DNA of 64,000 bases from Mycolicibacterium tokaiense (GTDB lineage: Bacteria; Actinomycetota; Actinomycetes; Mycobacteriales; Mycobacteriaceae). Within the stretch, counting starts at the first letter, position 1. Every line of letters starts with the position of its first letter. Where the stretch lies: NCBI RefSeq assembly GCF_010725885.1, contig NZ_AP022600.1:5084001-5148000 (forward strand), given 5' to 3'. The notes under the pieces were generated by a model. It was not told the origin of the DNA. It worked only from the letters and a program-made list of their open reading frames with translations, and ran no database searches. Below are positions 1-64,000 of the stretch, one piece after another. The position numbers and the translations under genes were made by a program.

Positions 1-3000
1 GAATGTCCGGTGGCGCGCTGGATTTCGCCCAGCCCGAGGTGTTCGTGCTCGAGTGTCTGGTTGCGGCGGTGATGCAACTGGGTGAGCAGTTCGACGGTGC
101 TGGTGGTGGGGCTGAAGGTGGCTCGCACCGGAACGGTGTTGATCAGCAGGCCCACCATGGCGTCGGCGCCGGGCAGGTCGTCGGGCCTGCCGGACACCAC
201 GGCGCCGAAGGCCACCTCGGAGTGTCCGGTCAGCGAGCGGAGCAGGTGTGCGAAAGCGGCCTGCAGGACAGTGCTGACGGTGGTGCGGCAGGCACGCGCG
301 AGCTCGACGACCGCGCGGGTGGTCTGCTCGGACACCCTTGTGGAGGTGACGTGACGCGGACCCACCTCGAGAGGATCCTGTGGCCCGACCAGGGTGGGTG
401 TATCGAAGCCGGAGAGCGCCTGTGTCCACGCCTGCCGGGCCGCGGTGATGTCGCGCTCGGCGAGCCAGCTCAGGAATCTGCGATAGGGCACGGGGGCGGG
501 TAGCCGCTGGCCGTAGTACCCGGCGAAGACCTCGGCCAGCAGCACCGGCAGCGACCAACCGTCCAGCAGCAGGTGATGGTTGGTCAGCACGAAGCGGTGC
601 CGGTCCGGCGCGATCCGCAGCAGAGCTGCCCGGATCAGCATCTCCTCCGCCGAGTCGCACACCGCATTGCGTTCCGCTGCGCAGAGTTTGGCGATCTGCT
701 CGTCGAGGTCGAAGTCATGGCCGGTGAGATCGAGATACTGCCAGGGCACCTCGGGTTGCGCCGGGACCACCTGGACCGGTTCGCCGAAGCGGGTGCAGAA
801 CGTGGCGGCCAGATTGGGGTGCCGTTGCAGGGTGGCCTGGATGGCCTCCCTCATGCGGTGCTGGTCGAGGTGTCCGTTCACGGTGATCTCCAGCTGGACG
901 GCGTACACGTCGTCGCCGGAGGTGCGGCCCAGCTCGGCGTGGAACAGCAGCCCCTGCTGCAGCGGTGTCAGGGGCAGGATGTCAGCCACCTGCTGCCGGC
1001 TGCAGAGGTCGTCGATCTGGTGTTGGGTCAACCGCGCCGGTGCAATGTCCGAAGGGGTCAGTCCCCCGCCGCCCCCGCGCACGTGGGCGCAGATCCCGGC
1101 CAGGGCGTCGAACCACAGCTGGCTGAGTCGGTTCACTTCGGCGTGGCCCAGCGCCGACGGCGCCCAGGTCCAGCCGGCTCGCAGCCGTGGGCCGGCGTCG
1201 GTGTCGACGGTGCCCGCGTTCAGTTCGACGGTGTGCATCAGCGGCATCGGGATGGCGGCCGCGGCACCGGTCACCGCCCACCCGTCGGGGCGGATCTCCC
1301 AGATGTCGCCGGACACGTCTGTCGCACCCGCACCGAGCCGGCCGAGGTAGTTGAAGCCGATCACCGGGTCGGGTCCGTCGAGGTCGACGTCGTCGTTGAG
1401 GTAACGCAGCAGTCCGTAGGTCAGCCCGTCCGGTTGGGCGCGCAGTTGTTCCTTGAGGTTCTTGATCACCGACCCCAGACCTGCACCCCCGGTACTCACC
1501 TGCGTCCAATCCAGATTGCTGATGTTCAGTGCCACCGGGTATTTGGTGGTGAACCAGCCCACGGTGCGGGACAAGTCGATGTCGTCACCCAGCCCGGGGA
1601 GATCGTCGTGGCGACCGTGGCCTTCGGCGTCGATGACCAGCGAGCCGGTGCCCAGGAATTCGCGCAGTGCCATCGCGTAGGCGATCATCAGGATGTCGTT
1701 GATGCCGGTGTGGAAGGCGGCCGGGACCTCACCCAAGAGCAGCCGGGTGGTCTCCACATCCAGCTCCACCGACAGGCTCCCTGCGGTGGCGTAGGTATCG
1801 GTGGCGGGAGAGACCGCCGGCAGGGGCACGGGTAGCGCCCTGGTCTGCTGCCAGTGCGGGGTTTGGGCAAGCACCTCGGGTCGGCGGGCGTATTCGGTGA
1901 GCAGCGCGGCCCAGCGGGCGAAGGACGTGCCAGGTTCCGGAAGGACGATCGGTTGCCCGCTGGATCGCTGGGCCCAGGCCAGGTTGATGTCTTCGAGCAG
2001 AATGCGCCAGGACACCCCGTCGACCACCAGGTGATGGGCGATCACCACCAACTGCCCCACCACCGGTACCCACAATGCACTGACCATCACCCCCGCCGCG
2101 GGATCCAGCCGCGCCCGCGCCCGGGCCACCACCTCAGCAGAGAGCGAATCAACCGTCTGCAGACACGACCCGGCATCCACCGCACCGACCTCGGCCACGG
2201 TCAACACCCAAGCACCACCGTCGGATTCATCAACCCGCAACCGCAACATCGGATGCCGATTCAGCACCGCCTGCAACACCGCCACCACGTCGGAGCGGGT
2301 AACACCGACGGGCGCCTGAATGACGACCGTCTGGTTGAACTCGTCGATCGGCCCGGCGACCTGGCGCAGCCAACCGATGATGGGAATGGCGGTCACGGCG
2401 CCGGTTCCGTCGTCGGCTACCACGTCGACCACCCCGGTGACGCGAGCCAGTCGCGCCAATCCTTCGACGGTCTGCTCGACAAAAAGATCTTTGGGTCGGC
2501 ATCGCACCCCGGCGGCCCGGGCCCGTGCGACCACCTGCATCGACAAGATACTGTCCCCACCCAACTCAAAAAACGACTCGTCGACCCCCACCCGCGCCAC
2601 ACCCAACACCTGCGCAAAAATCCCCGCCAGAATCTCCTCCACCGCATCAGCAGGCCCCCGATATCCCTCGGCACTCTGATACTGCGGCACCGGCAACGCC
2701 CGGCGATCCAACTTCCCATTCACCGTCAACGGCATCGCCTCGACCACCACCACCGCCGAAGGCACCATGTACTCCGGCAACCGAGCAGCCACCGCCGCGC
2801 GCACCACCGCGGGATCAACAGCACCCGTCACATACCCGACCAACCGCCGATCCCCCGGACGGTCCTCCCGCACCACCACCTCAGCCTGCTCAACCCCAGC
2901 CACATCACTGAGCGCCGCCACAATCTCACCGAGCTCGATCCGATAACCGCGGATCTTGACCTGCTCATCAGCACGCCCCAGATACCGCAACTGCCCATCC

Positions 3001-6000
3001 CCACCCCAACACACCACATCACCGGTGCGATACATCCGCGCACCCACCCCACCGAACGGACACGCCACAAACCGACCCGACGTCAACCCCGCCCGACCCA
3101 CATACCCATCCGCCAACCCCACACCCGCCACATACAACTCCCCCGCAACCCCCACCGGCACCCGACGCAGGGCCGTGTCCAACACGAAGAAGCTCAAGTG
3201 CGCCAGGGGAATTCCGATGGGGCTGACCAGCTGTGCGGTATCGGCGGTGGTGATCTCGCGCAGCGACGCGTGCACCGTCGTCTCCGTGATCCCATACATG
3301 TTCAACAACCGCGGCGAATCCGGGTGAGCCCCCACCCACGCTGACAACCGCTGCGGTTCCAGCGCTTCACCGCCGAACACCACCGCCTCCAACGCCAGCC
3401 GCGAACCCACCTCCGGCATCGCAGCATCAGCGGCCTGCAGCGCATAAAACGCCGACGGAGTCTGACTCAACACCGACACACGCTCAGAAACCAAAACCTC
3501 CAGCAGATCCTCCGGCGAGCGCACCACCTCATCCGCGACCACCACCACCCGACCACCGAACAGCAACGCCCCCCAGATCTCCCACACCGAAAAATCAAAC
3601 GCCAACGAATGACACTGCGACCAGACGTGTTCGGCCAGACCCATCTCCCGGTCCAACGTCTCCAACAGTCCCAACACATTCCGATGCGGAACCGCCACCC
3701 CCTTCGGCGTACCCGTCGTCCCCGATGTATAGATCACATACGCCGTGTCAGCAGAATCCACCACCGGCAACACCCCCACCGGATCCCGTTCATCAAATCC
3801 AGCGATATCGAGCACCACGGCACCACACCCCGACAACGACGACACCCACTCACCAGTGGTCACCACCACCACCGGAGCCGCATCCGCCACCACAAAATCC
3901 CGCCGCGCCACCGGCACCGCCGGATCCACCGGCACATACGCGCCGCCTGCCTTCAGCACCCCCACCAACGCCACCACCGCATCCGCAGACCGCGGCAACA
4001 CCAACCCCACCCGATCACCCCGACGCACACCACAACCAACCAACCGCCACGCCAACCGATCCGACGCCTCATCCAACTCCCGATACGACAACGTGGCGCC
4101 GTCGAACGTCACGGCCGCGGCACCGGGATCGAGCCGCACCACCGACCCGAACACCGACACCAGAGAGCCACCCCCCCAAGCCCCCGCCGGAGCCAACCCC
4201 GCCCGATTACCCCACATATCAAGGCGAGCCCGCTCCTGCTTGTCCAGGAAGTTCAGCGCGGACAGCTTTTGGGATACGTCGGCGACCATGGCACTGATGA
4301 CGCGTCTCAGCCGCTCAACCAGATCGGTGATGCGTGCTTCGTCGTAGACGTCGGTGCGGAACTCGACGGCGCCGGCGATCCCGGCGGCGGTATCACCGTC
4401 CCAGCGTTCCGCCAGCGTGAACGTGATGTCCATCCGGGCGGTCGCGGTGTCCACCGGTATCGGAGTGACCTGCAGATCACCCAGTGTCAGCCCGGCGGTG
4501 GCGCTGTCCTGCCAGTCGAAGTTTTGCCATGCCAACATCACCTGCACCAGCGGGTGGTGGGTCAGGCTCCGGGCGGGTTTGAGTCGCTCGACCAGCACCT
4601 CGAAGGGGACGTCCTGGTGCTCATAGGCGGCCAGGCTGCGGCGGCGCACCTGGTCCAGGAGATCAGCGATGCTGGGATTGCCGGAGAGATCGACGCGCAG
4701 CACCAAGGTGTTGACGAAGAACCCCACCAGCTCGTCGAGTGCGGCTTCCCCGCGTCCGGCAATGGGAAAGCCGAGGGCGACATCGGTTTCCGCGCTCAGG
4801 TGTGACAGCAGGATTGCCAGCGCGGTCTGGATGACCATGAAAGGGGTGGCGTTGTGCGCGCGGGCCAGCGCCGTCACCGCCTGGTGCAGGTCGGCCGGCC
4901 AGTCGACCTCCAAGCGGGCGCCCCGCAGGTCGGACACCGCCGGGTACGGTCGATCGGTCGGAAGCTGCAACCGGTCTGGCATTCCGGCCAGCGCACGCTG
5001 CCAATAATCGAGTTGCGCACAGATCCGGCTCCCGGGGTCGGACAGCTCGCCCAGCCGCTCACGCTGCCAGAGGGTGTAATCCGCGTAGTGCACGCCCAGC
5101 GGGCTCCACGGAGGTTTCTCTCCGGCGTTGCGGTGACGATAGGCCACACCCAGATCGCGGACCAGCGGCGTGACCGACCAGCCGTCGGCGGCGATGTGAT
5201 GGACGACGGCCACCAGCACGTGGTCGTCGTCGTGGAGCCGGAAGAGCGTTGCCCGCATCGGAATGTCGTTCTCGAGCTGGAACTCGTGGCGGGCTGCGGT
5301 GTCGACGGCCGCGCGCAGGCGGCTCTCGGACCAGCCGCCGGCATCCACCAGGGCCCAGCCGAAATCGGCGCCGGCGGTGGGCACAACGACCTGATGCGGG
5401 ACGCCGTCGGCGGCGGGGAACACTGTGCGCAGGCTCTCGTGCCGGTCCAGCACGTCACCGAGGGCGGCCCCCAGGGCGGCGGTGTCCAGCGCTCCGTGCA
5501 GGCGCAGCGCCACCGCGATGTTGTAGGTGGCCGACGGTCCCTGGAATTGGTCGATGAACCACAACCGGCTCTGCGCGAACGACAACGGGACACGCTCAGG
5601 TCGGGCCATCGCGACCAGCGCCGCCGCCGAGGTGTCCTGTCCACCGATGCGCAGCGCCAGCTGTGCCACGGTGGGAGCCTCGAACACGGTGCGCACCGCG
5701 ATGTCGGCACCCAGCCCGGCGTTCACGGCCGCAATCAGCCGCATGGCCGACAGGGAGTCGCCGCCCAGGTCGAAGAAGGAGTCGTCGGCGCCCACCCGCC
5801 CGATACCGAGGATGTCGCCGTAGATGTCCGCCAGGTGCATCTCGGCGGCGGTCGAGGGTGCGCGGTAGTGCCGGTCGCCGCGGTGGTCCGGTGCCGGCAG
5901 CGCCCCCCTGTCGAGTTTGCCGCCGACCGTCAGTGGCACCGCCTGCAGCGTGATGACCGCGGTGGGCACCAGATACGCCGGGAGCTGGGCGGCCAGCGCT

Positions 6001-9000
6001 GCCCGTGCTGCCGCCGGGTCCGCCGGGCCGGTGATGTATCCGACCAGGCGGTGATCGCCGGGGCGGTCTTCGCGGACGATCACCACTGCCTGCTCCACCC
6101 CGTCGACGGCGGCCAGAGCAGCCTGGACTTCGGCGGGTTCGATGCGGTGGCCGCGGATCTTGACCTGCTCGTCGGCCCGCCCGAGGTAGTCCAGCTGACC
6201 GTCGCTGCGCCACCGCACCAGATCTCCTGTGCGGTACATCCGCTCACCTGGCACGCCGAACGGTGACGCCACGAAGCGGGACGCGGTCAGCGTGGTGCGT
6301 CCCACATATCCGACGGCCACGCCACGCCCGGCGACGTACAGCTCCCCGACCACCCCTCGTGGGACGGGGCGCAGACGCTCGTCGAGCACAAACAGCGCGG
6401 TCGTCGGGACCGGTCTTCCGATGGGGGCGACACCGGACGCGGCCGAGCCGCTGCGCAGGTGATCACTCATCGAGGCATAGACGGTGGCCTCGGTCGGACC
6501 GTAGGCGTTGACGAGCACGCGCCCGGGCGCCCACCGGTCCACGATGTCGGCCGGGCACGCTTCGCCGCCGAGCAGTACCGCCACCCGGTCCAGTCGTTCG
6601 GCAGGCAATGCGGTCACCGCCGAGGGCGTCTGGGTCAAAACCGTGACCTGCTCTGCGATCAGCAGACCGAGGAACTCGCCGGGTGAGCGGACCACGTCGT
6701 CCGGCACCACCACCAACCGGCCACCACCGAGCAAGGCGGCCCAGATCTCCCACACCGAGAAGTCGAACGCATAGGAGTGGCACTGTGTCCAGACCTGCGG
6801 GTGCGGCAGGCCTGCGGGCGGGGAGTCGGCCAGGTGGGCGAGGTTGCGATGTGACACCGCAACCCCTTTCGGGGTGCCGGTGGTACCCGAGGTGTAGATC
6901 AGGTAGGCGATCTCGTCGGCGCTGGCGCAGTGCTCCGGGGCGTCGGGGCGCAAGCCGGCGGCAGCGATGTCGAGCACTGCGCCACCGAACCCGGCGACCC
7001 GGGGGCGCAGGTCTGCGCTGGTGATCACCGCGCTGGGCGCGGCGTCGGTCAGCAGGAACTCGATGCGGCTGTCGGGCAGCGCCGGGTCGACAGCGAGGTA
7101 GGCAGCGCCGATCTTCAGGGCGGCCAGCATGGCGGTCACCGCGGGGACGGATCGGGGCGCCAGTAGGGCCACCCGGTCGCCGGGTCGAACTCCGGATTCG
7201 GACAAGCTGTGCGCCAGTTGGTTTGCCTGCTCGTCGAGCTCGCGGTAGGTGATCGAGCGGTCCGTGTCGGTGACCGCCACCGCGTCGGGATGCCGTATCA
7301 CCCGCGCGGCGAACAGTTCCGGAACGGTCACCGCCGCCGGGGCTGTCGCCAGTGCGGCTCTGTTGCCGAGGTCATCGAGTCGGCTGCGCTCGGATTCGGT
7401 GAGCACCTCCACCGTCGAGAGGCGGCGGGCGGGGTTGGCGGTCATGAGGTCCAAGACCCGCCGTAGCCGCTCCATCAGGGTCTCGATGCCCGCCGGGTCG
7501 AAGACGTCGGTGCGATACTCCACCATGCCGGCGATGCCGGTTGCGATGCCGTCCTGGGTGCGACGTTCGTTGAAGGTGATCGCGAGATCCACCCTGGCGG
7601 TGCCGGTTTCGAGTGGTAATTGGGTGATCTGTAGATCGCCCAGCGCCACCGCGATCTCGTCGCTGGTCTCCCCGGGCAGGTTGCGCCAGCCCAGCATCAC
7701 CTGAACCAACGGGTGGTGGGTCAATGACCGGGTGGGGTTGAGCCGCTCGACCACCACCTCGAACGGCACGTCCTGGTTTTCGTAGGCCGCCAGGCTGCGG
7801 GACCGAACCTGGGCCAGCAATTCGGCTACCGTTGGGTCACCGCTGACGTCGACGCGGAGTACCAGGGTGTTGACGAAGAATCCGATGAGGTCATCAAGAG
7901 CCGGGTCACGCCGGCCGCCGATCGGAAAGCCGACTGCCACATCGGTGGTGGACGCGAGCCGGCCCAGCAGGACGGCCAATGCCGCCTGCACCAGCATGAA
8001 ACTGGTGGCGTGGTGGTGGTGGGCCACCTGCGCGATCCGCTCCTGCAGCTCGACCGGCCAGTGCACGGCGATGCTGGCCCCGCGCTGGTCGGCCACTGGC
8101 GGGTAGGGACGGTCGGTCGGCAGCTCCAGCCGGTCCGGCATCCCGGCCAGTGTGTCCTGCCAGTAGGCGAGTTGCCGGGCGATCAGACTGTCGGGGTCGT
8201 CCAGTGCGCCGAACTGATGGCGCTGCCACAAGGTGTAGTCGACGTACTGGACCGGCAGTTCGGTCCACGCGGGGGCGATCCCCATGCACCGGCACAGGTA
8301 GGCGATACCGAGATCGCGCACCATCGGCGCCGCGGAGAGCCCGTCGGCCGCAATGTGGTGCGCCACACTGACCACCACGTGATCGTCGGCTGCGATTCGG
8401 AACAACCTGGCGTGCAACGGGATCTCGTGAGCCAGGTCGAAGGCATGCTGGGCCACCTCGGCGACCGCACGGTCCAGTTGTTCCTGCGACCAGCCGGCGG
8501 CATCGACGATCTCCCACCCGATGTCGGCCTCATCGGGAGGCACCACCCTTTGTTGTGGGTTGCCGTCGGGGGCGACGAACACGGTACGTAGGCTTTCGTG
8601 ACGCCCAACGACATCGAGCATCGCCGCGCCCAGCGCCTCGGCGTTGAGAGTGCCCTTCAGGCGCAGGCCCACCGGCATGTTGTACATCGGTGAGGGGCCT
8701 TGCAGCTGGTCGAGGAACCACAGCCGGTGCTGGGAGAAGGACAGCGGGATCACCTCGGGCCGCGGTACGGCGCGCAAGGGCTGCAGTTGGTGTCCGCCGC
8801 CGCCGATCCGGGTGGCCAGCTGCGCCACGGTGGGGGCGTCGAACAGTGTGCGTACCGTCAGCCCCGCGTCCAGCGCGGCGTTGACCGCCGCGACCAGCCG
8901 CATCGCGGACAGGGAGTCACCGCCGAGGTCGAAGAACGACTGGTCGGCGCTCACGCGGTCCACGCCGAGTACCCGTGCGACGATGCCGGCGAGGATCTCT

Positions 9001-11891
9001 TCGACCGCGGTCACCGGCGCCCGATACGAGCCGGCATCGCCGAACTCGGGCGCGGGTAAGGCCCGGCGGTCGAGTTTGCCGTTCACAGTCAGCGGCAATC
9101 TGTCGATCACCAGTACCGCAGCGGGCACCATGTATTCGGGCAGCCGCCGGGCCAGCGAGGCGCGCAGGACACCCGGGTCCGCCGCGCCCACAACGTAACC
9201 CACCAGGCGCTTGTCGCCGGGGCGGTCTTCACGGACCACGACGACGGCCTGGTCCACCCCGTCCATGCCGTCCAGAGCTGCCCGGATCTCACCCAGCTCT
9301 ATTCGGTAGCCGCGGAGCTTGACCTGTTCATCGGCTCGCCCCGCGTACCGCAGTTCGCCATCGGCTCCCCACCACACCAGGTCCCCGGTGCGGTACATCC
9401 GGGTTCCCGGTTCGGTGGCGAACGGGCATGCCACGAACCTGGTGGAGGTGAGCCCGGCGCGGCGCCAATAGCCTGCTCCTGCACCGGTTCCCGCGACGTA
9501 GAGATCGCCGATGACGCCGGGTGCAACCGGGCGCAGCCAGTGGTCCAACACGAAGAATGCATAACTCGGCAGCGGTAGACCGACCGGACTGAGATCGGAT
9601 TCGGCATCGATGTCGGCGTCGACGATCTCGCGAAACGACGCGTGCACGGTGGTCTCGGTGGTGCCGTACAGATTGAACAACCTGGGTAGGGCCGGGTGAT
9701 GTTGTCGCCATGTGCGCAGGCGTTGCGGTTCGAGCGCCTCACCGGCGAAGACCACCGCCTGTAACGCCACAGCGCTGCCGTGGTCGGAGGTCAGCGCGTC
9801 GGCCGTCTGCAGCGCGTAGAACGCCGATGGGGTTTGGCTGAGCACCGTGACCTTCTCTTTGGCCAGCAGCGCGTGAAAATCCTCGGGTGCGCGGGCCACC
9901 GGTTCGGGCACCACCACCAGACGTCCGCCGTAGAGCAGGGCGCCCCAGATCTCACACACCGAGACGTCGAAGGCAAGCGAGTGCCACTGCGACCACACGT
10001 GCTGCGCCAGCGGCATGCGGGAGTCCATGGCCTCCAGGAGGCGAGTCACGTTCTGGTGGGTGATCGCGACGCCCTTGGGGGTGCCGGTGGTGCCCGAGGT
10101 GTAGATCAGGTAGGCGATGTCGTCGGGTTCCGGGGTGGGCAGGACGGCGGTGGATCGCAACCCGACGACATCCTGCAGCACACTGATGTCGATGACGGGC
10201 AGCTCGCCGCCGTCGAGGCGGCCGGCCAGGGCCGAGGTCGTGATGGCCAGGGTGGGAGCGGCGTCACCGAGGACGAACTCGCGGCGCGCGGCCGGCACCG
10301 CGGGGTCGATGGGCACGTACGCCGCGCCGGCTTTGAGCACTGCAAGGATCGCGACGATGGCGTCGGCCGATCGGGGCAGCAGCAGTGCCACCCGCTGTCC
10401 CCGCTGCAGGCCATGATCGATCAGCAACTGGGCCAACAGGTTCGAGGACTCGTCGAGCTGCTGATACGTCCAGGACCCGTCGGCTCCGGTGACCGCTACC
10501 GCGTTGGGGCACTGTCGCGCCTGCTGGCCGAAACGGGCGGGAACAGACGCGGGTGCGGTAGTGGGTGCGGAGAGGGCCTGGCGGTTGCCCCAGTGGTCCA
10601 GACGGTCCCGCTCGAGCGGGCCCAGGACGTCGATCTGCGAGAGCACCTGCCCGGGGCCGTCGGCCATGCCCTCGAGCAGCCGGGTGAACCGCGCCATGGT
10701 GGCGGTGATGCCGGCGGAGTCAAGGATCTCGGTGTCGAATTCGACCCGCAGTGTCAGACCGTCGCCGGGGATGGCCTGGACAGCAAGCGGGTAGTGGTTG
10801 TACTCACGGTGGGTGACGTCGGTGACCATCAGGCCGTCGGTCCCGGTCAGCCGGGCCGGGTCCATCGGGTAGTTCTCGTAGACGAAGAACGCGTCGAACA
10901 GTCGGTCGTGCCCGGTGACGCGGTGGATCTCGCTCAGCGCCAGGTGGTGGTGGTCCAGGGTGGCGGTGTAGGCGTTCTTCAGCTGACCCAACAGCTCACC
11001 GACGGTGGTCCGCGGCGTCGCCGTCGCGCGCACCGGCACGGTGTTGATCAGCAGGCCCACCATGGATTCCGCGCCCGGTACCTCCTGTGGCCGGCCGGAG
11101 ACCGTGGTACCGAACACGACATCGCTGTGCCCGGTCAGGGTCATCAACAGCGCGGCGAAGGCGCCCTGGAGCACGGTGCTGACGGTGGTGTGGCACGTTC
11201 GCGCCAGTTCCCCCAGTGCGTCGGTGACGGCGTGGGGTACCTGCACGTGCAGGACATCGCGGCGCCCGGCGGCGCCGTGGGAGGCTGCCCCGAGCAAGGT
11301 CGGGCTGTCGAGGCCACCGAGCACCTGCGCCCACGCCGCGCGCGCCGCCTCCAGGTCGCGACGTCCCAGCCAGTCGACGAACCTGCGGTACGGCGGTGCC
11401 GGCGGCAGCCGCTGGCCGTAGTACCCGGCGAACACTTCACCCAGCAGGATCGGCAGGGACCAGCCGTCGAGCACGATGTGGTGGTTGGTCATCAGCAGCC
11501 GGTGCTGGTCGGTCGCGGTGCGGATCAGCGTTGCACGGACCGGCGCTCGATCGCCGAGGTCGCACACCGCAGCGCGTTCGGCTGCACAGACCTCGGCGAT
11601 CCGGTCCTCGGCGTCCGCCCCGGTGATCTCGAGGTACTGCCAGGGCAACACCGGGTCCCCGGGAATGATCTGGACCGGTTCGGCGAACTTTCCCGAGAAC
11701 CGGGCCGCCAGATGCGGGTGCCGCGCCAGAACGGCCTCCACAGCGTGGCGGAGTCGTTCGGGGTCCAACGGACCGGATAGACAGATACTCAACTGCACTG
11801 CGTACAGATCGTCTCCGCCGGAGTCGGTCTGGGCGTGGAACAGCAGCCCCTGCTGCAAGGGAGTCAGGGGCAGGACGTCAGCTATCCGCAT
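1..11891 (-). CDS. Multimodular NRPS, second lipopeptide synthetase (3' end beyond window)
   Basis: Nonribosomal peptide synthetase elongating the acyl-aminoacyl chain made by the upstream one-module NRPS. The frame is open from the ATG at 11891 to the left edge (at least 3963 codons), so the C-terminus is missing. Domains: C1 (HHIVLDG from residue 137), A1, T1 (Ser993), C2, A2, T2 (Ser2046), C3, A3, T3 (Ser3114), E (HHLVVDG from residue 3286), C4 (HHLLLDG from residue 3772). C1 and C4 start with [14 protein letters not shown], the form found after an E domain (D-donor); C2 and C3 have the other form (PLSFxQxRLWF), fitting an L-donor. Pocket residues read by eye: A1 DVCSVALVHK (no clear match), A2 DFWTLGAVYK (between Phe and Thr codes), A3 DFWSVGMVHK (Thr-type). 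The ATG overlaps the previous stop by 14 bp, implying translational coupling. By position it corresponds to GPL Mps2, but the module order is not the classical one. Confidence 0.93.
1051..4110. repeat. Direct repeat of NRPS A-T-E region, copy 1 (partner 11945-14992)
   Basis: A mosaic of near-identical stretches, offset 10894 bp up to at least 2500 and 10882 bp from about 3460 on (a net 12-bp indel between). Identity is very high at about 1051-1780, 1895-2280, 2490-3160 and 3456-3765, interrupted by divergent patches. Within 2500-4200 the plus strand is strongly skewed: 3061-3120 counts C 34, G 7, A 16, T 3. It covers the E domain, carrier and A domain of module 4. Confidence 0.9.
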
Positions 11892-14800
11892 ACTGCCGCT
11901 GCAGCTCGTCGATCTGCTGCTGACTCAGACCGGCGCCGATGTCGGAGGGGGTCAGTCCCCCGCCGCCCCCGTGGACGTGGGCGCAGATCCCGGCCAGGGC
12001 GTCGAACCACAGCTGGCTGAGTCGGTTCACTTCGGCGTGGCCCAGCGCCGACGGCGCCCAGGTCCAGCCGGCTCGCAGCCGTGGGCCGGCGTCGGTGTCG
12101 ACGGTGCCCGCGTTCAGTTCGACGGTGTGCATCAGCGGCATCGGGATGGCGGCCGCGGCACCGGTCACCGCCCACCCGTCGGGGCGGATCTCCCAGATGT
12201 CACCGGACACGTCTGTCGCACCCGCACCGAGCCGACCGAGGTAGTTGAAGCCGATCACCGGGTCGGGTCCGTCGAGGTCGACGTCGTCGTTGAGGTAGCG
12301 CAGCAGTCCGTAGGTCAGCCCGTCCGGTTGGGCGCGCAGTTGCTCCTTGAGGTTCTTGATCACCGACCCCAGGCCTGCACCCCCGGTACTCACCTGCGTC
12401 CAATCCAGATCGATGATGTTCAGCGCCACCGGGTATTTCGTGGTGAACCAGCCCACGGTGCGGGACAAGTCGATGTCGTCACCCAGCCCGGGGAGATCGT
12501 CGTGGCGACCGTGGCCTTCGGCGTCGATGAGCACCGAGCCGGTGCCCAGGAATTCGCGCAGTGCCATCGCGTAGGCGATCATCAGGATGTCGTTGATGCC
12601 GGTGTGGAAGGCGGCCGGGACCTCACCCAAGAGCAGCCGGGTGGTCTCCACATCCAGTTCCACCGACAAGCTGCCAGCGTTGGCGTGCGTATCCACCGCA
12701 GGTTGCGTGCTGGGCAGCACGGGCGGCACCGCGAGGACCCTGCGCCAGTGCGTCGCCTGCTCGACCACTTCGGGATGGCGGGCGTATTCGGCGAGCAGCG
12801 CGGCCCAGCGGGTGAAGGACGTGCCAGGTTCCGGAAGGACGATCGGTTGCCCGCTGGATCGCTGGGCCCAGGCCAGGTTGATGTCTTCGAGCAGGATGCG
12901 CCAGGACACCCCGTCGACCACCAGGTGATGGGCGATCACCACCAACTGCCCCACCACCGGTACCCACAGTGCACTGACCATGACCCCCGCCGCGGGATCC
13001 AGCCGCGCCCGCGCCCGGGCCACCACCTCAGCAGAGAGCGAATCAACCGTCTGCAGACACGACCCGGCATCAACCGCACCGACCTCGGCCACGGTCAACA
13101 CCCAAGCACCACCGTCGGATTCATCAACCCGCAACCGCAACATCGGATGCCGATCCAGCACCGCCTGCAAGACCGCGAGGACGTCTGCTTCATCCACGGT
13201 TGCAGGTGCGTCGAGCACCACGGTCTGGTTGAACTCGTCGACCGGCCCCGGCACCTCGCGCAGCCATCGCATGATGGGGGTGGCGAGCAGCGAGCCGGTT
13301 CCGTCGTCACCGGCGTCGCCGTGACTGTCGGACACCACGGCCACCCGGGCCAACCTGGCAACGGTCTGCTCGACGAAGACGTCTTTGGGTCGGCATCGCA
13401 CCCCGGCGGCCCGGGCCCGTGCGACCACCTGCATCGACAAGATACTGTCCCCACCCAACTCGAAAAACGACTCGTCGACCCCCACCCGCGCCACACCCAA
13501 CACCTGCGCAAAAATCCCCGCCAGAATCTCCTCCACCGCATCAGCAGGCCCCCGATATCCCTCGGCACTCTGATACTGCGGCACCGGCAACGCCCGCCGA
13601 TCCAACTTCCCATTCACCGTCAACGGCATCGCCTCGACCACCACCACCGCCGAAGGCACCATGTACTCCGGCAACCGAGCAGCCACCGCCGCGCGCACCA
13701 CCGCAGGATCAACAGCACCCGTCACATACCCGACCAACCGCCGATCCCCCGGACGGTCCTCCCGCACCACCACCTCAGCCTGCTCAACCCCAGCCACATC
13801 ACTGAGCGCCGCCACAATCTCACCGAGCTCGATCCGATAACCGCGGATCTTGACCTGCTCATCCGAACGCCCCAGATACCGCAACTGCCCATCCACACCC
13901 CAACACACCACATCGCCGGTGCGATACATCCGAGCACCCACCGGACCGAACGGACACGCCACAAACCGACCCGACGTCAACCCCGCCCGACCCACATACC
14001 CATCCGCCAACCCCACACCCGCCACATACAACTCCCCCGCAACCCCCACCGGCACCGGCCGCAACCAGCCGTCAAGAACAAAAAAAGCCAAATGCCGCAA
14101 AGGAACACCAATGGGGCTGACCGCACTCGCCGCATCCGCGGCAACGATCTGGCGCAGCGACGCGTGCACCGTCGTCTCCGTGATCCCATACATGTTCAAC
14201 AGTCGCGGCGAATCGGGGCGCCCGGCGAACCAGCGTCGAAGTCGCCGCGGCTCCAGCGCTTCGCCGCCGAACACGACCGACTCGAGGGCAAGGCGTTCCC
14301 TGTCTCCGCCGGCGTCCTGCAGTGCGTAGAACGCCGACGGAGTCTGACTCAACACCGACACACGCTCAGAAACCAGAACCTCCAGCAGATCCTCCGGCGA
14401 GCGCACCACCTCATCCGCGACCACCACCACCCGACCACCGAACAGCAACGCCCCCCAGATCTCCCACACCGAAAAATCAAACGCCAACGAATGACACTGC
14501 GACCAGACGTGTTCGGCCAGACCCATCTCCCGGTCCAACGTCTCCAACAGTCCCAACACATTCCGATGCGGAACCGCCACCCCCTTCGGCGTACCCGTCG
14601 TCCCCGATGTATAGATCACATACGCCGTGTCAGCAGAATCCACCGCCGGCAATGTCACAGCTGGGGACGACCCCCCGGAATCGGCGACGTCGAAGACCTC
14701 GATAGCACACCCGGACATCGACGGCGCCAATTCAGCAGTGGTCACCACCACCACCGGAGCGGCATCAGCCACCACAAAATCCCGCCGCGCCGCAGGCACC

Positions 14801-16425
14801 GCCGGATCGATCGGCACGTAGGCGCCGCCCGCCTTCAGAATGGCCAGCAGTGCCACCACCGCCTCGGCCGACCGTGGCAACACCAACGCCACCCGATCAC
14901 CTCGACACACGCCCCGATCAACCAGCCTGCGGGCCAACCGATCCGACGCCTCATCCAACTCGCCATACGTCATCGCAGCGCCGTCGAACGTCACGGCTGC
15001 CGCGTCGGCGTCGAACCGCACCACCGACTGAAACACCGATACCAGAGAGTCGCCGTCCGAAGCTGTCAGCGAGGCCAGCCCCGCTCGATTGCCCCACACA
15101 TCGAGCGCAGTCAGTTCGTCGGCAGCGAGGACGTCGATGGTGGACACCCGGCGGGCGGGGTCCGCGGTCATGGCAACCAGGACCCGTTGCAGCCGTTGGG
15201 CCAACTCACCGGTGTCGCAACCGGAGAACAGCTGGCCGGCGCCGAGAGTACTGAGCTGCAACTCCTCGCCCACGGCGTAGAAGATGATCCCGAAGCCGCC
15301 GACAAAGCCGGAGTTGGTCATCGACGCTGACGTGGACACTCCCGCGAACTCCAAGGAAAACGCCAGCGGGAAGAAGTCGACCACCACCCGCTTCGGTGAC
15401 CATGCCGGGTCGTGGGCGTGCGCTCGGCGCTCCAGCGCATGCACCGGGAAACGCTGGTGCTGCAGGGTTTCCCGGATTCTCTGGTCGACATGCGCACAGA
15501 ATGCCTGGACAGTTGCCCAGGGCTGCGCGTCGATCACCAGGGGCACCACACCTGCGGTCATGCCCGGTAGCGTCTTCGATATCGGTTCGGTACGCCGGCT
15601 GACCGGGAAGTCCAGCACCAGATCGGTGCCGTGGGTGCATTGCGCCCGGGCCATCAGCGCGCACGCCGCGGTGAGCACAGATGACCGAGGAATGTTCCAG
15701 ACGTTCGCCAGGTCGTCCACTCGCCGGATCACCGAGGGGTCCAGGCGGACAGGCATTGATTGCCAACTCGGATCACGTTCTACAGAGCCGTCTTTCGCGG
15801 GTTGCGCGTTGTTGTCGACAGGCAGGTGCCGGGTCCAGTACGCCTCGTCGGATCGGAAGTCCGGGGAGTCCTCGTATGCCGACTCGATGTCCACCAGGTC
15901 CTGCAGCGACCCGAAGAAGTGCGCAGGGATCGGCTCACCGGTGACCAGCGCGGAGTACACCGCAGCTACCCTGTTGCCGATCAGTCCGATTCCGGCGGCG
16001 TCGATGACGATGTGATGAAAACAGCAGAACAGCTGGAATTCGGCAGCACCAGTCTGGAACAGGCCGAATCGAAAAAGCGGACCGGACAGCGGCATCGGGG
16101 TGCGCTGAATCTCCACGGCGGCCAGATGGGCATCGCCAACCGGGTCCGCCGCCGACGTCAGGTCCCGGACGTCGAGCTCGATGCTCGGGTAGTCGACGAC
16201 GCGTTGCATCACCCGGCCGTCCACCTCGCAGATCGAGACGCGCACCGGCTCGGCCTCGTGGATGACACGGTGGATTGCCCATTCCAGGGCCTCCCGGTCG
16301 AGGTGGCCCTCGAACTTCACCAGCAGACCGATCTGCCAGTCCGTACCCGAATGGCCGGTTTCCTGCGCCAGCCAGATGTCGAGTTGCGCGCGTGTCAGTG
16401 GCCGCGCGTGTGCATCACAGTCCAT
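11878..16425 (-). CDS. One-module NRPS initiating the lipopeptide (starter C-A-T-E)
   Basis: 1515-aa initiating peptide synthetase. Domains in order: an N-terminal condensation domain of lipo-initiation type (residues about 1-430; motif HHIVIDA at 137-143, so the usual final Gly of HHxxxDG is Ala), an adenylation domain (about 460-950) with pocket code DFWSVGMVHK, typical of threonine, a carrier domain with GGDS Ser994, and an epimerisation domain (HHLVVDG from residue 1166; [10 protein letters not shown] near the end). Predicted product: N-acyl-D-(allo)threonyl thioester, passed to the next NRPS. ATG 16425 lies 21 bp after mbtH. Its A-T-E half is nearly identical in DNA to module 4 of the next gene. 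It occupies the place of GPL mps1, but that protein is multimodular in M. smegmatis while this one has a single module. Residue identity is inference from the code. Confidence 0.93.
11945..14992. repeat. Direct repeat of NRPS A-T-E region, copy 2 (partner 1051-4110)
   Basis: The equivalent A-T-E region of the initiating NRPS. It carries the same C- and A-rich plus-strand skew in about 13385-15000 and the same Thr-type adenylation pocket. Divergent patches at about 13171-13375 and 14056-14337 show that conversion tracts are discontinuous. Confidence 0.9.
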
Positions 16426-16446
16426 GGATCCCCCGACCCGGTTGTC

Positions 16447-16677
16447 TCACCTGTTGCGAGCTCCGTCCGTTGCCAGCCTGTCGCGCAGACTCTTCGGTCG
16501 GATGTCGGTCCAGTTCTCTTCGATGTATTCGAGGCAACTCGCACGGTCGGTCTCGCCGTGCACGATGTGCCACCCGGGCGGTACCTCAGCAAACACCGGC
16601 CACAGGCTGTGCTGGTCTTCGTCGTTGCGCAGCACATAAAAGCGACCAGTCTCGTCGTCGAACGGGTTGTTACTCAC
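16447..16677 (-). CDS. mbtH: MbtH-like NRPS chaperone
   Basis: 76-aa MbtH-family protein, the small partner that binds adenylation domains and is needed for their solubility and activity. The family signature is complete: NPFDDE near the N-terminus, SLWPVF, the [10 protein letters not shown] segment and [10 protein letters not shown]. The start is GTG at 16677, preceded by CTGGAG four bases away; the ATG two bases upstream is out of frame. It lies 21 bp before the initiating NRPS and is presumably the first gene of the mbtH–NRPS–NRPS transcript. A KstR-like palindrome sits about 30 bp upstream of the start. Confidence 0.95.
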
Positions 16678-16704
16678 ATTTCTCCAGAGCGCCTGTTAAT
16701 CGGC

Positions 16705-16718
16705 TGGAACACGTTCTA
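16705..16718. promoter_or_regulatory. KstR-like operator upstream of mbtH–NRPS
   Basis: TGGAACACGTTCTA fits the published KstR/TetR-family box TnnAACnnGTTnnA at every fixed position. Read on the minus strand it is TAGAACGTGTTCCA, one base away from the fully symmetric TAGAACGTGTTCTA. It lies 27 bp upstream of the mbtH start, where a repressor would block transcription of the NRPS genes. The match is by eye; regulation is inference. Confidence 0.5.
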
Positions 16719-16814
16719 GAAAGTACTTCGCCGCAGGGACGCGTGTCCCGAAGTTGGGTGTGACGCGCATCACATTTCACCTGTCATCACCGCGAGCATT
16801 GATTTTCAGCAACA

Positions 16815-18092
16815 TCAATGTAAAGTTCGCCCGGCGCGCGCCAGGTCTTCCAGCAGGTCCGCGGCAGCGGCAGCGCTCTCGGCCGGCGCGGTGATCCGGG
16901 CGGCCAGTGCACGCGCCCGCGCGCCGTAGTCGGCACCCAGGATGGTCCGCAGGTCCGCCACCAGTGACTGCTCGTCGGCGGTCGAGAACCGCCGCGCGGT
17001 GCCGACCCCCAACCGCCTGACAGCAGCACCGTAGATCGCGTGCACCATGTCCCAGTACAAGATCGCCTGGGGCACCCCAGCACGCATCGCCACCGGCGTG
17101 GTTCCCGAGCCGCCGTGATGGACCACAGCCCGACACCGCGGAAAGACAGTGGCATAGTTCATGGTTCCGGCCACCAGGACATGATCGGGATGTGGCAGGG
17201 CGCCGAAGTCGGTTCCGGCAGCACCGATCACCGCACGCTGACCGAGCTCGGCGCACGCGGCACTGATCATGGCGATGGTATCCGCCGGCGATTCGACAGG
17301 GATGCTGCCGAATCCGAAGAAGATGGGTGGCGGCCCCGATGCAATCCACGCTTCGATCTCGGTGTCGGCCGAGGTGGGCAACTCCAATGTCAATGTGCCC
17401 ACGAAGGGGCGTTGCACCGGGCGCCTCCGCGCCGCCCACTCCTGCGCCAGACCCGGAAAGCACGCCGCATCATAGGCCTGGATCTCCGTCGCGCCACTGT
17501 CGGTGATCCGCCGCGGCGCCGAACCCCGCGATGTGGGCAAGCCCAGCTGCCGCCGTTGTGCGTCTTCCACCTTCTTGGTGCCGCGCCACGATACCCACCA
17601 GAAGCCCGCCACCACAGCGCGGCCCAGCCGCGGGGGCAGCATCGGCACGATCCGTCCGTTGGGTCGCAGGGGGAAATAGTGCAACGTTGCCAGCGGAAGG
17701 CCGTAGCGTTCCGCGACATTGGCGGCGGCGTCTTCGAAGTTGATGCCGGAGAACACCAGATCGGCACCGTCAGCAATGTCCACCAGGGCCGCACTCATCT
17801 CCTGCCACCCCCGCAGCAACGGGCCCGCGATCTCGAGCCGAGCCCGTATCAGCGTCCGCAGGCACCAGGGACGGCGAAACAGACAGGTCCAGAATTCGCG
17901 ATGCGCGTCGAGGATCGCCCCGGATTCCGGTCCGAACGGCACTGCCCTGGGTCCCGCGGCTTCGGCGAACGCCACCAGGTCCGGCGGCACTGCCATCACC
18001 ACCTCATGACCCCGGCGAACCAGTTCGCGTGCGGCGGCGAGGTTGGGTTCGATATCGCCGCGGCTACCCCAGGTTGCGACAACAAATTTCAC
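16815..18092 (-). CDS. GPL-type family-1 glycosyltransferase
   Basis: 425-aa GT-B fold, GT1-family glycosyltransferase of the kind that adds 6-deoxyhexoses to mycobacterial glycopeptidolipids and phenolic glycolipids. The N-terminus (WGSRGDIEPN) is the acceptor-side signature, and the C-terminal half carries the nucleotide-sugar motif AVVHHGGSGTT near residues 335-345. Start is GTG at 18092. It follows the methyltransferase by 16 bp and precedes mbtH by 137 bp on the same strand. It is one of three paralogues here (also 30689-31978 and 37498-38811), which suggests at least three glycosidic bonds. Which sugar it transfers cannot be read from the sequence. Confidence 0.88.
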   Translation of the reverse strand: MKFVVATWGSRGDIEPNLAAARELVRRGHEVVMAVPPDLVAFAEAAGPRAVPFGPESGAILDAHREFWTCLFRRPWCLRTLIRARLEIAGPLLRGWQEMSAALVDIADGADLVFSGINFEDAAANVAERYGLPLATLHYFPLRPNGRIVPMLPPRLGRAVVAGFWWVSWRGTKKVEDAQRRQLGLPTSRGSAPRRITDSGATEIQAYDAACFPGLAQEWAARRRPVQRPFVGTLTLELPTSADTEIEAWIASGPPPIFFGFGSIPVESPADTIAMISAACAELGQRAVIGAAGTDFGALPHPDHVLVAGTMNYATVFPRCRAVVHHGGSGTTPVAMRAGVPQAILYWDMVHAIYGAAVRRLGVGTARRFSTADEQSLVADLRTILGADYGARARALAARITAPAESAAAAADLLEDLARAGRTLH

Positions 18093-18108
18093 CGGCGCAC
18101 CCGCCGGT

Positions 18109-18861
18109 TCACCGCGCGGCCGGGGCAGCTGCCAGCAGGGTGTCCAGGTAGCGCGGCGGCTTCAGGTTCAACAGATGCCTGCGGTCTGCCTTCAGGTCGG
18201 CGTAACTCAGCGCCGCAACCTGCTCGGGCGAGTAGGACAGCGTGCTCTCGGGTCGCCCGCGACGGACGAAGCCGACACCCTGGTCGCATTTGAGCACCCC
18301 GACGACGAGATCGGGTCGCGTGCTGCGCAAGTGCACGATCGACTTCCAGACGTCGCCGTTCCAGAGTCCGATCACCAGCGGGCCCTTCTGCTGGGCGACG
18401 AAGTCCTCCCACGACTCCGCGCGGCGGCCCGCCAGCTCGAACGCCGGGTTGCAGTCGTGCAGGAAGATCACCCCGTCCTCGCGCAGGTGCCGAAGCGTGT
18501 TCTCGACGTCGCGCACCACCTGCTCGTAGGTGTGCAGACCGTCGATGAGCGCAACGTCGACAGGGTGGCGCTCGAGCAGATCGGCCTTCTCAGCGAAGAA
18601 TTCATCACTGGTGGTCTCGATGAAATGCGTGGTACGACCACGCCGCTGGGCCTGCGCCCGGGTACGGTCGGACATCCTGAACGCCGGGTCCACAGCAATC
18701 TTGATATCGGCGTTGATCCGCGAAAAGGCCTGTCCCCGCGAAACTCCGATCTCCAAATAGACCGGGCTGCAGCGATTTTCGAGGGCCCGCGTGACCGCCC
18801 TGATCCTGTTGGTACCCGGCAAAGCGTCCACCAGGGCGACCAGCCCGCTGTTGATGCCCAC
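18109..18861 (-). CDS. Class I SAM-dependent methyltransferase (Methyltransf_24 type)
   Basis: 250-aa predicted methyltransferase with the SAM-binding motif I LEIGVSRGQ followed by the acidic loop AVDPAF, and a later LIDGLHTYEQV / FLHDCNP pair characteristic of the Methyltransf_24 family. It probably O-methylates a sugar hydroxyl or the peptide/lipid part of the neighbouring NRPS product. The frame is open upstream to 19083, but that would overlap the divergent gene at 19058 and adds a non-conserved tail. GTG 18861 is preceded by GGAGAGG seven bases away, so I choose that start. It lies 16 bp upstream of the glycosyltransferase, same operon. Confidence 0.75.
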   Translation of the reverse strand: MGINSGLVALVDALPGTNRIRAVTRALENRCSPVYLEIGVSRGQAFSRINADIKIAVDPAFRMSDRTRAQAQRRGRTTHFIETTSDEFFAEKADLLERHPVDVALIDGLHTYEQVVRDVENTLRHLREDGVIFLHDCNPAFELAGRRAESWEDFVAQQKGPLVIGLWNGDVWKSIVHLRSTRPDLVVGVLKCDQGVGFVRRGRPESTLSYSPEQVAALSYADLKADRRHLLNLKPPRYLDTLLAAAPAAR

Positions 18862-19057
18862 GCGCCATCCTCTCCATAGCTCGAGGGCTCGCACCCAGAG
18901 TTGAATCGTCAGTGTCGACTTGCTTGATTGTGATCCTTGTTCGGAACACGCCTGAACTGGACCATAGACCACGAGAATGCCGGGTTTGCCGTGATTTGCC
19001 GAACAGAAACCGCGGACTTGTGCACACCGGGGCCCGGCAGTTGGTAGAAGTTCAGCT
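18862..19057. promoter_or_regulatory. Divergent intergenic region
   Basis: 196 bp between the minus-strand methyltransferase–glycosyltransferase genes and the plus-strand DUF2505–acyltransferase genes. It must hold promoters for both directions. I see no strong -35/-10 pair or convincing palindrome in it. Confidence 0.4.
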
Positions 19058-19561
19058 ATGCCCCGTTCTTTCGACGGCCACACCGAATCGTCCGCCAGCG
19101 TCCAGCAGATCCACGAGGCGTTCGGCCGGAAGGACTACTGGGCCGCTCGGCTGGCGGGCGACGATCCCGCTGCCACCCTGGAGTCCCTGACCGTCGGTCG
19201 CGACGGCACGGTGGCGATCCGGATCTCCCAGCGCATCGGTCACGTCATGATGCCGAGCCTGATCACGAAGTTCGTTTCCGGCGACGTGGTGCTGACCCAC
19301 ACCGAGACCTGGACGCCATCCGGGGTGGATCAGGTGTGCGGCCGGTTGGACACCACCGTGTCCGGGGGGCTCGGATCCTGCCGCGCGACAACCCGACTCG
19401 AATCAGCCCCGATGGGGTGCCGGCTCCGGTTCACCGGGCGAGTCCAGGTCAGGATCCCGTTGCTCGGGGGCAACCTGGAAAAGTCCTTCGGCACCAACCT
19501 GGCCGAGCGCATTCCCGGCGTGGTGGATTTCACCACCACCTGGATCTCCGAGCAGTTGTAG
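19058..19561 (+). CDS. DUF2505 family protein
   Basis: 167-aa protein of the actinobacterial DUF2505 family, a START/SRPBCC-like fold thought to bind hydrophobic ligands. It begins MPRSFD with an early SVQQIHEAFG segment and carries the conserved HTETW motif, ending in FTTTWISEQL. No signal peptide or membrane segment is visible. ATG 19058 has AGAAG seven bases upstream. The stop is immediately followed by the GTG of the first acyltransferase, so the two are almost certainly co-transcribed. No specific function is known; a lipid-binding or lipid-handling role in this locus is inference. Confidence 0.8.
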   Translation: MPRSFDGHTESSASVQQIHEAFGRKDYWAARLAGDDPAATLESLTVGRDGTVAIRISQRIGHVMMPSLITKFVSGDVVLTHTETWTPSGVDQVCGRLDTTVSGGLGSCRATTRLESAPMGCRLRFTGRVQVRIPLLGGNLEKSFGTNLAERIPGVVDFTTTWISEQL

Positions 19562-21769
19562 GTGAGAGTGCACCAGACCCACACTGTCGAGCCCGCCGCA
19601 GCGGCCCGAGTGCCACGCGGTGGAGCTGGGGCGTTTCGACCCGATATCGAGGGTCTACGCGCGGTGGCCGTGTTGGCGGTGGTCCTGTTCCACGCCGACC
19701 TCGTGGGTCTCGACGGTGGATTCGCTGGTGTGGACGTATTTTTCGTCGTCTCCGGCTTCCTGATCACCGGGATGCTGTGGCGCGAGGCGGCGGCCACGGG
19801 CACCGTCCGACTACGCGACTTCTTCGGCGCCCGCGCCCGACGACTGCTGCCCGCGTCCGCAGTGGTGGGCGTGGTCACCGCACTGGCCGTGGTCGCCCTG
19901 CTGCCACCACTGCGGGTCCCGACCGTGCTCTACGACGGCATAGCCAGTGCGCTGTATCTGGGCAATTACTGGTTTATCGTGGCCGACGTCAACTACTTCA
20001 GCGATCTGCTGTCCCCGTCACCGTTCCAGCACTACTGGTCCCTGGGCGTGGAGGAGCAGTTCTATCTGGTGTGGCCGGTCTTGATCCTCGGCACGGCGTG
20101 GCTGGTGCGCCGGGTCCGCAGATCGCCCACCCGTCAGATCAATTCGCCGCGCCCCATCCTGGCGGTACTGGCAGTGGTCACCGTCGTATCGCTCACACTG
20201 TCCGTCGTGGTCACTCACGTGGTTCCCGTGGTGGCATTCTTCTCCTTGCCCACCCGCGCGTGGGAACTGGCTCTGGGCGGCTTGGTGGCCCTGTCCGCCG
20301 AGCGCTGGCGCAGGCTGCAGCCGTCGGTTGCTGCCGCGCTCGGCTGGTCGGGTCTGGCCCTGATCGTGGTCGCCTGCGCCGGCTTGAGTGAGACCACTCC
20401 GTACCCGGGAACGGCAGCCCTGCTGCCGACGGTGGGTACGGCGCTGGTCATCGGCGCCGGCTGCGCCGTGCCGTCGCGGGGCTGCGGGCGCCTGCTGGCG
20501 ACTGCACCTCTGCGCACGCTCGGCCGGATGTCCTACTCGTGGTATCTATGGCACTGGCCGGTGCTGGTGCTCGCGCCCGCCCTGGTGGGTCAGCCTCTGG
20601 GGTGGGCGCAACGTCTGTCCGCGGTGCTGATATCGCTGGTGCTGGCTGCGATGACCCTACGGTGGATCGAGAATCCGCTGCGGTTCGCCCGGCGGTTGCG
20701 CGAATCCGGTTCGCTGAGCCTCGTTCTCGGCGGTGTCGTCACCGCCGTGGCCGTGGCGGTCTGTGTGCTGCTGCTGGCGGTGATCTCGGTACCCGGCGGT
20801 CGTGGGGTGCCACGACCCGCGCCCGCGGTCTCCGTGACCCCGCTGGCCGCCGGGGCCGGAAGCGCCGCTCATGACAGCGCGGTTCAGCAAGCCATGAGCC
20901 AGGTACAGCGGGCGGTGGCGGCCTCGGTGGGGTTGCGGGAAGTGCCCTCCGACCTGTCTCCCCCGTTGCTCGACGTTGCCGAGCAGCAGCGGCAGTTCTC
21001 GTTCGACGGTTGCCTGCGCAATCCCTACCAAGGCGGTCAACCCGAGTGCGCGTTCGCCGACATCACCTCGTCCACCACCGTCGCACTGATCGGGGACTCC
21101 AACGCCGCGATGTGGGCGCCGGCGTTGGAAGAGGCGGCTGGACAACGGGGATGGCGGCTGGAGTTGATGGCCAAGATGGCCTGCCCGCTGATGGACATCA
21201 ACCTCGACGATCCGTTCCGGCGGCTCGTCGAGCGGTTCCAGCACTGTGAGCAATGGCGGGCCGGCGCCCTGGCCAGGCTGCGCGAGGAGCGCCCGGCGCT
21301 GATCGTGGTGGGGGCGTGGCGGGGGTACGGAGTCGACGAATCGTGGACCGGGTTCACCGCTTTCAATGCAGCCTGGCTCACCGGCCTGACGAATCTGGTG
21401 CGTCAGCTGCGCGACACCGGCGCCCGGGTGCTGGTGCTGGGCCCCATCCCGAGTCCCCACCAGTCGGTGCCGATGTGCCTGTCCGGCCACCTCGATGATG
21501 CGAGTGCCTGCGCGCTGCCCAGGTCAACCGCGGTGAACGACAGGGGTATCGCCGCCGAGGCCACGGCCACCGAGGCGGGTGGGGGCGACTATGCCGACCT
21601 GACCAGGTTGTTCTGCACAGCGCAACGGTGCCCCGGGATCGTCGGCAACACCCTGGTCTACCTCGATGTCAGCCATCAGACGCTGGAGTACTCCCGGTGG
21701 CTCGCACCCGTCATCGGCGCCTTGGCGGACCGCACCCTGGATCGAGAAGGTGATCGTGTCCCACGCTGA
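19562..21769 (+). CDS. Membrane acyltransferase-3 with C-terminal SGNH domain, copy 1
   Basis: 735-aa OafA/YrhL-type protein. The first about 380 residues form the multi-spanning acyltransferase-3 domain: FRPDIEGLRAVAVLAV, catalytic-type His in VLFHAD, GFAGVDVFFVVSGFLITG, and HYWSLGVEEQFYLVWP. A periplasmic SGNH domain follows, with ALIGDSN (nucleophile Ser) and the DVSH catalytic pair near the C-terminus. Such enzymes transfer acetyl or other short acyl groups to exported glycans; in GPL loci atf genes acetylate deoxytalose. Start is GTG directly after the DUF2505 stop. First of three tandem paralogues; unlike copies 2 and 3, it lacks the near-identical DNA blocks. Confidence 0.88.
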   Translation: MRVHQTHTVEPAAAARVPRGGAGAFRPDIEGLRAVAVLAVVLFHADLVGLDGGFAGVDVFFVVSGFLITGMLWREAAATGTVRLRDFFGARARRLLPASAVVGVVTALAVVALLPPLRVPTVLYDGIASALYLGNYWFIVADVNYFSDLLSPSPFQHYWSLGVEEQFYLVWPVLILGTAWLVRRVRRSPTRQINSPRPILAVLAVVTVVSLTLSVVVTHVVPVVAFFSLPTRAWELALGGLVALSAERWRRLQPSVAAALGWSGLALIVVACAGLSETTPYPGTAALLPTVGTALVIGAGCAVPSRGCGRLLATAPLRTLGRMSYSWYLWHWPVLVLAPALVGQPLGWAQRLSAVLISLVLAAMTLRWIENPLRFARRLRESGSLSLVLGGVVTAVAVAVCVLLLAVISVPGGRGVPRPAPAVSVTPLAAGAGSAAHDSAVQQAMSQVQRAVAASVGLREVPSDLSPPLLDVAEQQRQFSFDGCLRNPYQGGQPECAFADITSSTTVALIGDSNAAMWAPALEEAAGQRGWRLELMAKMACPLMDINLDDPFRRLVERFQHCEQWRAGALARLREERPALIVVGAWRGYGVDESWTGFTAFNAAWLTGLTNLVRQLRDTGARVLVLGPIPSPHQSVPMCLSGHLDDASACALPRSTAVNDRGIAAEATATEAGGGDYADLTRLFCTAQRCPGIVGNTLVYLDVSHQTLEYSRWLAPVIGALADRTLDREGDRVPR

Positions 21770-23963
21770 CAGCGCCAACCGCACCGTGGAACGGCACACG
21801 AGTGACGCGCAGAGGGCGCGGTTTCGTCCGGACATCGAGGGGCTGCGTGCCGTCGCCGTGCTCGCCGTCGTACTCTTCCACGCCCAGATCCCCGGCCTCG
21901 ACGGCGGATTCATCGGCGTCGACGTCTTCTTCGTCATCTCCGGATTCCTCATCACCGGCCTACTCTGGCGCGAGACATCCACCACCGGCACCGTCCGACT
22001 ACGCACCTTCTACGGCGCCCGCGCCCGCCGCCTCCTGCCCGCAGCAGCCCTCGTCGGCATCATCACCCTCATCACCGCCGCCGCCCTGCTGCCACTCGGC
22101 CAGGCCAGGGCGGTCATGGGCGACGGCATCGCCAGCGCGCTCTACGTCAGCAACCTCTGGTTCATCCTCGCCGATGTCAGTTACTTCGATGCCGCAGGCC
22201 ATCTGCCCCCGTCACCGTTCCAGCACTACTGGTCCCTCGGCGTGGAAGAACAGTTCTATCTGGTGTGGGCACCGATCTTCTTGGTCATTGCGTGGGTGAT
22301 CCGCCGCCGGAACCGGTCCCGACGGCTGCGCGCGGATCTCAGTCCCTCGCCGCGGCCCTATTTCGTGGTTCTCGTGGTGATCGCCTCGGTGTCCTTCGGG
22401 CTGTCGCTGCTGATCACCTACGTCATGCCCGCTGTTGCGTTCTTCTCCCTGCCCACCCGGGCGTGGCAGCTGGCGGTCGGCGGGATACTGGCCCTGACCG
22501 CCACCCGGTGGCGTGGTCTGCCACACCGGGGTGCGGTGACGCTCGGCTGGTTCGGCCTCGTGCTCATCCTGCTGGCCTGCACGCTGCTCAGCGAAGCGAC
22601 GCTCTACCCCGGTGTTGCGGCACTGTTGCCCACCCTGGGCGCCGCGCTGGTGATCGCCGCCGGGTGCGCCCTCCCCGAGCAGGGGTGCGGACGCCTGTTG
22701 GGGCTGGCACCGATGCGGGCCCTGGGCCGGGTCTCCTACTCCTGGTACCTCTGGCATTGGCCGGTGCTCATTTTCGCACCGCTGCTGATGGGCCATCCGC
22801 TCGGCATTGTGGAGAGCTCGACTGCGGCGCTGCTGTCCCTGGGCTTGGCCGCCCTCACCCTGCGGTATGTGGAGAACCCCGTGCGGTACGCCCCTGGTAT
22901 CCGCGACTCCAGTGGGCGCAGCCTGGGTTTGGGCGCGGCCGCCACCGCGGCCACGGTGTGCGTGGGCGTCGGCCTGCTGGCCGTCATACCCACGCCGGTG
23001 GGCCGCGGTGCGCCTGCCACGCCCGTAGTGCTCGCCGCTGCGCCGGCTCCGGCCGGCTCGGATCTCGCTGCCTACGACGCCGCGGTCACCCGGGCGTTCG
23101 CTCAGATGCAGGGTGCGGTGGCCGCGTCTGCCGAAGTGCGCGCTGTTCCGGCCAACCTGCAACCGTCACTGGCCGACGCCCCGGAACAGAAGCAGGCGAT
23201 GGCGTTCAACGGGTGCGTGGTGAGCTTCTTCGCGGACGCGTTACCCGAATGCGCCACGGGCGAGGACGGTTCGACGACCACCGTGGCGTTGTTCGGCGAT
23301 TCCCATGCGGCCATGCTGGTGCCGGCTTTCCGGCAGATCACCGGAGAGCGCCACTGGCGCCTGGAAACTCTGTCCAAAGCGGGCTGCCCACCCATCGACG
23401 TGCCCATCGACAATGTGTTCGCCCGGCTGGCCGAACAACTCCAGGGCTGTGGCCGCTGGCGCGAACAGGCGATCGCCCGGCTGCGCGCCGATCCGCCCGA
23501 CCTGGTGGTGGTGAGTCTGTGGCGGCAGTACAGCACCGGTAGCGCCAGCAACTGGACCCCCGGTTTCGTCCCCTACGACCCGGCGTGGCTGGCCGGCCTG
23601 ACCGACCTGGTCCACCAACTCCGCGACACCGGCACACAAGTCCTGGTCCTCGGCCCCATCCCCGACCCCCAATCCATCGTCCCCGTCTGCCTTTCCGGCC
23701 ACCTCGACGACGCCCGAGCCTGCGCCCCCACCCGAACCACCGCCGTCAACCACACCGGCATCACCGCAGAAACCCTCGCCACCGAACACGGCGGCGGCCA
23801 CTACGCCGACCTCACCGACCTCTTCTGCACCGCCGACATCTGCCCCACCATCATCGGCAACACCCTCGTCTACCTCGATTGGAGCCACCTCACGCTGGAG
23901 TTCGCCGGATTGATCGCACCTGCACTCGGTGCGCTGACCGACCGCGCTCTCGTCGATGGCTGA
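21756..23963 (+). CDS. Membrane acyltransferase-3/SGNH, copy 2
   Basis: 735-aa paralogue of the preceding protein, with the same acyltransferase-3 plus SGNH layout: FRPDIEGLRAV, FFVISGFLITG, HYWSLGVEEQFY, then LFGDSH and DWSH in the hydrolase-like domain. The frame is open upstream to 21666, but GTG 21756 has GAGAAGG five bases upstream and gives a protein of the same length as copy 1, overlapping it by 14 bp (coupled translation). Two blocks (21821-22093 and 23615-23873) are almost base-identical to copy 3. Probably acylates a sugar of the exported glycolipid; which acyl group and position is unknown. Confidence 0.87.
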   Translation: MSHADSANRTVERHTSDAQRARFRPDIEGLRAVAVLAVVLFHAQIPGLDGGFIGVDVFFVISGFLITGLLWRETSTTGTVRLRTFYGARARRLLPAAALVGIITLITAAALLPLGQARAVMGDGIASALYVSNLWFILADVSYFDAAGHLPPSPFQHYWSLGVEEQFYLVWAPIFLVIAWVIRRRNRSRRLRADLSPSPRPYFVVLVVIASVSFGLSLLITYVMPAVAFFSLPTRAWQLAVGGILALTATRWRGLPHRGAVTLGWFGLVLILLACTLLSEATLYPGVAALLPTLGAALVIAAGCALPEQGCGRLLGLAPMRALGRVSYSWYLWHWPVLIFAPLLMGHPLGIVESSTAALLSLGLAALTLRYVENPVRYAPGIRDSSGRSLGLGAAATAATVCVGVGLLAVIPTPVGRGAPATPVVLAAAPAPAGSDLAAYDAAVTRAFAQMQGAVAASAEVRAVPANLQPSLADAPEQKQAMAFNGCVVSFFADALPECATGEDGSTTTVALFGDSHAAMLVPAFRQITGERHWRLETLSKAGCPPIDVPIDNVFARLAEQLQGCGRWREQAIARLRADPPDLVVVSLWRQYSTGSASNWTPGFVPYDPAWLAGLTDLVHQLRDTGTQVLVLGPIPDPQSIVPVCLSGHLDDARACAPTRTTAVNHTGITAETLATEHGGGHYADLTDLFCTADICPTIIGNTLVYLDWSHLTLEFAGLIAPALGALTDRALVDG
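21821..22093 (+). repeat. Skewed repeat in acyltransferases, N-terminal block (partner 23973-24245)
   Basis: 273-bp direct repeat, offset exactly 2152 bp, one mismatch seen (gagacatcc versus gagacctcc). The plus strand is C-rich. Identity ends abruptly at CTGCTGCC on one side and just before TTTCGTCC on the other, with divergent flanks. Confidence 0.85.
23615..23873 (+). repeat. Skewed repeat in acyltransferases, SGNH block (partner 25734-25992)
   Basis: 259-bp direct repeat, offset 2119 bp, one mismatch seen (acacaag versus acacagg). Strong base skew: in 23641-23700 I count C 32, G 10, T 13, A 5. Flanking coding sequence of the two copies is much less alike. Confidence 0.85.
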
Positions 23964-26082
23964 CACCGGCGGGTTTCGTCCGGACATCGAGGGGCTGCGT
24001 GCCGTCGCCGTGCTCGCCGTCGTACTCTTCCACGCCCAGATCCCCGGCCTCGACGGCGGATTCATCGGCGTCGACGTCTTCTTCGTCATCTCCGGATTCC
24101 TCATCACCGGCCTACTCTGGCGCGAGACCTCCACCACCGGCACCGTCCGACTACGCACCTTCTACGGCGCCCGCGCCCGCCGCCTCCTGCCCGCAGCAGC
24201 CCTCGTCGGCATCATCACCCTCATCACCGCCGCCGCCCTGCTGCCCCCGCTACCGGCACGTACCACCATCGGCGACGGGATCGCCAGCGCGCTCTACGTC
24301 AGCAATTACCGGTTCATCCTGCAGGGGGTCGATTACTCCGCCCCCACCGTGACACCCTCGGCGTTTCAACACTATTGGTCCCTCGGCGTGGAGGAACAGT
24401 TCTACGCGGTGTGGCCGGTGCTGATGATCGCCGTCGCCTGGTGGGTCCGGCGGCGCCGCGGCCCCCTCGGACCGAGCCGCTCCGCACGTCCCTACCTGGT
24501 GACCCTGGCCGTGATCGCGGTGGCCTCCTGTGCATTGGCCCTGCTGGCCTCCCACTGGGCGCCGTTCGTGGCGTTCTTCTCGTTGCCCACGCGCGCCTGG
24601 CAGCTGGCCATCGGCGGCATGATCGCCCTGACGGCGCTGCAGTGGCGCCGCCTGCCGAGCGGTGCGGCCACCGTGATCGGTTGCGGTGGACTGTTGTTGA
24701 TCGGACTGGCCTGTACGTTGTTCGATGAGACCACGCTCTACCCCGGTGCGGCAGCGCTGGTACCCACCCTCGGTACCGCCGCGGTCATCGCCGCCGGGTG
24801 CGCCCAACCGGGTCGGGGCGCGGGCCGCCTGCTGGGAGCGGCCGGCATGCGGGCCATCGGCCGCCTCTCCTATTCCTGGTACCTCTGGCACTGGCCCATC
24901 CTGGTCTTCGCCCCCCTGGTCCTGGGGCACGCCCTGGATCTGGGCGCCCGGCTCGCCGCCGCACTGCTGTCCGCGCTGCTGGCCGCCCTGACGCTGCGCT
25001 ACGTCGAGAATCCGCTGAGGTTCGCGACCTCGGTGCGCACGTCCTCCTGGCGCAGTGTGAGCCTCGGGATGGTGTCCACCGCGTCGGTGGTGGCCGTCGG
25101 CGCAGGGCTGCTGATCGCTGTTCCGGCGCCGGCCGGCCGGGGCGCACCCATCACACCGATCACCCTCGCCGCTGCCCCGGTGCCGGCCGGGTCTGCCCCC
25201 GACGTGTATGACCGCGCCGTGGAACAGACCTTCGCCGCGGTGCAGACCGCCGTGCGGGCTGCCGCGGACCTCACCGCGGTGCCGTCCAACCTGCAGCCGC
25301 CGCTCGCCGGGGCCGAGGACCAACTCGATGACGTCTTCCGTAACGGGTGTCTGCGCAGTGCCTGGCAGGTCGAACAACCCGACTGCGCCAGTGGTGATCT
25401 CGACTCCGACACCTCCATAGTCGTGCTCGGCGACTCCAACTCCGCGATGTGGAACCCCGCGTTTCGCGCATTGGCGCCGGCACGCGGCTGGCGCCTGCAG
25501 ATGATGGGCAAGGCCGGGTGCCCGATGATGGACCTGCCGATCCGCAGCCCGCAGCTGCATCGGGAGTACACCGAATGCGCCCGCTGGCGCAGCGGTGTGC
25601 TGGCCCGTCTGCAGGCCGAGCCGCCCGACCTGGTGGTGGTGAGCATGTGGCGGGGTTACGGCTCGGACGGCTACCCCGCAGGAGTGCAGTCGTATGACGC
25701 GGCGTGGCTGGCGAGCCTGACCGAGCTGGTCCGCCAACTCCGCGACACCGGCACACAGGTCCTGGTCCTCGGCCCCATCCCCGACCCCCAATCCATCGTC
25801 CCCGTCTGCCTTTCCGGCCACCTCGACGACGCCCGAGCCTGCGCCCCCACCCGAACCACCGCCGTCAACCACACCGGCATCACCGCAGAAACCCTCGCCA
25901 CCGAACACGGCGGCGGCCACTACGCCGACCTCACCGACCTCTTCTGCACCGCCGACATCTGCCCCACCATCATCGGCAACACCCTCGTCTACCGGGACCG
26001 CTCACACCTGACGGTCGAATACGCCCGGTTGCTGGCGCCTGCCCTGGGCGCACTGACCGACCGCACACTCGCACACACCTGA
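23956..26082 (+). CDS. Membrane acyltransferase-3/SGNH, copy 3
   Basis: 708-aa third paralogue, shorter at the N-terminus (MADTGGFRPDIEG). Motifs: LFHAQ, FFVISGFLITG, HYWSLGVEEQFYAVW, VLGDSN and DRSH. ATG 23956 overlaps the end of copy 2 by 8 bp. It shares a 273-bp N-terminal block and a 259-bp SGNH block with copy 2, each with one mismatch by eye, while the intervening sequence is clearly divergent. That pattern indicates recent gene conversion between copies rather than simple recent duplication. Likely role as for the other copies. Confidence 0.87.
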   Translation: MADTGGFRPDIEGLRAVAVLAVVLFHAQIPGLDGGFIGVDVFFVISGFLITGLLWRETSTTGTVRLRTFYGARARRLLPAAALVGIITLITAAALLPPLPARTTIGDGIASALYVSNYRFILQGVDYSAPTVTPSAFQHYWSLGVEEQFYAVWPVLMIAVAWWVRRRRGPLGPSRSARPYLVTLAVIAVASCALALLASHWAPFVAFFSLPTRAWQLAIGGMIALTALQWRRLPSGAATVIGCGGLLLIGLACTLFDETTLYPGAAALVPTLGTAAVIAAGCAQPGRGAGRLLGAAGMRAIGRLSYSWYLWHWPILVFAPLVLGHALDLGARLAAALLSALLAALTLRYVENPLRFATSVRTSSWRSVSLGMVSTASVVAVGAGLLIAVPAPAGRGAPITPITLAAAPVPAGSAPDVYDRAVEQTFAAVQTAVRAAADLTAVPSNLQPPLAGAEDQLDDVFRNGCLRSAWQVEQPDCASGDLDSDTSIVVLGDSNSAMWNPAFRALAPARGWRLQMMGKAGCPMMDLPIRSPQLHREYTECARWRSGVLARLQAEPPDLVVVSMWRGYGSDGYPAGVQSYDAAWLASLTELVRQLRDTGTQVLVLGPIPDPQSIVPVCLSGHLDDARACAPTRTTAVNHTGITAETLATEHGGGHYADLTDLFCTADICPTIIGNTLVYRDRSHLTVEYARLLAPALGALTDRTLAHT

Positions 26083-26095
26083 GGAGAGTCGCACT

Positions 26096-27175
26096 GTGCC
26101 GATATCCGTACTGATCACCGGCGGAGCAGGATTCATCGGCTCCGCGCTGGCCCACCGACTGGTGCAGGCAGGCTACGACGTGACCGTCCTCGATGTTCTG
26201 CACCCCCAGGTGCACGGTGCGGAACTCGCGCTGACGTTGCCGCCCTCGGCGCGGTTGCTCACCGGCGACGTCACGCACGCACCCGACCTTGACGCCATCC
26301 TGCGGTTGGTCAAACCCGATCAGGTGGTGCATCTGGCAGCCGAGACCGGCACCGCCCAGTCGCTGTCGCAGGCAAGCCGCCACGGTGCGGTCAATGTGGT
26401 GGGCACCACGCAGCTGCTGGATGCGCTGGGCCGCACCGCTCATGTCCCCCGGCACCTGGTGCTCGCGTCGTCGCGGGCGGTGTACGGGGAGGGCACCTGG
26501 ATAGCCGACGGCGAGGTGTTCTACCCCCGGCCCCGCACCCACGCGCAACTGGTGGCAGGTCAGTGGGATCCGGTGAGCCCCAACGGCAGGCCGGCTCACC
26601 CCCGTGCGAGCCGCGCAGGCCACACCGAGCCCCGCCCCACCAGCATCTACGCCGCCACCAAGCTCGCCCAGGAGCACATCATGGCAGCCTGGGCAGCCGC
26701 CCATGACACCGCCTTCAGCATCCTGCGACTGCAGAACGTCTACGGGCCCGGGCAGTCGTTGACCAACTCCTACACCGGGATCATCGCGCTGTTCGCGCGG
26801 CTGGCGCGCGAACAGCACACCGTGGAGGTCTACGAAGACGGCTGCATCGTCAGGGATTTCGTCTACATCGAGGATGTGGCGGACGCGTTGTTCGCAGCAG
26901 TACAGCGTCCACCGACAGGCCAGGACCGATGCGTCGACATCGGGTCCGGCACCCCGACCACCATCGACCAGGTGGCGCGCAAGATCGCCGGGCTCTGCGC
27001 GGCACCCGAGCCCGTTGTGGTGGGCAGGTTCCGCGACGGCGACGTCCGGGCAGCCCGGTGCGACATCGGTTCCGCCATGGACCAGCTCGACTGGTCGCCC
27101 AAGTGGACCCTGGATGACGGGCTGGCCGCTCTGCTGCGCTGGATCGACGAACGCCCGGCGCCGCAGCGAACCTAG
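26096..27175 (+). CDS. tle: NAD-dependent epimerase, probably dTDP-L-rhamnose 4-epimerase
   Basis: 359-aa extended SDR. Rossmann motif GGAGFIGS at residues 9-16, LASSRAVYGEG with the catalytic Ser region, and the YAATK active-site pair. The LDVLHPQVHG segment after beta-2 is, to my knowledge, typical of dTDP-L-rhamnose 4-epimerases, which yield dTDP-6-deoxy-L-talose, the sugar placed on D-allo-Thr in GPLs. GTG 26096 has GAGGAGA upstream and lies 13 bp after the acyltransferase trio, whose acetyl-transferring relatives act on deoxytalose. Its stop overlaps the convergent gene. Could instead be another nucleotide-sugar epimerase. Confidence 0.75.
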   Translation: MPISVLITGGAGFIGSALAHRLVQAGYDVTVLDVLHPQVHGAELALTLPPSARLLTGDVTHAPDLDAILRLVKPDQVVHLAAETGTAQSLSQASRHGAVNVVGTTQLLDALGRTAHVPRHLVLASSRAVYGEGTWIADGEVFYPRPRTHAQLVAGQWDPVSPNGRPAHPRASRAGHTEPRPTSIYAATKLAQEHIMAAWAAAHDTAFSILRLQNVYGPGQSLTNSYTGIIALFARLAREQHTVEVYEDGCIVRDFVYIEDVADALFAAVQRPPTGQDRCVDIGSGTPTTIDQVARKIAGLCAAPEPVVVGRFRDGDVRAARCDIGSAMDQLDWSPKWTLDDGLAALLRWIDERPAPQRT

Positions 27176-28167
27176 GACGTGTCGCCGCCCTCGAGGTACC
27201 ACGGGTTCTGCCGAGCCCATTCGATGGTGCGGCGCAGCCCCTCCTCGAGGTCCACCTCGAGCCGCCAGCCCAGTTCTGATTGTGCCTTGGCGGAATCCGG
27301 TACCCGACGCGGAATGTCCTCGTAGCGCGCGCCGTAACGCTCTGCGGTGTCGAACGCCACCGCAGCAGAGACGGTGTCCACATCGGCGATCTTGATGGCC
27401 AGCTCCACAGCGTCGCGCATGGTGGTCTCCACCATGCTCCCGATGTTGAACACCTGACCGATCCCGATGTCGCTGTCGGCCGCCATCAACGTGCCCGCCA
27501 CCGCATCGTCGACGTAGGTGAAGCAGCGGGTCTGATCACCGGAGTCGTAGAGGAACGGCTGCCTGCCGTTGAGGATGCGGTGAATGCTCTTGGAGATGAC
27601 GAAGATCGGATTCTGACGCGGACCGTAGACATTGAAGAAACGCACCACGGTGACCGGCAACCCACAGGTGTCGTGCATGGCGAACACCATGTGCTCGGCC
27701 ATCGCCTTGCTGGTGCTGTAACTCCAACGGGCCGTCCTGGTCGAGCCCAGTACGCGGTCGTCGTCCTCACCCCACGGGGTCGCGGGGTTCTTGCCGTAGA
27801 CCTCTGAGGTACTGGTGAACACCACCCGCGCACCATGTCGGTGCGCTGCCTCCAGGACATTTCGGGTCCCGGTCACGCTGACGTCGACCACGCGCAGCGG
27901 ATCCTCGACGTAGCGGTTGACCCCTACCACCGAGGCCAGGTGGTAGATCGTGTCCACATCGTCGGACACGGCCGCCGCAAGCGCATTACTGTCAGTGACA
28001 TCACCCTGGATGAACCGGAATGCCGGATACCGGTCGAAGTCGATGCTGCTGTCCCGGGTGTTCTTCGCGTAGTCGAACACCGTCACGGTATCCCCGCGCT
28101 TCAGCAGCGCGGCAACCAGATGTGAACCGACGAATCCGTAACCACCGGTTACGACAACTTTGGCCAT
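27172..28167 (-). CDS. Nucleotide-sugar SDR, UDP-glucuronate decarboxylase-like
   Basis: 331-aa extended SDR. Motifs: GGYGFVGS near residue 8, HLASVVGV, STSEVYG, and RWSYSTSK, where an Arg precedes the YxxxK pair. The STSEVYG...ED...RWxYSxSK pattern resembles UDP-xylose synthase and the ArnA decarboxylase domain more than plain UDP-glucose 4-epimerase. The next gene upstream makes a UDP-uronic acid, so a UDP-GlcA to UDP-xylose (or 4-keto-pentose) step is plausible. ATG 28167 has GGAAGAG upstream; the open frame before it is not protein-like. It may alternatively be a C4-epimerase acting on a uronic acid. Confidence 0.7.
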   Translation of the reverse strand: MAKVVVTGGYGFVGSHLVAALLKRGDTVTVFDYAKNTRDSSIDFDRYPAFRFIQGDVTDSNALAAAVSDDVDTIYHLASVVGVNRYVEDPLRVVDVSVTGTRNVLEAAHRHGARVVFTSTSEVYGKNPATPWGEDDDRVLGSTRTARWSYSTSKAMAEHMVFAMHDTCGLPVTVVRFFNVYGPRQNPIFVISKSIHRILNGRQPFLYDSGDQTRCFTYVDDAVAGTLMAADSDIGIGQVFNIGSMVETTMRDAVELAIKIADVDTVSAAVAFDTAERYGARYEDIPRRVPDSAKAQSELGWRLEVDLEEGLRRTIEWARQNPWYLEGGDTS

Positions 28168-28229
28168 ATGAGCTCTTCCACTGTTGGGTGAGGATGGTGG
28201 GTGGTGGTGGCGGGTAAGGATTCTGCCGA

Positions 28230-29615
28230 CTAGCGGCCGATCCCCTTGTAGACGAATCCGGCCGCCCGCACGGCCGCCGGGTCGAAACTGTTCCGCCCGT
28301 CCAGGAACACGCTGCCCGGTGCTGCAAGATCTGCCATCCGCACCAGTGGAATCTGGTGGAACTGCCGATGTCCAGCCAGCACCACGACGGCGTCGGCATC
28401 CTTGACTGCCGACTCGATGTCCACCGTCAGCGGGATGGTCGTGACGCTGTGAGCCTCCTGCTCGGGAACCCAGGGATCGTGCACCGTCAACTGGCACCCG
28501 GACTGCTCGAGCAGTTCCAGCACGAACCTCGTGGGTGTCAGCCTGCAGTCGCCGGTGTTGTTCTTGAATGCAATTCCCAGTACCGCGATCTTGCTGTGCT
28601 GCAGTGTTTTGCCCTGGTCTGCGAGCAGCTCGGTCAGCAGCCCGAATGTATAGGCCGGCATGGTGTCGTTGACGGTCCGCGACGTCCGCGGGATCGCCAG
28701 GTCGAGACCCACCGAGGCGCCGAGGTGGTTGACGAACCACGGATCCTTGGTCAGGCAGTAGCCGCCCACGCCCATACTGGGCCGCAGGATGTTGGCTTCC
28801 CGCCCACCCTTGGGCATGGTGTTGGCCGCCTCGATCACCTGCAGGGCGTCCATGCCCAAGCGATCACACACCTTGGCCAGTTCGTTGGCGAGCGCGACAT
28901 TGAGGTCCACCCAGAGGTTGTCGGCCAGCTTCACCATCTCGGCGGTGCGCGGATCATCGACGATGACGGATTCGACGCCCAGCGCATGCCGCCACAGCGT
29001 CGCGCAGGCGCGCGCACTGCGTTCATCGACGGCGCCGACCACCACCGGGATCGACGTGAGCTCCTGTATCGCTTGCCCTTCGGCCAGTCGCTCGGGGCAG
29101 AATGCCAGCCCGAAGTCGATGCCCGCCCGCAGCCCGGAGACCTCTTCGAGGATCGGCAGGAACAGCTTCTCCGTCGTGTCCGGCGGAACCGTGCTCTTGA
29201 GGATGATCAGGTGCCCGGTACGGACGTGCTGGGCCACGGCTCGGGCCGCCGAGGTGATGTCGTCGACGATCGGTTCGTAGTCGGGCCCCAACGGCGTGCC
29301 GACGGTGACGATCACGAAGTCGTTGTCCGCGATCACACTGAAATCATCGGTAGCGCTGAGCCGTCCGACGCGGACGCTGTCGGCCACCAGGTCGCCGAGG
29401 CCGGGCTCCGGGACGGTACTGCGGCCCTCGTTGATCTGATCCACGACATGGCGCCGCACGTCGATTCCGGTCACCGGCCAGCCGCGCTCCGCGAGCACCG
29501 CCCCGATGACGGTGCCGATGTAGCCGAATCCGACCACCGCGATACCCGACCGCATTCCGCGAACCAGGAGATCGACTTCGGCGTCGCTGCGCCCGAACAC
29601 ACCATCAGCCACCAC
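28230..29615 (-). CDS. Nucleotide-sugar (UDP-sugar) 6-dehydrogenase
   Basis: 461-aa NAD-dependent dehydrogenase of the UDP-glucose/UDP-ManNAc 6-dehydrogenase superfamily, oxidising the C6 hydroxyl of a UDP-sugar to a carboxylate. N-terminal Rossmann motif VVGFGYIGTVIG, LKSTVPPDTTE, the AFCPERLAEGQA loop, and catalytic Cys in GGYCLTKDP. The GGxC...DP form with YC rather than SCFPKD is closer to the UDP-ManNAc/WecC branch than to classical UGD, so the substrate is uncertain. The GTG at 29615 has GAAGGGG upstream; an ATG at 29555 is an alternative. It sits 62 bp upstream of the SDR in the same transcript. Confidence 0.82.
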   Translation of the reverse strand: MVADGVFGRSDAEVDLLVRGMRSGIAVVGFGYIGTVIGAVLAERGWPVTGIDVRRHVVDQINEGRSTVPEPGLGDLVADSVRVGRLSATDDFSVIADNDFVIVTVGTPLGPDYEPIVDDITSAARAVAQHVRTGHLIILKSTVPPDTTEKLFLPILEEVSGLRAGIDFGLAFCPERLAEGQAIQELTSIPVVVGAVDERSARACATLWRHALGVESVIVDDPRTAEMVKLADNLWVDLNVALANELAKVCDRLGMDALQVIEAANTMPKGGREANILRPSMGVGGYCLTKDPWFVNHLGASVGLDLAIPRTSRTVNDTMPAYTFGLLTELLADQGKTLQHSKIAVLGIAFKNNTGDCRLTPTRFVLELLEQSGCQLTVHDPWVPEQEAHSVTTIPLTVDIESAVKDADAVVVLAGHRQFHQIPLVRMADLAAPGSVFLDGRNSFDPAAVRAAGFVYKGIGR

Positions 29616-29981
29616 GGACCAGCCCCTTCAGCCATACGCTTGACGACACCCGAGCCCCGGGTCCCCCGACCTGGCCCGTCGCGAGTCTAGGACACCTCGC
29701 AGCTCCACAACCCGGAATCGGCGAGGTTGCCCGGAATGGACTCACCTCGATTCGCCAGCGCGTGCAGTCGTTTTCGGCACGGCCGCTCGGGCGGGACAAA
29801 CGGACGGTTCACGTCCGATATCGCCAACCGCGTCCGCTGCCGCCGCGTCCGCTGCTAGCCTGCGGCAGTGTTATGGCACCGTGAGAAACACACCTCCCGC
29901 ACCTCGGGGCGCACGCCCCTGGCGCTGCGACGTGAAGGCCCCGCCTCGCGCGCCCCGAGAGACGTCGCGACCATTCGCCAC
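29616..29981. promoter_or_regulatory. Divergent intergenic region
   Basis: About 365 bp between the sugar dehydrogenase (minus) and the O-methyltransferase (plus). On the minus strand 29684-29710 reads TTGTGG, 15 bp, TAGACT, a weak promoter candidate for the dehydrogenase operon. On the plus strand TAGCCT near 29856 is a possible -10. If the methyltransferase starts at its furthest upstream codon the gap shrinks to 252 bp. Confidence 0.35.
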
Positions 29982-30692
29982 ATGGCGTCCACCACATTCA
30001 TGTCGGTGAAGAGATTGGTGAATTCCGGTCTCGCCATTTTCCTCTACCAGCCCACCGGGAACGAGGCCGAGGAATATCACAAGTGGTACTACAACACCTT
30101 TGTCTGGAACAAAACCAGCTGGCTGGGCGTCGACTGCTGGAAATCGGTGGCCGACATGTGGAATTACCAGGAGATCCTCTGGGAACTGAAGCCCTCGCTG
30201 ATCATCGAATTCGGTTCCAACCGCGGCGGGTCGGCGCTGTTCTTCGCCCATGTGGTGCAGCGGATGGGTCACCCGTTCACCGTCTTGTCCGTCGACATCA
30301 ATCACCGTGCGCTCGACCCCGCCGTGCTCGACGACCCCAATATCGTGTTCGTCGAGTCCTCGTCGGTGGACGCGGGCGTCGTCGACCACATCCAACGGCT
30401 CAAAGCCGAGTTCCCCGGCCCCATCTTCGCCATTCTCGACAGCGATCACAGCAAAGAGCACGTCTTGGCGGAGATGACCATGTTGCGCCCGCTGCTGACA
30501 CGCGGCGACTATCTGCTGGTCGAAGACTCGTGTGTGAACGGACACCCGATCCTGCCGGGTTGGGGGCCCGGCCCGTACGAGGCGATCGAAGCTTACGAAG
30601 ACGAGTTCCCCGGTGACTACATCCACGACGTGGGGCGGGAGGAGAAGTTCGGTTGGACGTTCGCGCCCAACGGATTCCTGATCCGCACCTAG
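29982..30692 (+). CDS. CmcI-type sugar O-methyltransferase (rhamnosyl O-methyltransferase-like)
   Basis: 236-aa protein of the cephalosporin-hydroxylase/CmcI family, which in mycobacteria contains the rhamnosyl O-methyltransferases of phenolic glycolipids and GPLs. Motifs: NYQEILWELKPSLIIEFGSNRGGSALFFA (SAM motif I IEFGSNRGGS), SVDINHRALDP, ILDSDHSKEHV and VEDSCVNGHP. The frame is open from 29868, but the first about 38 residues are Arg-rich and unconserved; ATG 29982 or ATG 30000 gives the usual family length. No good ribosome site precedes either. The stop overlaps the convergent glycosyltransferase stop. Predicted to methylate a deoxysugar of the lipopeptide. Confidence 0.8.
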   Translation: MASTTFMSVKRLVNSGLAIFLYQPTGNEAEEYHKWYYNTFVWNKTSWLGVDCWKSVADMWNYQEILWELKPSLIIEFGSNRGGSALFFAHVVQRMGHPFTVLSVDINHRALDPAVLDDPNIVFVESSSVDAGVVDHIQRLKAEFPGPIFAILDSDHSKEHVLAEMTMLRPLLTRGDYLLVEDSCVNGHPILPGWGPGPYEAIEAYEDEFPGDYIHDVGREEKFGWTFAPNGFLIRT

Positions 30693-31978
30693 CGATCCAG
30701 GGCGCCGCAACTGACGTGCGCGTACTCCTCGACGCGATCGGCGGCCGCCACCGCACTCCCTGACACGGTCGACATCTGCCGCGCCACCGCACCGGCCCGG
30801 GTGACGTATCCGGGGTCCAGGGCCTTGTGCAGGTCTGCGGTCAGAGTCTTCTCCGTGGTGGCCGAGAAGCGCCTTCCCACACCTGCCTTGAGCCGCCTGA
30901 GGTTGGCGGCGAAGCTCGGTTGGTCCGGCAGCGTCCAGAGGACCACCTGCGGCACGCCCGCCCGCAGGCATGCTGCGGCGGTGCCCGCACCGCCGTGGTG
31001 CACCACCGCGCGGCACAGTGGGAAGATCGTCGCGTAGTTCACCGGACCCACCACCAGGACATGCTCATCGGGTGCGACGTCACCGAAATCGGAGCCGCCC
31101 GCGCCGACCACGGCCCGCAGGCCGAGTCGGGCACAGACCCGCGCGATCATGGCGATCGTCTGCTGCGGCGACTGTAGGGGCACGCTCCCGAATCCGAAGA
31201 ACACCGGCGCGCTCCCCTGGGCGATCCAGGCGGACACCCGCTCGTCGGCACCGGTGGGCGTGGCCAGCGCCAACGCGCCGACGAACGGCCTGCGGGCCGG
31301 CCTTCGACTGTTGTGCGGCGCCCACTCTGCTGTCAGGCCAGGGAAGCAGAACGCGTCGTACGCCTGGATCTCCAGCGACCCGCGTCGCGCAATCCGCTGC
31401 GATGCGGGACAGGTGGCGGCGGCCAGACCCAACGTGCGGCGCTGAGCGTCCTCGGCGGCACGCGTACCCCGCCAGGCCGCCCAGTCGTTGAGCTGCATCG
31501 CCAGCCGGCTCAGCGCCGCAGGAAGCGGAGGCAGCAGCCGCCCATGCGCCCGGGCCGGGAAGTAGTGCAGCGTCACCAGCGGAATTTCGTGGGCTTCGGC
31601 GACATTGGCGGCGGGCTGTTCGAAAATGAGCCCGGTGATCAGAACGTCGGCACCATCGACCAAGGACGACAGCGTGTCGGTCATATCGCTCCAGCACCGC
31701 GAGGCAAATTCTGCGGTCTCACGCGCCATTCGAGACAATTGCCGGAATTTCCACGGGGTGCGGAAATACATCGTCCAATATTCTCGCTGCGCGTCCATGC
31801 TCACTCGTGAATCAAGACCACACGCCACCGCGGTCAGACCCGCATTCTCGGCGAACTCGACGAGATTCGGCGGCACCGCGACCAGCACGTCGTGCCCGCG
31901 TCCCTTCAGCTCACGCGCCAGCACCACAGCGGGCTCCACGTCACCGCGACTGCCGTAACTCACCAGCACGAATCGCAT
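30689..31978 (-). CDS. GPL-type family-1 glycosyltransferase, second copy
   Basis: 429-aa GT1-family glycosyltransferase. N-terminal SYGSRGDVEPAV and C-terminal AVVHHGGAGTAAACLRAG match the GPL/PGL deoxysugar transferases. ATG 31978 is preceded by AGGTGAGG and replaces a longer open frame from 32029. It is convergent with the CmcI methyltransferase, the stops overlapping in a CTAG, and divergent from the GMC oxidoreductase. Substrate unknown. Confidence 0.87.
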   Translation of the reverse strand: MRFVLVSYGSRGDVEPAVVLARELKGRGHDVLVAVPPNLVEFAENAGLTAVACGLDSRVSMDAQREYWTMYFRTPWKFRQLSRMARETAEFASRCWSDMTDTLSSLVDGADVLITGLIFEQPAANVAEAHEIPLVTLHYFPARAHGRLLPPLPAALSRLAMQLNDWAAWRGTRAAEDAQRRTLGLAAATCPASQRIARRGSLEIQAYDAFCFPGLTAEWAPHNSRRPARRPFVGALALATPTGADERVSAWIAQGSAPVFFGFGSVPLQSPQQTIAMIARVCARLGLRAVVGAGGSDFGDVAPDEHVLVVGPVNYATIFPLCRAVVHHGGAGTAAACLRAGVPQVVLWTLPDQPSFAANLRRLKAGVGRRFSATTEKTLTADLHKALDPGYVTRAGAVARQMSTVSGSAVAAADRVEEYAHVSCGALDR

Positions 31979-32177
31979 CGCCTCACCTGCCTTCTCCCCG
32001 CAGAACTGCACCAGGAGACAGAATGGCACGGCACGTGATCCCGGAGGCCGAAAACGCCGTTGCCGGCCAGGCTTTCCCGCCGTTCACCCGTGCCGCGACT
32101 GCAGCGGCGCAATGATATATTTCGAATTGCCCAGGCCGCCTCGAGCTTTGGGTCATCATCCGCTGAGGAGCTCGACT

Positions 32178-33821
32178 GTGGCCGACGGCGAAGCACGCGC
32201 ACACGACGACGCCCGACGCATCGAGTGGGACGTCATCGTGGTGGGCACCGGGATGGGCGGTTCGGCCCTGGGCCATCAGCTGGCGCGCAGGGGCAAGAAG
32301 GTGTTGTTCGTCGAGAAGGGCCGCTCGGCGCTGCCCGGCTCGCCGGGAACCATCCGGGCGCGCATACCCGAGGTCGCGGAGCCGGCCGCTGCGCGTTCAG
32401 CACAGGCCTACCTCGAGGCGCTCGCCCGGGGCGGCCGGTGCACCGACGAGGTGCAGGACATCTCTGGCCGGTTCGCCAAGACATTCGTGCCGTTCATCGG
32501 CAGTGGCACAGGCGGTTCCACGGCACTCTACGGGATGGTGTGCGAAAGGTTCTTCGCCCGTGACTTCACACCGCGGCAGAATTTCGACGACGCCGGTGCG
32601 TCCACGGTGCCTGAGGCGTGGCCGGTCAGCTACGACGAGATGGCACCCTGGTACAGCGCGGCGGAGAAGCTGCTGCGAGTGCGCGGACAACGCGACCCCT
32701 TGCGGCCGGAGATCGCCGGTCTCGACCTTCCTGCAGCACCGGCATTTTCGGCGGACAATCAGCCGCTGGTCGACCATCTCACCGAGCGCGGCCTGCACCC
32801 CTACCATCTGCCGATGGCCTGCGACTACACCCCCGATTGCGCCACCTGTCAGACGTACCTGTGCGACCGGGCCTGCAAGAACGATGCCGGACGCATCTTC
32901 CTGGAGCCGGCGATGGCTGAACATGGGGCCCGGGTGCTCACCGAATGCCGCGTCGTGGGTCTCGAAGCCGACGGCAGACGGGTACGGCGGTTGGTCTGCG
33001 AAACCCGCTTCGGCAGATTGGAACTCACCGCCACGGTGGTGGTGTTGGCGGCAGGTGCATTGGCGACACCGGCGCTGCTGCTGAATTCGCGGTCGGGTGA
33101 CTGGCCGAACGGGCTCGCGAACGGTTCGGACTGGGTGGGACGCAACCTGATGCGCCATCTGCTGGATCCCATCGAGGTCTGGCCCAGCCCGGACCGTGTT
33201 ATCACGGCCGCCAACAAGGAGATCGGTCTCAACGACCTGTATTTCACCGACGGCCAGAAGCTGGGCACCGTGCAGTCTTTCGGGGCGTTGCCGCCGATGG
33301 AGTGGCTGACCAACCGTCCCGGTTGGCAGGGCCGGGCGCTGCGTTCGCTGAGTCCGGCGGTCCGTCGGGTCTACGATCGAGTCTTCACCGGCGGGCTGGT
33401 GCTGGCGGCGATGATGGAGGATCTGCCGTACCTGGACAATCGGGTGCTGGCTCCAGAGGCCTCCGGTGTCGACGGCCGGCAACGCATGAGGATCCGATAT
33501 CACCTGCACAGCAATGACATCGAACGTCACCGTCTGTTCCTTCGCCGGTTCAAGGACATGCTTCGACCGTTTCGGACCCTGCGGTTGGGCACCGGGAAGG
33601 ACAACTCCAATCTCGGTCACGTCTGTGGAACCTGCCGATTCGGCAGCGACCCGAAGACCAGCGTGTTGGATCCGTTCAACCGCACCCATGAACTCGACAA
33701 TCTCTATGTTGTGGACTCGTCGTTCTTTCCGTCCAGCGCCGGTCTGAATCCGAGTCTCACGGTGGCGGCCAACGCCCTGCGGGTGGCCGACCACGTCAAC
33801 GAGGCCTTCTTCCCCACCTGA
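32178..33821 (+). CDS. FAD-dependent GMC oxidoreductase
   Basis: 547-aa flavoprotein of the glucose-methanol-choline family. FAD-binding motif DVIVVGTGMGGSALG near the N-terminus, IGSGTGGSTALYGM, and the C-terminal signature HELDNLYVVDSSFFPSSAGLNPSLT. The segment CATCQTYLCDRACKND holds a four-Cys cluster also found in cholesterol-oxidase-like members. GTG 32178 has GAGGAG eight bases upstream, preferred over the open frame from 32112. It oxidises an alcohol, possibly a sugar or lipid hydroxyl of the lipopeptide, but nothing in the sequence identifies the substrate. GMC enzymes are not part of the usual GPL set. Confidence 0.85.
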   Translation: MADGEARAHDDARRIEWDVIVVGTGMGGSALGHQLARRGKKVLFVEKGRSALPGSPGTIRARIPEVAEPAAARSAQAYLEALARGGRCTDEVQDISGRFAKTFVPFIGSGTGGSTALYGMVCERFFARDFTPRQNFDDAGASTVPEAWPVSYDEMAPWYSAAEKLLRVRGQRDPLRPEIAGLDLPAAPAFSADNQPLVDHLTERGLHPYHLPMACDYTPDCATCQTYLCDRACKNDAGRIFLEPAMAEHGARVLTECRVVGLEADGRRVRRLVCETRFGRLELTATVVVLAAGALATPALLLNSRSGDWPNGLANGSDWVGRNLMRHLLDPIEVWPSPDRVITAANKEIGLNDLYFTDGQKLGTVQSFGALPPMEWLTNRPGWQGRALRSLSPAVRRVYDRVFTGGLVLAAMMEDLPYLDNRVLAPEASGVDGRQRMRIRYHLHSNDIERHRLFLRRFKDMLRPFRTLRLGTGKDNSNLGHVCGTCRFGSDPKTSVLDPFNRTHELDNLYVVDSSFFPSSAGLNPSLTVAANALRVADHVNEAFFPT

Positions 33822-33844
33822 CCACGGCACCCGGTCGAGAGCGG

Positions 33845-35302
33845 TCAGGCGCCGGGCCCGCCATCGCCGCCGGAACCGCCGCTACCGCCGCTACCGCCGA
33901 ACTGGCCCGACCCTGCCTTTCCGGCCTGCCCGGACTGGCCCCCGCCGCCGGCCGTCCCGGCGCTGCTCTCTCCGCCACTGCCACCGGCGGCGCCGGTTCC
34001 ACCACCCCCGCCCTGGCCGGCACCACCGGTGGTTCCCCGGACACCGGAGGATCCGAACAGCCCGCCGCTGCCTGCGGCACCGGCCTTTCCACCGTTTCCG
34101 CCGTTGCCGCCGTCCCCGCCCCGGCCGCCGTCGCCACCATCTCCGCCGGATGCCGCCACTGCGCCCTTGCCGGTGCCCGCTCCACCGGTGCCACCGCCAC
34201 CCCCGGTGCCGCCGATGGCACCCGATCCGCCGTTGCCACCAGTGCCGCCGTCACCGCCGTTGCCGCCCTGCCCGCCGAACAGGCCGGCCCGGCCGCCACG
34301 TCCACCACTGCCGCCGTCACCACCGGTGCCCCCGTTGGCGCCCACGCCGCCATCGCCGCCGTTGCCGCCGCTGCCCCCGACCGAGTTGGCGCCCCAGGCG
34401 ATCCCGCCGTTGCCGCCCCGGCCGCCGGTTGCGCCCGTACTGCCGGTTCCGCCGTCGCCGCCGGCCCCTCCGGTGGCAACCCCGTCGGTCCTGGAGAAGG
34501 TGAACGCAGATCCGCCGGCCCCACCGTTGCCGCCGGGACCTCCCAGTCCACCTGCGCCGCCGTCACCGCCACGACCGCCTGTCGCGTTGCCGTCGAAACT
34601 CGTGACCCACGCGCCGGTGCCCCCCGTGCCTCCGCCGGGAATCTCGATACAACAGATGGTGCCGAACGGGTAGGCCCCGCCGGCCTGACCCGTGCCACCG
34701 GGATCACCGGACTGGTTACCGTAATCGGCGACGGACGTGCCGTTGCTTCCGGTCTGGGCCCGGGTGGTGTTGGGGGGTTCGGGGTTGACGGCGTTCTGGC
34801 CCGCCAGGCCCGTCTGCCCCCTGCCGCCGTTACCGCCGTTGCCGAAGATCACACCCCCGTCGCCGCCGTTGCCACCGGCTTGGCCCAGGGCCACTGCATC
34901 ACTGCCGTTTCCACCGTTACCGATGAGTCCGGCGTGGCCCCCGCTTCCGCCGTTGGCGCCGTTGCCTCCGTTACCCCAGAGCAATCCGCCGTTTCCGCCG
35001 TTGCAGGCCCGCCCAACGCAGTCCGCGGCGGCGTCCAGCCCATCGCCGAACAGTCCCAGGAACGGGCCCGCCGGAGCTCCGCTGCTGACCACGGTGGTCC
35101 GCGATGGGGCGTGATCCCCATAGGTCAGGCCACCGGCAACACAATCGGAGTCGGCGGCCGGTGAGCAGTCGCGCGGCGGGGCCGCCAAGGCCGTCGTGGC
35201 GAACAGCACCCCCGCGCCCACTGCAGCCCCCGACAGGCCGGTCACGATCAGCAGACGGGTCACGACGGGTGACGCTGATGCCGATGTTGTGGCGATGACC
35301 AT
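33845..35302 (-). CDS. Secreted PGRS-like glycine-rich protein without PE domain
   Basis: 485-aa protein. Residues 1 to about 40 form a classical signal peptide (Thr/Ser-rich start, hydrophobic stretch LLIVTGLSGAAVGAGVLF, cleavage context ALAA). The rest is largely GGxGG/GNGG repeats with the PGRS-style phrases GLLWGNGGNGANGG and GLIGNGGNG. A Cys-containing N-terminal segment (RDCSP, DSDC, DCVGRAC) and a central ICCIEIPGG patch interrupt the repeats. There is no PE domain. ATG 35302 has AAAGGG upstream; a TTG codon lies directly before it. Probably cell-surface or cell-wall associated; function unknown. Convergent with the GMC gene (23 bp apart). Confidence 0.82.
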   Translation of the reverse strand: MVIATTSASASPVVTRLLIVTGLSGAAVGAGVLFATTALAAPPRDCSPAADSDCVAGGLTYGDHAPSRTTVVSSGAPAGPFLGLFGDGLDAAADCVGRACNGGNGGLLWGNGGNGANGGSGGHAGLIGNGGNGSDAVALGQAGGNGGDGGVIFGNGGNGGRGQTGLAGQNAVNPEPPNTTRAQTGSNGTSVADYGNQSGDPGGTGQAGGAYPFGTICCIEIPGGGTGGTGAWVTSFDGNATGGRGGDGGAGGLGGPGGNGGAGGSAFTFSRTDGVATGGAGGDGGTGSTGATGGRGGNGGIAWGANSVGGSGGNGGDGGVGANGGTGGDGGSGGRGGRAGLFGGQGGNGGDGGTGGNGGSGAIGGTGGGGGTGGAGTGKGAVAASGGDGGDGGRGGDGGNGGNGGKAGAAGSGGLFGSSGVRGTTGGAGQGGGGGTGAAGGSGGESSAGTAGGGGQSGQAGKAGSGQFGGSGGSGGSGGDGGPGA

Positions 35303-35388
35303 CAACCATGCCCTTTCACGGACAGCGTTTGGCCCACCCCGCCGGTGCCGGGTGCGTGCACACGGATTCCATAACTGTCCGTAACGTT

Positions 35389-35419
35389 ATTATCATCCGC
35401 GAGCATGAATTTCTAGCAA
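35389..35419 (-). promoter_or_regulatory. Putative promoter of the PGRS-like gene
   Basis: Minus strand: TTGCTA, 19 bp, GATAAT, in an AT-rich patch unusual for this window, about 87 bp upstream of the ATG. A TAACGTTA palindrome follows directly. Assignment by eye only. Confidence 0.35.
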
Positions 35420-35483
35420 ATCACACCGAGGAATTCGGCCTGGGGTCGTCCCGTCGTCGCTGACGTGGACGGATGTCGTGCGG

Positions 35484-36473
35484 TCAGGCCGGAACGCGGA
35501 CGGGCAGGCCCGCCGCCCGGTACATGGCATCGATCACGGACATGTTCTCGACGGAATCTTCGGGTGGGGTCAACGTCGGGGTCGCGCCCGCCACCGCCGC
35601 AGCGAAGGCATCGAGCTGATAACGGTAGCTGGGTCGCCGCGGAAAACGCTCCACCCGGCGACCGGCAGCAGTCCGGACCGAGAGGCGATGGAATAGCTGG
35701 GGTGTCACCGGATTGAGCACGGCCATGTCACCGCGGTCGCCGGTCACCCGGGCGCTCAGCCGCAACAGCGTCGACGACCACATCGAACACTGCACCCGTC
35801 CGGTGTGACCGCCGTCGAACGCCAGGTCGGCGCTCATTGCACGGTCCACGCGCGCATCGTGCATGATCGCCTCAGCGGAGACCACCCGCGGAGTCGACCC
35901 GCCGAGGGTGCGCACCAGGTGTACCGCGTAGCACCCCGCGTCCATCGCCGCGCCGCCCGCCAGGTCGTAGTTGTAGCGAATATCCGAGAACATCGGCAGC
36001 GGAAAACACATCGCGGCCTGGACCCGGACCAAGGTGCCCAGTTCCCCCGACGCGACGATGTGTTCCATCCTGCGCATCAAGGGGTGGTACCGGTAGTGGA
36101 ATGCTTCCATCACCACCAGCCCGGTAGCCGACGCCAACGCCGAGATGTCGCGCGCCTCGACAGCATTTGCAGTGAAGGGCTTCTCGCAGAGCACGTGCTT
36201 GCCCGCTTCCAGTGCCGCGCGGGTCCATCTCCCGTGCAATCCATTCGGCAACGGGTTGTACACCGCGTCGATGTCCGGGTCGTCGATCAGGGCCTGGTAA
36301 TCGGCAAGTGCCCGCGGAACGCCGTGACGGTCGGCGAACGTCCGCGCGCGTGCGACGTCTCGTGCAGCCACGGCCTCGACCACCACGTCGGTGGTACCGC
36401 GGGCCGGTTTGACGAGCGCCGTCGGGGCTATCCGCGCTGCGCCCAGCACGCCGATGCGGATCGGAGCTGTCAT
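35484..36473 (-). CDS. Gfo/Idh/MocA family oxidoreductase
   Basis: 329-aa NAD(P)-dependent dehydrogenase. Rossmann motif IGVLGAARIAP at the N-terminus, PNGLHGRWTRAAL, the family motif CEKPF (EKP lysine), and EAFHYRYHP. These enzymes oxidise or reduce sugar hydroxyl/keto groups, often on nucleotide sugars. The start at ATG 36473 (MTAPIRIG) avoids overlap with the upstream methyltransferase, leaving 16 bp; the frame is open to 36509. It lies in a minus-strand group with the TylF methyltransferase, glycosyltransferase and sulfotransferase, consistent with making or modifying a deoxysugar. Exact substrate unknown. Confidence 0.82.
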   Translation of the reverse strand: MTAPIRIGVLGAARIAPTALVKPARGTTDVVVEAVAARDVARARTFADRHGVPRALADYQALIDDPDIDAVYNPLPNGLHGRWTRAALEAGKHVLCEKPFTANAVEARDISALASATGLVVMEAFHYRYHPLMRRMEHIVASGELGTLVRVQAAMCFPLPMFSDIRYNYDLAGGAAMDAGCYAVHLVRTLGGSTPRVVSAEAIMHDARVDRAMSADLAFDGGHTGRVQCSMWSSTLLRLSARVTGDRGDMAVLNPVTPQLFHRLSVRTAAGRRVERFPRRPSYRYQLDAFAAAVAGATPTLTPPEDSVENMSVIDAMYRAAGLPVRVPA

Positions 36474-36489
36474 CTGAGCTGACGCAGGC

Positions 36490-37308
36490 CTATTTGCGCC
36501 ACAACACACCGGTCCCGTCGATGTCGACGATCTCGGCCGCGATGCCGTGCTTGGCCCGGTAATCGAGAACAGCCTGCTGGCAGGCTTTCACGGCCAGAAA
36601 GTCGTCGACGATGCAGAATCCGCCGGTCGAGAGCCTGGGGTACAGCGCTTCGAGGGCCTGGATGGTCGATTCGTACAGGTCACCGTCGAGCCGGAGCACC
36701 GAGATCCGTTCGACGGGTGCACTGTGCAGGGTGTCCTTGAACCACCCGGGCAGAAATTGGACCCGCTCATCGAGCAGTCCGTATCGTTCGAAGTTGGCCT
36801 TCACCTGCTCTTGCGAGACGCCGAGGATGCCGGCCGCGAAGTCGGCTCTGATCCCTTTGTCTGCCTTGTAATTTGCCGGGTCAGACCGGGGAACTCCCTG
36901 GAACGAGTCGGCCACCCACACAGTGCGGCTGTGATCACCGTAGGCGGCCAGCACCGCACGCATCAGGATGCACGCACCCCCGCGCCACACTCCACACTCG
37001 ATGAGATCACCGGGAACATCGTCCTCGAGCACCGTCTCCACACAGTGCTGCAGGCTGGTCAACCTCTCCATCCCGATCATGGTCTCGGCTTCTGCCGGCC
37101 AGTCGAGGCCGAGGTCCCGAGCGCTGCGGTCCGATGTGGTGGCACCCCGCAACAGCGGAGTCAACGTGTTCACGGTCTTGAGCAGAAGGCGGCGGCGCAG
37201 CGGCCACTCCGAGGGAACCCGCTCGTGCATACCGTACCGGGTGAGGTTGCGCCGAAGCAGATCCAGATAGAGCGACCTGACGTCGTGATCGGTAATCGTC
37301 ACCTTCAC
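36490..37308 (-). CDS. TylF/macrocin-type sugar O-methyltransferase
   Basis: 272-aa SAM-dependent methyltransferase of the TylF family. Signature stretches: DLIECGVWRGGA (motif I), VWVADSFQGVP, LRLDGDLYEST (metal-binding Asp residues) and GGFCIVDDF. Family members methylate deoxysugars of macrolides, and relatives occur in GPL loci. The start is GTG 37308; the GTG two codons downstream (37302) has AGAGG closer to ideal spacing and may be the real one. With the CmcI-type and Methyltransf_24-type enzymes this makes three methyltransferases in the locus. Confidence 0.83.
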   Translation of the reverse strand: MKVTITDHDVRSLYLDLLRRNLTRYGMHERVPSEWPLRRRLLLKTVNTLTPLLRGATTSDRSARDLGLDWPAEAETMIGMERLTSLQHCVETVLEDDVPGDLIECGVWRGGACILMRAVLAAYGDHSRTVWVADSFQGVPRSDPANYKADKGIRADFAAGILGVSQEQVKANFERYGLLDERVQFLPGWFKDTLHSAPVERISVLRLDGDLYESTIQALEALYPRLSTGGFCIVDDFLAVKACQQAVLDYRAKHGIAAEIVDIDGTGVLWRK

Positions 37309-37497
37309 CTCTGTGTTCGACTCGTGCGGTCCCCGGTGGCCGCAGCGGCGCTGAGTCTAGACAGCTCGGTGCCGCGGTTTGATGTGTTTGGTCAGATCAT
37401 GGCGGGATCGGACTCGAATTCATCTGTCTCACTCGATGTTTGATGTTTGCGGGAGTAGCGAGTCTTCGACGGGACCGCGCGCCCCGGCGCTGGGGTC
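37309..37497 (-). promoter_or_regulatory. Intergenic region with possible promoter for the TylF gene
   Basis: 189 bp between two minus-strand genes, long enough for an internal promoter. Minus-strand TAGACT at 37354-37359, about 45 bp before the start, fits the mycobacterial TANNNT -10; the same hexamer occurs upstream of the sugar dehydrogenase. No clear -35. Confidence 0.3.
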
Positions 37498-38811
37498 CTA
37501 CTCTGCCGGGAACCGTTGCTGGGCAACCTCGGTGCCAGGGGGGTGACGCTGGGATGTGCGGGCGAAGTCCTCGGCGAGATCGGCCGCGGTGGCGACACTG
37601 TCGGCGGCGTCGGTCATCTCGGCGGCCACCGCGCGGGCTCTCATGGTGTACTCCGGACGAAGGATCACTCGCAGGTCCTTCACCAGCGTCTCTTCGGTGG
37701 TGGCCGAGAATCTCCGGGTGGCGCCCACCTTCAGGCCTTTGATGGCCGCTCCCCAGATCACCTGAACATCAGCCATCCACAGGATCAGTGTCGGAACACC
37801 CGCACGCAGGCTCGCCGCGGTGGTTCCCGCACCACCGTGGTGGACCACCGCCCGGCACGCCGGGAAGATCTGCGCGTAGTTCATCGCCTCGACGACCTTG
37901 ACATGCCCGTGCTCCGGACCGCCGCTGAAATCGGTCCACCCGGCACACACCAGGGCCCGCTGCCCGAGCCTCCGGGTGGCCGCGGCGATCATCTCGAGCA
38001 TGTCTGCCGGCGAGGCCACCGGAATACTGCCGAATCCGAAGCAGATCGGCGGCGTGCCCGTGTCGATCCACGTCATCACGTCCTCGTCGGCATCGGTCAC
38101 GGAACCGAGCGTCAGAGTGCCGACGAACGGCCGGCGCACCCCGGGCTGGGCGGCCCATTCCTTCGCGAGCCCGGGGAAGCACAGATGGTCGTAAGCCTGG
38201 ATCTCCAGGGAGTCGCGGGCAGCGATCCGGCCGGGCGCCGGACCCGAGGCAGGGGCCAGGCCGAGTTCTCGTCGCTGAACGTTCTCCACGGCGCGCACTC
38301 CCCGCCACACGAGCCACTCATAGGCCCTCATCAACGCCCGGATCACCGGCGCAGGCAGAGTCGGTACGAGGTGGCCGTTGACCCGGATCGGGAACCACAG
38401 CACGGTGGCCAGCGGGATGTCCCGGTACTCGGCGACATTCGCGGCCAACTCCTGGTAACTCACGCCGGTGACCAGGAGATCGGCTCCCTGGGTGAACATC
38501 TGCAGACATTCGCTCATCTCTGCCCAGGCCTGCATGCCCGGCTCCCGTGATCTCCTCAGGTACGCCGCGACGTCGCGGACCTTCCAGAAATTGCGGAAGA
38601 GGTAGGCCCAGAAGTCACGGGTGTCCTCCAGCCAGGCCTGGGTGCCGGGACCATAGGCGACGGCCGCCACGCCCCCGTCCTGCGCCGAGGCGATCAGGTC
38701 GGGTGGCACCGCCAGGCAGACATCATGACCGCGTCGGGTCAGCTCGCGACCGACGGCGATGCCTGGTTCCACATCGCCGCGGGTGCCGTAGAACGCCAGG
38801 ATGAATTTCAT
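37498..38811 (-). CDS. GPL-type family-1 glycosyltransferase, third copy
   Basis: 437-aa GT1-family glycosyltransferase with N-terminal FYGTRGDVEPG and nucleotide-sugar motif AVVHHGGAGTTAASLRAGVP. It differs from the other two copies throughout, so it probably forms a different linkage. ATG 38811 lies 36 bp downstream of the sulfotransferase gene and is probably translated from the same transcript. GAAAGG lies upstream at rather long spacing. Confidence 0.87.
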   Translation of the reverse strand: MKFILAFYGTRGDVEPGIAVGRELTRRGHDVCLAVPPDLIASAQDGGVAAVAYGPGTQAWLEDTRDFWAYLFRNFWKVRDVAAYLRRSREPGMQAWAEMSECLQMFTQGADLLVTGVSYQELAANVAEYRDIPLATVLWFPIRVNGHLVPTLPAPVIRALMRAYEWLVWRGVRAVENVQRRELGLAPASGPAPGRIAARDSLEIQAYDHLCFPGLAKEWAAQPGVRRPFVGTLTLGSVTDADEDVMTWIDTGTPPICFGFGSIPVASPADMLEMIAAATRRLGQRALVCAGWTDFSGGPEHGHVKVVEAMNYAQIFPACRAVVHHGGAGTTAASLRAGVPTLILWMADVQVIWGAAIKGLKVGATRRFSATTEETLVKDLRVILRPEYTMRARAVAAEMTDAADSVATAADLAEDFARTSQRHPPGTEVAQQRFPAE

Positions 38812-38847
38812 TATCCGGATGCGCCTTTCACGTGCTCACAACGATCG

Positions 38848-39828
38848 TCAGGCCCAGGTGCCGGTGCGCCTGTGCACTGCTGCCAGCAGGCCGAGCGACA
38901 GGGTCACCACGGCGGGCGGGAGCAGTCGGTTCAGCGCCCGGTAGCGCCGGGCGCCGTCGAACGCAGCACCGAAACCCCGCTCGCCCGCGCGGTACGCGTC
39001 GTAGACCGTGTCCAGAACGTCGTGGTCGCAGGGCTCGTCGCGCGCGGCGGCGCTCAGCGCTGCGTACGTGACACCCAGCCAGTCCGTCCCGAACGGTTCG
39101 AACACCGGTCCGCTGGCCCGGTGATGACGTAGGTCCGGTTTGAGAAACTCCTCGATGGCCTCGACGTCCTGGCGGTCGAGGTCGATCTCCAGGGTCGCTG
39201 AGACCCGCTTGATCTCGGCACGCCAGTCCTGGAGCAGGCTCGAATAGCCGACGAAGACGCGGGGCACGCCACGGGTGTGGCGTTCGGCCAGCAAGGAGTA
39301 CTTCAACCACCAGGCGCTGACCAGCTCCGGGGAGGAGCCGACGTAAAGCTGTCGACGGGAACGCTTGTGGACCGACCCGATGCACTCCCCCGGGTGACGT
39401 ACCGCGATGACTGCTGCCACGTCATAGCCCGCACCACGGGCTGCCTCGAACCACAGATCGGACACCGCCGTCAGCTTCGGCTCCTTGATGACCACCACCG
39501 GCGCGGCAGGCAAGGTCGACAGGAACGAGCGGATGGCGGCGATGTCGGCGGCGTCGTGGCGCTTCGTGCCCCGTTCGAGGGACAGGTCGTACCCGGAGTT
39601 CCCGGACCGGCGCAGGATCGCCTCGTTCAGTGCGATGACCGCGCGCGGTTCCCAATAGCCGCGCGGATTGCTCGATGTGGCCCCCAGCAGATCTGCCGGA
39701 AGTGTGGTGCCGCACAACGACAACACCCGGGTCAGCGCCGACGTACCCGACCTGCCGAAACCAATCACGAACAGGACGGTTGGGCGGTCGCCGACCCCGG
39801 TTCGCTCACCAGGTTGCCCCAGAGCCAT
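38848..39828 (-). CDS. PAPS-dependent sulfotransferase
   Basis: 326-aa sulfotransferase. The 5'-phosphosulfate-binding loop is FVIGFGRSGTSALTRVL at about residues 20-36, and the 3'-phosphate-binding segment AVIAVRHPGECIGSVHKRS follows at about 140-160. KEPK near residue 115 and an acceptor-side His/Asp-rich central region complete the family pattern. A short hydrophobic stretch near the C-terminus (VVTLSLGLLAAV) may associate with the membrane. It is the first gene of a sulfotransferase–glycosyltransferase pair. Sulfated GPLs have been described in M. fortuitum; sulfation of this product is inference. Confidence 0.83.
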   Translation of the reverse strand: MALGQPGERTGVGDRPTVLFVIGFGRSGTSALTRVLSLCGTTLPADLLGATSSNPRGYWEPRAVIALNEAILRRSGNSGYDLSLERGTKRHDAADIAAIRSFLSTLPAAPVVVIKEPKLTAVSDLWFEAARGAGYDVAAVIAVRHPGECIGSVHKRSRRQLYVGSSPELVSAWWLKYSLLAERHTRGVPRVFVGYSSLLQDWRAEIKRVSATLEIDLDRQDVEAIEEFLKPDLRHHRASGPVFEPFGTDWLGVTYAALSAAARDEPCDHDVLDTVYDAYRAGERGFGAAFDGARRYRALNRLLPPAVVTLSLGLLAAVHRRTGTWA

Positions 39829-40150
39829 GTGTCAGGACACCTTTCGCAGCACTCCCGGGTCATTCAACCATTAGCTTGATCTGCATATTGGTGCATTTGG
39901 TGGATACTGTCGAGCTCCCGGGGAAAATGCGCCGCCCGAGCCGAGCCCGCGTCCCCCTCGCCGCTCCTGGGTACGACCTGGACAACGGGTTGCCGGTGAA
40001 TCAGCAGAGCAGCAGCACTATTCACCGCATGGGGCGCTCCCGGTGACCGGCCAACAGGCCAAACACGGCCGGCCCGTACGAGGGTCGGTTATCCTGACGC
40101 CACACCTCGGCTGCGTCGCCCGAGCTCATATCACGGTCGGAGAATCAGAG
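39829..40150. promoter_or_regulatory. Divergent intergenic region
   Basis: About 320 bp between the sulfotransferase (minus) and the HxxxDG acyltransferase (plus). An AT-richer patch with GATACT near 39905 may hold a plus-strand promoter. GTGTCAGGACAC (39829-39840), a small palindrome, abuts the sulfotransferase start codon. Nothing else recognised. Confidence 0.3.
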
Positions 40151-41539
40151 TTGCCAGTTCTCGATGCTCGTACTGAAACGGGCCGCCCATCCACCGACAA
40201 TCGGCTGGCACTGTTGGACCAGGCGTTCTATGAGGGGCACCGGGCGGTCGGGCAGCGCGAGGTCATGCAGGTCGGCTGGCTGTACGAGCGCTCGGTGGAC
40301 ATCGCAGGCTTGAAGAAGTTCCACGCCAATCTGGCCGGTGGGCTGCTCGGCCGCCAGATCGAGCGCTCCCCACTGCCGTTCGGCCGACATCGATGGGTGT
40401 GCGACCGTAGGCCGCCTGCTCTGGACCTCGCTACCCGTCCCCGGCCGCGGGCAGAGTTGTGCGACTGGTTCGACGAACGAACGCAGCTGCCGATCGACCC
40501 GGAGTCGGGCCCAGGCTGGCGACTGAGTGCCGTTCCCCTCAGCGATGGTGCCACCGCGGTCAGTTTGGTGTTGTCGCACTATGTGATCGACGGGATCGGC
40601 GGCGCCGTGGCCGTCACCGAGGCCGTCCTGGGGATGTCTCGAGACCTCGGCTATCCCCGTCCCGGCACCCGCTCCCTGCCCCGCGCGCTGCTCCAGGATG
40701 TACACGAAACCATCAGGGAGGCACCCGCTGTGGGACGCGCCTTCCTCGCTGCGGTGAAGGAGGCCCGGCGACGACAGCGTGACAAGGACCGATCGCCGGC
40801 CTCGCGCCGACCCGATACGGGACACCCGGGCGACGACACCCGGGTCACTGCGCCCAGTGTGTGGATCCGGCTACCCCTTGATCACTGGAATGCCCGTGCT
40901 GCCGAGCTGTCCGGCACCGGCAGCACCTTGGCGGCCGCACTGACCGCGTGGATCGACCGCCGCATGGGCCGCGATCACGGGCCCGCACGGGGTGTGCCGA
41001 TATTGCTCACGGTCAACGATCGCAGCACCGCCGATGACGCCCGCGCGGTGGCCGTGTCCTTCACCCGGGCGGCTGTCGACCCTGCCGGGGTCACCACCGG
41101 CCTCGCCGAAGCACGGTCCGCGGTGCGAGACGCACTGGCCCACTTCAAGGACCATCGTGATGAGACCGCGGACCTCATTGCCCTGACGCCCTTCACGCCG
41201 AAACGCGGTTGGCAGCAGCTCATCGACTACGCGCTCACCGATCCCGAATCGCCCGCGTTGTGCTCCAGCCTCGGTGACACCGGGCCTGCCGCCATCCGCC
41301 CGGATGGCACGCTGTGTGACGCCGCTTTCGCCCGTGGAGCCAGTCAACACCTCACCCGACGCTGGTTGGAGCGGATCGGTAGCCAACTGCACGTCTACTA
41401 CGGCACTGCCGCGGAGATCAACCAGGTCGGTATCTACGTGTGCGCCTATCACCCTGGATCGGTGACCTCGCGCGCTCTCCTGCGGGAACTGGCGGCCAAA
41501 GCGATCGCCGACTTCGGCCTCACCGCAACGATCGAGTGA
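40151..41539 (+). CDS. HxxxDG acyltransferase (condensation/wax-ester-synthase/PapA superfamily)
   Basis: 462-aa acyltransferase of the CoA-dependent/condensation-domain superfamily. The active-site motif is SHYVIDG (about residues 140-146) and the N-terminus has the typical RLALLDQAFYEGH entry. It lacks adenylation or carrier domains, so it is a stand-alone enzyme, perhaps esterifying an acyl chain onto a sugar or peptide hydroxyl as PapA proteins do. The frame is open from 40043, but the preceding residues are not protein-like and TTG 40151 has GGAGA eight bases upstream. Convergent with the MFS gene, 21 bp apart. In other mycobacterial lipid loci papA genes sit beside mmpL genes in the same way. 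Confidence 0.72.
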   Translation: MPVLDARTETGRPSTDNRLALLDQAFYEGHRAVGQREVMQVGWLYERSVDIAGLKKFHANLAGGLLGRQIERSPLPFGRHRWVCDRRPPALDLATRPRPRAELCDWFDERTQLPIDPESGPGWRLSAVPLSDGATAVSLVLSHYVIDGIGGAVAVTEAVLGMSRDLGYPRPGTRSLPRALLQDVHETIREAPAVGRAFLAAVKEARRRQRDKDRSPASRRPDTGHPGDDTRVTAPSVWIRLPLDHWNARAAELSGTGSTLAAALTAWIDRRMGRDHGPARGVPILLTVNDRSTADDARAVAVSFTRAAVDPAGVTTGLAEARSAVRDALAHFKDHRDETADLIALTPFTPKRGWQQLIDYALTDPESPALCSSLGDTGPAAIRPDGTLCDAAFARGASQHLTRRWLERIGSQLHVYYGTAAEINQVGIYVCAYHPGSVTSRALLRELAAKAIADFGLTATIE

Positions 41540-41560
41540 TACCGGCCGCGGTGTGGTACG

Positions 41561-43063
41561 TCAAACAACTCCGGATTCCGCGTCCTTGAGCGACTGCTGG
41601 GCGAATGCCACGTCCCGCGCGGTGTAGCGGATGAACATCGCCACCCCTGCCAGCAGAGCGGCAACTGCGGCCAGCCACAGCACTCCATAGGTGTAGCCCT
41701 GGTCCAGCAAGGCGACGTTGTCAGCGTCGACGGAACCGGCAGCGGCGCCGGAGCCTCGGGTGTGCAGCGTCATCACCACCTGGACAACCACCAGCACCAG
41801 CGGTCCTCCGAGGCTTTGCAGCATCACCACGATCGCAGATGCGGGCCCGATCCGATCTGCACCGACGCTGCCGATGAGCGACAGACCGAGCGGAACGTTG
41901 ATCAGGCCGATGCCGATGGCCCCGATGATGATGGGTAGCAGGAGGTTCGGGAAATACGGCCCGTCACTGCTGAGATTGAGGCCTCCGCACAGTGTGCCTC
42001 CGAGGACCATGGCGGCTCCGGTGACCACCAGCGCCCTTGGCGACATCCGCGTGACCAGCCGTGAGGACAGCACCGTTCCGACCGCCATCGCGATCGCGAT
42101 GGGGATGAAGGCCAGCCCCGCCCGCAGTGGGGGGTAACCCATGATGTTCTGCAGGTACAGCGCAATGAGAACGGTCAGCGTGAATGCCACACCGCTGACC
42201 AAGAACATCGCGATGAAGGTGGCCACCCGGTCGCGGTCGACGAACAGGCTGAACGGCACGATCGGGTTGTCGGCGCGCAGTTCCACCACCACGAACGCGA
42301 TGAACCCGATCAGCGCGACGATGCCGAGAACGAGGGTGGGCGCAGAACGCCACCCGGCCTCCGGGCCCATCGAGAAACCGAACACCGCCGCGGTGAACGT
42401 CAGGGTGGCCAACACCGCCCCGGCTGCATCAAGACGCATCCGCTCGCGCTGCGTCTCGTCGAGCATCGTGTAGGCCAGACAGATCACCAGAACACCGATG
42501 GGCACGTTGAGGACGAACACCAGCCGCCACGACACCTCCGTGAGAATGCCGCCGAGAACCAGGCCCAGCACCGCACCGATGCTCGCCATCGCGCCGAACA
42601 CCGCTGTGGCCGCATTGCGCGCCGGCCCCTTGGGAAAAGCTGTGGCCAACAAGGCAGTACACGTCGGCGCAACGATCGCGGCGGCCACACCGTGCAGCAA
42701 TCGGGCGGCCACCAGGACCTCACCGTTCCACGCGACACTGCACAGCGCCGAAGCCGCCGTGAACAACCCCACCCCGATGATGAAGGTGCGCTTGCGGCCG
42801 ATGGTGTCACCGAGGCGCCCGCCCAACAGGATCAGGCCGCCGAAGGTGAGCATGTAGGCACTGACCACCCAGGCCCGGGTCGCGTCCGAAAGCCCCAGCT
42901 CGCTTTGGATCCGCGGGAGCGCGAACACCACGATGGGCCCGTCCATGGCGGCCACGAGTTGGACGACGCCGATCGCCAGCACCGGGCCGATGAACCCGCG
43001 AGACCGCAGCCACGCCGGGAGGACACGTGCCGACCCGTCCAGAGTGGTCGATTCGGCCGCCAT
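41561..43063 (-). CDS. MFS exporter, DHA2 (14-TM, EmrB/QacA) type
   Basis: 500-aa membrane transporter with about 14 hydrophobic segments. Motif A GGRLGDTIGRKRTF lies between TM2 and TM3, and TM1 carries an acidic residue (AAMDGPIVVFALP). Proton-driven exporter of hydrophobic compounds. ATG 43063 has GGAGAAGAG nine bases upstream. It lies between the acyltransferase and the mmpS/mmpL exporter genes but is transcribed away from them, so it could export a precursor or be an unrelated drug-efflux pump. No adjacent regulator gene. Confidence 0.87.
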   Translation of the reverse strand: MAAESTTLDGSARVLPAWLRSRGFIGPVLAIGVVQLVAAMDGPIVVFALPRIQSELGLSDATRAWVVSAYMLTFGGLILLGGRLGDTIGRKRTFIIGVGLFTAASALCSVAWNGEVLVAARLLHGVAAAIVAPTCTALLATAFPKGPARNAATAVFGAMASIGAVLGLVLGGILTEVSWRLVFVLNVPIGVLVICLAYTMLDETQRERMRLDAAGAVLATLTFTAAVFGFSMGPEAGWRSAPTLVLGIVALIGFIAFVVVELRADNPIVPFSLFVDRDRVATFIAMFLVSGVAFTLTVLIALYLQNIMGYPPLRAGLAFIPIAIAMAVGTVLSSRLVTRMSPRALVVTGAAMVLGGTLCGGLNLSSDGPYFPNLLLPIIIGAIGIGLINVPLGLSLIGSVGADRIGPASAIVVMLQSLGGPLVLVVVQVVMTLHTRGSGAAAGSVDADNVALLDQGYTYGVLWLAAVAALLAGVAMFIRYTARDVAFAQQSLKDAESGVV

Positions 43064-43686
43064 GGGGTCACTCTTCTCCGCGCGTTGTGAGCACTGCCGC
43101 TCCGGTCAGCGCCTGCCGCCGGGGCATCGAAGGGCGCTGTGCGCGATCACCCTAGCAGCCACTCCGGCCGGCGTGTCAGCGTTCGCCGCTCCGTGTGACC
43201 GTTACGTCTGCATCCGTGTGCGTAATGGGAGCAGTGCACTGCACCACGCCCAGCAACATTGCCGTCTTTGCTTGCTGGTGCCGACCGAAAGCCGATGTGC
43301 CAGTTCGCGGCGCACCCGTACCGGGCCGTCAACGATAACCACGCGGCTTTACTTCGAGCATTGACGGCCCACTTCACTGCCTGATCGGCGGGTGAAAGCA
43401 GTAGTCACTTGTCGGTGCCTCTCCGAAGACTGCCCCACCAGCCCGAGAACCGCTGATCCCAAACCACGCGGTGTTTGCGAAAAACACCATACGGCGGTGG
43501 AGTACATGATTGACTCTGGCGTCAATGACGTTCGCACCCTCTGCTGCGCCGGCGCCTGATGGCGCCGGCCCACCCCACGTGGAGCCGACCCGGGCCGACG
43601 TGGCCGTCGCGCGCACCTCGGACCATCAGCGCAGCGACCATGTGGCCCCACGGGCGCGCCCCCGGCGGCGCTCACCGGGCGCACTG
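43064..43686. promoter_or_regulatory. Long divergent intergenic region with inverted repeats
   Basis: About 620 bp between the MFS gene (minus) and mmpS (plus). It contains three inverted repeats: GGGCCGTCAA / TTGACGGCCC (43323-43332 and 43361-43370), GGTGTTT / AAACACC (43470-43476 and 43482-43488) and ATTGAC / GTCAAT (43509-43514 and 43521-43526). If mmpS starts at 43510 instead, the last one overlaps its start. No convincing gene seen. Confidence 0.5.
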
Positions 43687-44118
43687 ATGTTCAGCGTCGC
43701 GAAGCGACTGTGGATTCCGCTGGTCACGGCGGCGGTCATTGCTGCCGGCGGGTGGGCGGTGTCGCAGCTCCACGGCATCTTCGGGTCCGACAACTCGGTT
43801 CCCTACGGAGACACCAGAACCGACGCCGCTCAGCCGGTGATGCCGAAACATCTGCGCTACGAGGTCTTCGGGCCTGCGGGTGCCACCGCCGACATCAGCT
43901 TCTTCGACGCCGACGGTGATCCCCGATTCCTCGAGGGGGTGGTTTTGCCCTGGTCGCTCGACTTCCCCATCACGTCGGCGACCGGCGTGGGAAGTGTTGC
44001 CGCACAGGGTGACAGCGACAGCATCGGGTGCCGCCTCTGGGTGGACGACACCGTGAAGGCCGAGAAGGTCGAGTACGCAGTCAGCGCCTTCACATCGTGC
44101 CTGCTGAAGGCCGCATGA
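43687..44118 (+). CDS. mmpS4: MmpS accessory protein for lipid export
   Basis: 143-aa MmpS protein, the membrane-anchored periplasmic partner of MmpL transporters. N-terminal anchor [21 protein letters not shown] followed by LHGIFG, then the conserved [26 protein letters not shown] and [18 protein letters not shown]. In GPL loci MmpS4 is needed for GPL export. ATG 43687 gives the usual family length of about 140 aa; the frame is open to ATG 43510, which would add a Pro/Arg-rich cytoplasmic tail of 59 residues, and neither start has a good ribosome site. The stop overlaps the mmpL start (ATGA). Confidence 0.9.
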
Positions 44119-46991
44119 CCGATCGTCGTCGTGCCCGGCAGCGGCCCGCGGTCGCCGGGGCCATCCGCCGCTTCGCGGTGCCGATCATCCTGGGTTGGTT
44201 GATTGCCGTCACCGCCTTGAGTGTGCTGGTGCCCACCCTCGAGCAGGTTGAGCAACAGCATTCGGTGGCACTCAATCCCACTGACGCCCCGTCCTTCGAG
44301 GCGTTTGCCCGCATCACCGAGCATTTTGACGAATCGGCCGCCGGCGGCACCGTGATGATCGTGCTGGAGGGACAGCAAGCGCTGGGCCAGGACGCTCACC
44401 AGTTCTACGACAACCTCATTCGACAACTGCACGCCGACACCGAGCACGTCGCCCACATCCAGGATTTCTGGGGAGACGAGCTCACTCGGGGAGCGGCACA
44501 GAGTGCCGACGGTAAGGCGGCCTACGTCCAGGTGAGTCTCGCCGACACCGGTGAAGCGAGCGCCAACGAGTCGGTGGCCGCGGTCCGCCAGATCGTCGAC
44601 CAGACCCCGGCACCGGAGGGCGTCCGGGCCTTCGTCACCGGTCCGTCGGCAATCGGGGCGGACATCGCCGCCAGCGGCAATCGGACGGTCATCCTGATGA
44701 CCGTCGTCAGCATCGCGGTGATCTTCGTGATGCTGCTGTTGGTGTACCGGTCAGTGGTCACGGTGGTGGTTCTGCTGTTCGTGGTGGGCATCCAGCTGCA
44801 GGCCGCCCGGGGCGTCGTCGCTCTGCTCGGGTACCACGATGTCATCGGGCTCACCACCTTTGCCGTCAACCTGCTGGTGTCCCTGTGTATCGCGGCGGGT
44901 ACGGATTACGGGATCTTCTTCTTCGGCAGGTACCAGGAAGCCCGCGAGGCCGGCGAGGATCGGGAGTCCGCTTTCTACACGACCTTCGGCGGCGTCGCGA
45001 AGGTGGTACTGGCATCTGGGCTGACCATCGCAGGCGCCATTGCCTGCTTGAGCTTCACCCGGTTGCCCATGTCCCAGACGCTGGGAATTCCGTGCGCCGT
45101 CAGCGTGGTGGTCTCCGTTGCCGTCGCGATCACGCTCTTCCCCGCGGTCCTCGCGGTGGGCGGCCGGTTCGGATTGTTCGAACCCAAACGCAAGGTCAAA
45201 GCACGCGGTTGGCGCCGGGTGGGTACCGCCACGGTCCGCTGGCCGGCGCCCATCCTGGCGGCGACCGTCGCCATCACCCTGCTGGGACTGCTGGCACTGC
45301 CGGGGTTCACACCCAGCTACAACGACCAGCAATACCTGCCCACCGACATCCCCGCCAACCAGGGCATGGAGGCCGCCGCCCGGCACTTCCCGCGGTCGGC
45401 CATGATGGCGCCGGAGATCCTGCTGATCGAGACCGACCATGATCTGCGCAATCCCGCCGACTTCCTGGTGCTCAACAAACTGGCGAAGGCGGTGCTGGCG
45501 GTGCCGGGCATCTCGGGTGTCCAGGCGGTGACCAGACCGGAGGGCACCCCGATCGCCCAGTCCACCATCCCCTACATGCTGAGCATGCAACAGGCTGGCC
45601 TGCAACAGTATTCGCAGTTCCAGAAGAAGCGCATGGACGACATGCAGCAGCAGGCCGAGATGATGACCGAGATGATCGGGATCATGAAGCACATGTACGG
45701 CCTGATGCAGCAACTGATCGGGACCACCCACGACATGGTGGCCAAAGCCAAAGAGATGCAGGAGATCACGAACGAACTGCGCGACAACGTCGCCGATTTC
45801 GAGGACTTCTGGCGGCCGATCCGCAACTACTTCTACTGGGAACCACACTGTTACGACATCCCGCTGTGCTGGTCGCTGCGCAGCATCTTCGACACCATCG
45901 ACGGCATCGACCGGGTCAGCGGCAAACTCGATGAGCTGATCGACAACCTGGACCGGCTCGACGTGTTGATGCCGCAACTGCTGGTTCAGTTCCCGGAGAT
46001 GATCGCGATCATGGAGAGCATGCGGACCATGATGCTGACGATGCACAGCACCATGACCGGCATCTTCGGGCAGATGGACGAATCCAACGAGAGCCCGACG
46101 GCCATGGCCAAGGCCTTCGACGCCGCGGAGAACGACGATTCGTTTTACGTTCCGCCGCAGGTTTTCCAGAACGAGGACTTCAAGCGGGTGATGAACGTCT
46201 TCCTGTCCCCCGACGGCACGGCCATGCGCATGCTGATCTCGCAGAAAGGTGACCCCGCCTCAGCCGAGGGAATCGCGCGGGTGCCGGCCATCAAGAGCGC
46301 TGCCGAGGAGGCGCTCAAGGGCACCCCTCTCGAAGGCTCCGCGATCTATCTGACCGGTACGGCGGCCATCACCGAAGACATCGTGATGGGCGCCAAGTAC
46401 GACCTGCTGATCGCCGTGGTCTCGGCCATCTGTCTGATTTTCATCGTGATGCTGATCATGACCAAGAGCTTTGTCGCCGCGGTGATCATCGTCGGCACCG
46501 TGCTGACGTCGCTCGGTGCGGCGTTCGGGGTGTCGGTGTTCGTATGGCAGTACGTCCTGGGCATCGACATACATTGGGCCGTGCTGGTGATGGCCGTGAT
46601 CATCCTGCTGGCTGTCGGTTCCGACTACAACCTGTTGCTGGTCGCCCGGATCAAAGACGAACTGCACGCGGGGATCAACACCGCGATCATCCGTGCCATG
46701 GGCGGTACCGGGAAGGTGGTCACCACCGCCGGGCTGGTGTTCGCGGCCACCATGGCCTCGATGATGGTCAGTGATCTCACCAGCATCGGCCAGCTGGGTA
46801 CCACCATCGGGCTCGGTCTGTTGTTCGACACCTTGGTCGTGCGGGCACTGATGACCCCGTCGATTGCGGCGCTGCTGGGCCGCTGGTTCTGGTGGCCCCA
46901 ACAGGTCCGCCCACGCCCGGCCAGTGCGCTGCTGCGGCCCACCGGGCCTCGCCCCTTGGTGCGCGCGCTGTTGCAGAGCCAGCGGCCCTGA
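44115..46991 (+). CDS. mmpL4a: MmpL RND-type lipid transporter, first of tandem pair
   Basis: 958-aa MmpL transporter of the MmpL4/5 subgroup. Twelve membrane segments in two halves with two periplasmic domains; the proton-relay signature [17 protein letters not shown] follows the fourth hydrophobic stretch and [15 protein letters not shown] its second-half equivalent. The second periplasmic domain holds a Met/Gln-rich coiled-coil stretch (about residues 490-680) with [16 protein letters not shown], typical of this subgroup. ATG 44115 overlaps the mmpS stop by 4 bp. The mmpS–mmpL–mmpL order is that of GPL loci, where the transporters move GPL across the membrane. Confidence 0.92.
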
Positions 46992-46994
46992 CCG

Positions 46995-49907
46995 GTGGCT
47001 GTCGGGAACGGGGGACACCAGCGCCCGCGGGCGGGCGGGTACGTCCGTGGGCTGTCGGTCCTGGTGATACTCGGGTGGACCGCAGTGACCCTGCTCCTGA
47101 CGTTCGCGATCCCGTCCCTCGAGCAGGTCAGTCGCGAGCAGTCCGTCCCGATGAGCCCGAAGGACGCGCCGTCGGTGCAGGCCATGACGCGGATGGGCGC
47201 CGTCTTCGGCGAATCCAGCTCTGACAGTACGGCGATGATCGTCCTGGAGGGAGAACAACCCCTCGGTGACGCCACGCGTCCGTACTACGACCAGCTGATC
47301 CGCGACCTGCGCAACGACCCCCGGCACGTCGAACACGTGCAGGATCTCTGGAGCGACCGACTGACCGCCGCGGGCGCACAGAGCCCGGACGGCAAGGCGG
47401 TCTATGTGCAGGTCAACCTGGTCGGCGACAACGGCACCACCATCGGCCAGGAATCCGCCGCCGCGATCCGGGACATCGTCGACCGAACGCCGGCGCCACC
47501 CGGGGTGCAGACCTTCGTCACCGGACCCGGCGCGTTGGTGGGCGACATGCAGCATGCCGGCGAGCGTTCCATCCTGAAGATGACGCTGATCGGCGCAGTC
47601 ATCATCTTCGCGGTGCTGATGGTGGTGTATCGCTCGGTGATCACCGTGGTGGTGCTCTTGATCACCGTCGGCATCGAATTGTTCGCCGCTCGCGGCCTGG
47701 TCGCCTACCTCGGTCACCACGATCTGGTGCTGCTGTCCACGTTCGCAGTCAATCTCCTTGTCGCGCTGGCCATGGCAGCGGGAACCGACTACGGCATCTT
47801 CTTCTTCGGCAGATACCAGGAGGCCCGCCAATCCGGACAAGATCCTGAGACGGCGCTGTCCACCACGTTCCGGGGCGTGGCGCCGGTGGTGCTCGGCTCG
47901 GGGCTGACCATTGCCGGCGCACTGCTGTGTCTGAGCTTCACCCGCATGCCCATTTTCTCGACCATCGGCGTGCCGTGTGCGGTGGGCATGCTGGTGGCCG
48001 TCGTGGTGGCACTCACCCTGTTGCCTGCCGTACTGGCGGTCGGAGGCCGGTTCGGACTGTTCGACCCCACCCGGCGGATCGGCATGCGCCGGTGGCGACG
48101 CATCGGCACCGCCATAGTTCGTTGGCCGGCACCGATATTCGCGGCCACCATGGCCGTGACCCTGCTCGGCCTGGTGGCGCTGCCCGGTTACCGGACCAGC
48201 TTCGACGACCGTCGCTACATCCCGGCCGACGTCCCGGCCAATCAGGGCTACGCCGCTGCTGACCGGCACTTCTCGCAAGCCCGGATGATGCCCGACATCC
48301 TGATGATCGAGAGCGGGCACGACATGCGCAATCCCGAAGACTTCATCGTGTTGCACAAACTCGCCAAGGCTGTTTTCCAGGTACCTGGGGTGTCGCGGGT
48401 GCAGGGCATCACCCGCCCCGAGGGGACACCGATCGAGCACACCTCGATCCCGTTCATGATCAGCATGCAGAACGCCGGCCAGCAGCAGATGATGGAGCAC
48501 ATGAAAAAGCGGGTCGACGACCTGCTTGCGCAGGCCGATCTCATCGGCCGGCAGGTCGCGATCACCAAGCGGATGTACGACATCCAACGTCAGGTCACGG
48601 AGCTGACGCACAATTCGATCGTGGGCACCAAGGACATGACCGCAATCATGGGTGAGCTACGCGACAGCATCGCGAACTTCGACGATTTCTTCCGGCCTCT
48701 GCGCAACTACCTCTATTGGGAGCCGCACTGCGTCAACATCCCGATCTGCTGGTCCCTACGAAGCATTTTCGATTCGATCGACGGTGTCGATGTCCTGACA
48801 TCCAAGATGGACGAGTTGGTGGTCGAACTCGATGCGATGGACCAGTTGCTTCCCCAACTGCTCGATGTGATGCCGCGTCTGATCGCCAACATGGAATCCA
48901 TGCACCGCATGATGCTGACCATGCACAGCACCATGTCCGGCATCTTCGAGGTGATGAACGATTCCACCCAGGACACCACCGCGATGGGCATGGCGTTCGA
49001 CGAGGCCAAGAACGACGATTCGTTCTACCTACCGCCTGAGGTGTTCCAGAATCCCGACTTCCAGAAGGCCATGGCGTCCTTCCTGTCCCCGGACGGCAAG
49101 GCGGCGCGCTTCATCATCTCCCACAAAGGTGATCCCGGTGCGCCGGAGGCGTTGGCGCGAATCGATGAGATCACGGCCGCCGCCGAGGAGGCGCTCAAGA
49201 CCACGCCGCTGCGGGACGCCGACATCTACATCGCCGGCAGCGCATCGACTTTCAAGGATCTGCAGGAAGGCTCCCAATGGGACCTGTGGATCGCCGCCGT
49301 CAGCGCGCTCTGCCTGATCTTCCTGATCATGCTGTTCCTGACCAGGAGCTTCATCGCGGCTCTGGTGATCGTGGGAACGGTGGCCCTGTCCCTGGGCTCC
49401 TCGTTCGGGCTGGCTGTGCTGATCTGGCAACACATTCTGGGCATCAACCTGCACTGGATGGTGCTGCCGATGGCGGTGATCGTCCTGCTCGGAGTGGGAT
49501 CCGATTACAACCTGCTGCTGGTCTCGCGGATGAAGGAAGAGATCGCGGCAGGCATCAACACCGGCATCATCCGCGCCATGGGCGGCACCGGCAAGGTTGT
49601 GACGAATGCCGGGCTGGTATTCGCTTTCACCATGGCGGCCATGGTGTTCAGTGACCTGCGGATCATCGGTCAGGTGGGCACCACCATCGGCATCGGGCTC
49701 CTGTTCGACACTCTGGTGGTGCGGGCGTTTCTCACCCCGTCGATCGCAGCGCTGCTGGGCCGGTGGTTCTGGTGGCCGCAACTGGTGCGGCCCCGGCCGG
49801 CCAGCCAGATGCTGCGCGCGGTCGGTCCGCGTCCGCTGGTGCGAGAGTTGTTGCTGCCCGACAACCGCGACCCGGACACCATCGAGATGGCCGGGCCGCG
49901 AGTCTGA
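46995..49907 (+). CDS. mmpL4b: MmpL RND-type lipid transporter, second of tandem pair
   Basis: 970-aa paralogue of the preceding transporter with the same architecture: [32 protein letters not shown] and a coiled-coil second periplasmic domain containing [16 protein letters not shown]. Start is GTG 46995, three bases after the previous stop, so the two are translated together. Classical GPL loci also carry two adjacent MmpL proteins, both required. Convergent with the pfaC-like gene; the two stop codons are separated by one base. Confidence 0.92.
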
Positions 49908-49914
49908 TTCAGAC
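49902..49914. other. Palindrome spanning two convergent stop codons
   Basis: GTCTGATTCAGAC is a perfect 13-bp inverted repeat (centre 49908) that contains the TGA of the upper-strand mmpL and the TGA of the lower-strand pfaC-like gene. It may act as a small bidirectional transcription stop, but there is no U-tract. Confidence 0.4.
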
Positions 49915-52900
49915 GATGATGCGCACGCCCATCCCGGTGGTGTCGTAGATACACAGGTCGTCGACCCAGAATGCACCCTTGAAGACGATCAGTGTGCCGG
50001 CGTCATCGCTTGCGGTGGCGAGGATCTCGATCTCCGACCGGGTTCGCTTGTTGGTGGGGACCACCTGCCCGCGGAACCTCCAGTTGAACGACTGCCCCAC
50101 AGCCACCGGCTCGAACACCGACCCCTCGCCGGCGAGGCCTGCCAGGCGCGCCGTGGCCCGGGCGGCCTGTTGCATGGCCTCGAGCCCCAGAGAACCCGGC
50201 TGGACCGGGTCCTGGAAGAAGTGCGCCTTGAAGAACCAGGCCTCGGGATGTACGTCGTACTCGGCAACCAGCCGCCCCAAGCCGGCCTCGCCCCCGCCCG
50301 GCCAGAATTTCAGCCGGTCGATCACCTGAAGTCGATTCTGCGCCAACTCCGGAGATCCGCCGAGTTCGCCATAGCCCATCGTCACCGGAGCGGTGACCGA
50401 CAACGCCTGCAGCGCGCCGGGTGCCACCCGCAGACCCACCTGGTTCTTCAGCGCCTCGGGGCTGAAGAAACCGAAGGCCGTCTTCATCGTCATCACCACG
50501 TCGACGCCCTGCGTGCACACCACATCGAAGAAGACGATCGTCGATCCTCCGCCCTCGGCAAAGCGGGTCAGAGTCGATGTGACCTTCAGGGTGCCCACAC
50601 CGGCGGCTTTGTGCAGGACCACATCGTTGCCGTCGAGGTTGCGGAACACCACGTCGTCGGAGCGGTTGGCGGCGAATCCCATGTAGGACGACAACCAGCC
50701 ACAGGGCTGCAGCAGGATCTCGATCAGGACCGACAGCGGCACGGCGCCACAGCGACCGTCGGCAAAATACCATTCGGCCTCCGGCACATCATATTCCGCG
50801 ACCACGGTACCGCCGGGAGTGGGGATGCCGGGCGGGCAGTCGATGCTGCTGATGCGCGACACGAAGTGGTACGGCTCGTCGGGCAGGCGTGGTGCGCGGC
50901 GGGTGCCGTCGAACGGTGCGTACAACGCACCGAAGGCATCCGATGGCTTGCCGCGCGCACAGGCGAGCAGCGCGCCGTGATCGCCGCGCACATCCTTGCC
51001 GTTGGCCAGGATGTGCGCCGGCCCGGGGGCCTGCGGCATCGGCCAGTCCGGGACCAACCGCATCCCGAACCGCCGGCAGTGGAACACCTTGAACCCGTCG
51101 CTGCGGCACAACAGGGCGGCGTACACCGTGGGTGTCGGACCGTCGATGATCTCCTCGATGAACACCTCGTAGTCCAGGTGATGGTCCCAGTCCGGGATCA
51201 CCTGCCCACGGCACACGAAGCGTGCCAGTTCGTCCGGGACCGGCTCGAAGCGCCAACCGTCACGCTCGACGGTGAACCCGTAGGCGGCCATGGCGAACGA
51301 CAGTGCCTGCGTGGCGGCGTCGGCCATCAGGGTGCCCGGCATACACGGATCGTTCTTGAAGTGGCCGTCGTAGAACCAGGCATCCGTGGGCACTTCGGAA
51401 GTGGCGCGCAGGTAACCGCGCCCCCACGGGCCGCCGTGGGGGTCGAACTCGGCAATCTCGTCGAACAGGCGCAGGCGTCCCCCGGGGGTGGCCGGCGTCC
51501 GGGTGTGGGCCGCGGCTCGCTCGAATCCGGCACCGAAACAGGCATACGCGCGCCCGTCGACAAACGCGTCGAGGTCGGCGCGGCCGAACGAGGTCTTGGT
51601 GGTGACACACGGCGGCTCGTCGCGCCGCGACCCCTCCCGCGGGGCGTCGGTGTCGGCATTCCACAACACGCCGTCGGACTGGGCCAGTTCGTCATCGGAG
51701 AAGAAGCCGGCCTGGCCGTTGCGGACGGAGATCATCAGCCGGTCACCGATGTAGCAGTCGTAGTGGAAGAAGAACAACCGGGTGTCACCGGTTGTGGCGT
51801 GACCGTCGATGTGGATGTCGTACCGCAGGGTGTCACCGGCACGTGGCAGCTCCCCCATGAACGTCAGATCACACCCGAGCAGGCGGTAGACACGCTCGCT
51901 GCGGTTGGAGAAGTCGGCGCCCAGCCAGGATGCCAACAGCAGATCGGCCTGACCGGATTCGATGACCACGCCCGGCGACATCCGCCCGTTGTGCATGTAC
52001 CACGCCGCAGGATCCACGTCGGTCTCGGTGACGATCCGGCCGGTACCCATCGTGCCCGGCTCACCCTCGATGCTCATCACCCGGTCGGCCAGCAACAGCG
52101 GCGGTTCGGGCATCCGGACCAGGCGGGGATACCGATCGAGTTCGGCGAAGCCCGGCCCGAACACCTCCGAAATCGCGCCACTGGCCAGCGTTTCCAGTTG
52201 AGCCCTGTTCCACAGCGGCGCCGGCGGGACCGGGTGGGCCGCTGGCGGCGAGGCAATGGGCGCCGCGGCTACCGGCGGCACCACGGGCGGTGCCGGGACA
52301 TCGGGCGGTGGCGCACTGCGCCCCGTCGCCATGGCCACCATCTCGGCGCGCATGGCCAGGAAATCCTGGTGCGCCCGGGCCTGCCGTTCGACGAAGTGAG
52401 CCTGTGCCGCGCCGGCGGCGGTCACCAGGTTCAACGCAGCAGCCATCCGGTCACCGAGTGCGGCGGGCGCGGCGGGGCGTTGGTGGACCACCACCTCAGC
52501 GGTGGGCAGCGCCACGGGGGTCGGCTGGGCCGGGGCAGGCGGCATGGCTTGGATGAGGGCGGGGTCCGGTGCCGGCATCGTGTCCTTCTGGGATGTCTCG
52601 GGCACGGAGACGATGTCCGGCCAGTGTGCGGGCACTGTGATGGCGCGGCCCGGTTGTGATGTGGAGGCGGAGAGCTCACGCAACCGCGCCATCCGAGCGT
52701 CCACGGCATCCACATCGACCTCGACGCCGTGCACCCACAACGTGGACACACTCTCGGCCAGCGCGCGCAGACCGCGGCGCTCCTGCGAATCCAGTGCGAC
52801 GGCGACGTGGGGACGGTCGCCGAGGATCTTTCCGACCGCGGCGGTCAGGATGCCGCGCGGGCCGTGCTCGACGAACACCCGCACACCGTCGTGCCACGCC

Positions 52901-55900
52901 TGCAGCACAGTGGCGGGAAAATCGATGGGTTCCAACGCCTGCCGCGTGATGGCGTCGGCTGCAGTGTCCGCGGTGGGCGCGTACGCCCGGTTGTGCGCAT
53001 TACTGTAGAACCGCACTCCGGGTGCCTCGTGGGTCCGGCGCCGGTGGATGCGCCGCCAGGTGTCCGCAAACGGGGCCATCGCGCTGCAGTGGATCACCAT
53101 GTCCAGTCCCAGCGGGATGGCCACCGCACCCTCGGTCGCCTCGATGACGCGGCGGCAAGCCGCCGGGTCCCCGCCGATCACGCAGTCGTCGGGTGCCTGC
53201 ACGATGGTCATGTAGGCGCGGTCCTCGGTGGACAGCGCCGCCTCGACCTGCGCCTTGGGAGCGGTGATCCGCCAGCACTCCCAGGGTGCCGGTCGGTCAC
53301 CCAGGCCCCAATCCGCAGCCGCCACCGCGCATCTGCCGGTCAACTGGTCGCCGTACATCCCGGAGGCCTCGATCTCGGCCAGCATCTCCTCGAGATCCCG
53401 CCAAACCCCGAAAGCCAGCATGGCGTTGGTCTCCCCCGACGAGAGCCCGATCGCCGCGGTCGGGTTGAGGCCGAGCACGGCACGGGAGAACTCCGCGTGC
53501 GACTGGCAGACCACGGCGCATCCGGTCAGTTGTGCGCGCGGGTCCAGAGTCGTGACGTCGGCGCCGTACATCGCGGCCGCAAGGTCACCGACCCCGGGGA
53601 GGCGGGCGGCCAGCGCGTCGCCGATCTCGGGCCACGCCAGCAGCAGATCGCGTCCGGCACCCGGGTAGGCCGCAGCCGCGCCGGTGAAGCTGAAGGCCAG
53701 CTCACCGGCGATGGGCCCATCGGCGAATGCCACGCCGGGTCCGCTCGGAACCTGCCCGGCATCGAGTTGGTGCACCACCATCTGCCGCTGGGTGTCCAGC
53801 GTCGAAGTCCGTTCTGCGACCAGCGAACATCGCACGGGACCGGTCCCACCGGGGTTCCCGGCAACAAGCCGCCCGCGCAATTCCCGACGGTCGGCTGCGG
53901 CGTAGCGCTCGATCATCGGCACCGCCGCGACCGTCCAGGGTTGCGGCGCGTCCACCGCGGTCAGGGTGACGCCATCGGTGCGACCGCCGATCGACTCGAT
54001 GGAGACGTGTGAGCGGACGCCACCGGGCGCCGGTTGCGCTCCCGCGCTGTCCACCCGAACCCGCGATCGCAGGGCCACCGCCCTGGCGGCGACCTCCACG
54101 GCCGCGCCGGCGGCGTGCGTGCGACCGAAGCGCTCGGCAGCGGTGTTGGTCTCGGCGCCGGCGGAGTCACCCGCGGTGTCCAGGACCGCGATGATGGGGT
54201 CGCCGGCCGCCTCCGCATCGGCTCGCCGTTTCAGGACGAACGCCACCGCGGCGTCCCCCGGCTCCGCACCGGCACCGGTCTGCACCGCCTCGGCAGCGCT
54301 CTGATGCGCACGCTCGCAACACATGTCGACGGCGCCCGCAACCACGGCGTCGAGTTCCCCGCTGTGCAGTGCCCGCGCTGCGATACGCAAGGCGGTGACC
54401 GCGGACAACTCCTCGCTGGACACGGTGAAGCCGAATCCGCGGAAATCGCGCTGTGCGTGGATGCGGTTGGCCGGGATGTTCGGCATGGTGCCCACCACGG
54501 CGTCCGCGGTCAGCTGCGGCGCGGAATCGGTGTTGGCGAGCAGCCAGCCGTCATCGTCGGCGTGCACCACACGCAGACGCTGTCGGGCGATGGTGGCATC
54601 ACAGCCCATCCCGACGATCACCCCGGTGCGCTCCGGATCCGTCGTCACCTGTGAAAGGGCCTGAGCCGCTGCAGCCAGCATGGCGGTCTGTTGGCTGAGG
54701 CTGGCATGCAGTTCCACGGGCGGAAAGCCCAGCCCGGCGAGGTCGAGGGATACCGACTGCATCGGTGTGGCTGCCGCCGGGGTGCCCAGCGCGCGCCGCC
54801 GGAAGGATTCGGCGTCGGCCGCGTCTCCGGTCAGCACGCCCAGACCGCAGACCACGATGTCGCCGCGAAACAGGCGCGTGGGTGCGCACGCACGCCGAGT
54901 GGGTGCATGGCTTTCCACGATCAGGTGGGCGTTGTTGCCACCGAATCCGAAATTGCTGACCGCCGCCCGGGTGAGGGGGCCGTCCCAGGCCGCGGCGGTG
55001 GTCGACAGCTGGTAGGGCGTATCGCCCAGCGCGCGGATCGGGTTGTCGCACAGCACAGGTGGCGTGGTACCGGCCTGCATGGCCGACAGCACGTTGATGA
55101 GGCTGGCGGCGCCGGAGACGGTGATGGTGTGGCCGAGATTGCCCTTGAGCGCGCCCAGCCTCAGCGGCACCTCACCGTAGGTCGACATGATGCTCTCGAG
55201 TTCGGTCGCATCCCCGAGAGGGGTACCGGTGGCGTGGCAGTCGACATAGTCGATGTCCGACGGTCCCAGACCCGCCTGCTCCAGCGCAGCAGACATTGCA
55301 CGCGCCTGCCCGGACACGGCGGGGGCCAGGAATCCGCTCTGCCTGCCGTCATTGGACAGCCCGATTCCGGTGATGACGCCGAGGATCTGGTCACCGCGCC
55401 GCTGGGCGTCGACCACCGTGCGCAGAGCCACCAGGGCGGCACCCGCGGAGGGCACCAGGCCGTCGGCCGCGGCGTGGAACGGACGGGAGCGACCGGATGG
55501 GCTCAGCGCCTGCAGAGACGTGAAGCCGAGATGCAGGAACAGGTCGTCGGCACCGTTGATCCCGCCGGCCAACATCAGGTCGGCGGCGCCGTCATGCAGC
55601 GCGTCGCACGCGAGCTTGATCGCGTACAGCGACGACGCGCACGCCGCGTCCAGTGCGAACGCCGGACCGGTCATCTGCATCGCGCCGGCCACCAGCTGCA
55701 CCGGCAGGCCGGAGTTGAATCGGTTGCGTGGATCGACGTCACCTTCGCCGGACCACACGCTTTCGACGAACGCCGTGGCCGATGCGCTCGGGTAGGACAG
55801 GTTGCCCACGATCAGCCCGGTACCGGGCTCGGCCACCGGGCTGTCGAGCGCCCGCTGGGCGCAATAGGCCAGCCAGTGCACCAGAGGATCCAGCTGCGCG

Positions 55901-56157
55901 AAGCCCGGTATGGGCAAGGTGATCCCGGCCAGGTCAGCATCAGCAGCGATGTACCCGCCGGTGGCCGAGGCGACACGCAGTCCGGCGGTGCGACTGGCCT
56001 GCAACGCAGCGGGATCCACCCCCCGCCAGTGGTCCCGCGGCGTTGGTGACAGCAGGCTCTGACCGGCGAGTGTGGCACGGAACAGCGCCTCGGGTGAGGT
56101 GGCTCCGGGCAGGACGCAGCTGCGCCCGACGATGGCGACGGGTTCGAAATCGCTCAC
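49909..56157 (-). CDS. pfaC: PUFA-synthase-type PKS subunit (KS-CLF-AT-DH-DH)
   Basis: 2082-aa iterative polyketide/fatty-acid synthase subunit of the Pfa (polyunsaturated fatty acid synthase) class. Order: active KS (DAACASS, Cys173; CHATGTP; GNLGHT), a KS-like chain-length factor lacking the Cys, an acyltransferase (GLSSG, Ser906), a Pro/Ala-rich linker, then four hot-dog units forming two FabA-like dehydratases; the catalytic halves are at about His1599 (YDGHFKNDPCMPG) and His1979 (KAHFFQDPVQPG). Tandem FabA-type DHs and a KS-CLF pair are diagnostic of PfaC. Having an AT in the same chain resembles Schizochytrium/myxobacterial arrangements rather than Shewanella. GTG 56157 overlaps the pfaA stop (GTGA). 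No ACP, KR or thioesterase is present. Confidence 0.88.
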   Translation of the reverse strand: MSDFEPVAIVGRSCVLPGATSPEALFRATLAGQSLLSPTPRDHWRGVDPAALQASRTAGLRVASATGGYIAADADLAGITLPIPGFAQLDPLVHWLAYCAQRALDSPVAEPGTGLIVGNLSYPSASATAFVESVWSGEGDVDPRNRFNSGLPVQLVAGAMQMTGPAFALDAACASSLYAIKLACDALHDGAADLMLAGGINGADDLFLHLGFTSLQALSPSGRSRPFHAAADGLVPSAGAALVALRTVVDAQRRGDQILGVITGIGLSNDGRQSGFLAPAVSGQARAMSAALEQAGLGPSDIDYVDCHATGTPLGDATELESIMSTYGEVPLRLGALKGNLGHTITVSGAASLINVLSAMQAGTTPPVLCDNPIRALGDTPYQLSTTAAAWDGPLTRAAVSNFGFGGNNAHLIVESHAPTRRACAPTRLFRGDIVVCGLGVLTGDAADAESFRRRALGTPAAATPMQSVSLDLAGLGFPPVELHASLSQQTAMLAAAAQALSQVTTDPERTGVIVGMGCDATIARQRLRVVHADDDGWLLANTDSAPQLTADAVVGTMPNIPANRIHAQRDFRGFGFTVSSEELSAVTALRIAARALHSGELDAVVAGAVDMCCERAHQSAAEAVQTGAGAEPGDAAVAFVLKRRADAEAAGDPIIAVLDTAGDSAGAETNTAAERFGRTHAAGAAVEVAARAVALRSRVRVDSAGAQPAPGGVRSHVSIESIGGRTDGVTLTAVDAPQPWTVAAVPMIERYAAADRRELRGRLVAGNPGGTGPVRCSLVAERTSTLDTQRQMVVHQLDAGQVPSGPGVAFADGPIAGELAFSFTGAAAAYPGAGRDLLLAWPEIGDALAARLPGVGDLAAAMYGADVTTLDPRAQLTGCAVVCQSHAEFSRAVLGLNPTAAIGLSSGETNAMLAFGVWRDLEEMLAEIEASGMYGDQLTGRCAVAAADWGLGDRPAPWECWRITAPKAQVEAALSTEDRAYMTIVQAPDDCVIGGDPAACRRVIEATEGAVAIPLGLDMVIHCSAMAPFADTWRRIHRRRTHEAPGVRFYSNAHNRAYAPTADTAADAITRQALEPIDFPATVLQAWHDGVRVFVEHGPRGILTAAVGKILGDRPHVAVALDSQERRGLRALAESVSTLWVHGVEVDVDAVDARMARLRELSASTSQPGRAITVPAHWPDIVSVPETSQKDTMPAPDPALIQAMPPAPAQPTPVALPTAEVVVHQRPAAPAALGDRMAAALNLVTAAGAAQAHFVERQARAHQDFLAMRAEMVAMATGRSAPPPDVPAPPVVPPVAAAPIASPPAAHPVPPAPLWNRAQLETLASGAISEVFGPGFAELDRYPRLVRMPEPPLLLADRVMSIEGEPGTMGTGRIVTETDVDPAAWYMHNGRMSPGVVIESGQADLLLASWLGADFSNRSERVYRLLGCDLTFMGELPRAGDTLRYDIHIDGHATTGDTRLFFFHYDCYIGDRLMISVRNGQAGFFSDDELAQSDGVLWNADTDAPREGSRRDEPPCVTTKTSFGRADLDAFVDGRAYACFGAGFERAAAHTRTPATPGGRLRLFDEIAEFDPHGGPWGRGYLRATSEVPTDAWFYDGHFKNDPCMPGTLMADAATQALSFAMAAYGFTVERDGWRFEPVPDELARFVCRGQVIPDWDHHLDYEVFIEEIIDGPTPTVYAALLCRSDGFKVFHCRRFGMRLVPDWPMPQAPGPAHILANGKDVRGDHGALLACARGKPSDAFGALYAPFDGTRRAPRLPDEPYHFVSRISSIDCPPGIPTPGGTVVAEYDVPEAEWYFADGRCGAVPLSVLIEILLQPCGWLSSYMGFAANRSDDVVFRNLDGNDVVLHKAAGVGTLKVTSTLTRFAEGGGSTIVFFDVVCTQGVDVVMTMKTAFGFFSPEALKNQVGLRVAPGALQALSVTAPVTMGYGELGGSPELAQNRLQVIDRLKFWPGGGEAGLGRLVAEYDVHPEAWFFKAHFFQDPVQPGSLGLEAMQQAARATARLAGLAGEGSVFEPVAVGQSFNWRFRGQVVPTNKRTRSEIEILATASDDAGTLIVFKGAFWVDDLCIYDTTGMGVRIIV

Positions 56158-59100
56158 GCCGAGCTGTCCGCCCCGCTGCCGGCGACGTAGAACTCCACCG
56201 CGGCGAGTTCGGCCACCAACTGTCCGTCGCCGGACTCCAGCACGATGTCGAAGTCGACCTGCTTGTCGCTGACCGGGTACGCGGCGAGGCGACACCGCAG
56301 TGCGGAAGCCGCATCGACCGGCCGGTGCAGGACCGCGCGCCCGATGCGCACCGGCAACACCAGTGGCCGTCCGTGCACACCTGACCAGAGGATGCCCAGC
56401 TGCAGCCCACCGTCCACCGCAGCTGCGTCGATCGCCCAATTGTGCTGTGGCCAGCCCAGTTCGTGCAGTCCCTTGACCGTGGCGGTCCCGCCACCGGGCC
56501 CAACGGTGCCGAGTTGGTCGAGGGCGGCGAAACGCGGTCCGTGGAACAACCGGTCGGTGTAGGCCTGCGCCACGCTCATCGGCCAGTCGGCCCCGGACGT
56601 CTCGGGCACGAACAACCTGGGCACCGCGCTGTCCTCGGGAACCACCGCGGCACGATAGCGCTTGCGTCCCTCGCCGTCGGTGACGGTGACGGTGTAGGCC
56701 GGCCCGGCGGGTTCGAAATCCAATGTCAGTTCCTGCTTCTCGCGATCGGCGAAGGTCACCCCCGAGAGCACCTGGAAGTCCTGCACCACACACCGCTCAC
56801 CGGCGAGCAGGCCTTCGGCTGCGCGCAGCATGGCATCCACCACCATCACCACGGGCACCACCACGCGGCCACGGACCTGGTGATCCACCAGCATCGGCAG
56901 GATCTCGGTCGAGACGTCCCAGTCCAGGCGGGCGGTCCGCAGCCGTGGCTGCGCGGGTGCGGCCACCACGATCGCGGTGGCCGGTGATCGGCGCAGTGCA
57001 TGGTCGGCGAAGAACTGAGCGCCCTCCTCGAGGGGAATGACATCGACGCCCGAGCTCAGGAATCGACTCTTGAGCGTTGCGTCCACCATTCCGCCGTCCC
57101 AGGGTCCCCACCCGAAGGCACGGACCACGCAGTCGCAGCCCCGGCTGACCGACTCGCGCGCAGCGATGGTCTCCAGGGCGGCGTTGGCGGCGGCGTAGGC
57201 CGACTGCCCGGGGTTGCCTGCCCGCGCAGCGATCGAGGAGAACAACGAGATGAAGCGCAGATGGTCGGTGGCTGTTGCGGAGAGCAGCGCCTCGGCACCC
57301 ATCACCTTGGTGGCGAACACCCGGGTGAACTGGGCCTCATCCAGGTCCTCCAGGCGGCGGTCTGCCAGCACTCCCGCACCGTGCACCACTCCCACGATGG
57401 GACCAAGGTCCTGCCGGACTTGGTCCAGTACCCGCCCGAGCTCAGCCCGGTCGGCGATGTCGACGGCGAAGTAACGCGCCGTGGTGCCCTGCTGCTCCGC
57501 GCCGGCGAGCGTGTCGCGTACCTCCTGCTCGGCCAGCAGGGCCGCCGCCTGGGAGCGAGCTTCCGGCAGACCCATCTGCTGACCCCGCTCCCGGGCGGAC
57601 GCCACCAGGGCCGTGGCGATCTCGGTCAGAGTAGTGCCCTGGGTGCGTAGACCGGCGGGCTGCTCGCGCAGGGCGGTGCGGCCCAGGAGCGCCAGTTGCA
57701 GGCCGTGGCGTTGTGCCAGGGCCAGCGCCGAACGGGCGGTCACGCCCCGCGCGCCGCCGGTCACCACGACGACGCCGCCCTCGTCGACGCTGATGTTCTC
57801 CCCCATGGGCGACATCTCGGCGTCATCCACGGCGACCAACCGGCTGCCGTCATCACGCAGCGCCACCTCCACGCCGCTGCCCCCGGCCAACAGTTCGGCG
57901 GTGAGTCGTTGTGCGTCCAGGGTTTCCATGTCGACGGCCCGGACCGATCCGTTGGGCCATTCCCATGCCGCGGTCTTGGCCAGGCTGGCCACCCCGAGGG
58001 CAACGTCGGATTCGCGGAAGCGGCCGCCGGTGGACTGCACGGTGACGAACAATCGTGAATGCCCGTTGCTGGTGGCGACGCTACGGGCGGCGCGGAACGC
58101 GCGCAGGTGCATGTCGACGCCGTCCTGGGCGCTGTTCACCGGCCCCAGCGCGGCGAGGCTGATGACGGCGCTCGCCTGCTCCGGCACTGTGTCGACCACC
58201 CGTGCCTTGATCTCATGGGACGTCATCACCTGTTCGAGTTCGGCGGCGAACTCCGGGTCCTCATCGGTGATGAACACCTCACCGTCGCGCAGGCCCGCCA
58301 TGGCGAGCCCGCTCGGCGGGGCGCTGCGGAACTCCACCTCGGTGGTGCGCAACCCGCCCGACGGGGTGGGTTCCCCCGAATCATGCTGTTTTTCTTGTTC
58401 TTCGGTGGATTCCTCGTCTGTTCCGAAGCCACCCAGGGTGTCGACCACGTCCTGCAGCGTGCGCAACCGCGCCAACTCCGACGCAGGCACCTGCGGAGCA
58501 CCCGGGAACCGCGACTGCAACGCCGCCAAGATCTCGACCTGCTTGATCGAATCGATCCCCAGCTCGGCCTCCATCTCCATCTCCAGGCCCAGCATCGCCA
58601 CCGGATAACCCGTCTTCTCCGACACCACCGACAGCACCACATCCCCCACCGGCTCACCCACCACCGGCTCACCCACCACCGGGGTCCCCGCCGGCACCAC
58701 AACCGCAGCGCCAGAACCGAAATCCGCCAGCGAATCCACCACGTCCTGCAGCGTGCGCAACCGCGCCAACTCCGACGCAGGCACCTGCGGAGCACCCGGG
58801 AACCGCGACTGCAACGCCGCCAAGATCTCGACCTGCTTGATCGAATCGATCCCCAGCTCGGCCTCCATCTCCATCTCCAGGCCCAGCATCGCCACCGGAT
58901 AACCCGTCTTCTCCGACACCACCGACAGCACCACATCCCCCACCGGCTCACCCACCACCTGCACCGGTGCCGCGGTCGCAGGTTGCGGCGTGGGGGGTGT
59001 GCTCACCGGCGGCGCGGGCGGCTGCGGCGCCAGAACAGGAGGCGCCGCGAAAGAGGGCATGGCGACCGGAACGGCGTCCATCGGTGCGGTGACGGGCGCG

Positions 59101-62100
59101 AGCGCCGGCGCGGCAGTACCTTCCGGAGCCCCGTTGCCGACGATCTGCGCCATCATCTGCGTCGCCATCCCCAGGAAGGCCTGATGGCTCTCGGCCACCG
59201 CGTCGAGGTACCGCTCGTGCTGGTCGGCAGTTTCCTTCTGCAGGCGATCGATCACGCTCCAGGCATCCTGGGACAGCGGTGCGTGCGCCGCTGTCGGGAC
59301 GGTCACCGCGGCTGGAGCAACGGGCTTTGGCACGGGGGGCTGGGACACCTGGGTGTGGGTCAGCGGAGCCGCCGCCATCGGCTGCACCTCCGCGATCGGC
59401 GCCACTGCGGCGGCAGCCGGCGCCGACCGGGCTTTCACAACGTCACGCTTGGGAGTGATCACCGCTGCGCCGTCCGCCGGCGGATACGGTTTGCCAAGGT
59501 TCGCTCCTCCCACCCTGACGGCATGTGCCGGCGGTGGATTGTGCTTGTCGGGGATCTCGTAGGACTCGAACAGCGCTGCCAGGTCCAACGCCACGCCGTC
59601 AGCAGCCAGAGCCGCCAGGCCACGGTGCCAGCCGCGCAGTCCGTCGACCTTCGGATCGTCGAGCGCCACAGCTTTGTGTGGCGTGCCATCCAGGATCTGG
59701 TCGACCAGCCGGGTCAGCACGCGGCCCGGGCCCACCTCGATGAACCGCGTGATGCCGTCGCGGGACATCGCCTCGATCATCTCCCGGAACCGCACGGGCT
59801 GACGGACCTGATCTCCGAGTTGGTCGGCCACCGACTGCCCGTAGGGTTGCGCTGTCGCGTTCGCGTAGACCGGGAATGCGGCCGCACCCAGTTCCAGCGT
59901 CGTGAGGTACTCCGTCAGCGGTGCCGAGCTCGACGCCACGATGGGCGAGTGGAACGCCGAGGCCACCGGCAGGCGCACGGTGGTCAACCCCGCCGCTCCG
60001 GCCGCGGTCTCGACCCAGCTGATGTCTGTGCGATGTCCGGCCACCACCACCTGGGTGGGGGCGTTGTCGTTGGCGATGACGAGCGTTCCGATGTCCGCCG
60101 GGGCCGAATCCAGCAGTGCGCGAACGGTGTCGGCGCCGGCGGTGACGGCGAGCATCGCGCCGTCCTGCCCGCTGCCGGCCTCTGCCATCAAAAGTCCACG
60201 CGTGCGTGCTGTCTCGGCCAGCCGGTGCACCGGCAGAACGCCCGCGGCGGCCAGCGCCGTCACCTCGCCGAAACTGTGTCCGGCCGCAGCCTCGGCGGTG
60301 ACACCCAACAGATCCAGCAACGCCAGCTGCGCCCGGCTCGTGGTCGCGATCGCCGGTTGCGCATTCTCCATGGCAGTCAACGCTGCAGTGTTGGCCTCAG
60401 ACACGCTGGCGTCAAAGGCGGGTTCGGGGAACACCACGCGATGCAGATCGGCCAGGTCACCGGCCAGGTCGTCCCATACCCGCAGTGCTGCCGGGAAGGC
60501 CAGCGCCAGATCGGCGCCCATGCCGACGTACTGACTGCCCTGCCCGGGAAACAGGAACGCGGTACGGCCTGCTCGCGGCTGCCCCACACCGACCGCGATA
60601 TCGGGGTCTTTCAGCTGCGTCGCCGTTCCCTGCGCCAGCGCACTGCTCAGTCGCTCGATGAGCCTACGCAGACTCGCGGTGTCCGCGGCGACCAGCCCTG
60701 CGCGAGCCGGGTGGGTGGAGTCGAACTCGCGGGCACAGTCGTAGGCAATCCGGGCCAGGCTCTCCCCGGCATCGAGCGCTGCCGCCACGGTGTCGAGTCG
60801 CGGCCCCAGCTCGGCTTCGGTGCCGGCGCTGATCAGCACGAGTTCACTCGGCAGCGTGCGAAGCCGCTTGGCCCGTTGCGCGCCGCGGTACTCCTCGAGC
60901 GTCACGTGGAAGTTGCTGCCGCCAAAGCCGAATGAGCTGACACCGGCACGCCGGGGCTGATTGCCGGAGCGAATCCAGGGGCGTGTCTGGGCGTTGAGGT
61001 AGAACGGCGTGTCGTCCAGCTCCAGTGCCGGGTTGGGCCGGTCCACCTTGAGAGTTCCGGGCAGTGTGGAATGCTGCAGCGCCAGTATCGCTTTGATCAA
61101 CCCGGCAGCGCCCGCTGCAGCCTTGGTGTGGCCGATCTGGGACTTGACCGAACCCAACGCGCACCGCCCCGCCGGGTCGGTGAACACGGACTTCAAGCCG
61201 GCGAACTCTGCGACGTCGCCCGCCTTGGTGGCGGTGCCGTGCGCTTCGACGAGTTCGACGGTGCTGGGTGCGTACCCGGCGCGCTCGTAGGCCCGCCGCA
61301 GTGCCTTGGCCTGTCCCTCTGAGCGGGGGGCGTACACGCTGGACGCCCGGCCGTCCGACGACGACCCCAGACCCCGGATCACGGCGTGGATCACGTCACC
61401 GTCACGCTCGGCATCGTCGAGTCTCTTGAGCGCCAGCATGCCCACGCCTTCGCCGATGATGGTGCCATCAGCGCCGTCGGAGAACGGTCTGCAGTCGCCA
61501 GTCGGCGAGAAGGCCGGGGTCTTGGAGAAGCACATGTACATCATGACGTCGTTGAGGGCATCAACACCGCCGGTCAGCACCAGATCGGACTCGTGCAGAT
61601 ACAAGCGGTGCAGGGCGGTCTGCAGCGCCGACAGCGAGCTGGCGCACGCCGCGTCCACCACGAAGTTGCTTCCGCCGAGGTCCAGCCGGTTGGCCACCCG
61701 GCCGGCGACGACATTGCCCAGCAGCCCCGGGAAGGTGCTCTCCTGCCACGCCGGGTAGTTGTCGGCGATGTCCTGGCAGATGGTGTCGGCCTCGTCTTCA
61801 GCCAACCCGTTCTCCAGCAGTGCTTTACGCCAGACCGGGCGCTGCATTCGTGAGCCCATCTGGACCACGAGTTCGGTGGTGGATGCCACCCCCAGCACCA
61901 CGTCCACGCGGTCGAGGTCCACGTCGGCTCCCCCGCGCATCGCCTCGTCGAGAACCTTCCTGGCGGCGATGAGCGCCAGGATCTGCGCTGAATCAGTCGA
62001 GGGCAGCGCATTGGGGGGCAGGCCGAACCGGACCGGATCGAACAGCACCGGGTCGATGAAACCACCACGCTTGCAATAGGTCCGATCAGGAACTTTGGGG

Positions 62101-62276
62101 TCCGGATCGAAGTAATCCTCGATCAGCCAGTGGGAGGGAGGTACATCACCGATGGCATCCCGGCCACCGATCACGGTGCGCCAATAGCCGTCCAGCCCGG
62201 GCTCGCCCGGATAAATGGCCGTCATCCCGATCACGGCGACCGGGGTGGCTGATGCGTGCTTTTCGGGTTCGGTCAT
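56154..62276 (-). CDS. pfaA: PUFA-synthase-type PKS subunit (KS-AT-ACP-ACP-KR-DH)
   Basis: 2040-aa Pfa-type synthase subunit. KS (DAACASSLSAL, Cys211; EAHGTATKAGD; KSQIGHTKAAAG), malonyl-type AT (FPGQGSQYVGMG; GHSFGE, Ser668), a Pro/Ala linker, two tandem acyl-carrier domains each with LGIDSIKQVEIL (Ser1145 and Ser1243), a ketoreductase (VVVTGGARGVTA and GNPGQSAYAAANAALE), and a C-terminal hot-dog/DH-like domain (VRGRVVVPVVMVVDAML). The order KS-AT-ACPn-KR-DH is exactly that of PfaA; two ACPs is low compared with the usual four to nine. ATG 62276 has GAGAGG upstream; the open frame extends to 62366. It lies 28 bp downstream of pfaD. Confidence 0.9.
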   Translation of the reverse strand: MTEPEKHASATPVAVIGMTAIYPGEPGLDGYWRTVIGGRDAIGDVPPSHWLIEDYFDPDPKVPDRTYCKRGGFIDPVLFDPVRFGLPPNALPSTDSAQILALIAARKVLDEAMRGGADVDLDRVDVVLGVASTTELVVQMGSRMQRPVWRKALLENGLAEDEADTICQDIADNYPAWQESTFPGLLGNVVAGRVANRLDLGGSNFVVDAACASSLSALQTALHRLYLHESDLVLTGGVDALNDVMMYMCFSKTPAFSPTGDCRPFSDGADGTIIGEGVGMLALKRLDDAERDGDVIHAVIRGLGSSSDGRASSVYAPRSEGQAKALRRAYERAGYAPSTVELVEAHGTATKAGDVAEFAGLKSVFTDPAGRCALGSVKSQIGHTKAAAGAAGLIKAILALQHSTLPGTLKVDRPNPALELDDTPFYLNAQTRPWIRSGNQPRRAGVSSFGFGGSNFHVTLEEYRGAQRAKRLRTLPSELVLISAGTEAELGPRLDTVAAALDAGESLARIAYDCAREFDSTHPARAGLVAADTASLRRLIERLSSALAQGTATQLKDPDIAVGVGQPRAGRTAFLFPGQGSQYVGMGADLALAFPAALRVWDDLAGDLADLHRVVFPEPAFDASVSEANTAALTAMENAQPAIATTSRAQLALLDLLGVTAEAAAGHSFGEVTALAAAGVLPVHRLAETARTRGLLMAEAGSGQDGAMLAVTAGADTVRALLDSAPADIGTLVIANDNAPTQVVVAGHRTDISWVETAAGAAGLTTVRLPVASAFHSPIVASSSAPLTEYLTTLELGAAAFPVYANATAQPYGQSVADQLGDQVRQPVRFREMIEAMSRDGITRFIEVGPGRVLTRLVDQILDGTPHKAVALDDPKVDGLRGWHRGLAALAADGVALDLAALFESYEIPDKHNPPPAHAVRVGGANLGKPYPPADGAAVITPKRDVVKARSAPAAAAVAPIAEVQPMAAAPLTHTQVSQPPVPKPVAPAAVTVPTAAHAPLSQDAWSVIDRLQKETADQHERYLDAVAESHQAFLGMATQMMAQIVGNGAPEGTAAPALAPVTAPMDAVPVAMPSFAAPPVLAPQPPAPPVSTPPTPQPATAAPVQVVGEPVGDVVLSVVSEKTGYPVAMLGLEMEMEAELGIDSIKQVEILAALQSRFPGAPQVPASELARLRTLQDVVDSLADFGSGAAVVVPAGTPVVGEPVVGEPVGDVVLSVVSEKTGYPVAMLGLEMEMEAELGIDSIKQVEILAALQSRFPGAPQVPASELARLRTLQDVVDTLGGFGTDEESTEEQEKQHDSGEPTPSGGLRTTEVEFRSAPPSGLAMAGLRDGEVFITDEDPEFAAELEQVMTSHEIKARVVDTVPEQASAVISLAALGPVNSAQDGVDMHLRAFRAARSVATSNGHSRLFVTVQSTGGRFRESDVALGVASLAKTAAWEWPNGSVRAVDMETLDAQRLTAELLAGGSGVEVALRDDGSRLVAVDDAEMSPMGENISVDEGGVVVVTGGARGVTARSALALAQRHGLQLALLGRTALREQPAGLRTQGTTLTEIATALVASARERGQQMGLPEARSQAAALLAEQEVRDTLAGAEQQGTTARYFAVDIADRAELGRVLDQVRQDLGPIVGVVHGAGVLADRRLEDLDEAQFTRVFATKVMGAEALLSATATDHLRFISLFSSIAARAGNPGQSAYAAANAALETIAARESVSRGCDCVVRAFGWGPWDGGMVDATLKSRFLSSGVDVIPLEEGAQFFADHALRRSPATAIVVAAPAQPRLRTARLDWDVSTEILPMLVDHQVRGRVVVPVVMVVDAMLRAAEGLLAGERCVVQDFQVLSGVTFADREKQELTLDFEPAGPAYTVTVTDGEGRKRYRAAVVPEDSAVPRLFVPETSGADWPMSVAQAYTDRLFHGPRFAALDQLGTVGPGGGTATVKGLHELGWPQHNWAIDAAAVDGGLQLGILWSGVHGRPLVLPVRIGRAVLHRPVDAASALRCRLAAYPVSDKQVDFDIVLESGDGQLVAELAAVEFYVAGSGADSSA
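58444..58665 (-). repeat. Tandem ACP repeat (partner 58738-58959)
   Basis: 222-bp direct repeat, offset exactly 294 bp (98 codons), no mismatch seen. It encodes most of each acyl-carrier domain. The plus strand is C-rich although coding is on the minus strand (58861-58920: C 29, G 9). Looks like a unit prone to expansion or contraction. Confidence 0.9.
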
Positions 62277-62304
62277 GACACCTCTCATAGGCCGGACGAC
62301 AACA

Positions 62305-63924
62305 TCATCCGAGGGGACGCGGTCGGAAGTCGAAGGTGTGAGCCGGCATCGCGACACCGGCGGCACGTAGCTGCCCGGCGCGTGTCACGGTCGCGGCGCC
62401 TTCGAGCAGGTTGAGCGCAATCTGGCGGACCGAGCGCGTCTCGACGGGCTCGAGAAAAGAACCGCGCACCCAGTCGTTGAACGCCCCCATCGCCGGACCG
62501 CACCAGATCTGATAATCAGCACGCCGGTCGGCGTGGCCGTCGCGGGCCCACTGCGACCCCATGAACAGGTACCACCGAAACACCAGCGCCATCAGATGTT
62601 TGGGATCGGCCCGGGCGCGCTCCACTTCCCGGGGGTCGGCACGGGTGAAAAACGCCTCGGTCTCGGCCCAGATGTCGTCCACGTCGCGGCCCAGCACTGT
62701 CTTTTCCAGAGTCCTCAGCTCATCGATCGGGGCGTCGTCGAACGACGTGTAACGCCGGTAGAATTCACCCAGGCGTTGTCCGCGCTGGGCGAACATGGTG
62801 CCGCGCTTGAGTACCTGCACCGTCACCCCCATCTCGAACATGTCCGAGGCGGGCGCCATTGCCACGTCGGTGGACTGGGCCAGGGCCAGCAGGGCCCGCG
62901 CGTCAACGGACAGTCCGCTTTCCACAGCGGACTGGTTCACCGAGCCGGTCAGCACGTAGTCGGCGCCGCAGGCGAACGCCGCCGCCACCGCCGCGGGTGT
63001 GCCGATCCCGCCGGCAGCGCCAACCCTGGGCAGCACCGCATACCCGTGCTGGGCGGCGATCTCGTCGCGCAAGCCGATCAGCCGAGGCAGGAGAACGGTC
63101 AACGCGCGGTTGTCGGTATGCCCACCCGAGTCCGCCTCGGCGGTGATGTCCTCGGCGATCGGGATCCCGGCAGCCAAGTGGGCTTCATCGTCGGTGAGCC
63201 GGCCCTCGGCGACCAGCGCCCGCAGTATCGGCTCGGGCGCGGGTGAGAGGAAGTGGCGCGCCACCTCGTCCCTGGAGACTTTGGCGAATATGCGTCCTGC
63301 GCGCTCGATCTGACCGTTTGAGTTGCGTCGCAACCCTTTCGCGGCATAGAGCACGATGGCCGGGGTGAGGCGCATGAACGCCGACGCCGAGACGTACCGC
63401 ACCCCGAGGCGGTGAAAGAGGTCGACGGTGGCGAGTTCGAGCCGGTCATCGTGGATGTTGTGGATCAGGTTGGCACCCCATCCGCCTACACCGGGTCCGA
63501 GGGCGGCGGTGATCTCATTGACCCCCACCTCGATGGCGCCGAGATCCAGTCCTGCGCTTCCGAAGAAGGCCATGACCCCGGCGCGAACCCCTTCGATGGT
63601 CATCCCCGCGGTGGCGATACCGCGCGCCATCTCTCCGATGACGTAGGGGAACCGCACCCGGTGGGCGGTGGTGAAAGCCCTTCCTCCCAGCCATTCGGGA
63701 TACAGAGCAGGCAGGACCGCCAGCACCTCGTGGCGCATGATCTCCGGCGTCAGCAGACCCGCGTCATCGAGCAGCACGGCTCGCGGCCCATGGCTGGAAC
63801 TCACCACAGCCACCGGCCTGCGGATCGCCGTGAGCGCCTCGGTGACGTCCGTTCGATCACGCGATGCCGCTGAGGCCTCATTCACATAATCAGACGTAGT
63901 CAGCGCTCCCCGCACGGTCGGCAC
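62305..63924 (-). CDS. pfaD: PfaD-type trans-acting enoyl reductase
   Basis: 539-aa FMN-dependent enoyl reductase of the PfaD/2-nitropropane-dioxygenase-like family, the discrete ER that serves PUFA synthases and related trans-AT/secondary-lipid systems. TIM-barrel motifs: EADSGGHTDNR, RVGAAGGIGTP and YVLTGSVNQ; the C-terminal helical region KHLMALVFRWYLFMGSQWAR is typical of PfaD. Start is GTG 63924; a second GTG three codons on is possible. First gene of the pfaD–pfaA–pfaC transcript. A -10-like TAAATT ends 11 bases before the GTG, which would give an almost leaderless mRNA. Confidence 0.9.
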   Translation of the reverse strand: MPTVRGALTTSDYVNEASAASRDRTDVTEALTAIRRPVAVVSSSHGPRAVLLDDAGLLTPEIMRHEVLAVLPALYPEWLGGRAFTTAHRVRFPYVIGEMARGIATAGMTIEGVRAGVMAFFGSAGLDLGAIEVGVNEITAALGPGVGGWGANLIHNIHDDRLELATVDLFHRLGVRYVSASAFMRLTPAIVLYAAKGLRRNSNGQIERAGRIFAKVSRDEVARHFLSPAPEPILRALVAEGRLTDDEAHLAAGIPIAEDITAEADSGGHTDNRALTVLLPRLIGLRDEIAAQHGYAVLPRVGAAGGIGTPAAVAAAFACGADYVLTGSVNQSAVESGLSVDARALLALAQSTDVAMAPASDMFEMGVTVQVLKRGTMFAQRGQRLGEFYRRYTSFDDAPIDELRTLEKTVLGRDVDDIWAETEAFFTRADPREVERARADPKHLMALVFRWYLFMGSQWARDGHADRRADYQIWCGPAMGAFNDWVRGSFLEPVETRSVRQIALNLLEGAATVTRAGQLRAAGVAMPAHTFDFRPRPLG

Positions 63925-63935
63925 TCTAACCGCAA

Positions 63936-63973
63936 AATTTACGGCAGGGTTGGTTTTGTGCGACTCAGTCGCA
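63936..63973 (-). promoter_or_regulatory. Candidate promoter/operator of the pfaDAC operon
   Basis: A perfect 15-bp palindrome TGCGACTCAGTCGCA (63959-63973) lies 35 bp upstream of the pfaD start. On the minus strand TAAATT (63936-63941) fits the TANNNT -10, and a -35 placed 17 bp further upstream would fall inside the palindrome, as expected for a repressor operator. Assigned by eye. Confidence 0.5.
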
Positions 63974-64000
63974 TTGCGGCAACACCGCGCTAGAGCACAA

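Follow-up and report, generated by a model that had tools for sequence, protein, structure and literature searches.

What does a bacterial PUFA (Pfa) synthase, a type of enzyme complex otherwise associated with omega-3-type fatty acids, make when its genes lie in a locus of glycopeptidolipid (GPL) type? Glycopeptidolipids and trehalose polyphleates (TPPs) shape the mycobacterial surface. We analysed such a locus in Mycolicibacterium tokaiense, using a 64,000-nt window, here meaning the whole stretch of DNA under study (GCF_010725885.1, contig NZ_AP022600.1, 5,084,001 to 5,148,000, forward strand). We consider it rather likely that the locus makes a GPL-like envelope glycolipopeptide, with the Pfa synthase supplying a probably polyunsaturated acyl chain and being exchangeable with a phleic-acid-type PKS.

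The genes form a single locus of ~80 kb that holds pfaD-pfaA-pfaC, mmpS-mmpL-mmpL, mbtH, NRPS genes and glycosyl-, methyl-, acyl- and sulfotransferase-like genes. The original prediction, which spanned 11878..63924, rightly treated these as one locus; its start omitted NRPS1, and the locus is longer. Just outside the window lie, on the left, the end of NRPS1, an ICMT gene, a Pks2-like PKS gene and a FadD23-like FAAL gene and, on the right, the rhamnose genes rmlA/B/CD. A chance neighbourhood was ruled out, since another genome (G056) preserves the order of all 32 locus genes at 73–93% identity. A rearranged version occurs in M. litorale F4 (G009), M. fortunisiensis (G049), M. rhodesiae JS60 (G288) and others. 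The pfa genes and NRPS2 are ~46 kb apart with genes on the opposite strand in between, and therefore do not form one operon. The predicted pfa set, mmpS-mmpL-mmpL, mbtH, two NRPSs, three glycosyltransferases, three methyltransferases and three acyltransferases were all recovered by HMM or motif:

3..11891, onward to genome position 5083415, minus strand: NRPS1, 4,158 aa in total (Pfam and motif map)
11878..16425, minus strand: NRPS2, 1,515 aa, C-A-T-E, TIGR01720 end
16447..16677, minus strand: MbtH-like protein, 76 aa (PF03621, E 1.9e-27)
16815..18092, minus strand: glycosyltransferase gtfA, GT28/EryCIII type (best homologue 62–82% in relatives)
18109..19083, minus strand: methyltransferase (Methyltransf_24)
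19562..21769, plus strand: membrane O-acyltransferase 1 (AT3-SGNH)
21666..23963, plus strand: membrane O-acyltransferase 2 (AT3-SGNH)
23956..26082, plus strand: membrane O-acyltransferase 3 (AT3-SGNH)
26096..27175, plus strand: nucleotide-sugar epimerase/dehydratase family
27172..28200, minus strand: nucleotide-sugar epimerase family (ORF open to 28740; epimerase domain starts near 28160)
28230..29615, minus strand: UDP-glucose/GDP-mannose 6-dehydrogenase family (uronic acid)
29868..30692, plus strand: rhamnosyl O-methyltransferase (NF045824, 431.7 bits against a cut-off of 400; PF04989)
30689..32029, minus strand: glycosyltransferase gtfB, GT28/EryCIII type
32112..33821, plus strand: GMC oxidoreductase
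35484..36509, minus strand: Gfo/Idh/MocA oxidoreductase
36490..37308, minus strand: TylF-type O-methyltransferase
37498..38811, minus strand: glycosyltransferase gtfC, GT28/EryCIII type
38848..39828, minus strand: sulfotransferase-like protein, motif GRSGTS (weak Pfam match, 27.1 against 27.0 bits)
40043..41539, plus strand: condensation-superfamily (PapA/WS-DGAT-like) acyltransferase, motif SHYVIDG
41561..43063, minus strand: MFS transporter
43510..44118, plus strand: MmpS (PF05423, E 7.6e-48)
44028..46991, plus strand: first MmpL
46995..49907, plus strand: second MmpL
49909..56157, minus strand: PfaC, 2,082 aa, KS-CLF-AT(PfaB-family)-DH-DH
56154..62366, minus strand: PfaA, 2,070 aa, KS-MAT-ACP-ACP-KR-DH-like (TIGR02813, 1237 against a cut-off of 1010.1 bits)
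62305..63924, minus strand: PfaD enoyl reductase, 539 aa (TIGR02814, 597.6 against a cut-off of 449.25 bits)

The Pfa proteins have the makeup of a bacterial PUFA synthase: PfaA with KS-MAT, tandem ACP and KR; PfaC with KS-CLF, FabA-type DH-DH and a PfaB AT; and PfaD. PfaC, whose ORF spans 49909-56793 with its actual start at the GTG at 56157, contains two ketoacyl-synthase and two FabA stretches, and the KS Cys/His motifs and both FabA-type DH motifs are present. The PfaB-type AT fused into it carries the motif GLSSG and matches the PfaB family at 62.1 bits, under the model's cut-off of 144.3. The protein adjoining pfaD (L002:1487-3172) gave no Pfam or PDB match.

NRPS1 has the domain order C-A-T-C-A-T-C-A-T-E-C-T (E assigned by motif and position), with neither a reductase nor a thioesterase domain found (Pfam; reductase searched at E 1e-5). 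No NRPS module lies ahead of the first condensation domain of NRPS2. The A-domain code of NRPS2, read by hand as DFWSVGMVHK with the last K assumed, appears Thr-like. The sulfotransferase-like protein shares an unchanged RSGTS motif with its aligned homologues (10 of 10 sequences), and a PDB sequence search gave no match. The protein at 40043..41539 likewise had no PDB sequence match and no Pfam match at E 0.1. It is homologous to the C-terminal portion of a fused FAAL-PKS protein encoded in the sister loci described below, and its predicted fold places it in the condensation/PapA/wax-ester-synthase superfamily, so we rejected its description as a complete unknown.

The co-occurrence of pfa and NRPS genes, proposed as a check in the original prediction, was borne out. 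In a sample of 396 species, 41 have a close PfaD (two of them partial), and an NRPS2 match at E 1e-300 was found in 37 of 40 genomes with a close PfaD, three of the 37 (G150, G023 and G218) holding NRPS2 only as 54–58% variants. At a looser E 1e-120, matches occur in 244 of 396 genomes, most of the weaker ones lying outside the locus comparison. PfaD and NRPS2 share a contig in 23 genomes and are separated by 12–97 kb in all 23. Two of the three exceptions have broken pfa genes: G240, whose PfaC lacks the DH half and which has no NRPS beside pfa, and G004, whose PfaD is truncated. The third, G259, is only 55% complete. Two Gordonia genomes have pfa of the same subfamily and no NRPS homologue in the stretches read, PfaC lying in a 2,213-aa open frame in one Gordonia genome (G397). 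In M. simulans and M. gastri an NRPS directly follows pfaC, the match in M. gastri beginning ~30 bp past the end of the pfaC match; the 27 kb read in M. gastri and 60 kb in M. simulans contain no homologue of the window's glycosyltransferase genes.

In relatives, an unrelated tail-making enzyme appears to take the place of Pfa within a comparable set of genes. A PKS of ~3,700 aa lies 1–3 kb upstream of mbtH-NRPS2, on the same strand, in 16 of 18 loci examined from genomes without a close PfaD (scored at 79% or more identity to the G229 copy), and in none of 12 fetched Pfa loci. Sixteen of the 18 loci were picked from NRPS2/ICMT matches before this PKS had been identified or searched across genomes, although five of the 16 (G229, G133, G387, G248 and G017) are the genomes where it was first noticed. 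The remaining two, G346 and G147, joined the set afterwards as suspected exceptions and proved to be so: these drafts (780 and 700 contigs) have the NRPS, with neither a close pfa nor the alternative PKS in view. One 8.1-kb contig with FAAL, PKS, ICMT and no NRPS2 (G126) was left out of the count, and five genomes added because both matches lay together (G051, G058, G068, G188 and G207) stand outside the 16 of 18. The sister locus occurs in at least 21 further species beyond the 41 with a close PfaD. The lipid type changes once on the tree of 25 NRPS2 sequences, twice on that of 28 gtfA and three times on that of 15 ugd sequences; the 16 and 12 loci therefore cannot be counted as 28 independent cases.

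The alternative PKS is a paralogue (74% over its length) of the PKS in the TPP-type locus of G260. This genome keeps most of the Pfa-type genes, including the monomodular PKS, and has the alternative PKS and no close pfa; the rml genes are absent, and the 100 kb read from it showed no FAAL. The position of the alternative PKS in the locus differs from that of pfa.

Because of the co-occurrence in 37 of 40 genomes, the TPP-type PKS in sister loci without a close pfa and the pfaC-NRPS adjacency in M. gastri, Pfa synthesis of one lipopeptide acyl chain is the best reading. On this reading, PfaD, PfaA and PfaC would build a long, probably polyunsaturated chain by iterative cycles, as their domains suggest, and pass it to the first condensation domain of NRPS2, acylating the putative Thr. 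NRPS2 and NRPS1 would then make a tetrapeptide. Motif and position place E domains in modules 1 and 4, the last module is followed by a C-T pair, and the ICMT-family methyltransferase may cap the C terminus of the peptide. Rhamnose and uronic-acid genes, the three glycosyltransferases and the methyl-, acyl- and sulfotransferase-like enzymes would decorate it, and MmpS/MmpL would export it, by analogy with GPLs. In sister species, the swap suggests that the phleic-acid-type PKS fills the role of the Pfa complex.

The original prediction was upheld in assigning pfa to the NRPS locus. It had also contrasted the locus with classical ones that use other Pks/FadD enzymes, a contrast that is incomplete because the FadD23-like FAAL and Pks2-like PKS lie in the same locus. 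Of 12 Pfa loci, 11 contain the PKS (at 62% or higher) and nine the FAAL (at 65% or higher); among the three loci in which the FAAL was not seen, two are truncated where the fetched stretch ends. In CBMA 234 and OTB74 the two genes are a few kb away from pfaD, and a FAAL and a PKS also adjoin a second, distant mycobacterial pfa family (G142). The molecule probably carries two lipid chains, and we infer that the Pfa chain is the N-linked one. The second, methyl-branched chain would come from the FAAL and Pks2-like PKS and be attached by the condensation-superfamily acyltransferase.

The two chains could have the reverse placement, the FAAL and Pks2-like PKS giving the N-acyl group and the Pfa chain being O-linked to a sugar or threonine hydroxyl by a PapA-like or AT3 enzyme. 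PapA proteins in the TPP and sulfolipid pathways transfer a polyketide chain to sugar, and here the PKS and ICMT genes adjoin NRPS1 and pfa adjoins the MmpL genes. We nevertheless regard this placement as unlikely: in three sister loci (G229, G248 and G387) the PapA-like domain is encoded together with the FAAL and a methylmalonyl-type PKS in a single ORF that does not include the alternative PKS; the latter lies just upstream of mbtH-NRPS2; and pfa accompanies an NRPS in M. gastri and M. simulans, in stretches lacking the glycosyltransferase homologues. The frequent presence of FAAL and PKS near pfa would also suit a Pfa product that is not final, being activated by the FAAL and extended by the Pks2-like PKS with methyl-branched units before the NRPS. 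This is quite improbable, as FAAL-PKS is also kept in loci without a close pfa (fused, the PKS only 33–34% identical) and M. simulans has no Pks2-like PKS. That Pfa makes a separate lipid, such as a membrane or storage lipid, as a mere neighbour of the NRPS locus is very improbable despite the 46-kb gap and the pfa genes without an adjoining NRPS in two Gordonia genomes and G240, given the linkage in 23 of 23 same-contig cases, the broken pfa in both NRPS-less mycobacteria of good completeness and the mutual exclusion of pfa and the alternative PKS.

Returning to the Pfa-made lipopeptide tail, we tentatively suggest, as quite possible if not yet probable, an undescribed class of polyunsaturated, sulfated, uronic-acid-bearing, MmpL-exported glycolipopeptides in which two unrelated synthases were swapped and the unsaturated tail itself was selected. 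Within this suggestion, the PUFA synthase and the phleic-acid PKS paralogue replaced one another, and selection would therefore keep the tail, not the enzyme. If GPL-like lipids with a Pfa-made tail do exist, a large portion of the mycobacterial envelope has gone unexamined (41 of 396 species have a close PfaD, and at least 21 more have the sister locus), and this mycobacterial Pfa synthase would gain a product. Thanks to the natural swap, one could test why the tail is unsaturated by setting the lipids of the two species sets side by side.

Classical GPL synthesis uses two NRPSs, Mps1 and Mps2, with a 2+2 module split and a reductase at the end of Mps2. The window locus differs in its 1+3 modules with a terminal C-T and no reductase found, in E domains only at modules 1 and 4, and in its extra uronic-acid and sulfotransferase-like genes and Pfa synthase; with no reductase found and another NRPS split, membership of the classical GPL locus was rejected. 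PF11139 (SfLAP), to which we take the Gap export protein to belong, has three genomic matches, the closest being 1.4 Mb away from the locus. Shared with the classical locus of M. smegmatis and M. abscessus, as far as the available text of PMC1885439 describes it, are mbtH-NRPS, gtf, rmt, atf, rml and mmpS-mmpL-mmpL; the same text places the M. smegmatis GPL genes in one ~65-kb region and ends the peptide in alaninol.

The TPP locus MSMEG_0408-0412, as outlined in the available parts of PMC10465359 and PMC11633156, resembles ours in its FAAL and PapA-like transferase, and its PKS family replaces pfa in sister loci; unlike ours, it has no NRPS and uses trehalose as acceptor, whereas the window locus uses Pfa. 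Excerpts of these papers describe TPP phleic acids as polyunsaturated (PMC11633156) and TPPs as required for infection by phages BPs and Muddy (PMC10465359). The set pks-papA3-mmpL10-fadD23-PE was not recovered, a TPP-type PKS query giving no match in the window genome at E 1e-220, and the PE acyltransferase model NF041570 had no match among the subset of locus proteins run against NCBIfam. Precedent for a Pfa chain as the N-terminal unit of a lipopeptide comes from the megapolipeptins: in the megapolipeptin and dioxanopeptin pathways a nonribosomal peptide receives its lipid tail from a Pfa-type synthase, but these are proteobacterial, with pyruvyl transferase tailoring and no glycosylation or MmpL export mentioned in the accessible portion of PMC12964715.

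The original statement that no mycobacterial lipopeptide made this way is described is now partly outdated: the available part of PMC13291983 (June 2026) lists pfa-NRPS clusters in M. fortunisiensis, Mycolicibacterium sp. CBMA 234 and M. simulans, with no product given there. Beyond that partial account, our literature search (title and start of abstract, with few subscription papers covered) returned no glycosylated, MmpL-linked mycobacterial Pfa-NRPS locus. The Clade IV PUFA synthase-PKS-NRPS clusters of PMC13291983 (TNTM28, CBMA 234 and the related M. simulans FB-527) combine pfa, FAAL/CAL, a monomodular PKS, ICMT and a TIGR01720 NRPS, and the window locus has all of these, with ICMT between PKS and NRPS. 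The Clade IV section makes no mention of glycosyltransferases, methyltransferases, AT3 acyltransferases, MmpS/MmpL, rhamnose genes or loci with a TPP-type PKS in place of pfa. The relatives compared here include TNTM28 (G049), CBMA 234 (L027) and a different strain of M. simulans (G023/L028).

The M. tokaiense genome is a single contig of 6.33 Mb, in which the window covers bases 5084001–5148000. The locus crosses both edges of the window and spans ~80 kb in total. Every gene class named in the original prediction was borne out by Pfam, NCBIfam or motifs. Further features were located at and beyond the edges:

Left of the window, genome position 5083415: end of NRPS1
Left of the window, beyond the NRPS1 end: ICMT-family methyltransferase
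Left of the window: PKS of 2,101 aa, KS-AT-DH-ER-KR-ACP (NCBIfam Pks2 model, 3289.9 bits, above the cut-off of 2400)
Left of the window: FAAL, most like FadD23 (PDB 8hd4, E 5.1e-216)
Immediately right of pfaD, L002:1487-3172 (L002, a fetched stretch): repeat-rich conserved protein
Right of the window: rmlA-, rmlB- and fused rmlC-rmlD-like genes

The repeat-rich protein is kept beside pfaD in many relatives (41–83%) and has no match in Pfam or PDB. An ORF between the GMC and Gfo genes (window 33845-35305) gave a PGRS match below threshold.

PfaD, PfaA and PfaC are encoded in reading frames that overlap end to end, and the nearest named relatives of PfaD come from Mycobacterium and Mycolicibacterium. 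PfaA consists of a KS (DAACASS, EAHGT), an MAT (GHSFG), two near-identical ACPs and a KR. PfaC starts at GTG 56157. Its KS shows the Cys and His motifs and is accompanied by a second, CLF-like KS stretch; an AT (GLSSG) is also present, and the FabA-type dehydratases have their His and Asp/Glu motifs. The AT is of the PfaB type, matching below the PfaB model's cut-off; thus pfaB, which the original prediction did not name, is fused into pfaC. In G014, G171, M. rhodesiae JS60 (G288) and G150, the PfaC match is split in two near residue 1,290, in the stretch that separates the AT from the DH part.

NRPS2 has the architecture C-A-T-E with a TIGR01720 end, and motif assignment gives C-A-T-C-A-T-C-A-T-E-C-T for NRPS1. 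A domain search found neither a reductase nor a thioesterase domain in either protein. The NRPS1 terminus (window 3-500 and L001:17416-19875) is a C-T pair in which the last T is not preceded by an A domain. Read by eye, the four A-domain codes are, in order, DFWSVGMVHK, DVCSVALVHK, DFWTLGAVYK and DFWSVGMVHK; codes one and four are similar to that for Thr, DFWNIGMVHK. NRPS1 can be aligned over its full length in loci lacking Pfa as well; the first two codes stand in swapped order relative to the window in four of five such loci. The NRPS1 of M. litorale F4 (G009), G150 and G288 has an additional module with a code beginning DVQS.

In an even draw of 396 genomes of the genus, PfaD was matched in 72 at E 1e-50: 41 carry a close PfaD (76–100% identity, two of them partial), 29 a second PfaD family alone (50–56%), and the remaining two a match at 41% and a 59% fragment. 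The search for NRPS2 covered 40 of the 41 close-PfaD genomes, G252 being left out, and gave a match at E 1e-300 in 37; in three of these (G150, the M. simulans strain G023 and G218) only variants of 54–58% were matched. pfaD and NRPS2 share a contig, 12–97 kb apart, in 23 of the 37, including M. gastri (G218, the same as G398); the other 14 are draft assemblies with the two on separate contigs.

Three close-PfaD genomes have no NRPS2 match. The assembly of G259 is 55% complete. In G004 (G004:C1:4610000-4629999), the PfaD match is truncated to residues 321-539 and PfaC is interrupted. In G240 (pfa at G240:C1:1288331-1301241), the DH half of PfaC was not found in 100 kb searched; of 13 relatives tested, the remaining 12 all have it at 74–92% identity, among them G004 and, in two pieces, G009. 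The finding that would contradict the original prediction of a Pfa-made lipopeptide acyl chain, namely pfa kept without the NRPS, was therefore represented within the genus by only two decayed cases, G004 and G240.

Outside the genus, pfaD-A-C belonging to this subfamily occurs at 60–78% in two Gordonia genomes (L030, L031, L241–L245). In both, no NRPS homologue was found in 60 and 40 kb downstream and ~10 kb upstream of pfa, and every NRPS2 match genome-wide is at ≤44% identity. A weak FadD-like gene (27%) adjoins pfaD in L030. Among 201 drawn genomes of the family, 13 of other genera have a PfaD at 46–52%.

In 16 of 18 NRPS loci from genomes without a close PfaD (G229, G133, G387, G248, G017, G096, G200, G258, G358, G284, G326, G392, G164, G260, G271 and G231), an alternative PKS of ~3,700 aa precedes mbtH-NRPS2 by 1–3 kb and is encoded on the same strand; that of G258 is cut by a contig end. 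Its domains in G229 are KS-AT-KR-ACP-KS-AT-DH-ER-KR-ACP. Five further such loci were found later, outside the 16 of 18, and the enzyme was seen in none of 12 Pfa loci. At E 1e-220, its N-terminal 700 residues are matched in 285 genomes out of the 396. Five non-Pfa loci could be read far enough to compare gene content (G260, G229, G133, G387 and G248); these share the gtfA, acyltransferase, epimerase, uronic-acid, ICMT and NRPS1/2 genes with the window, and rml genes were not seen in any of them. FAAL, PKS and PapA-like protein are three separate genes in the window, whereas G229, G248 and G387 have a single ORF of ~3,220–3,270 aa combining them; in G229 (L192:2505-12272), its 3,255 aa join a FAAL to a PKS module of methylmalonyl type and, at the C terminus, a PapA-like domain.

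The clearest case of exchange is G260, in which the trehalose-polyphleate (TPP)-type PKS is present, close pfa is absent, and tylF, the sulfotransferase-like gene, a separate PapA-like gene, MFS, MmpL and the monomodular PKS are all as in the window; rml genes are absent from it, and a FAAL was not found in its 100 kb. G260 also has a second PKS copy, 74% identical over its length to the alternative PKS, which adjoins a FAAL, an MmpL, a PE acyltransferase that scores above the NF041570 cut-off and a PapA protein (6aef, E 2.4e-147), a gene set matching the TPP locus.

The two modules of the alternative PKS both have the AT motif HAFH, which is of malonyl type. The Pks2-like PKS has VASH and the fused FAAL-PKS YASH, both of methylmalonyl type, so that the motifs agree with two kinds of chain. 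The phleic acids of TPP are polyunsaturated (PMC11633156). In both kinds of locus, then, a PKS probably making a methyl-branched chain is paired with another synthase, one from a group whose known members produce polyunsaturated chains.

According to PMC13291983, both M. fortunisiensis and CBMA 234 have pfa-like, PKS, CAL, ICMT and TIGR01720-NRPS genes, M. simulans has a related cluster, and the region between is of limited conservation; in that paper, 'glycosyltransferase' occurs once and 'MmpL' not at all. GPL loci are described in PMC1885439. The idea of a Pfa-NRPS hybrid is therefore already known; here it stands in a GPL-type setting, and the exchange of the tail synthase is newly seen.

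Lipid type changes once on the tree of NRPS2 (25 sequences), twice on that of gtfA (28) and three times on that of ugd (15), so the exchange represents one or a few events. The two loci without the alternative PKS, G346 and G147, are drafts of 780 and 700 contigs in which mbtH adjoins gtfA as in Pfa loci; no PKS lies between these genes, and PfaD was not found. For 6 of 21 alternative-PKS loci, a different contig of the genome encodes a PfaD of the second, more distant family. A representative of this second mycobacterial family, with a PfaD 50–56% identical to that of the window, lies at G142:C1:1668479-1694487 (L219–L220). No homologue of the window NRPS was found in the surrounding 60 kb, and this pfa set adjoins its own FAAL (55%) and PKS (50%), perhaps for another undescribed lipid.
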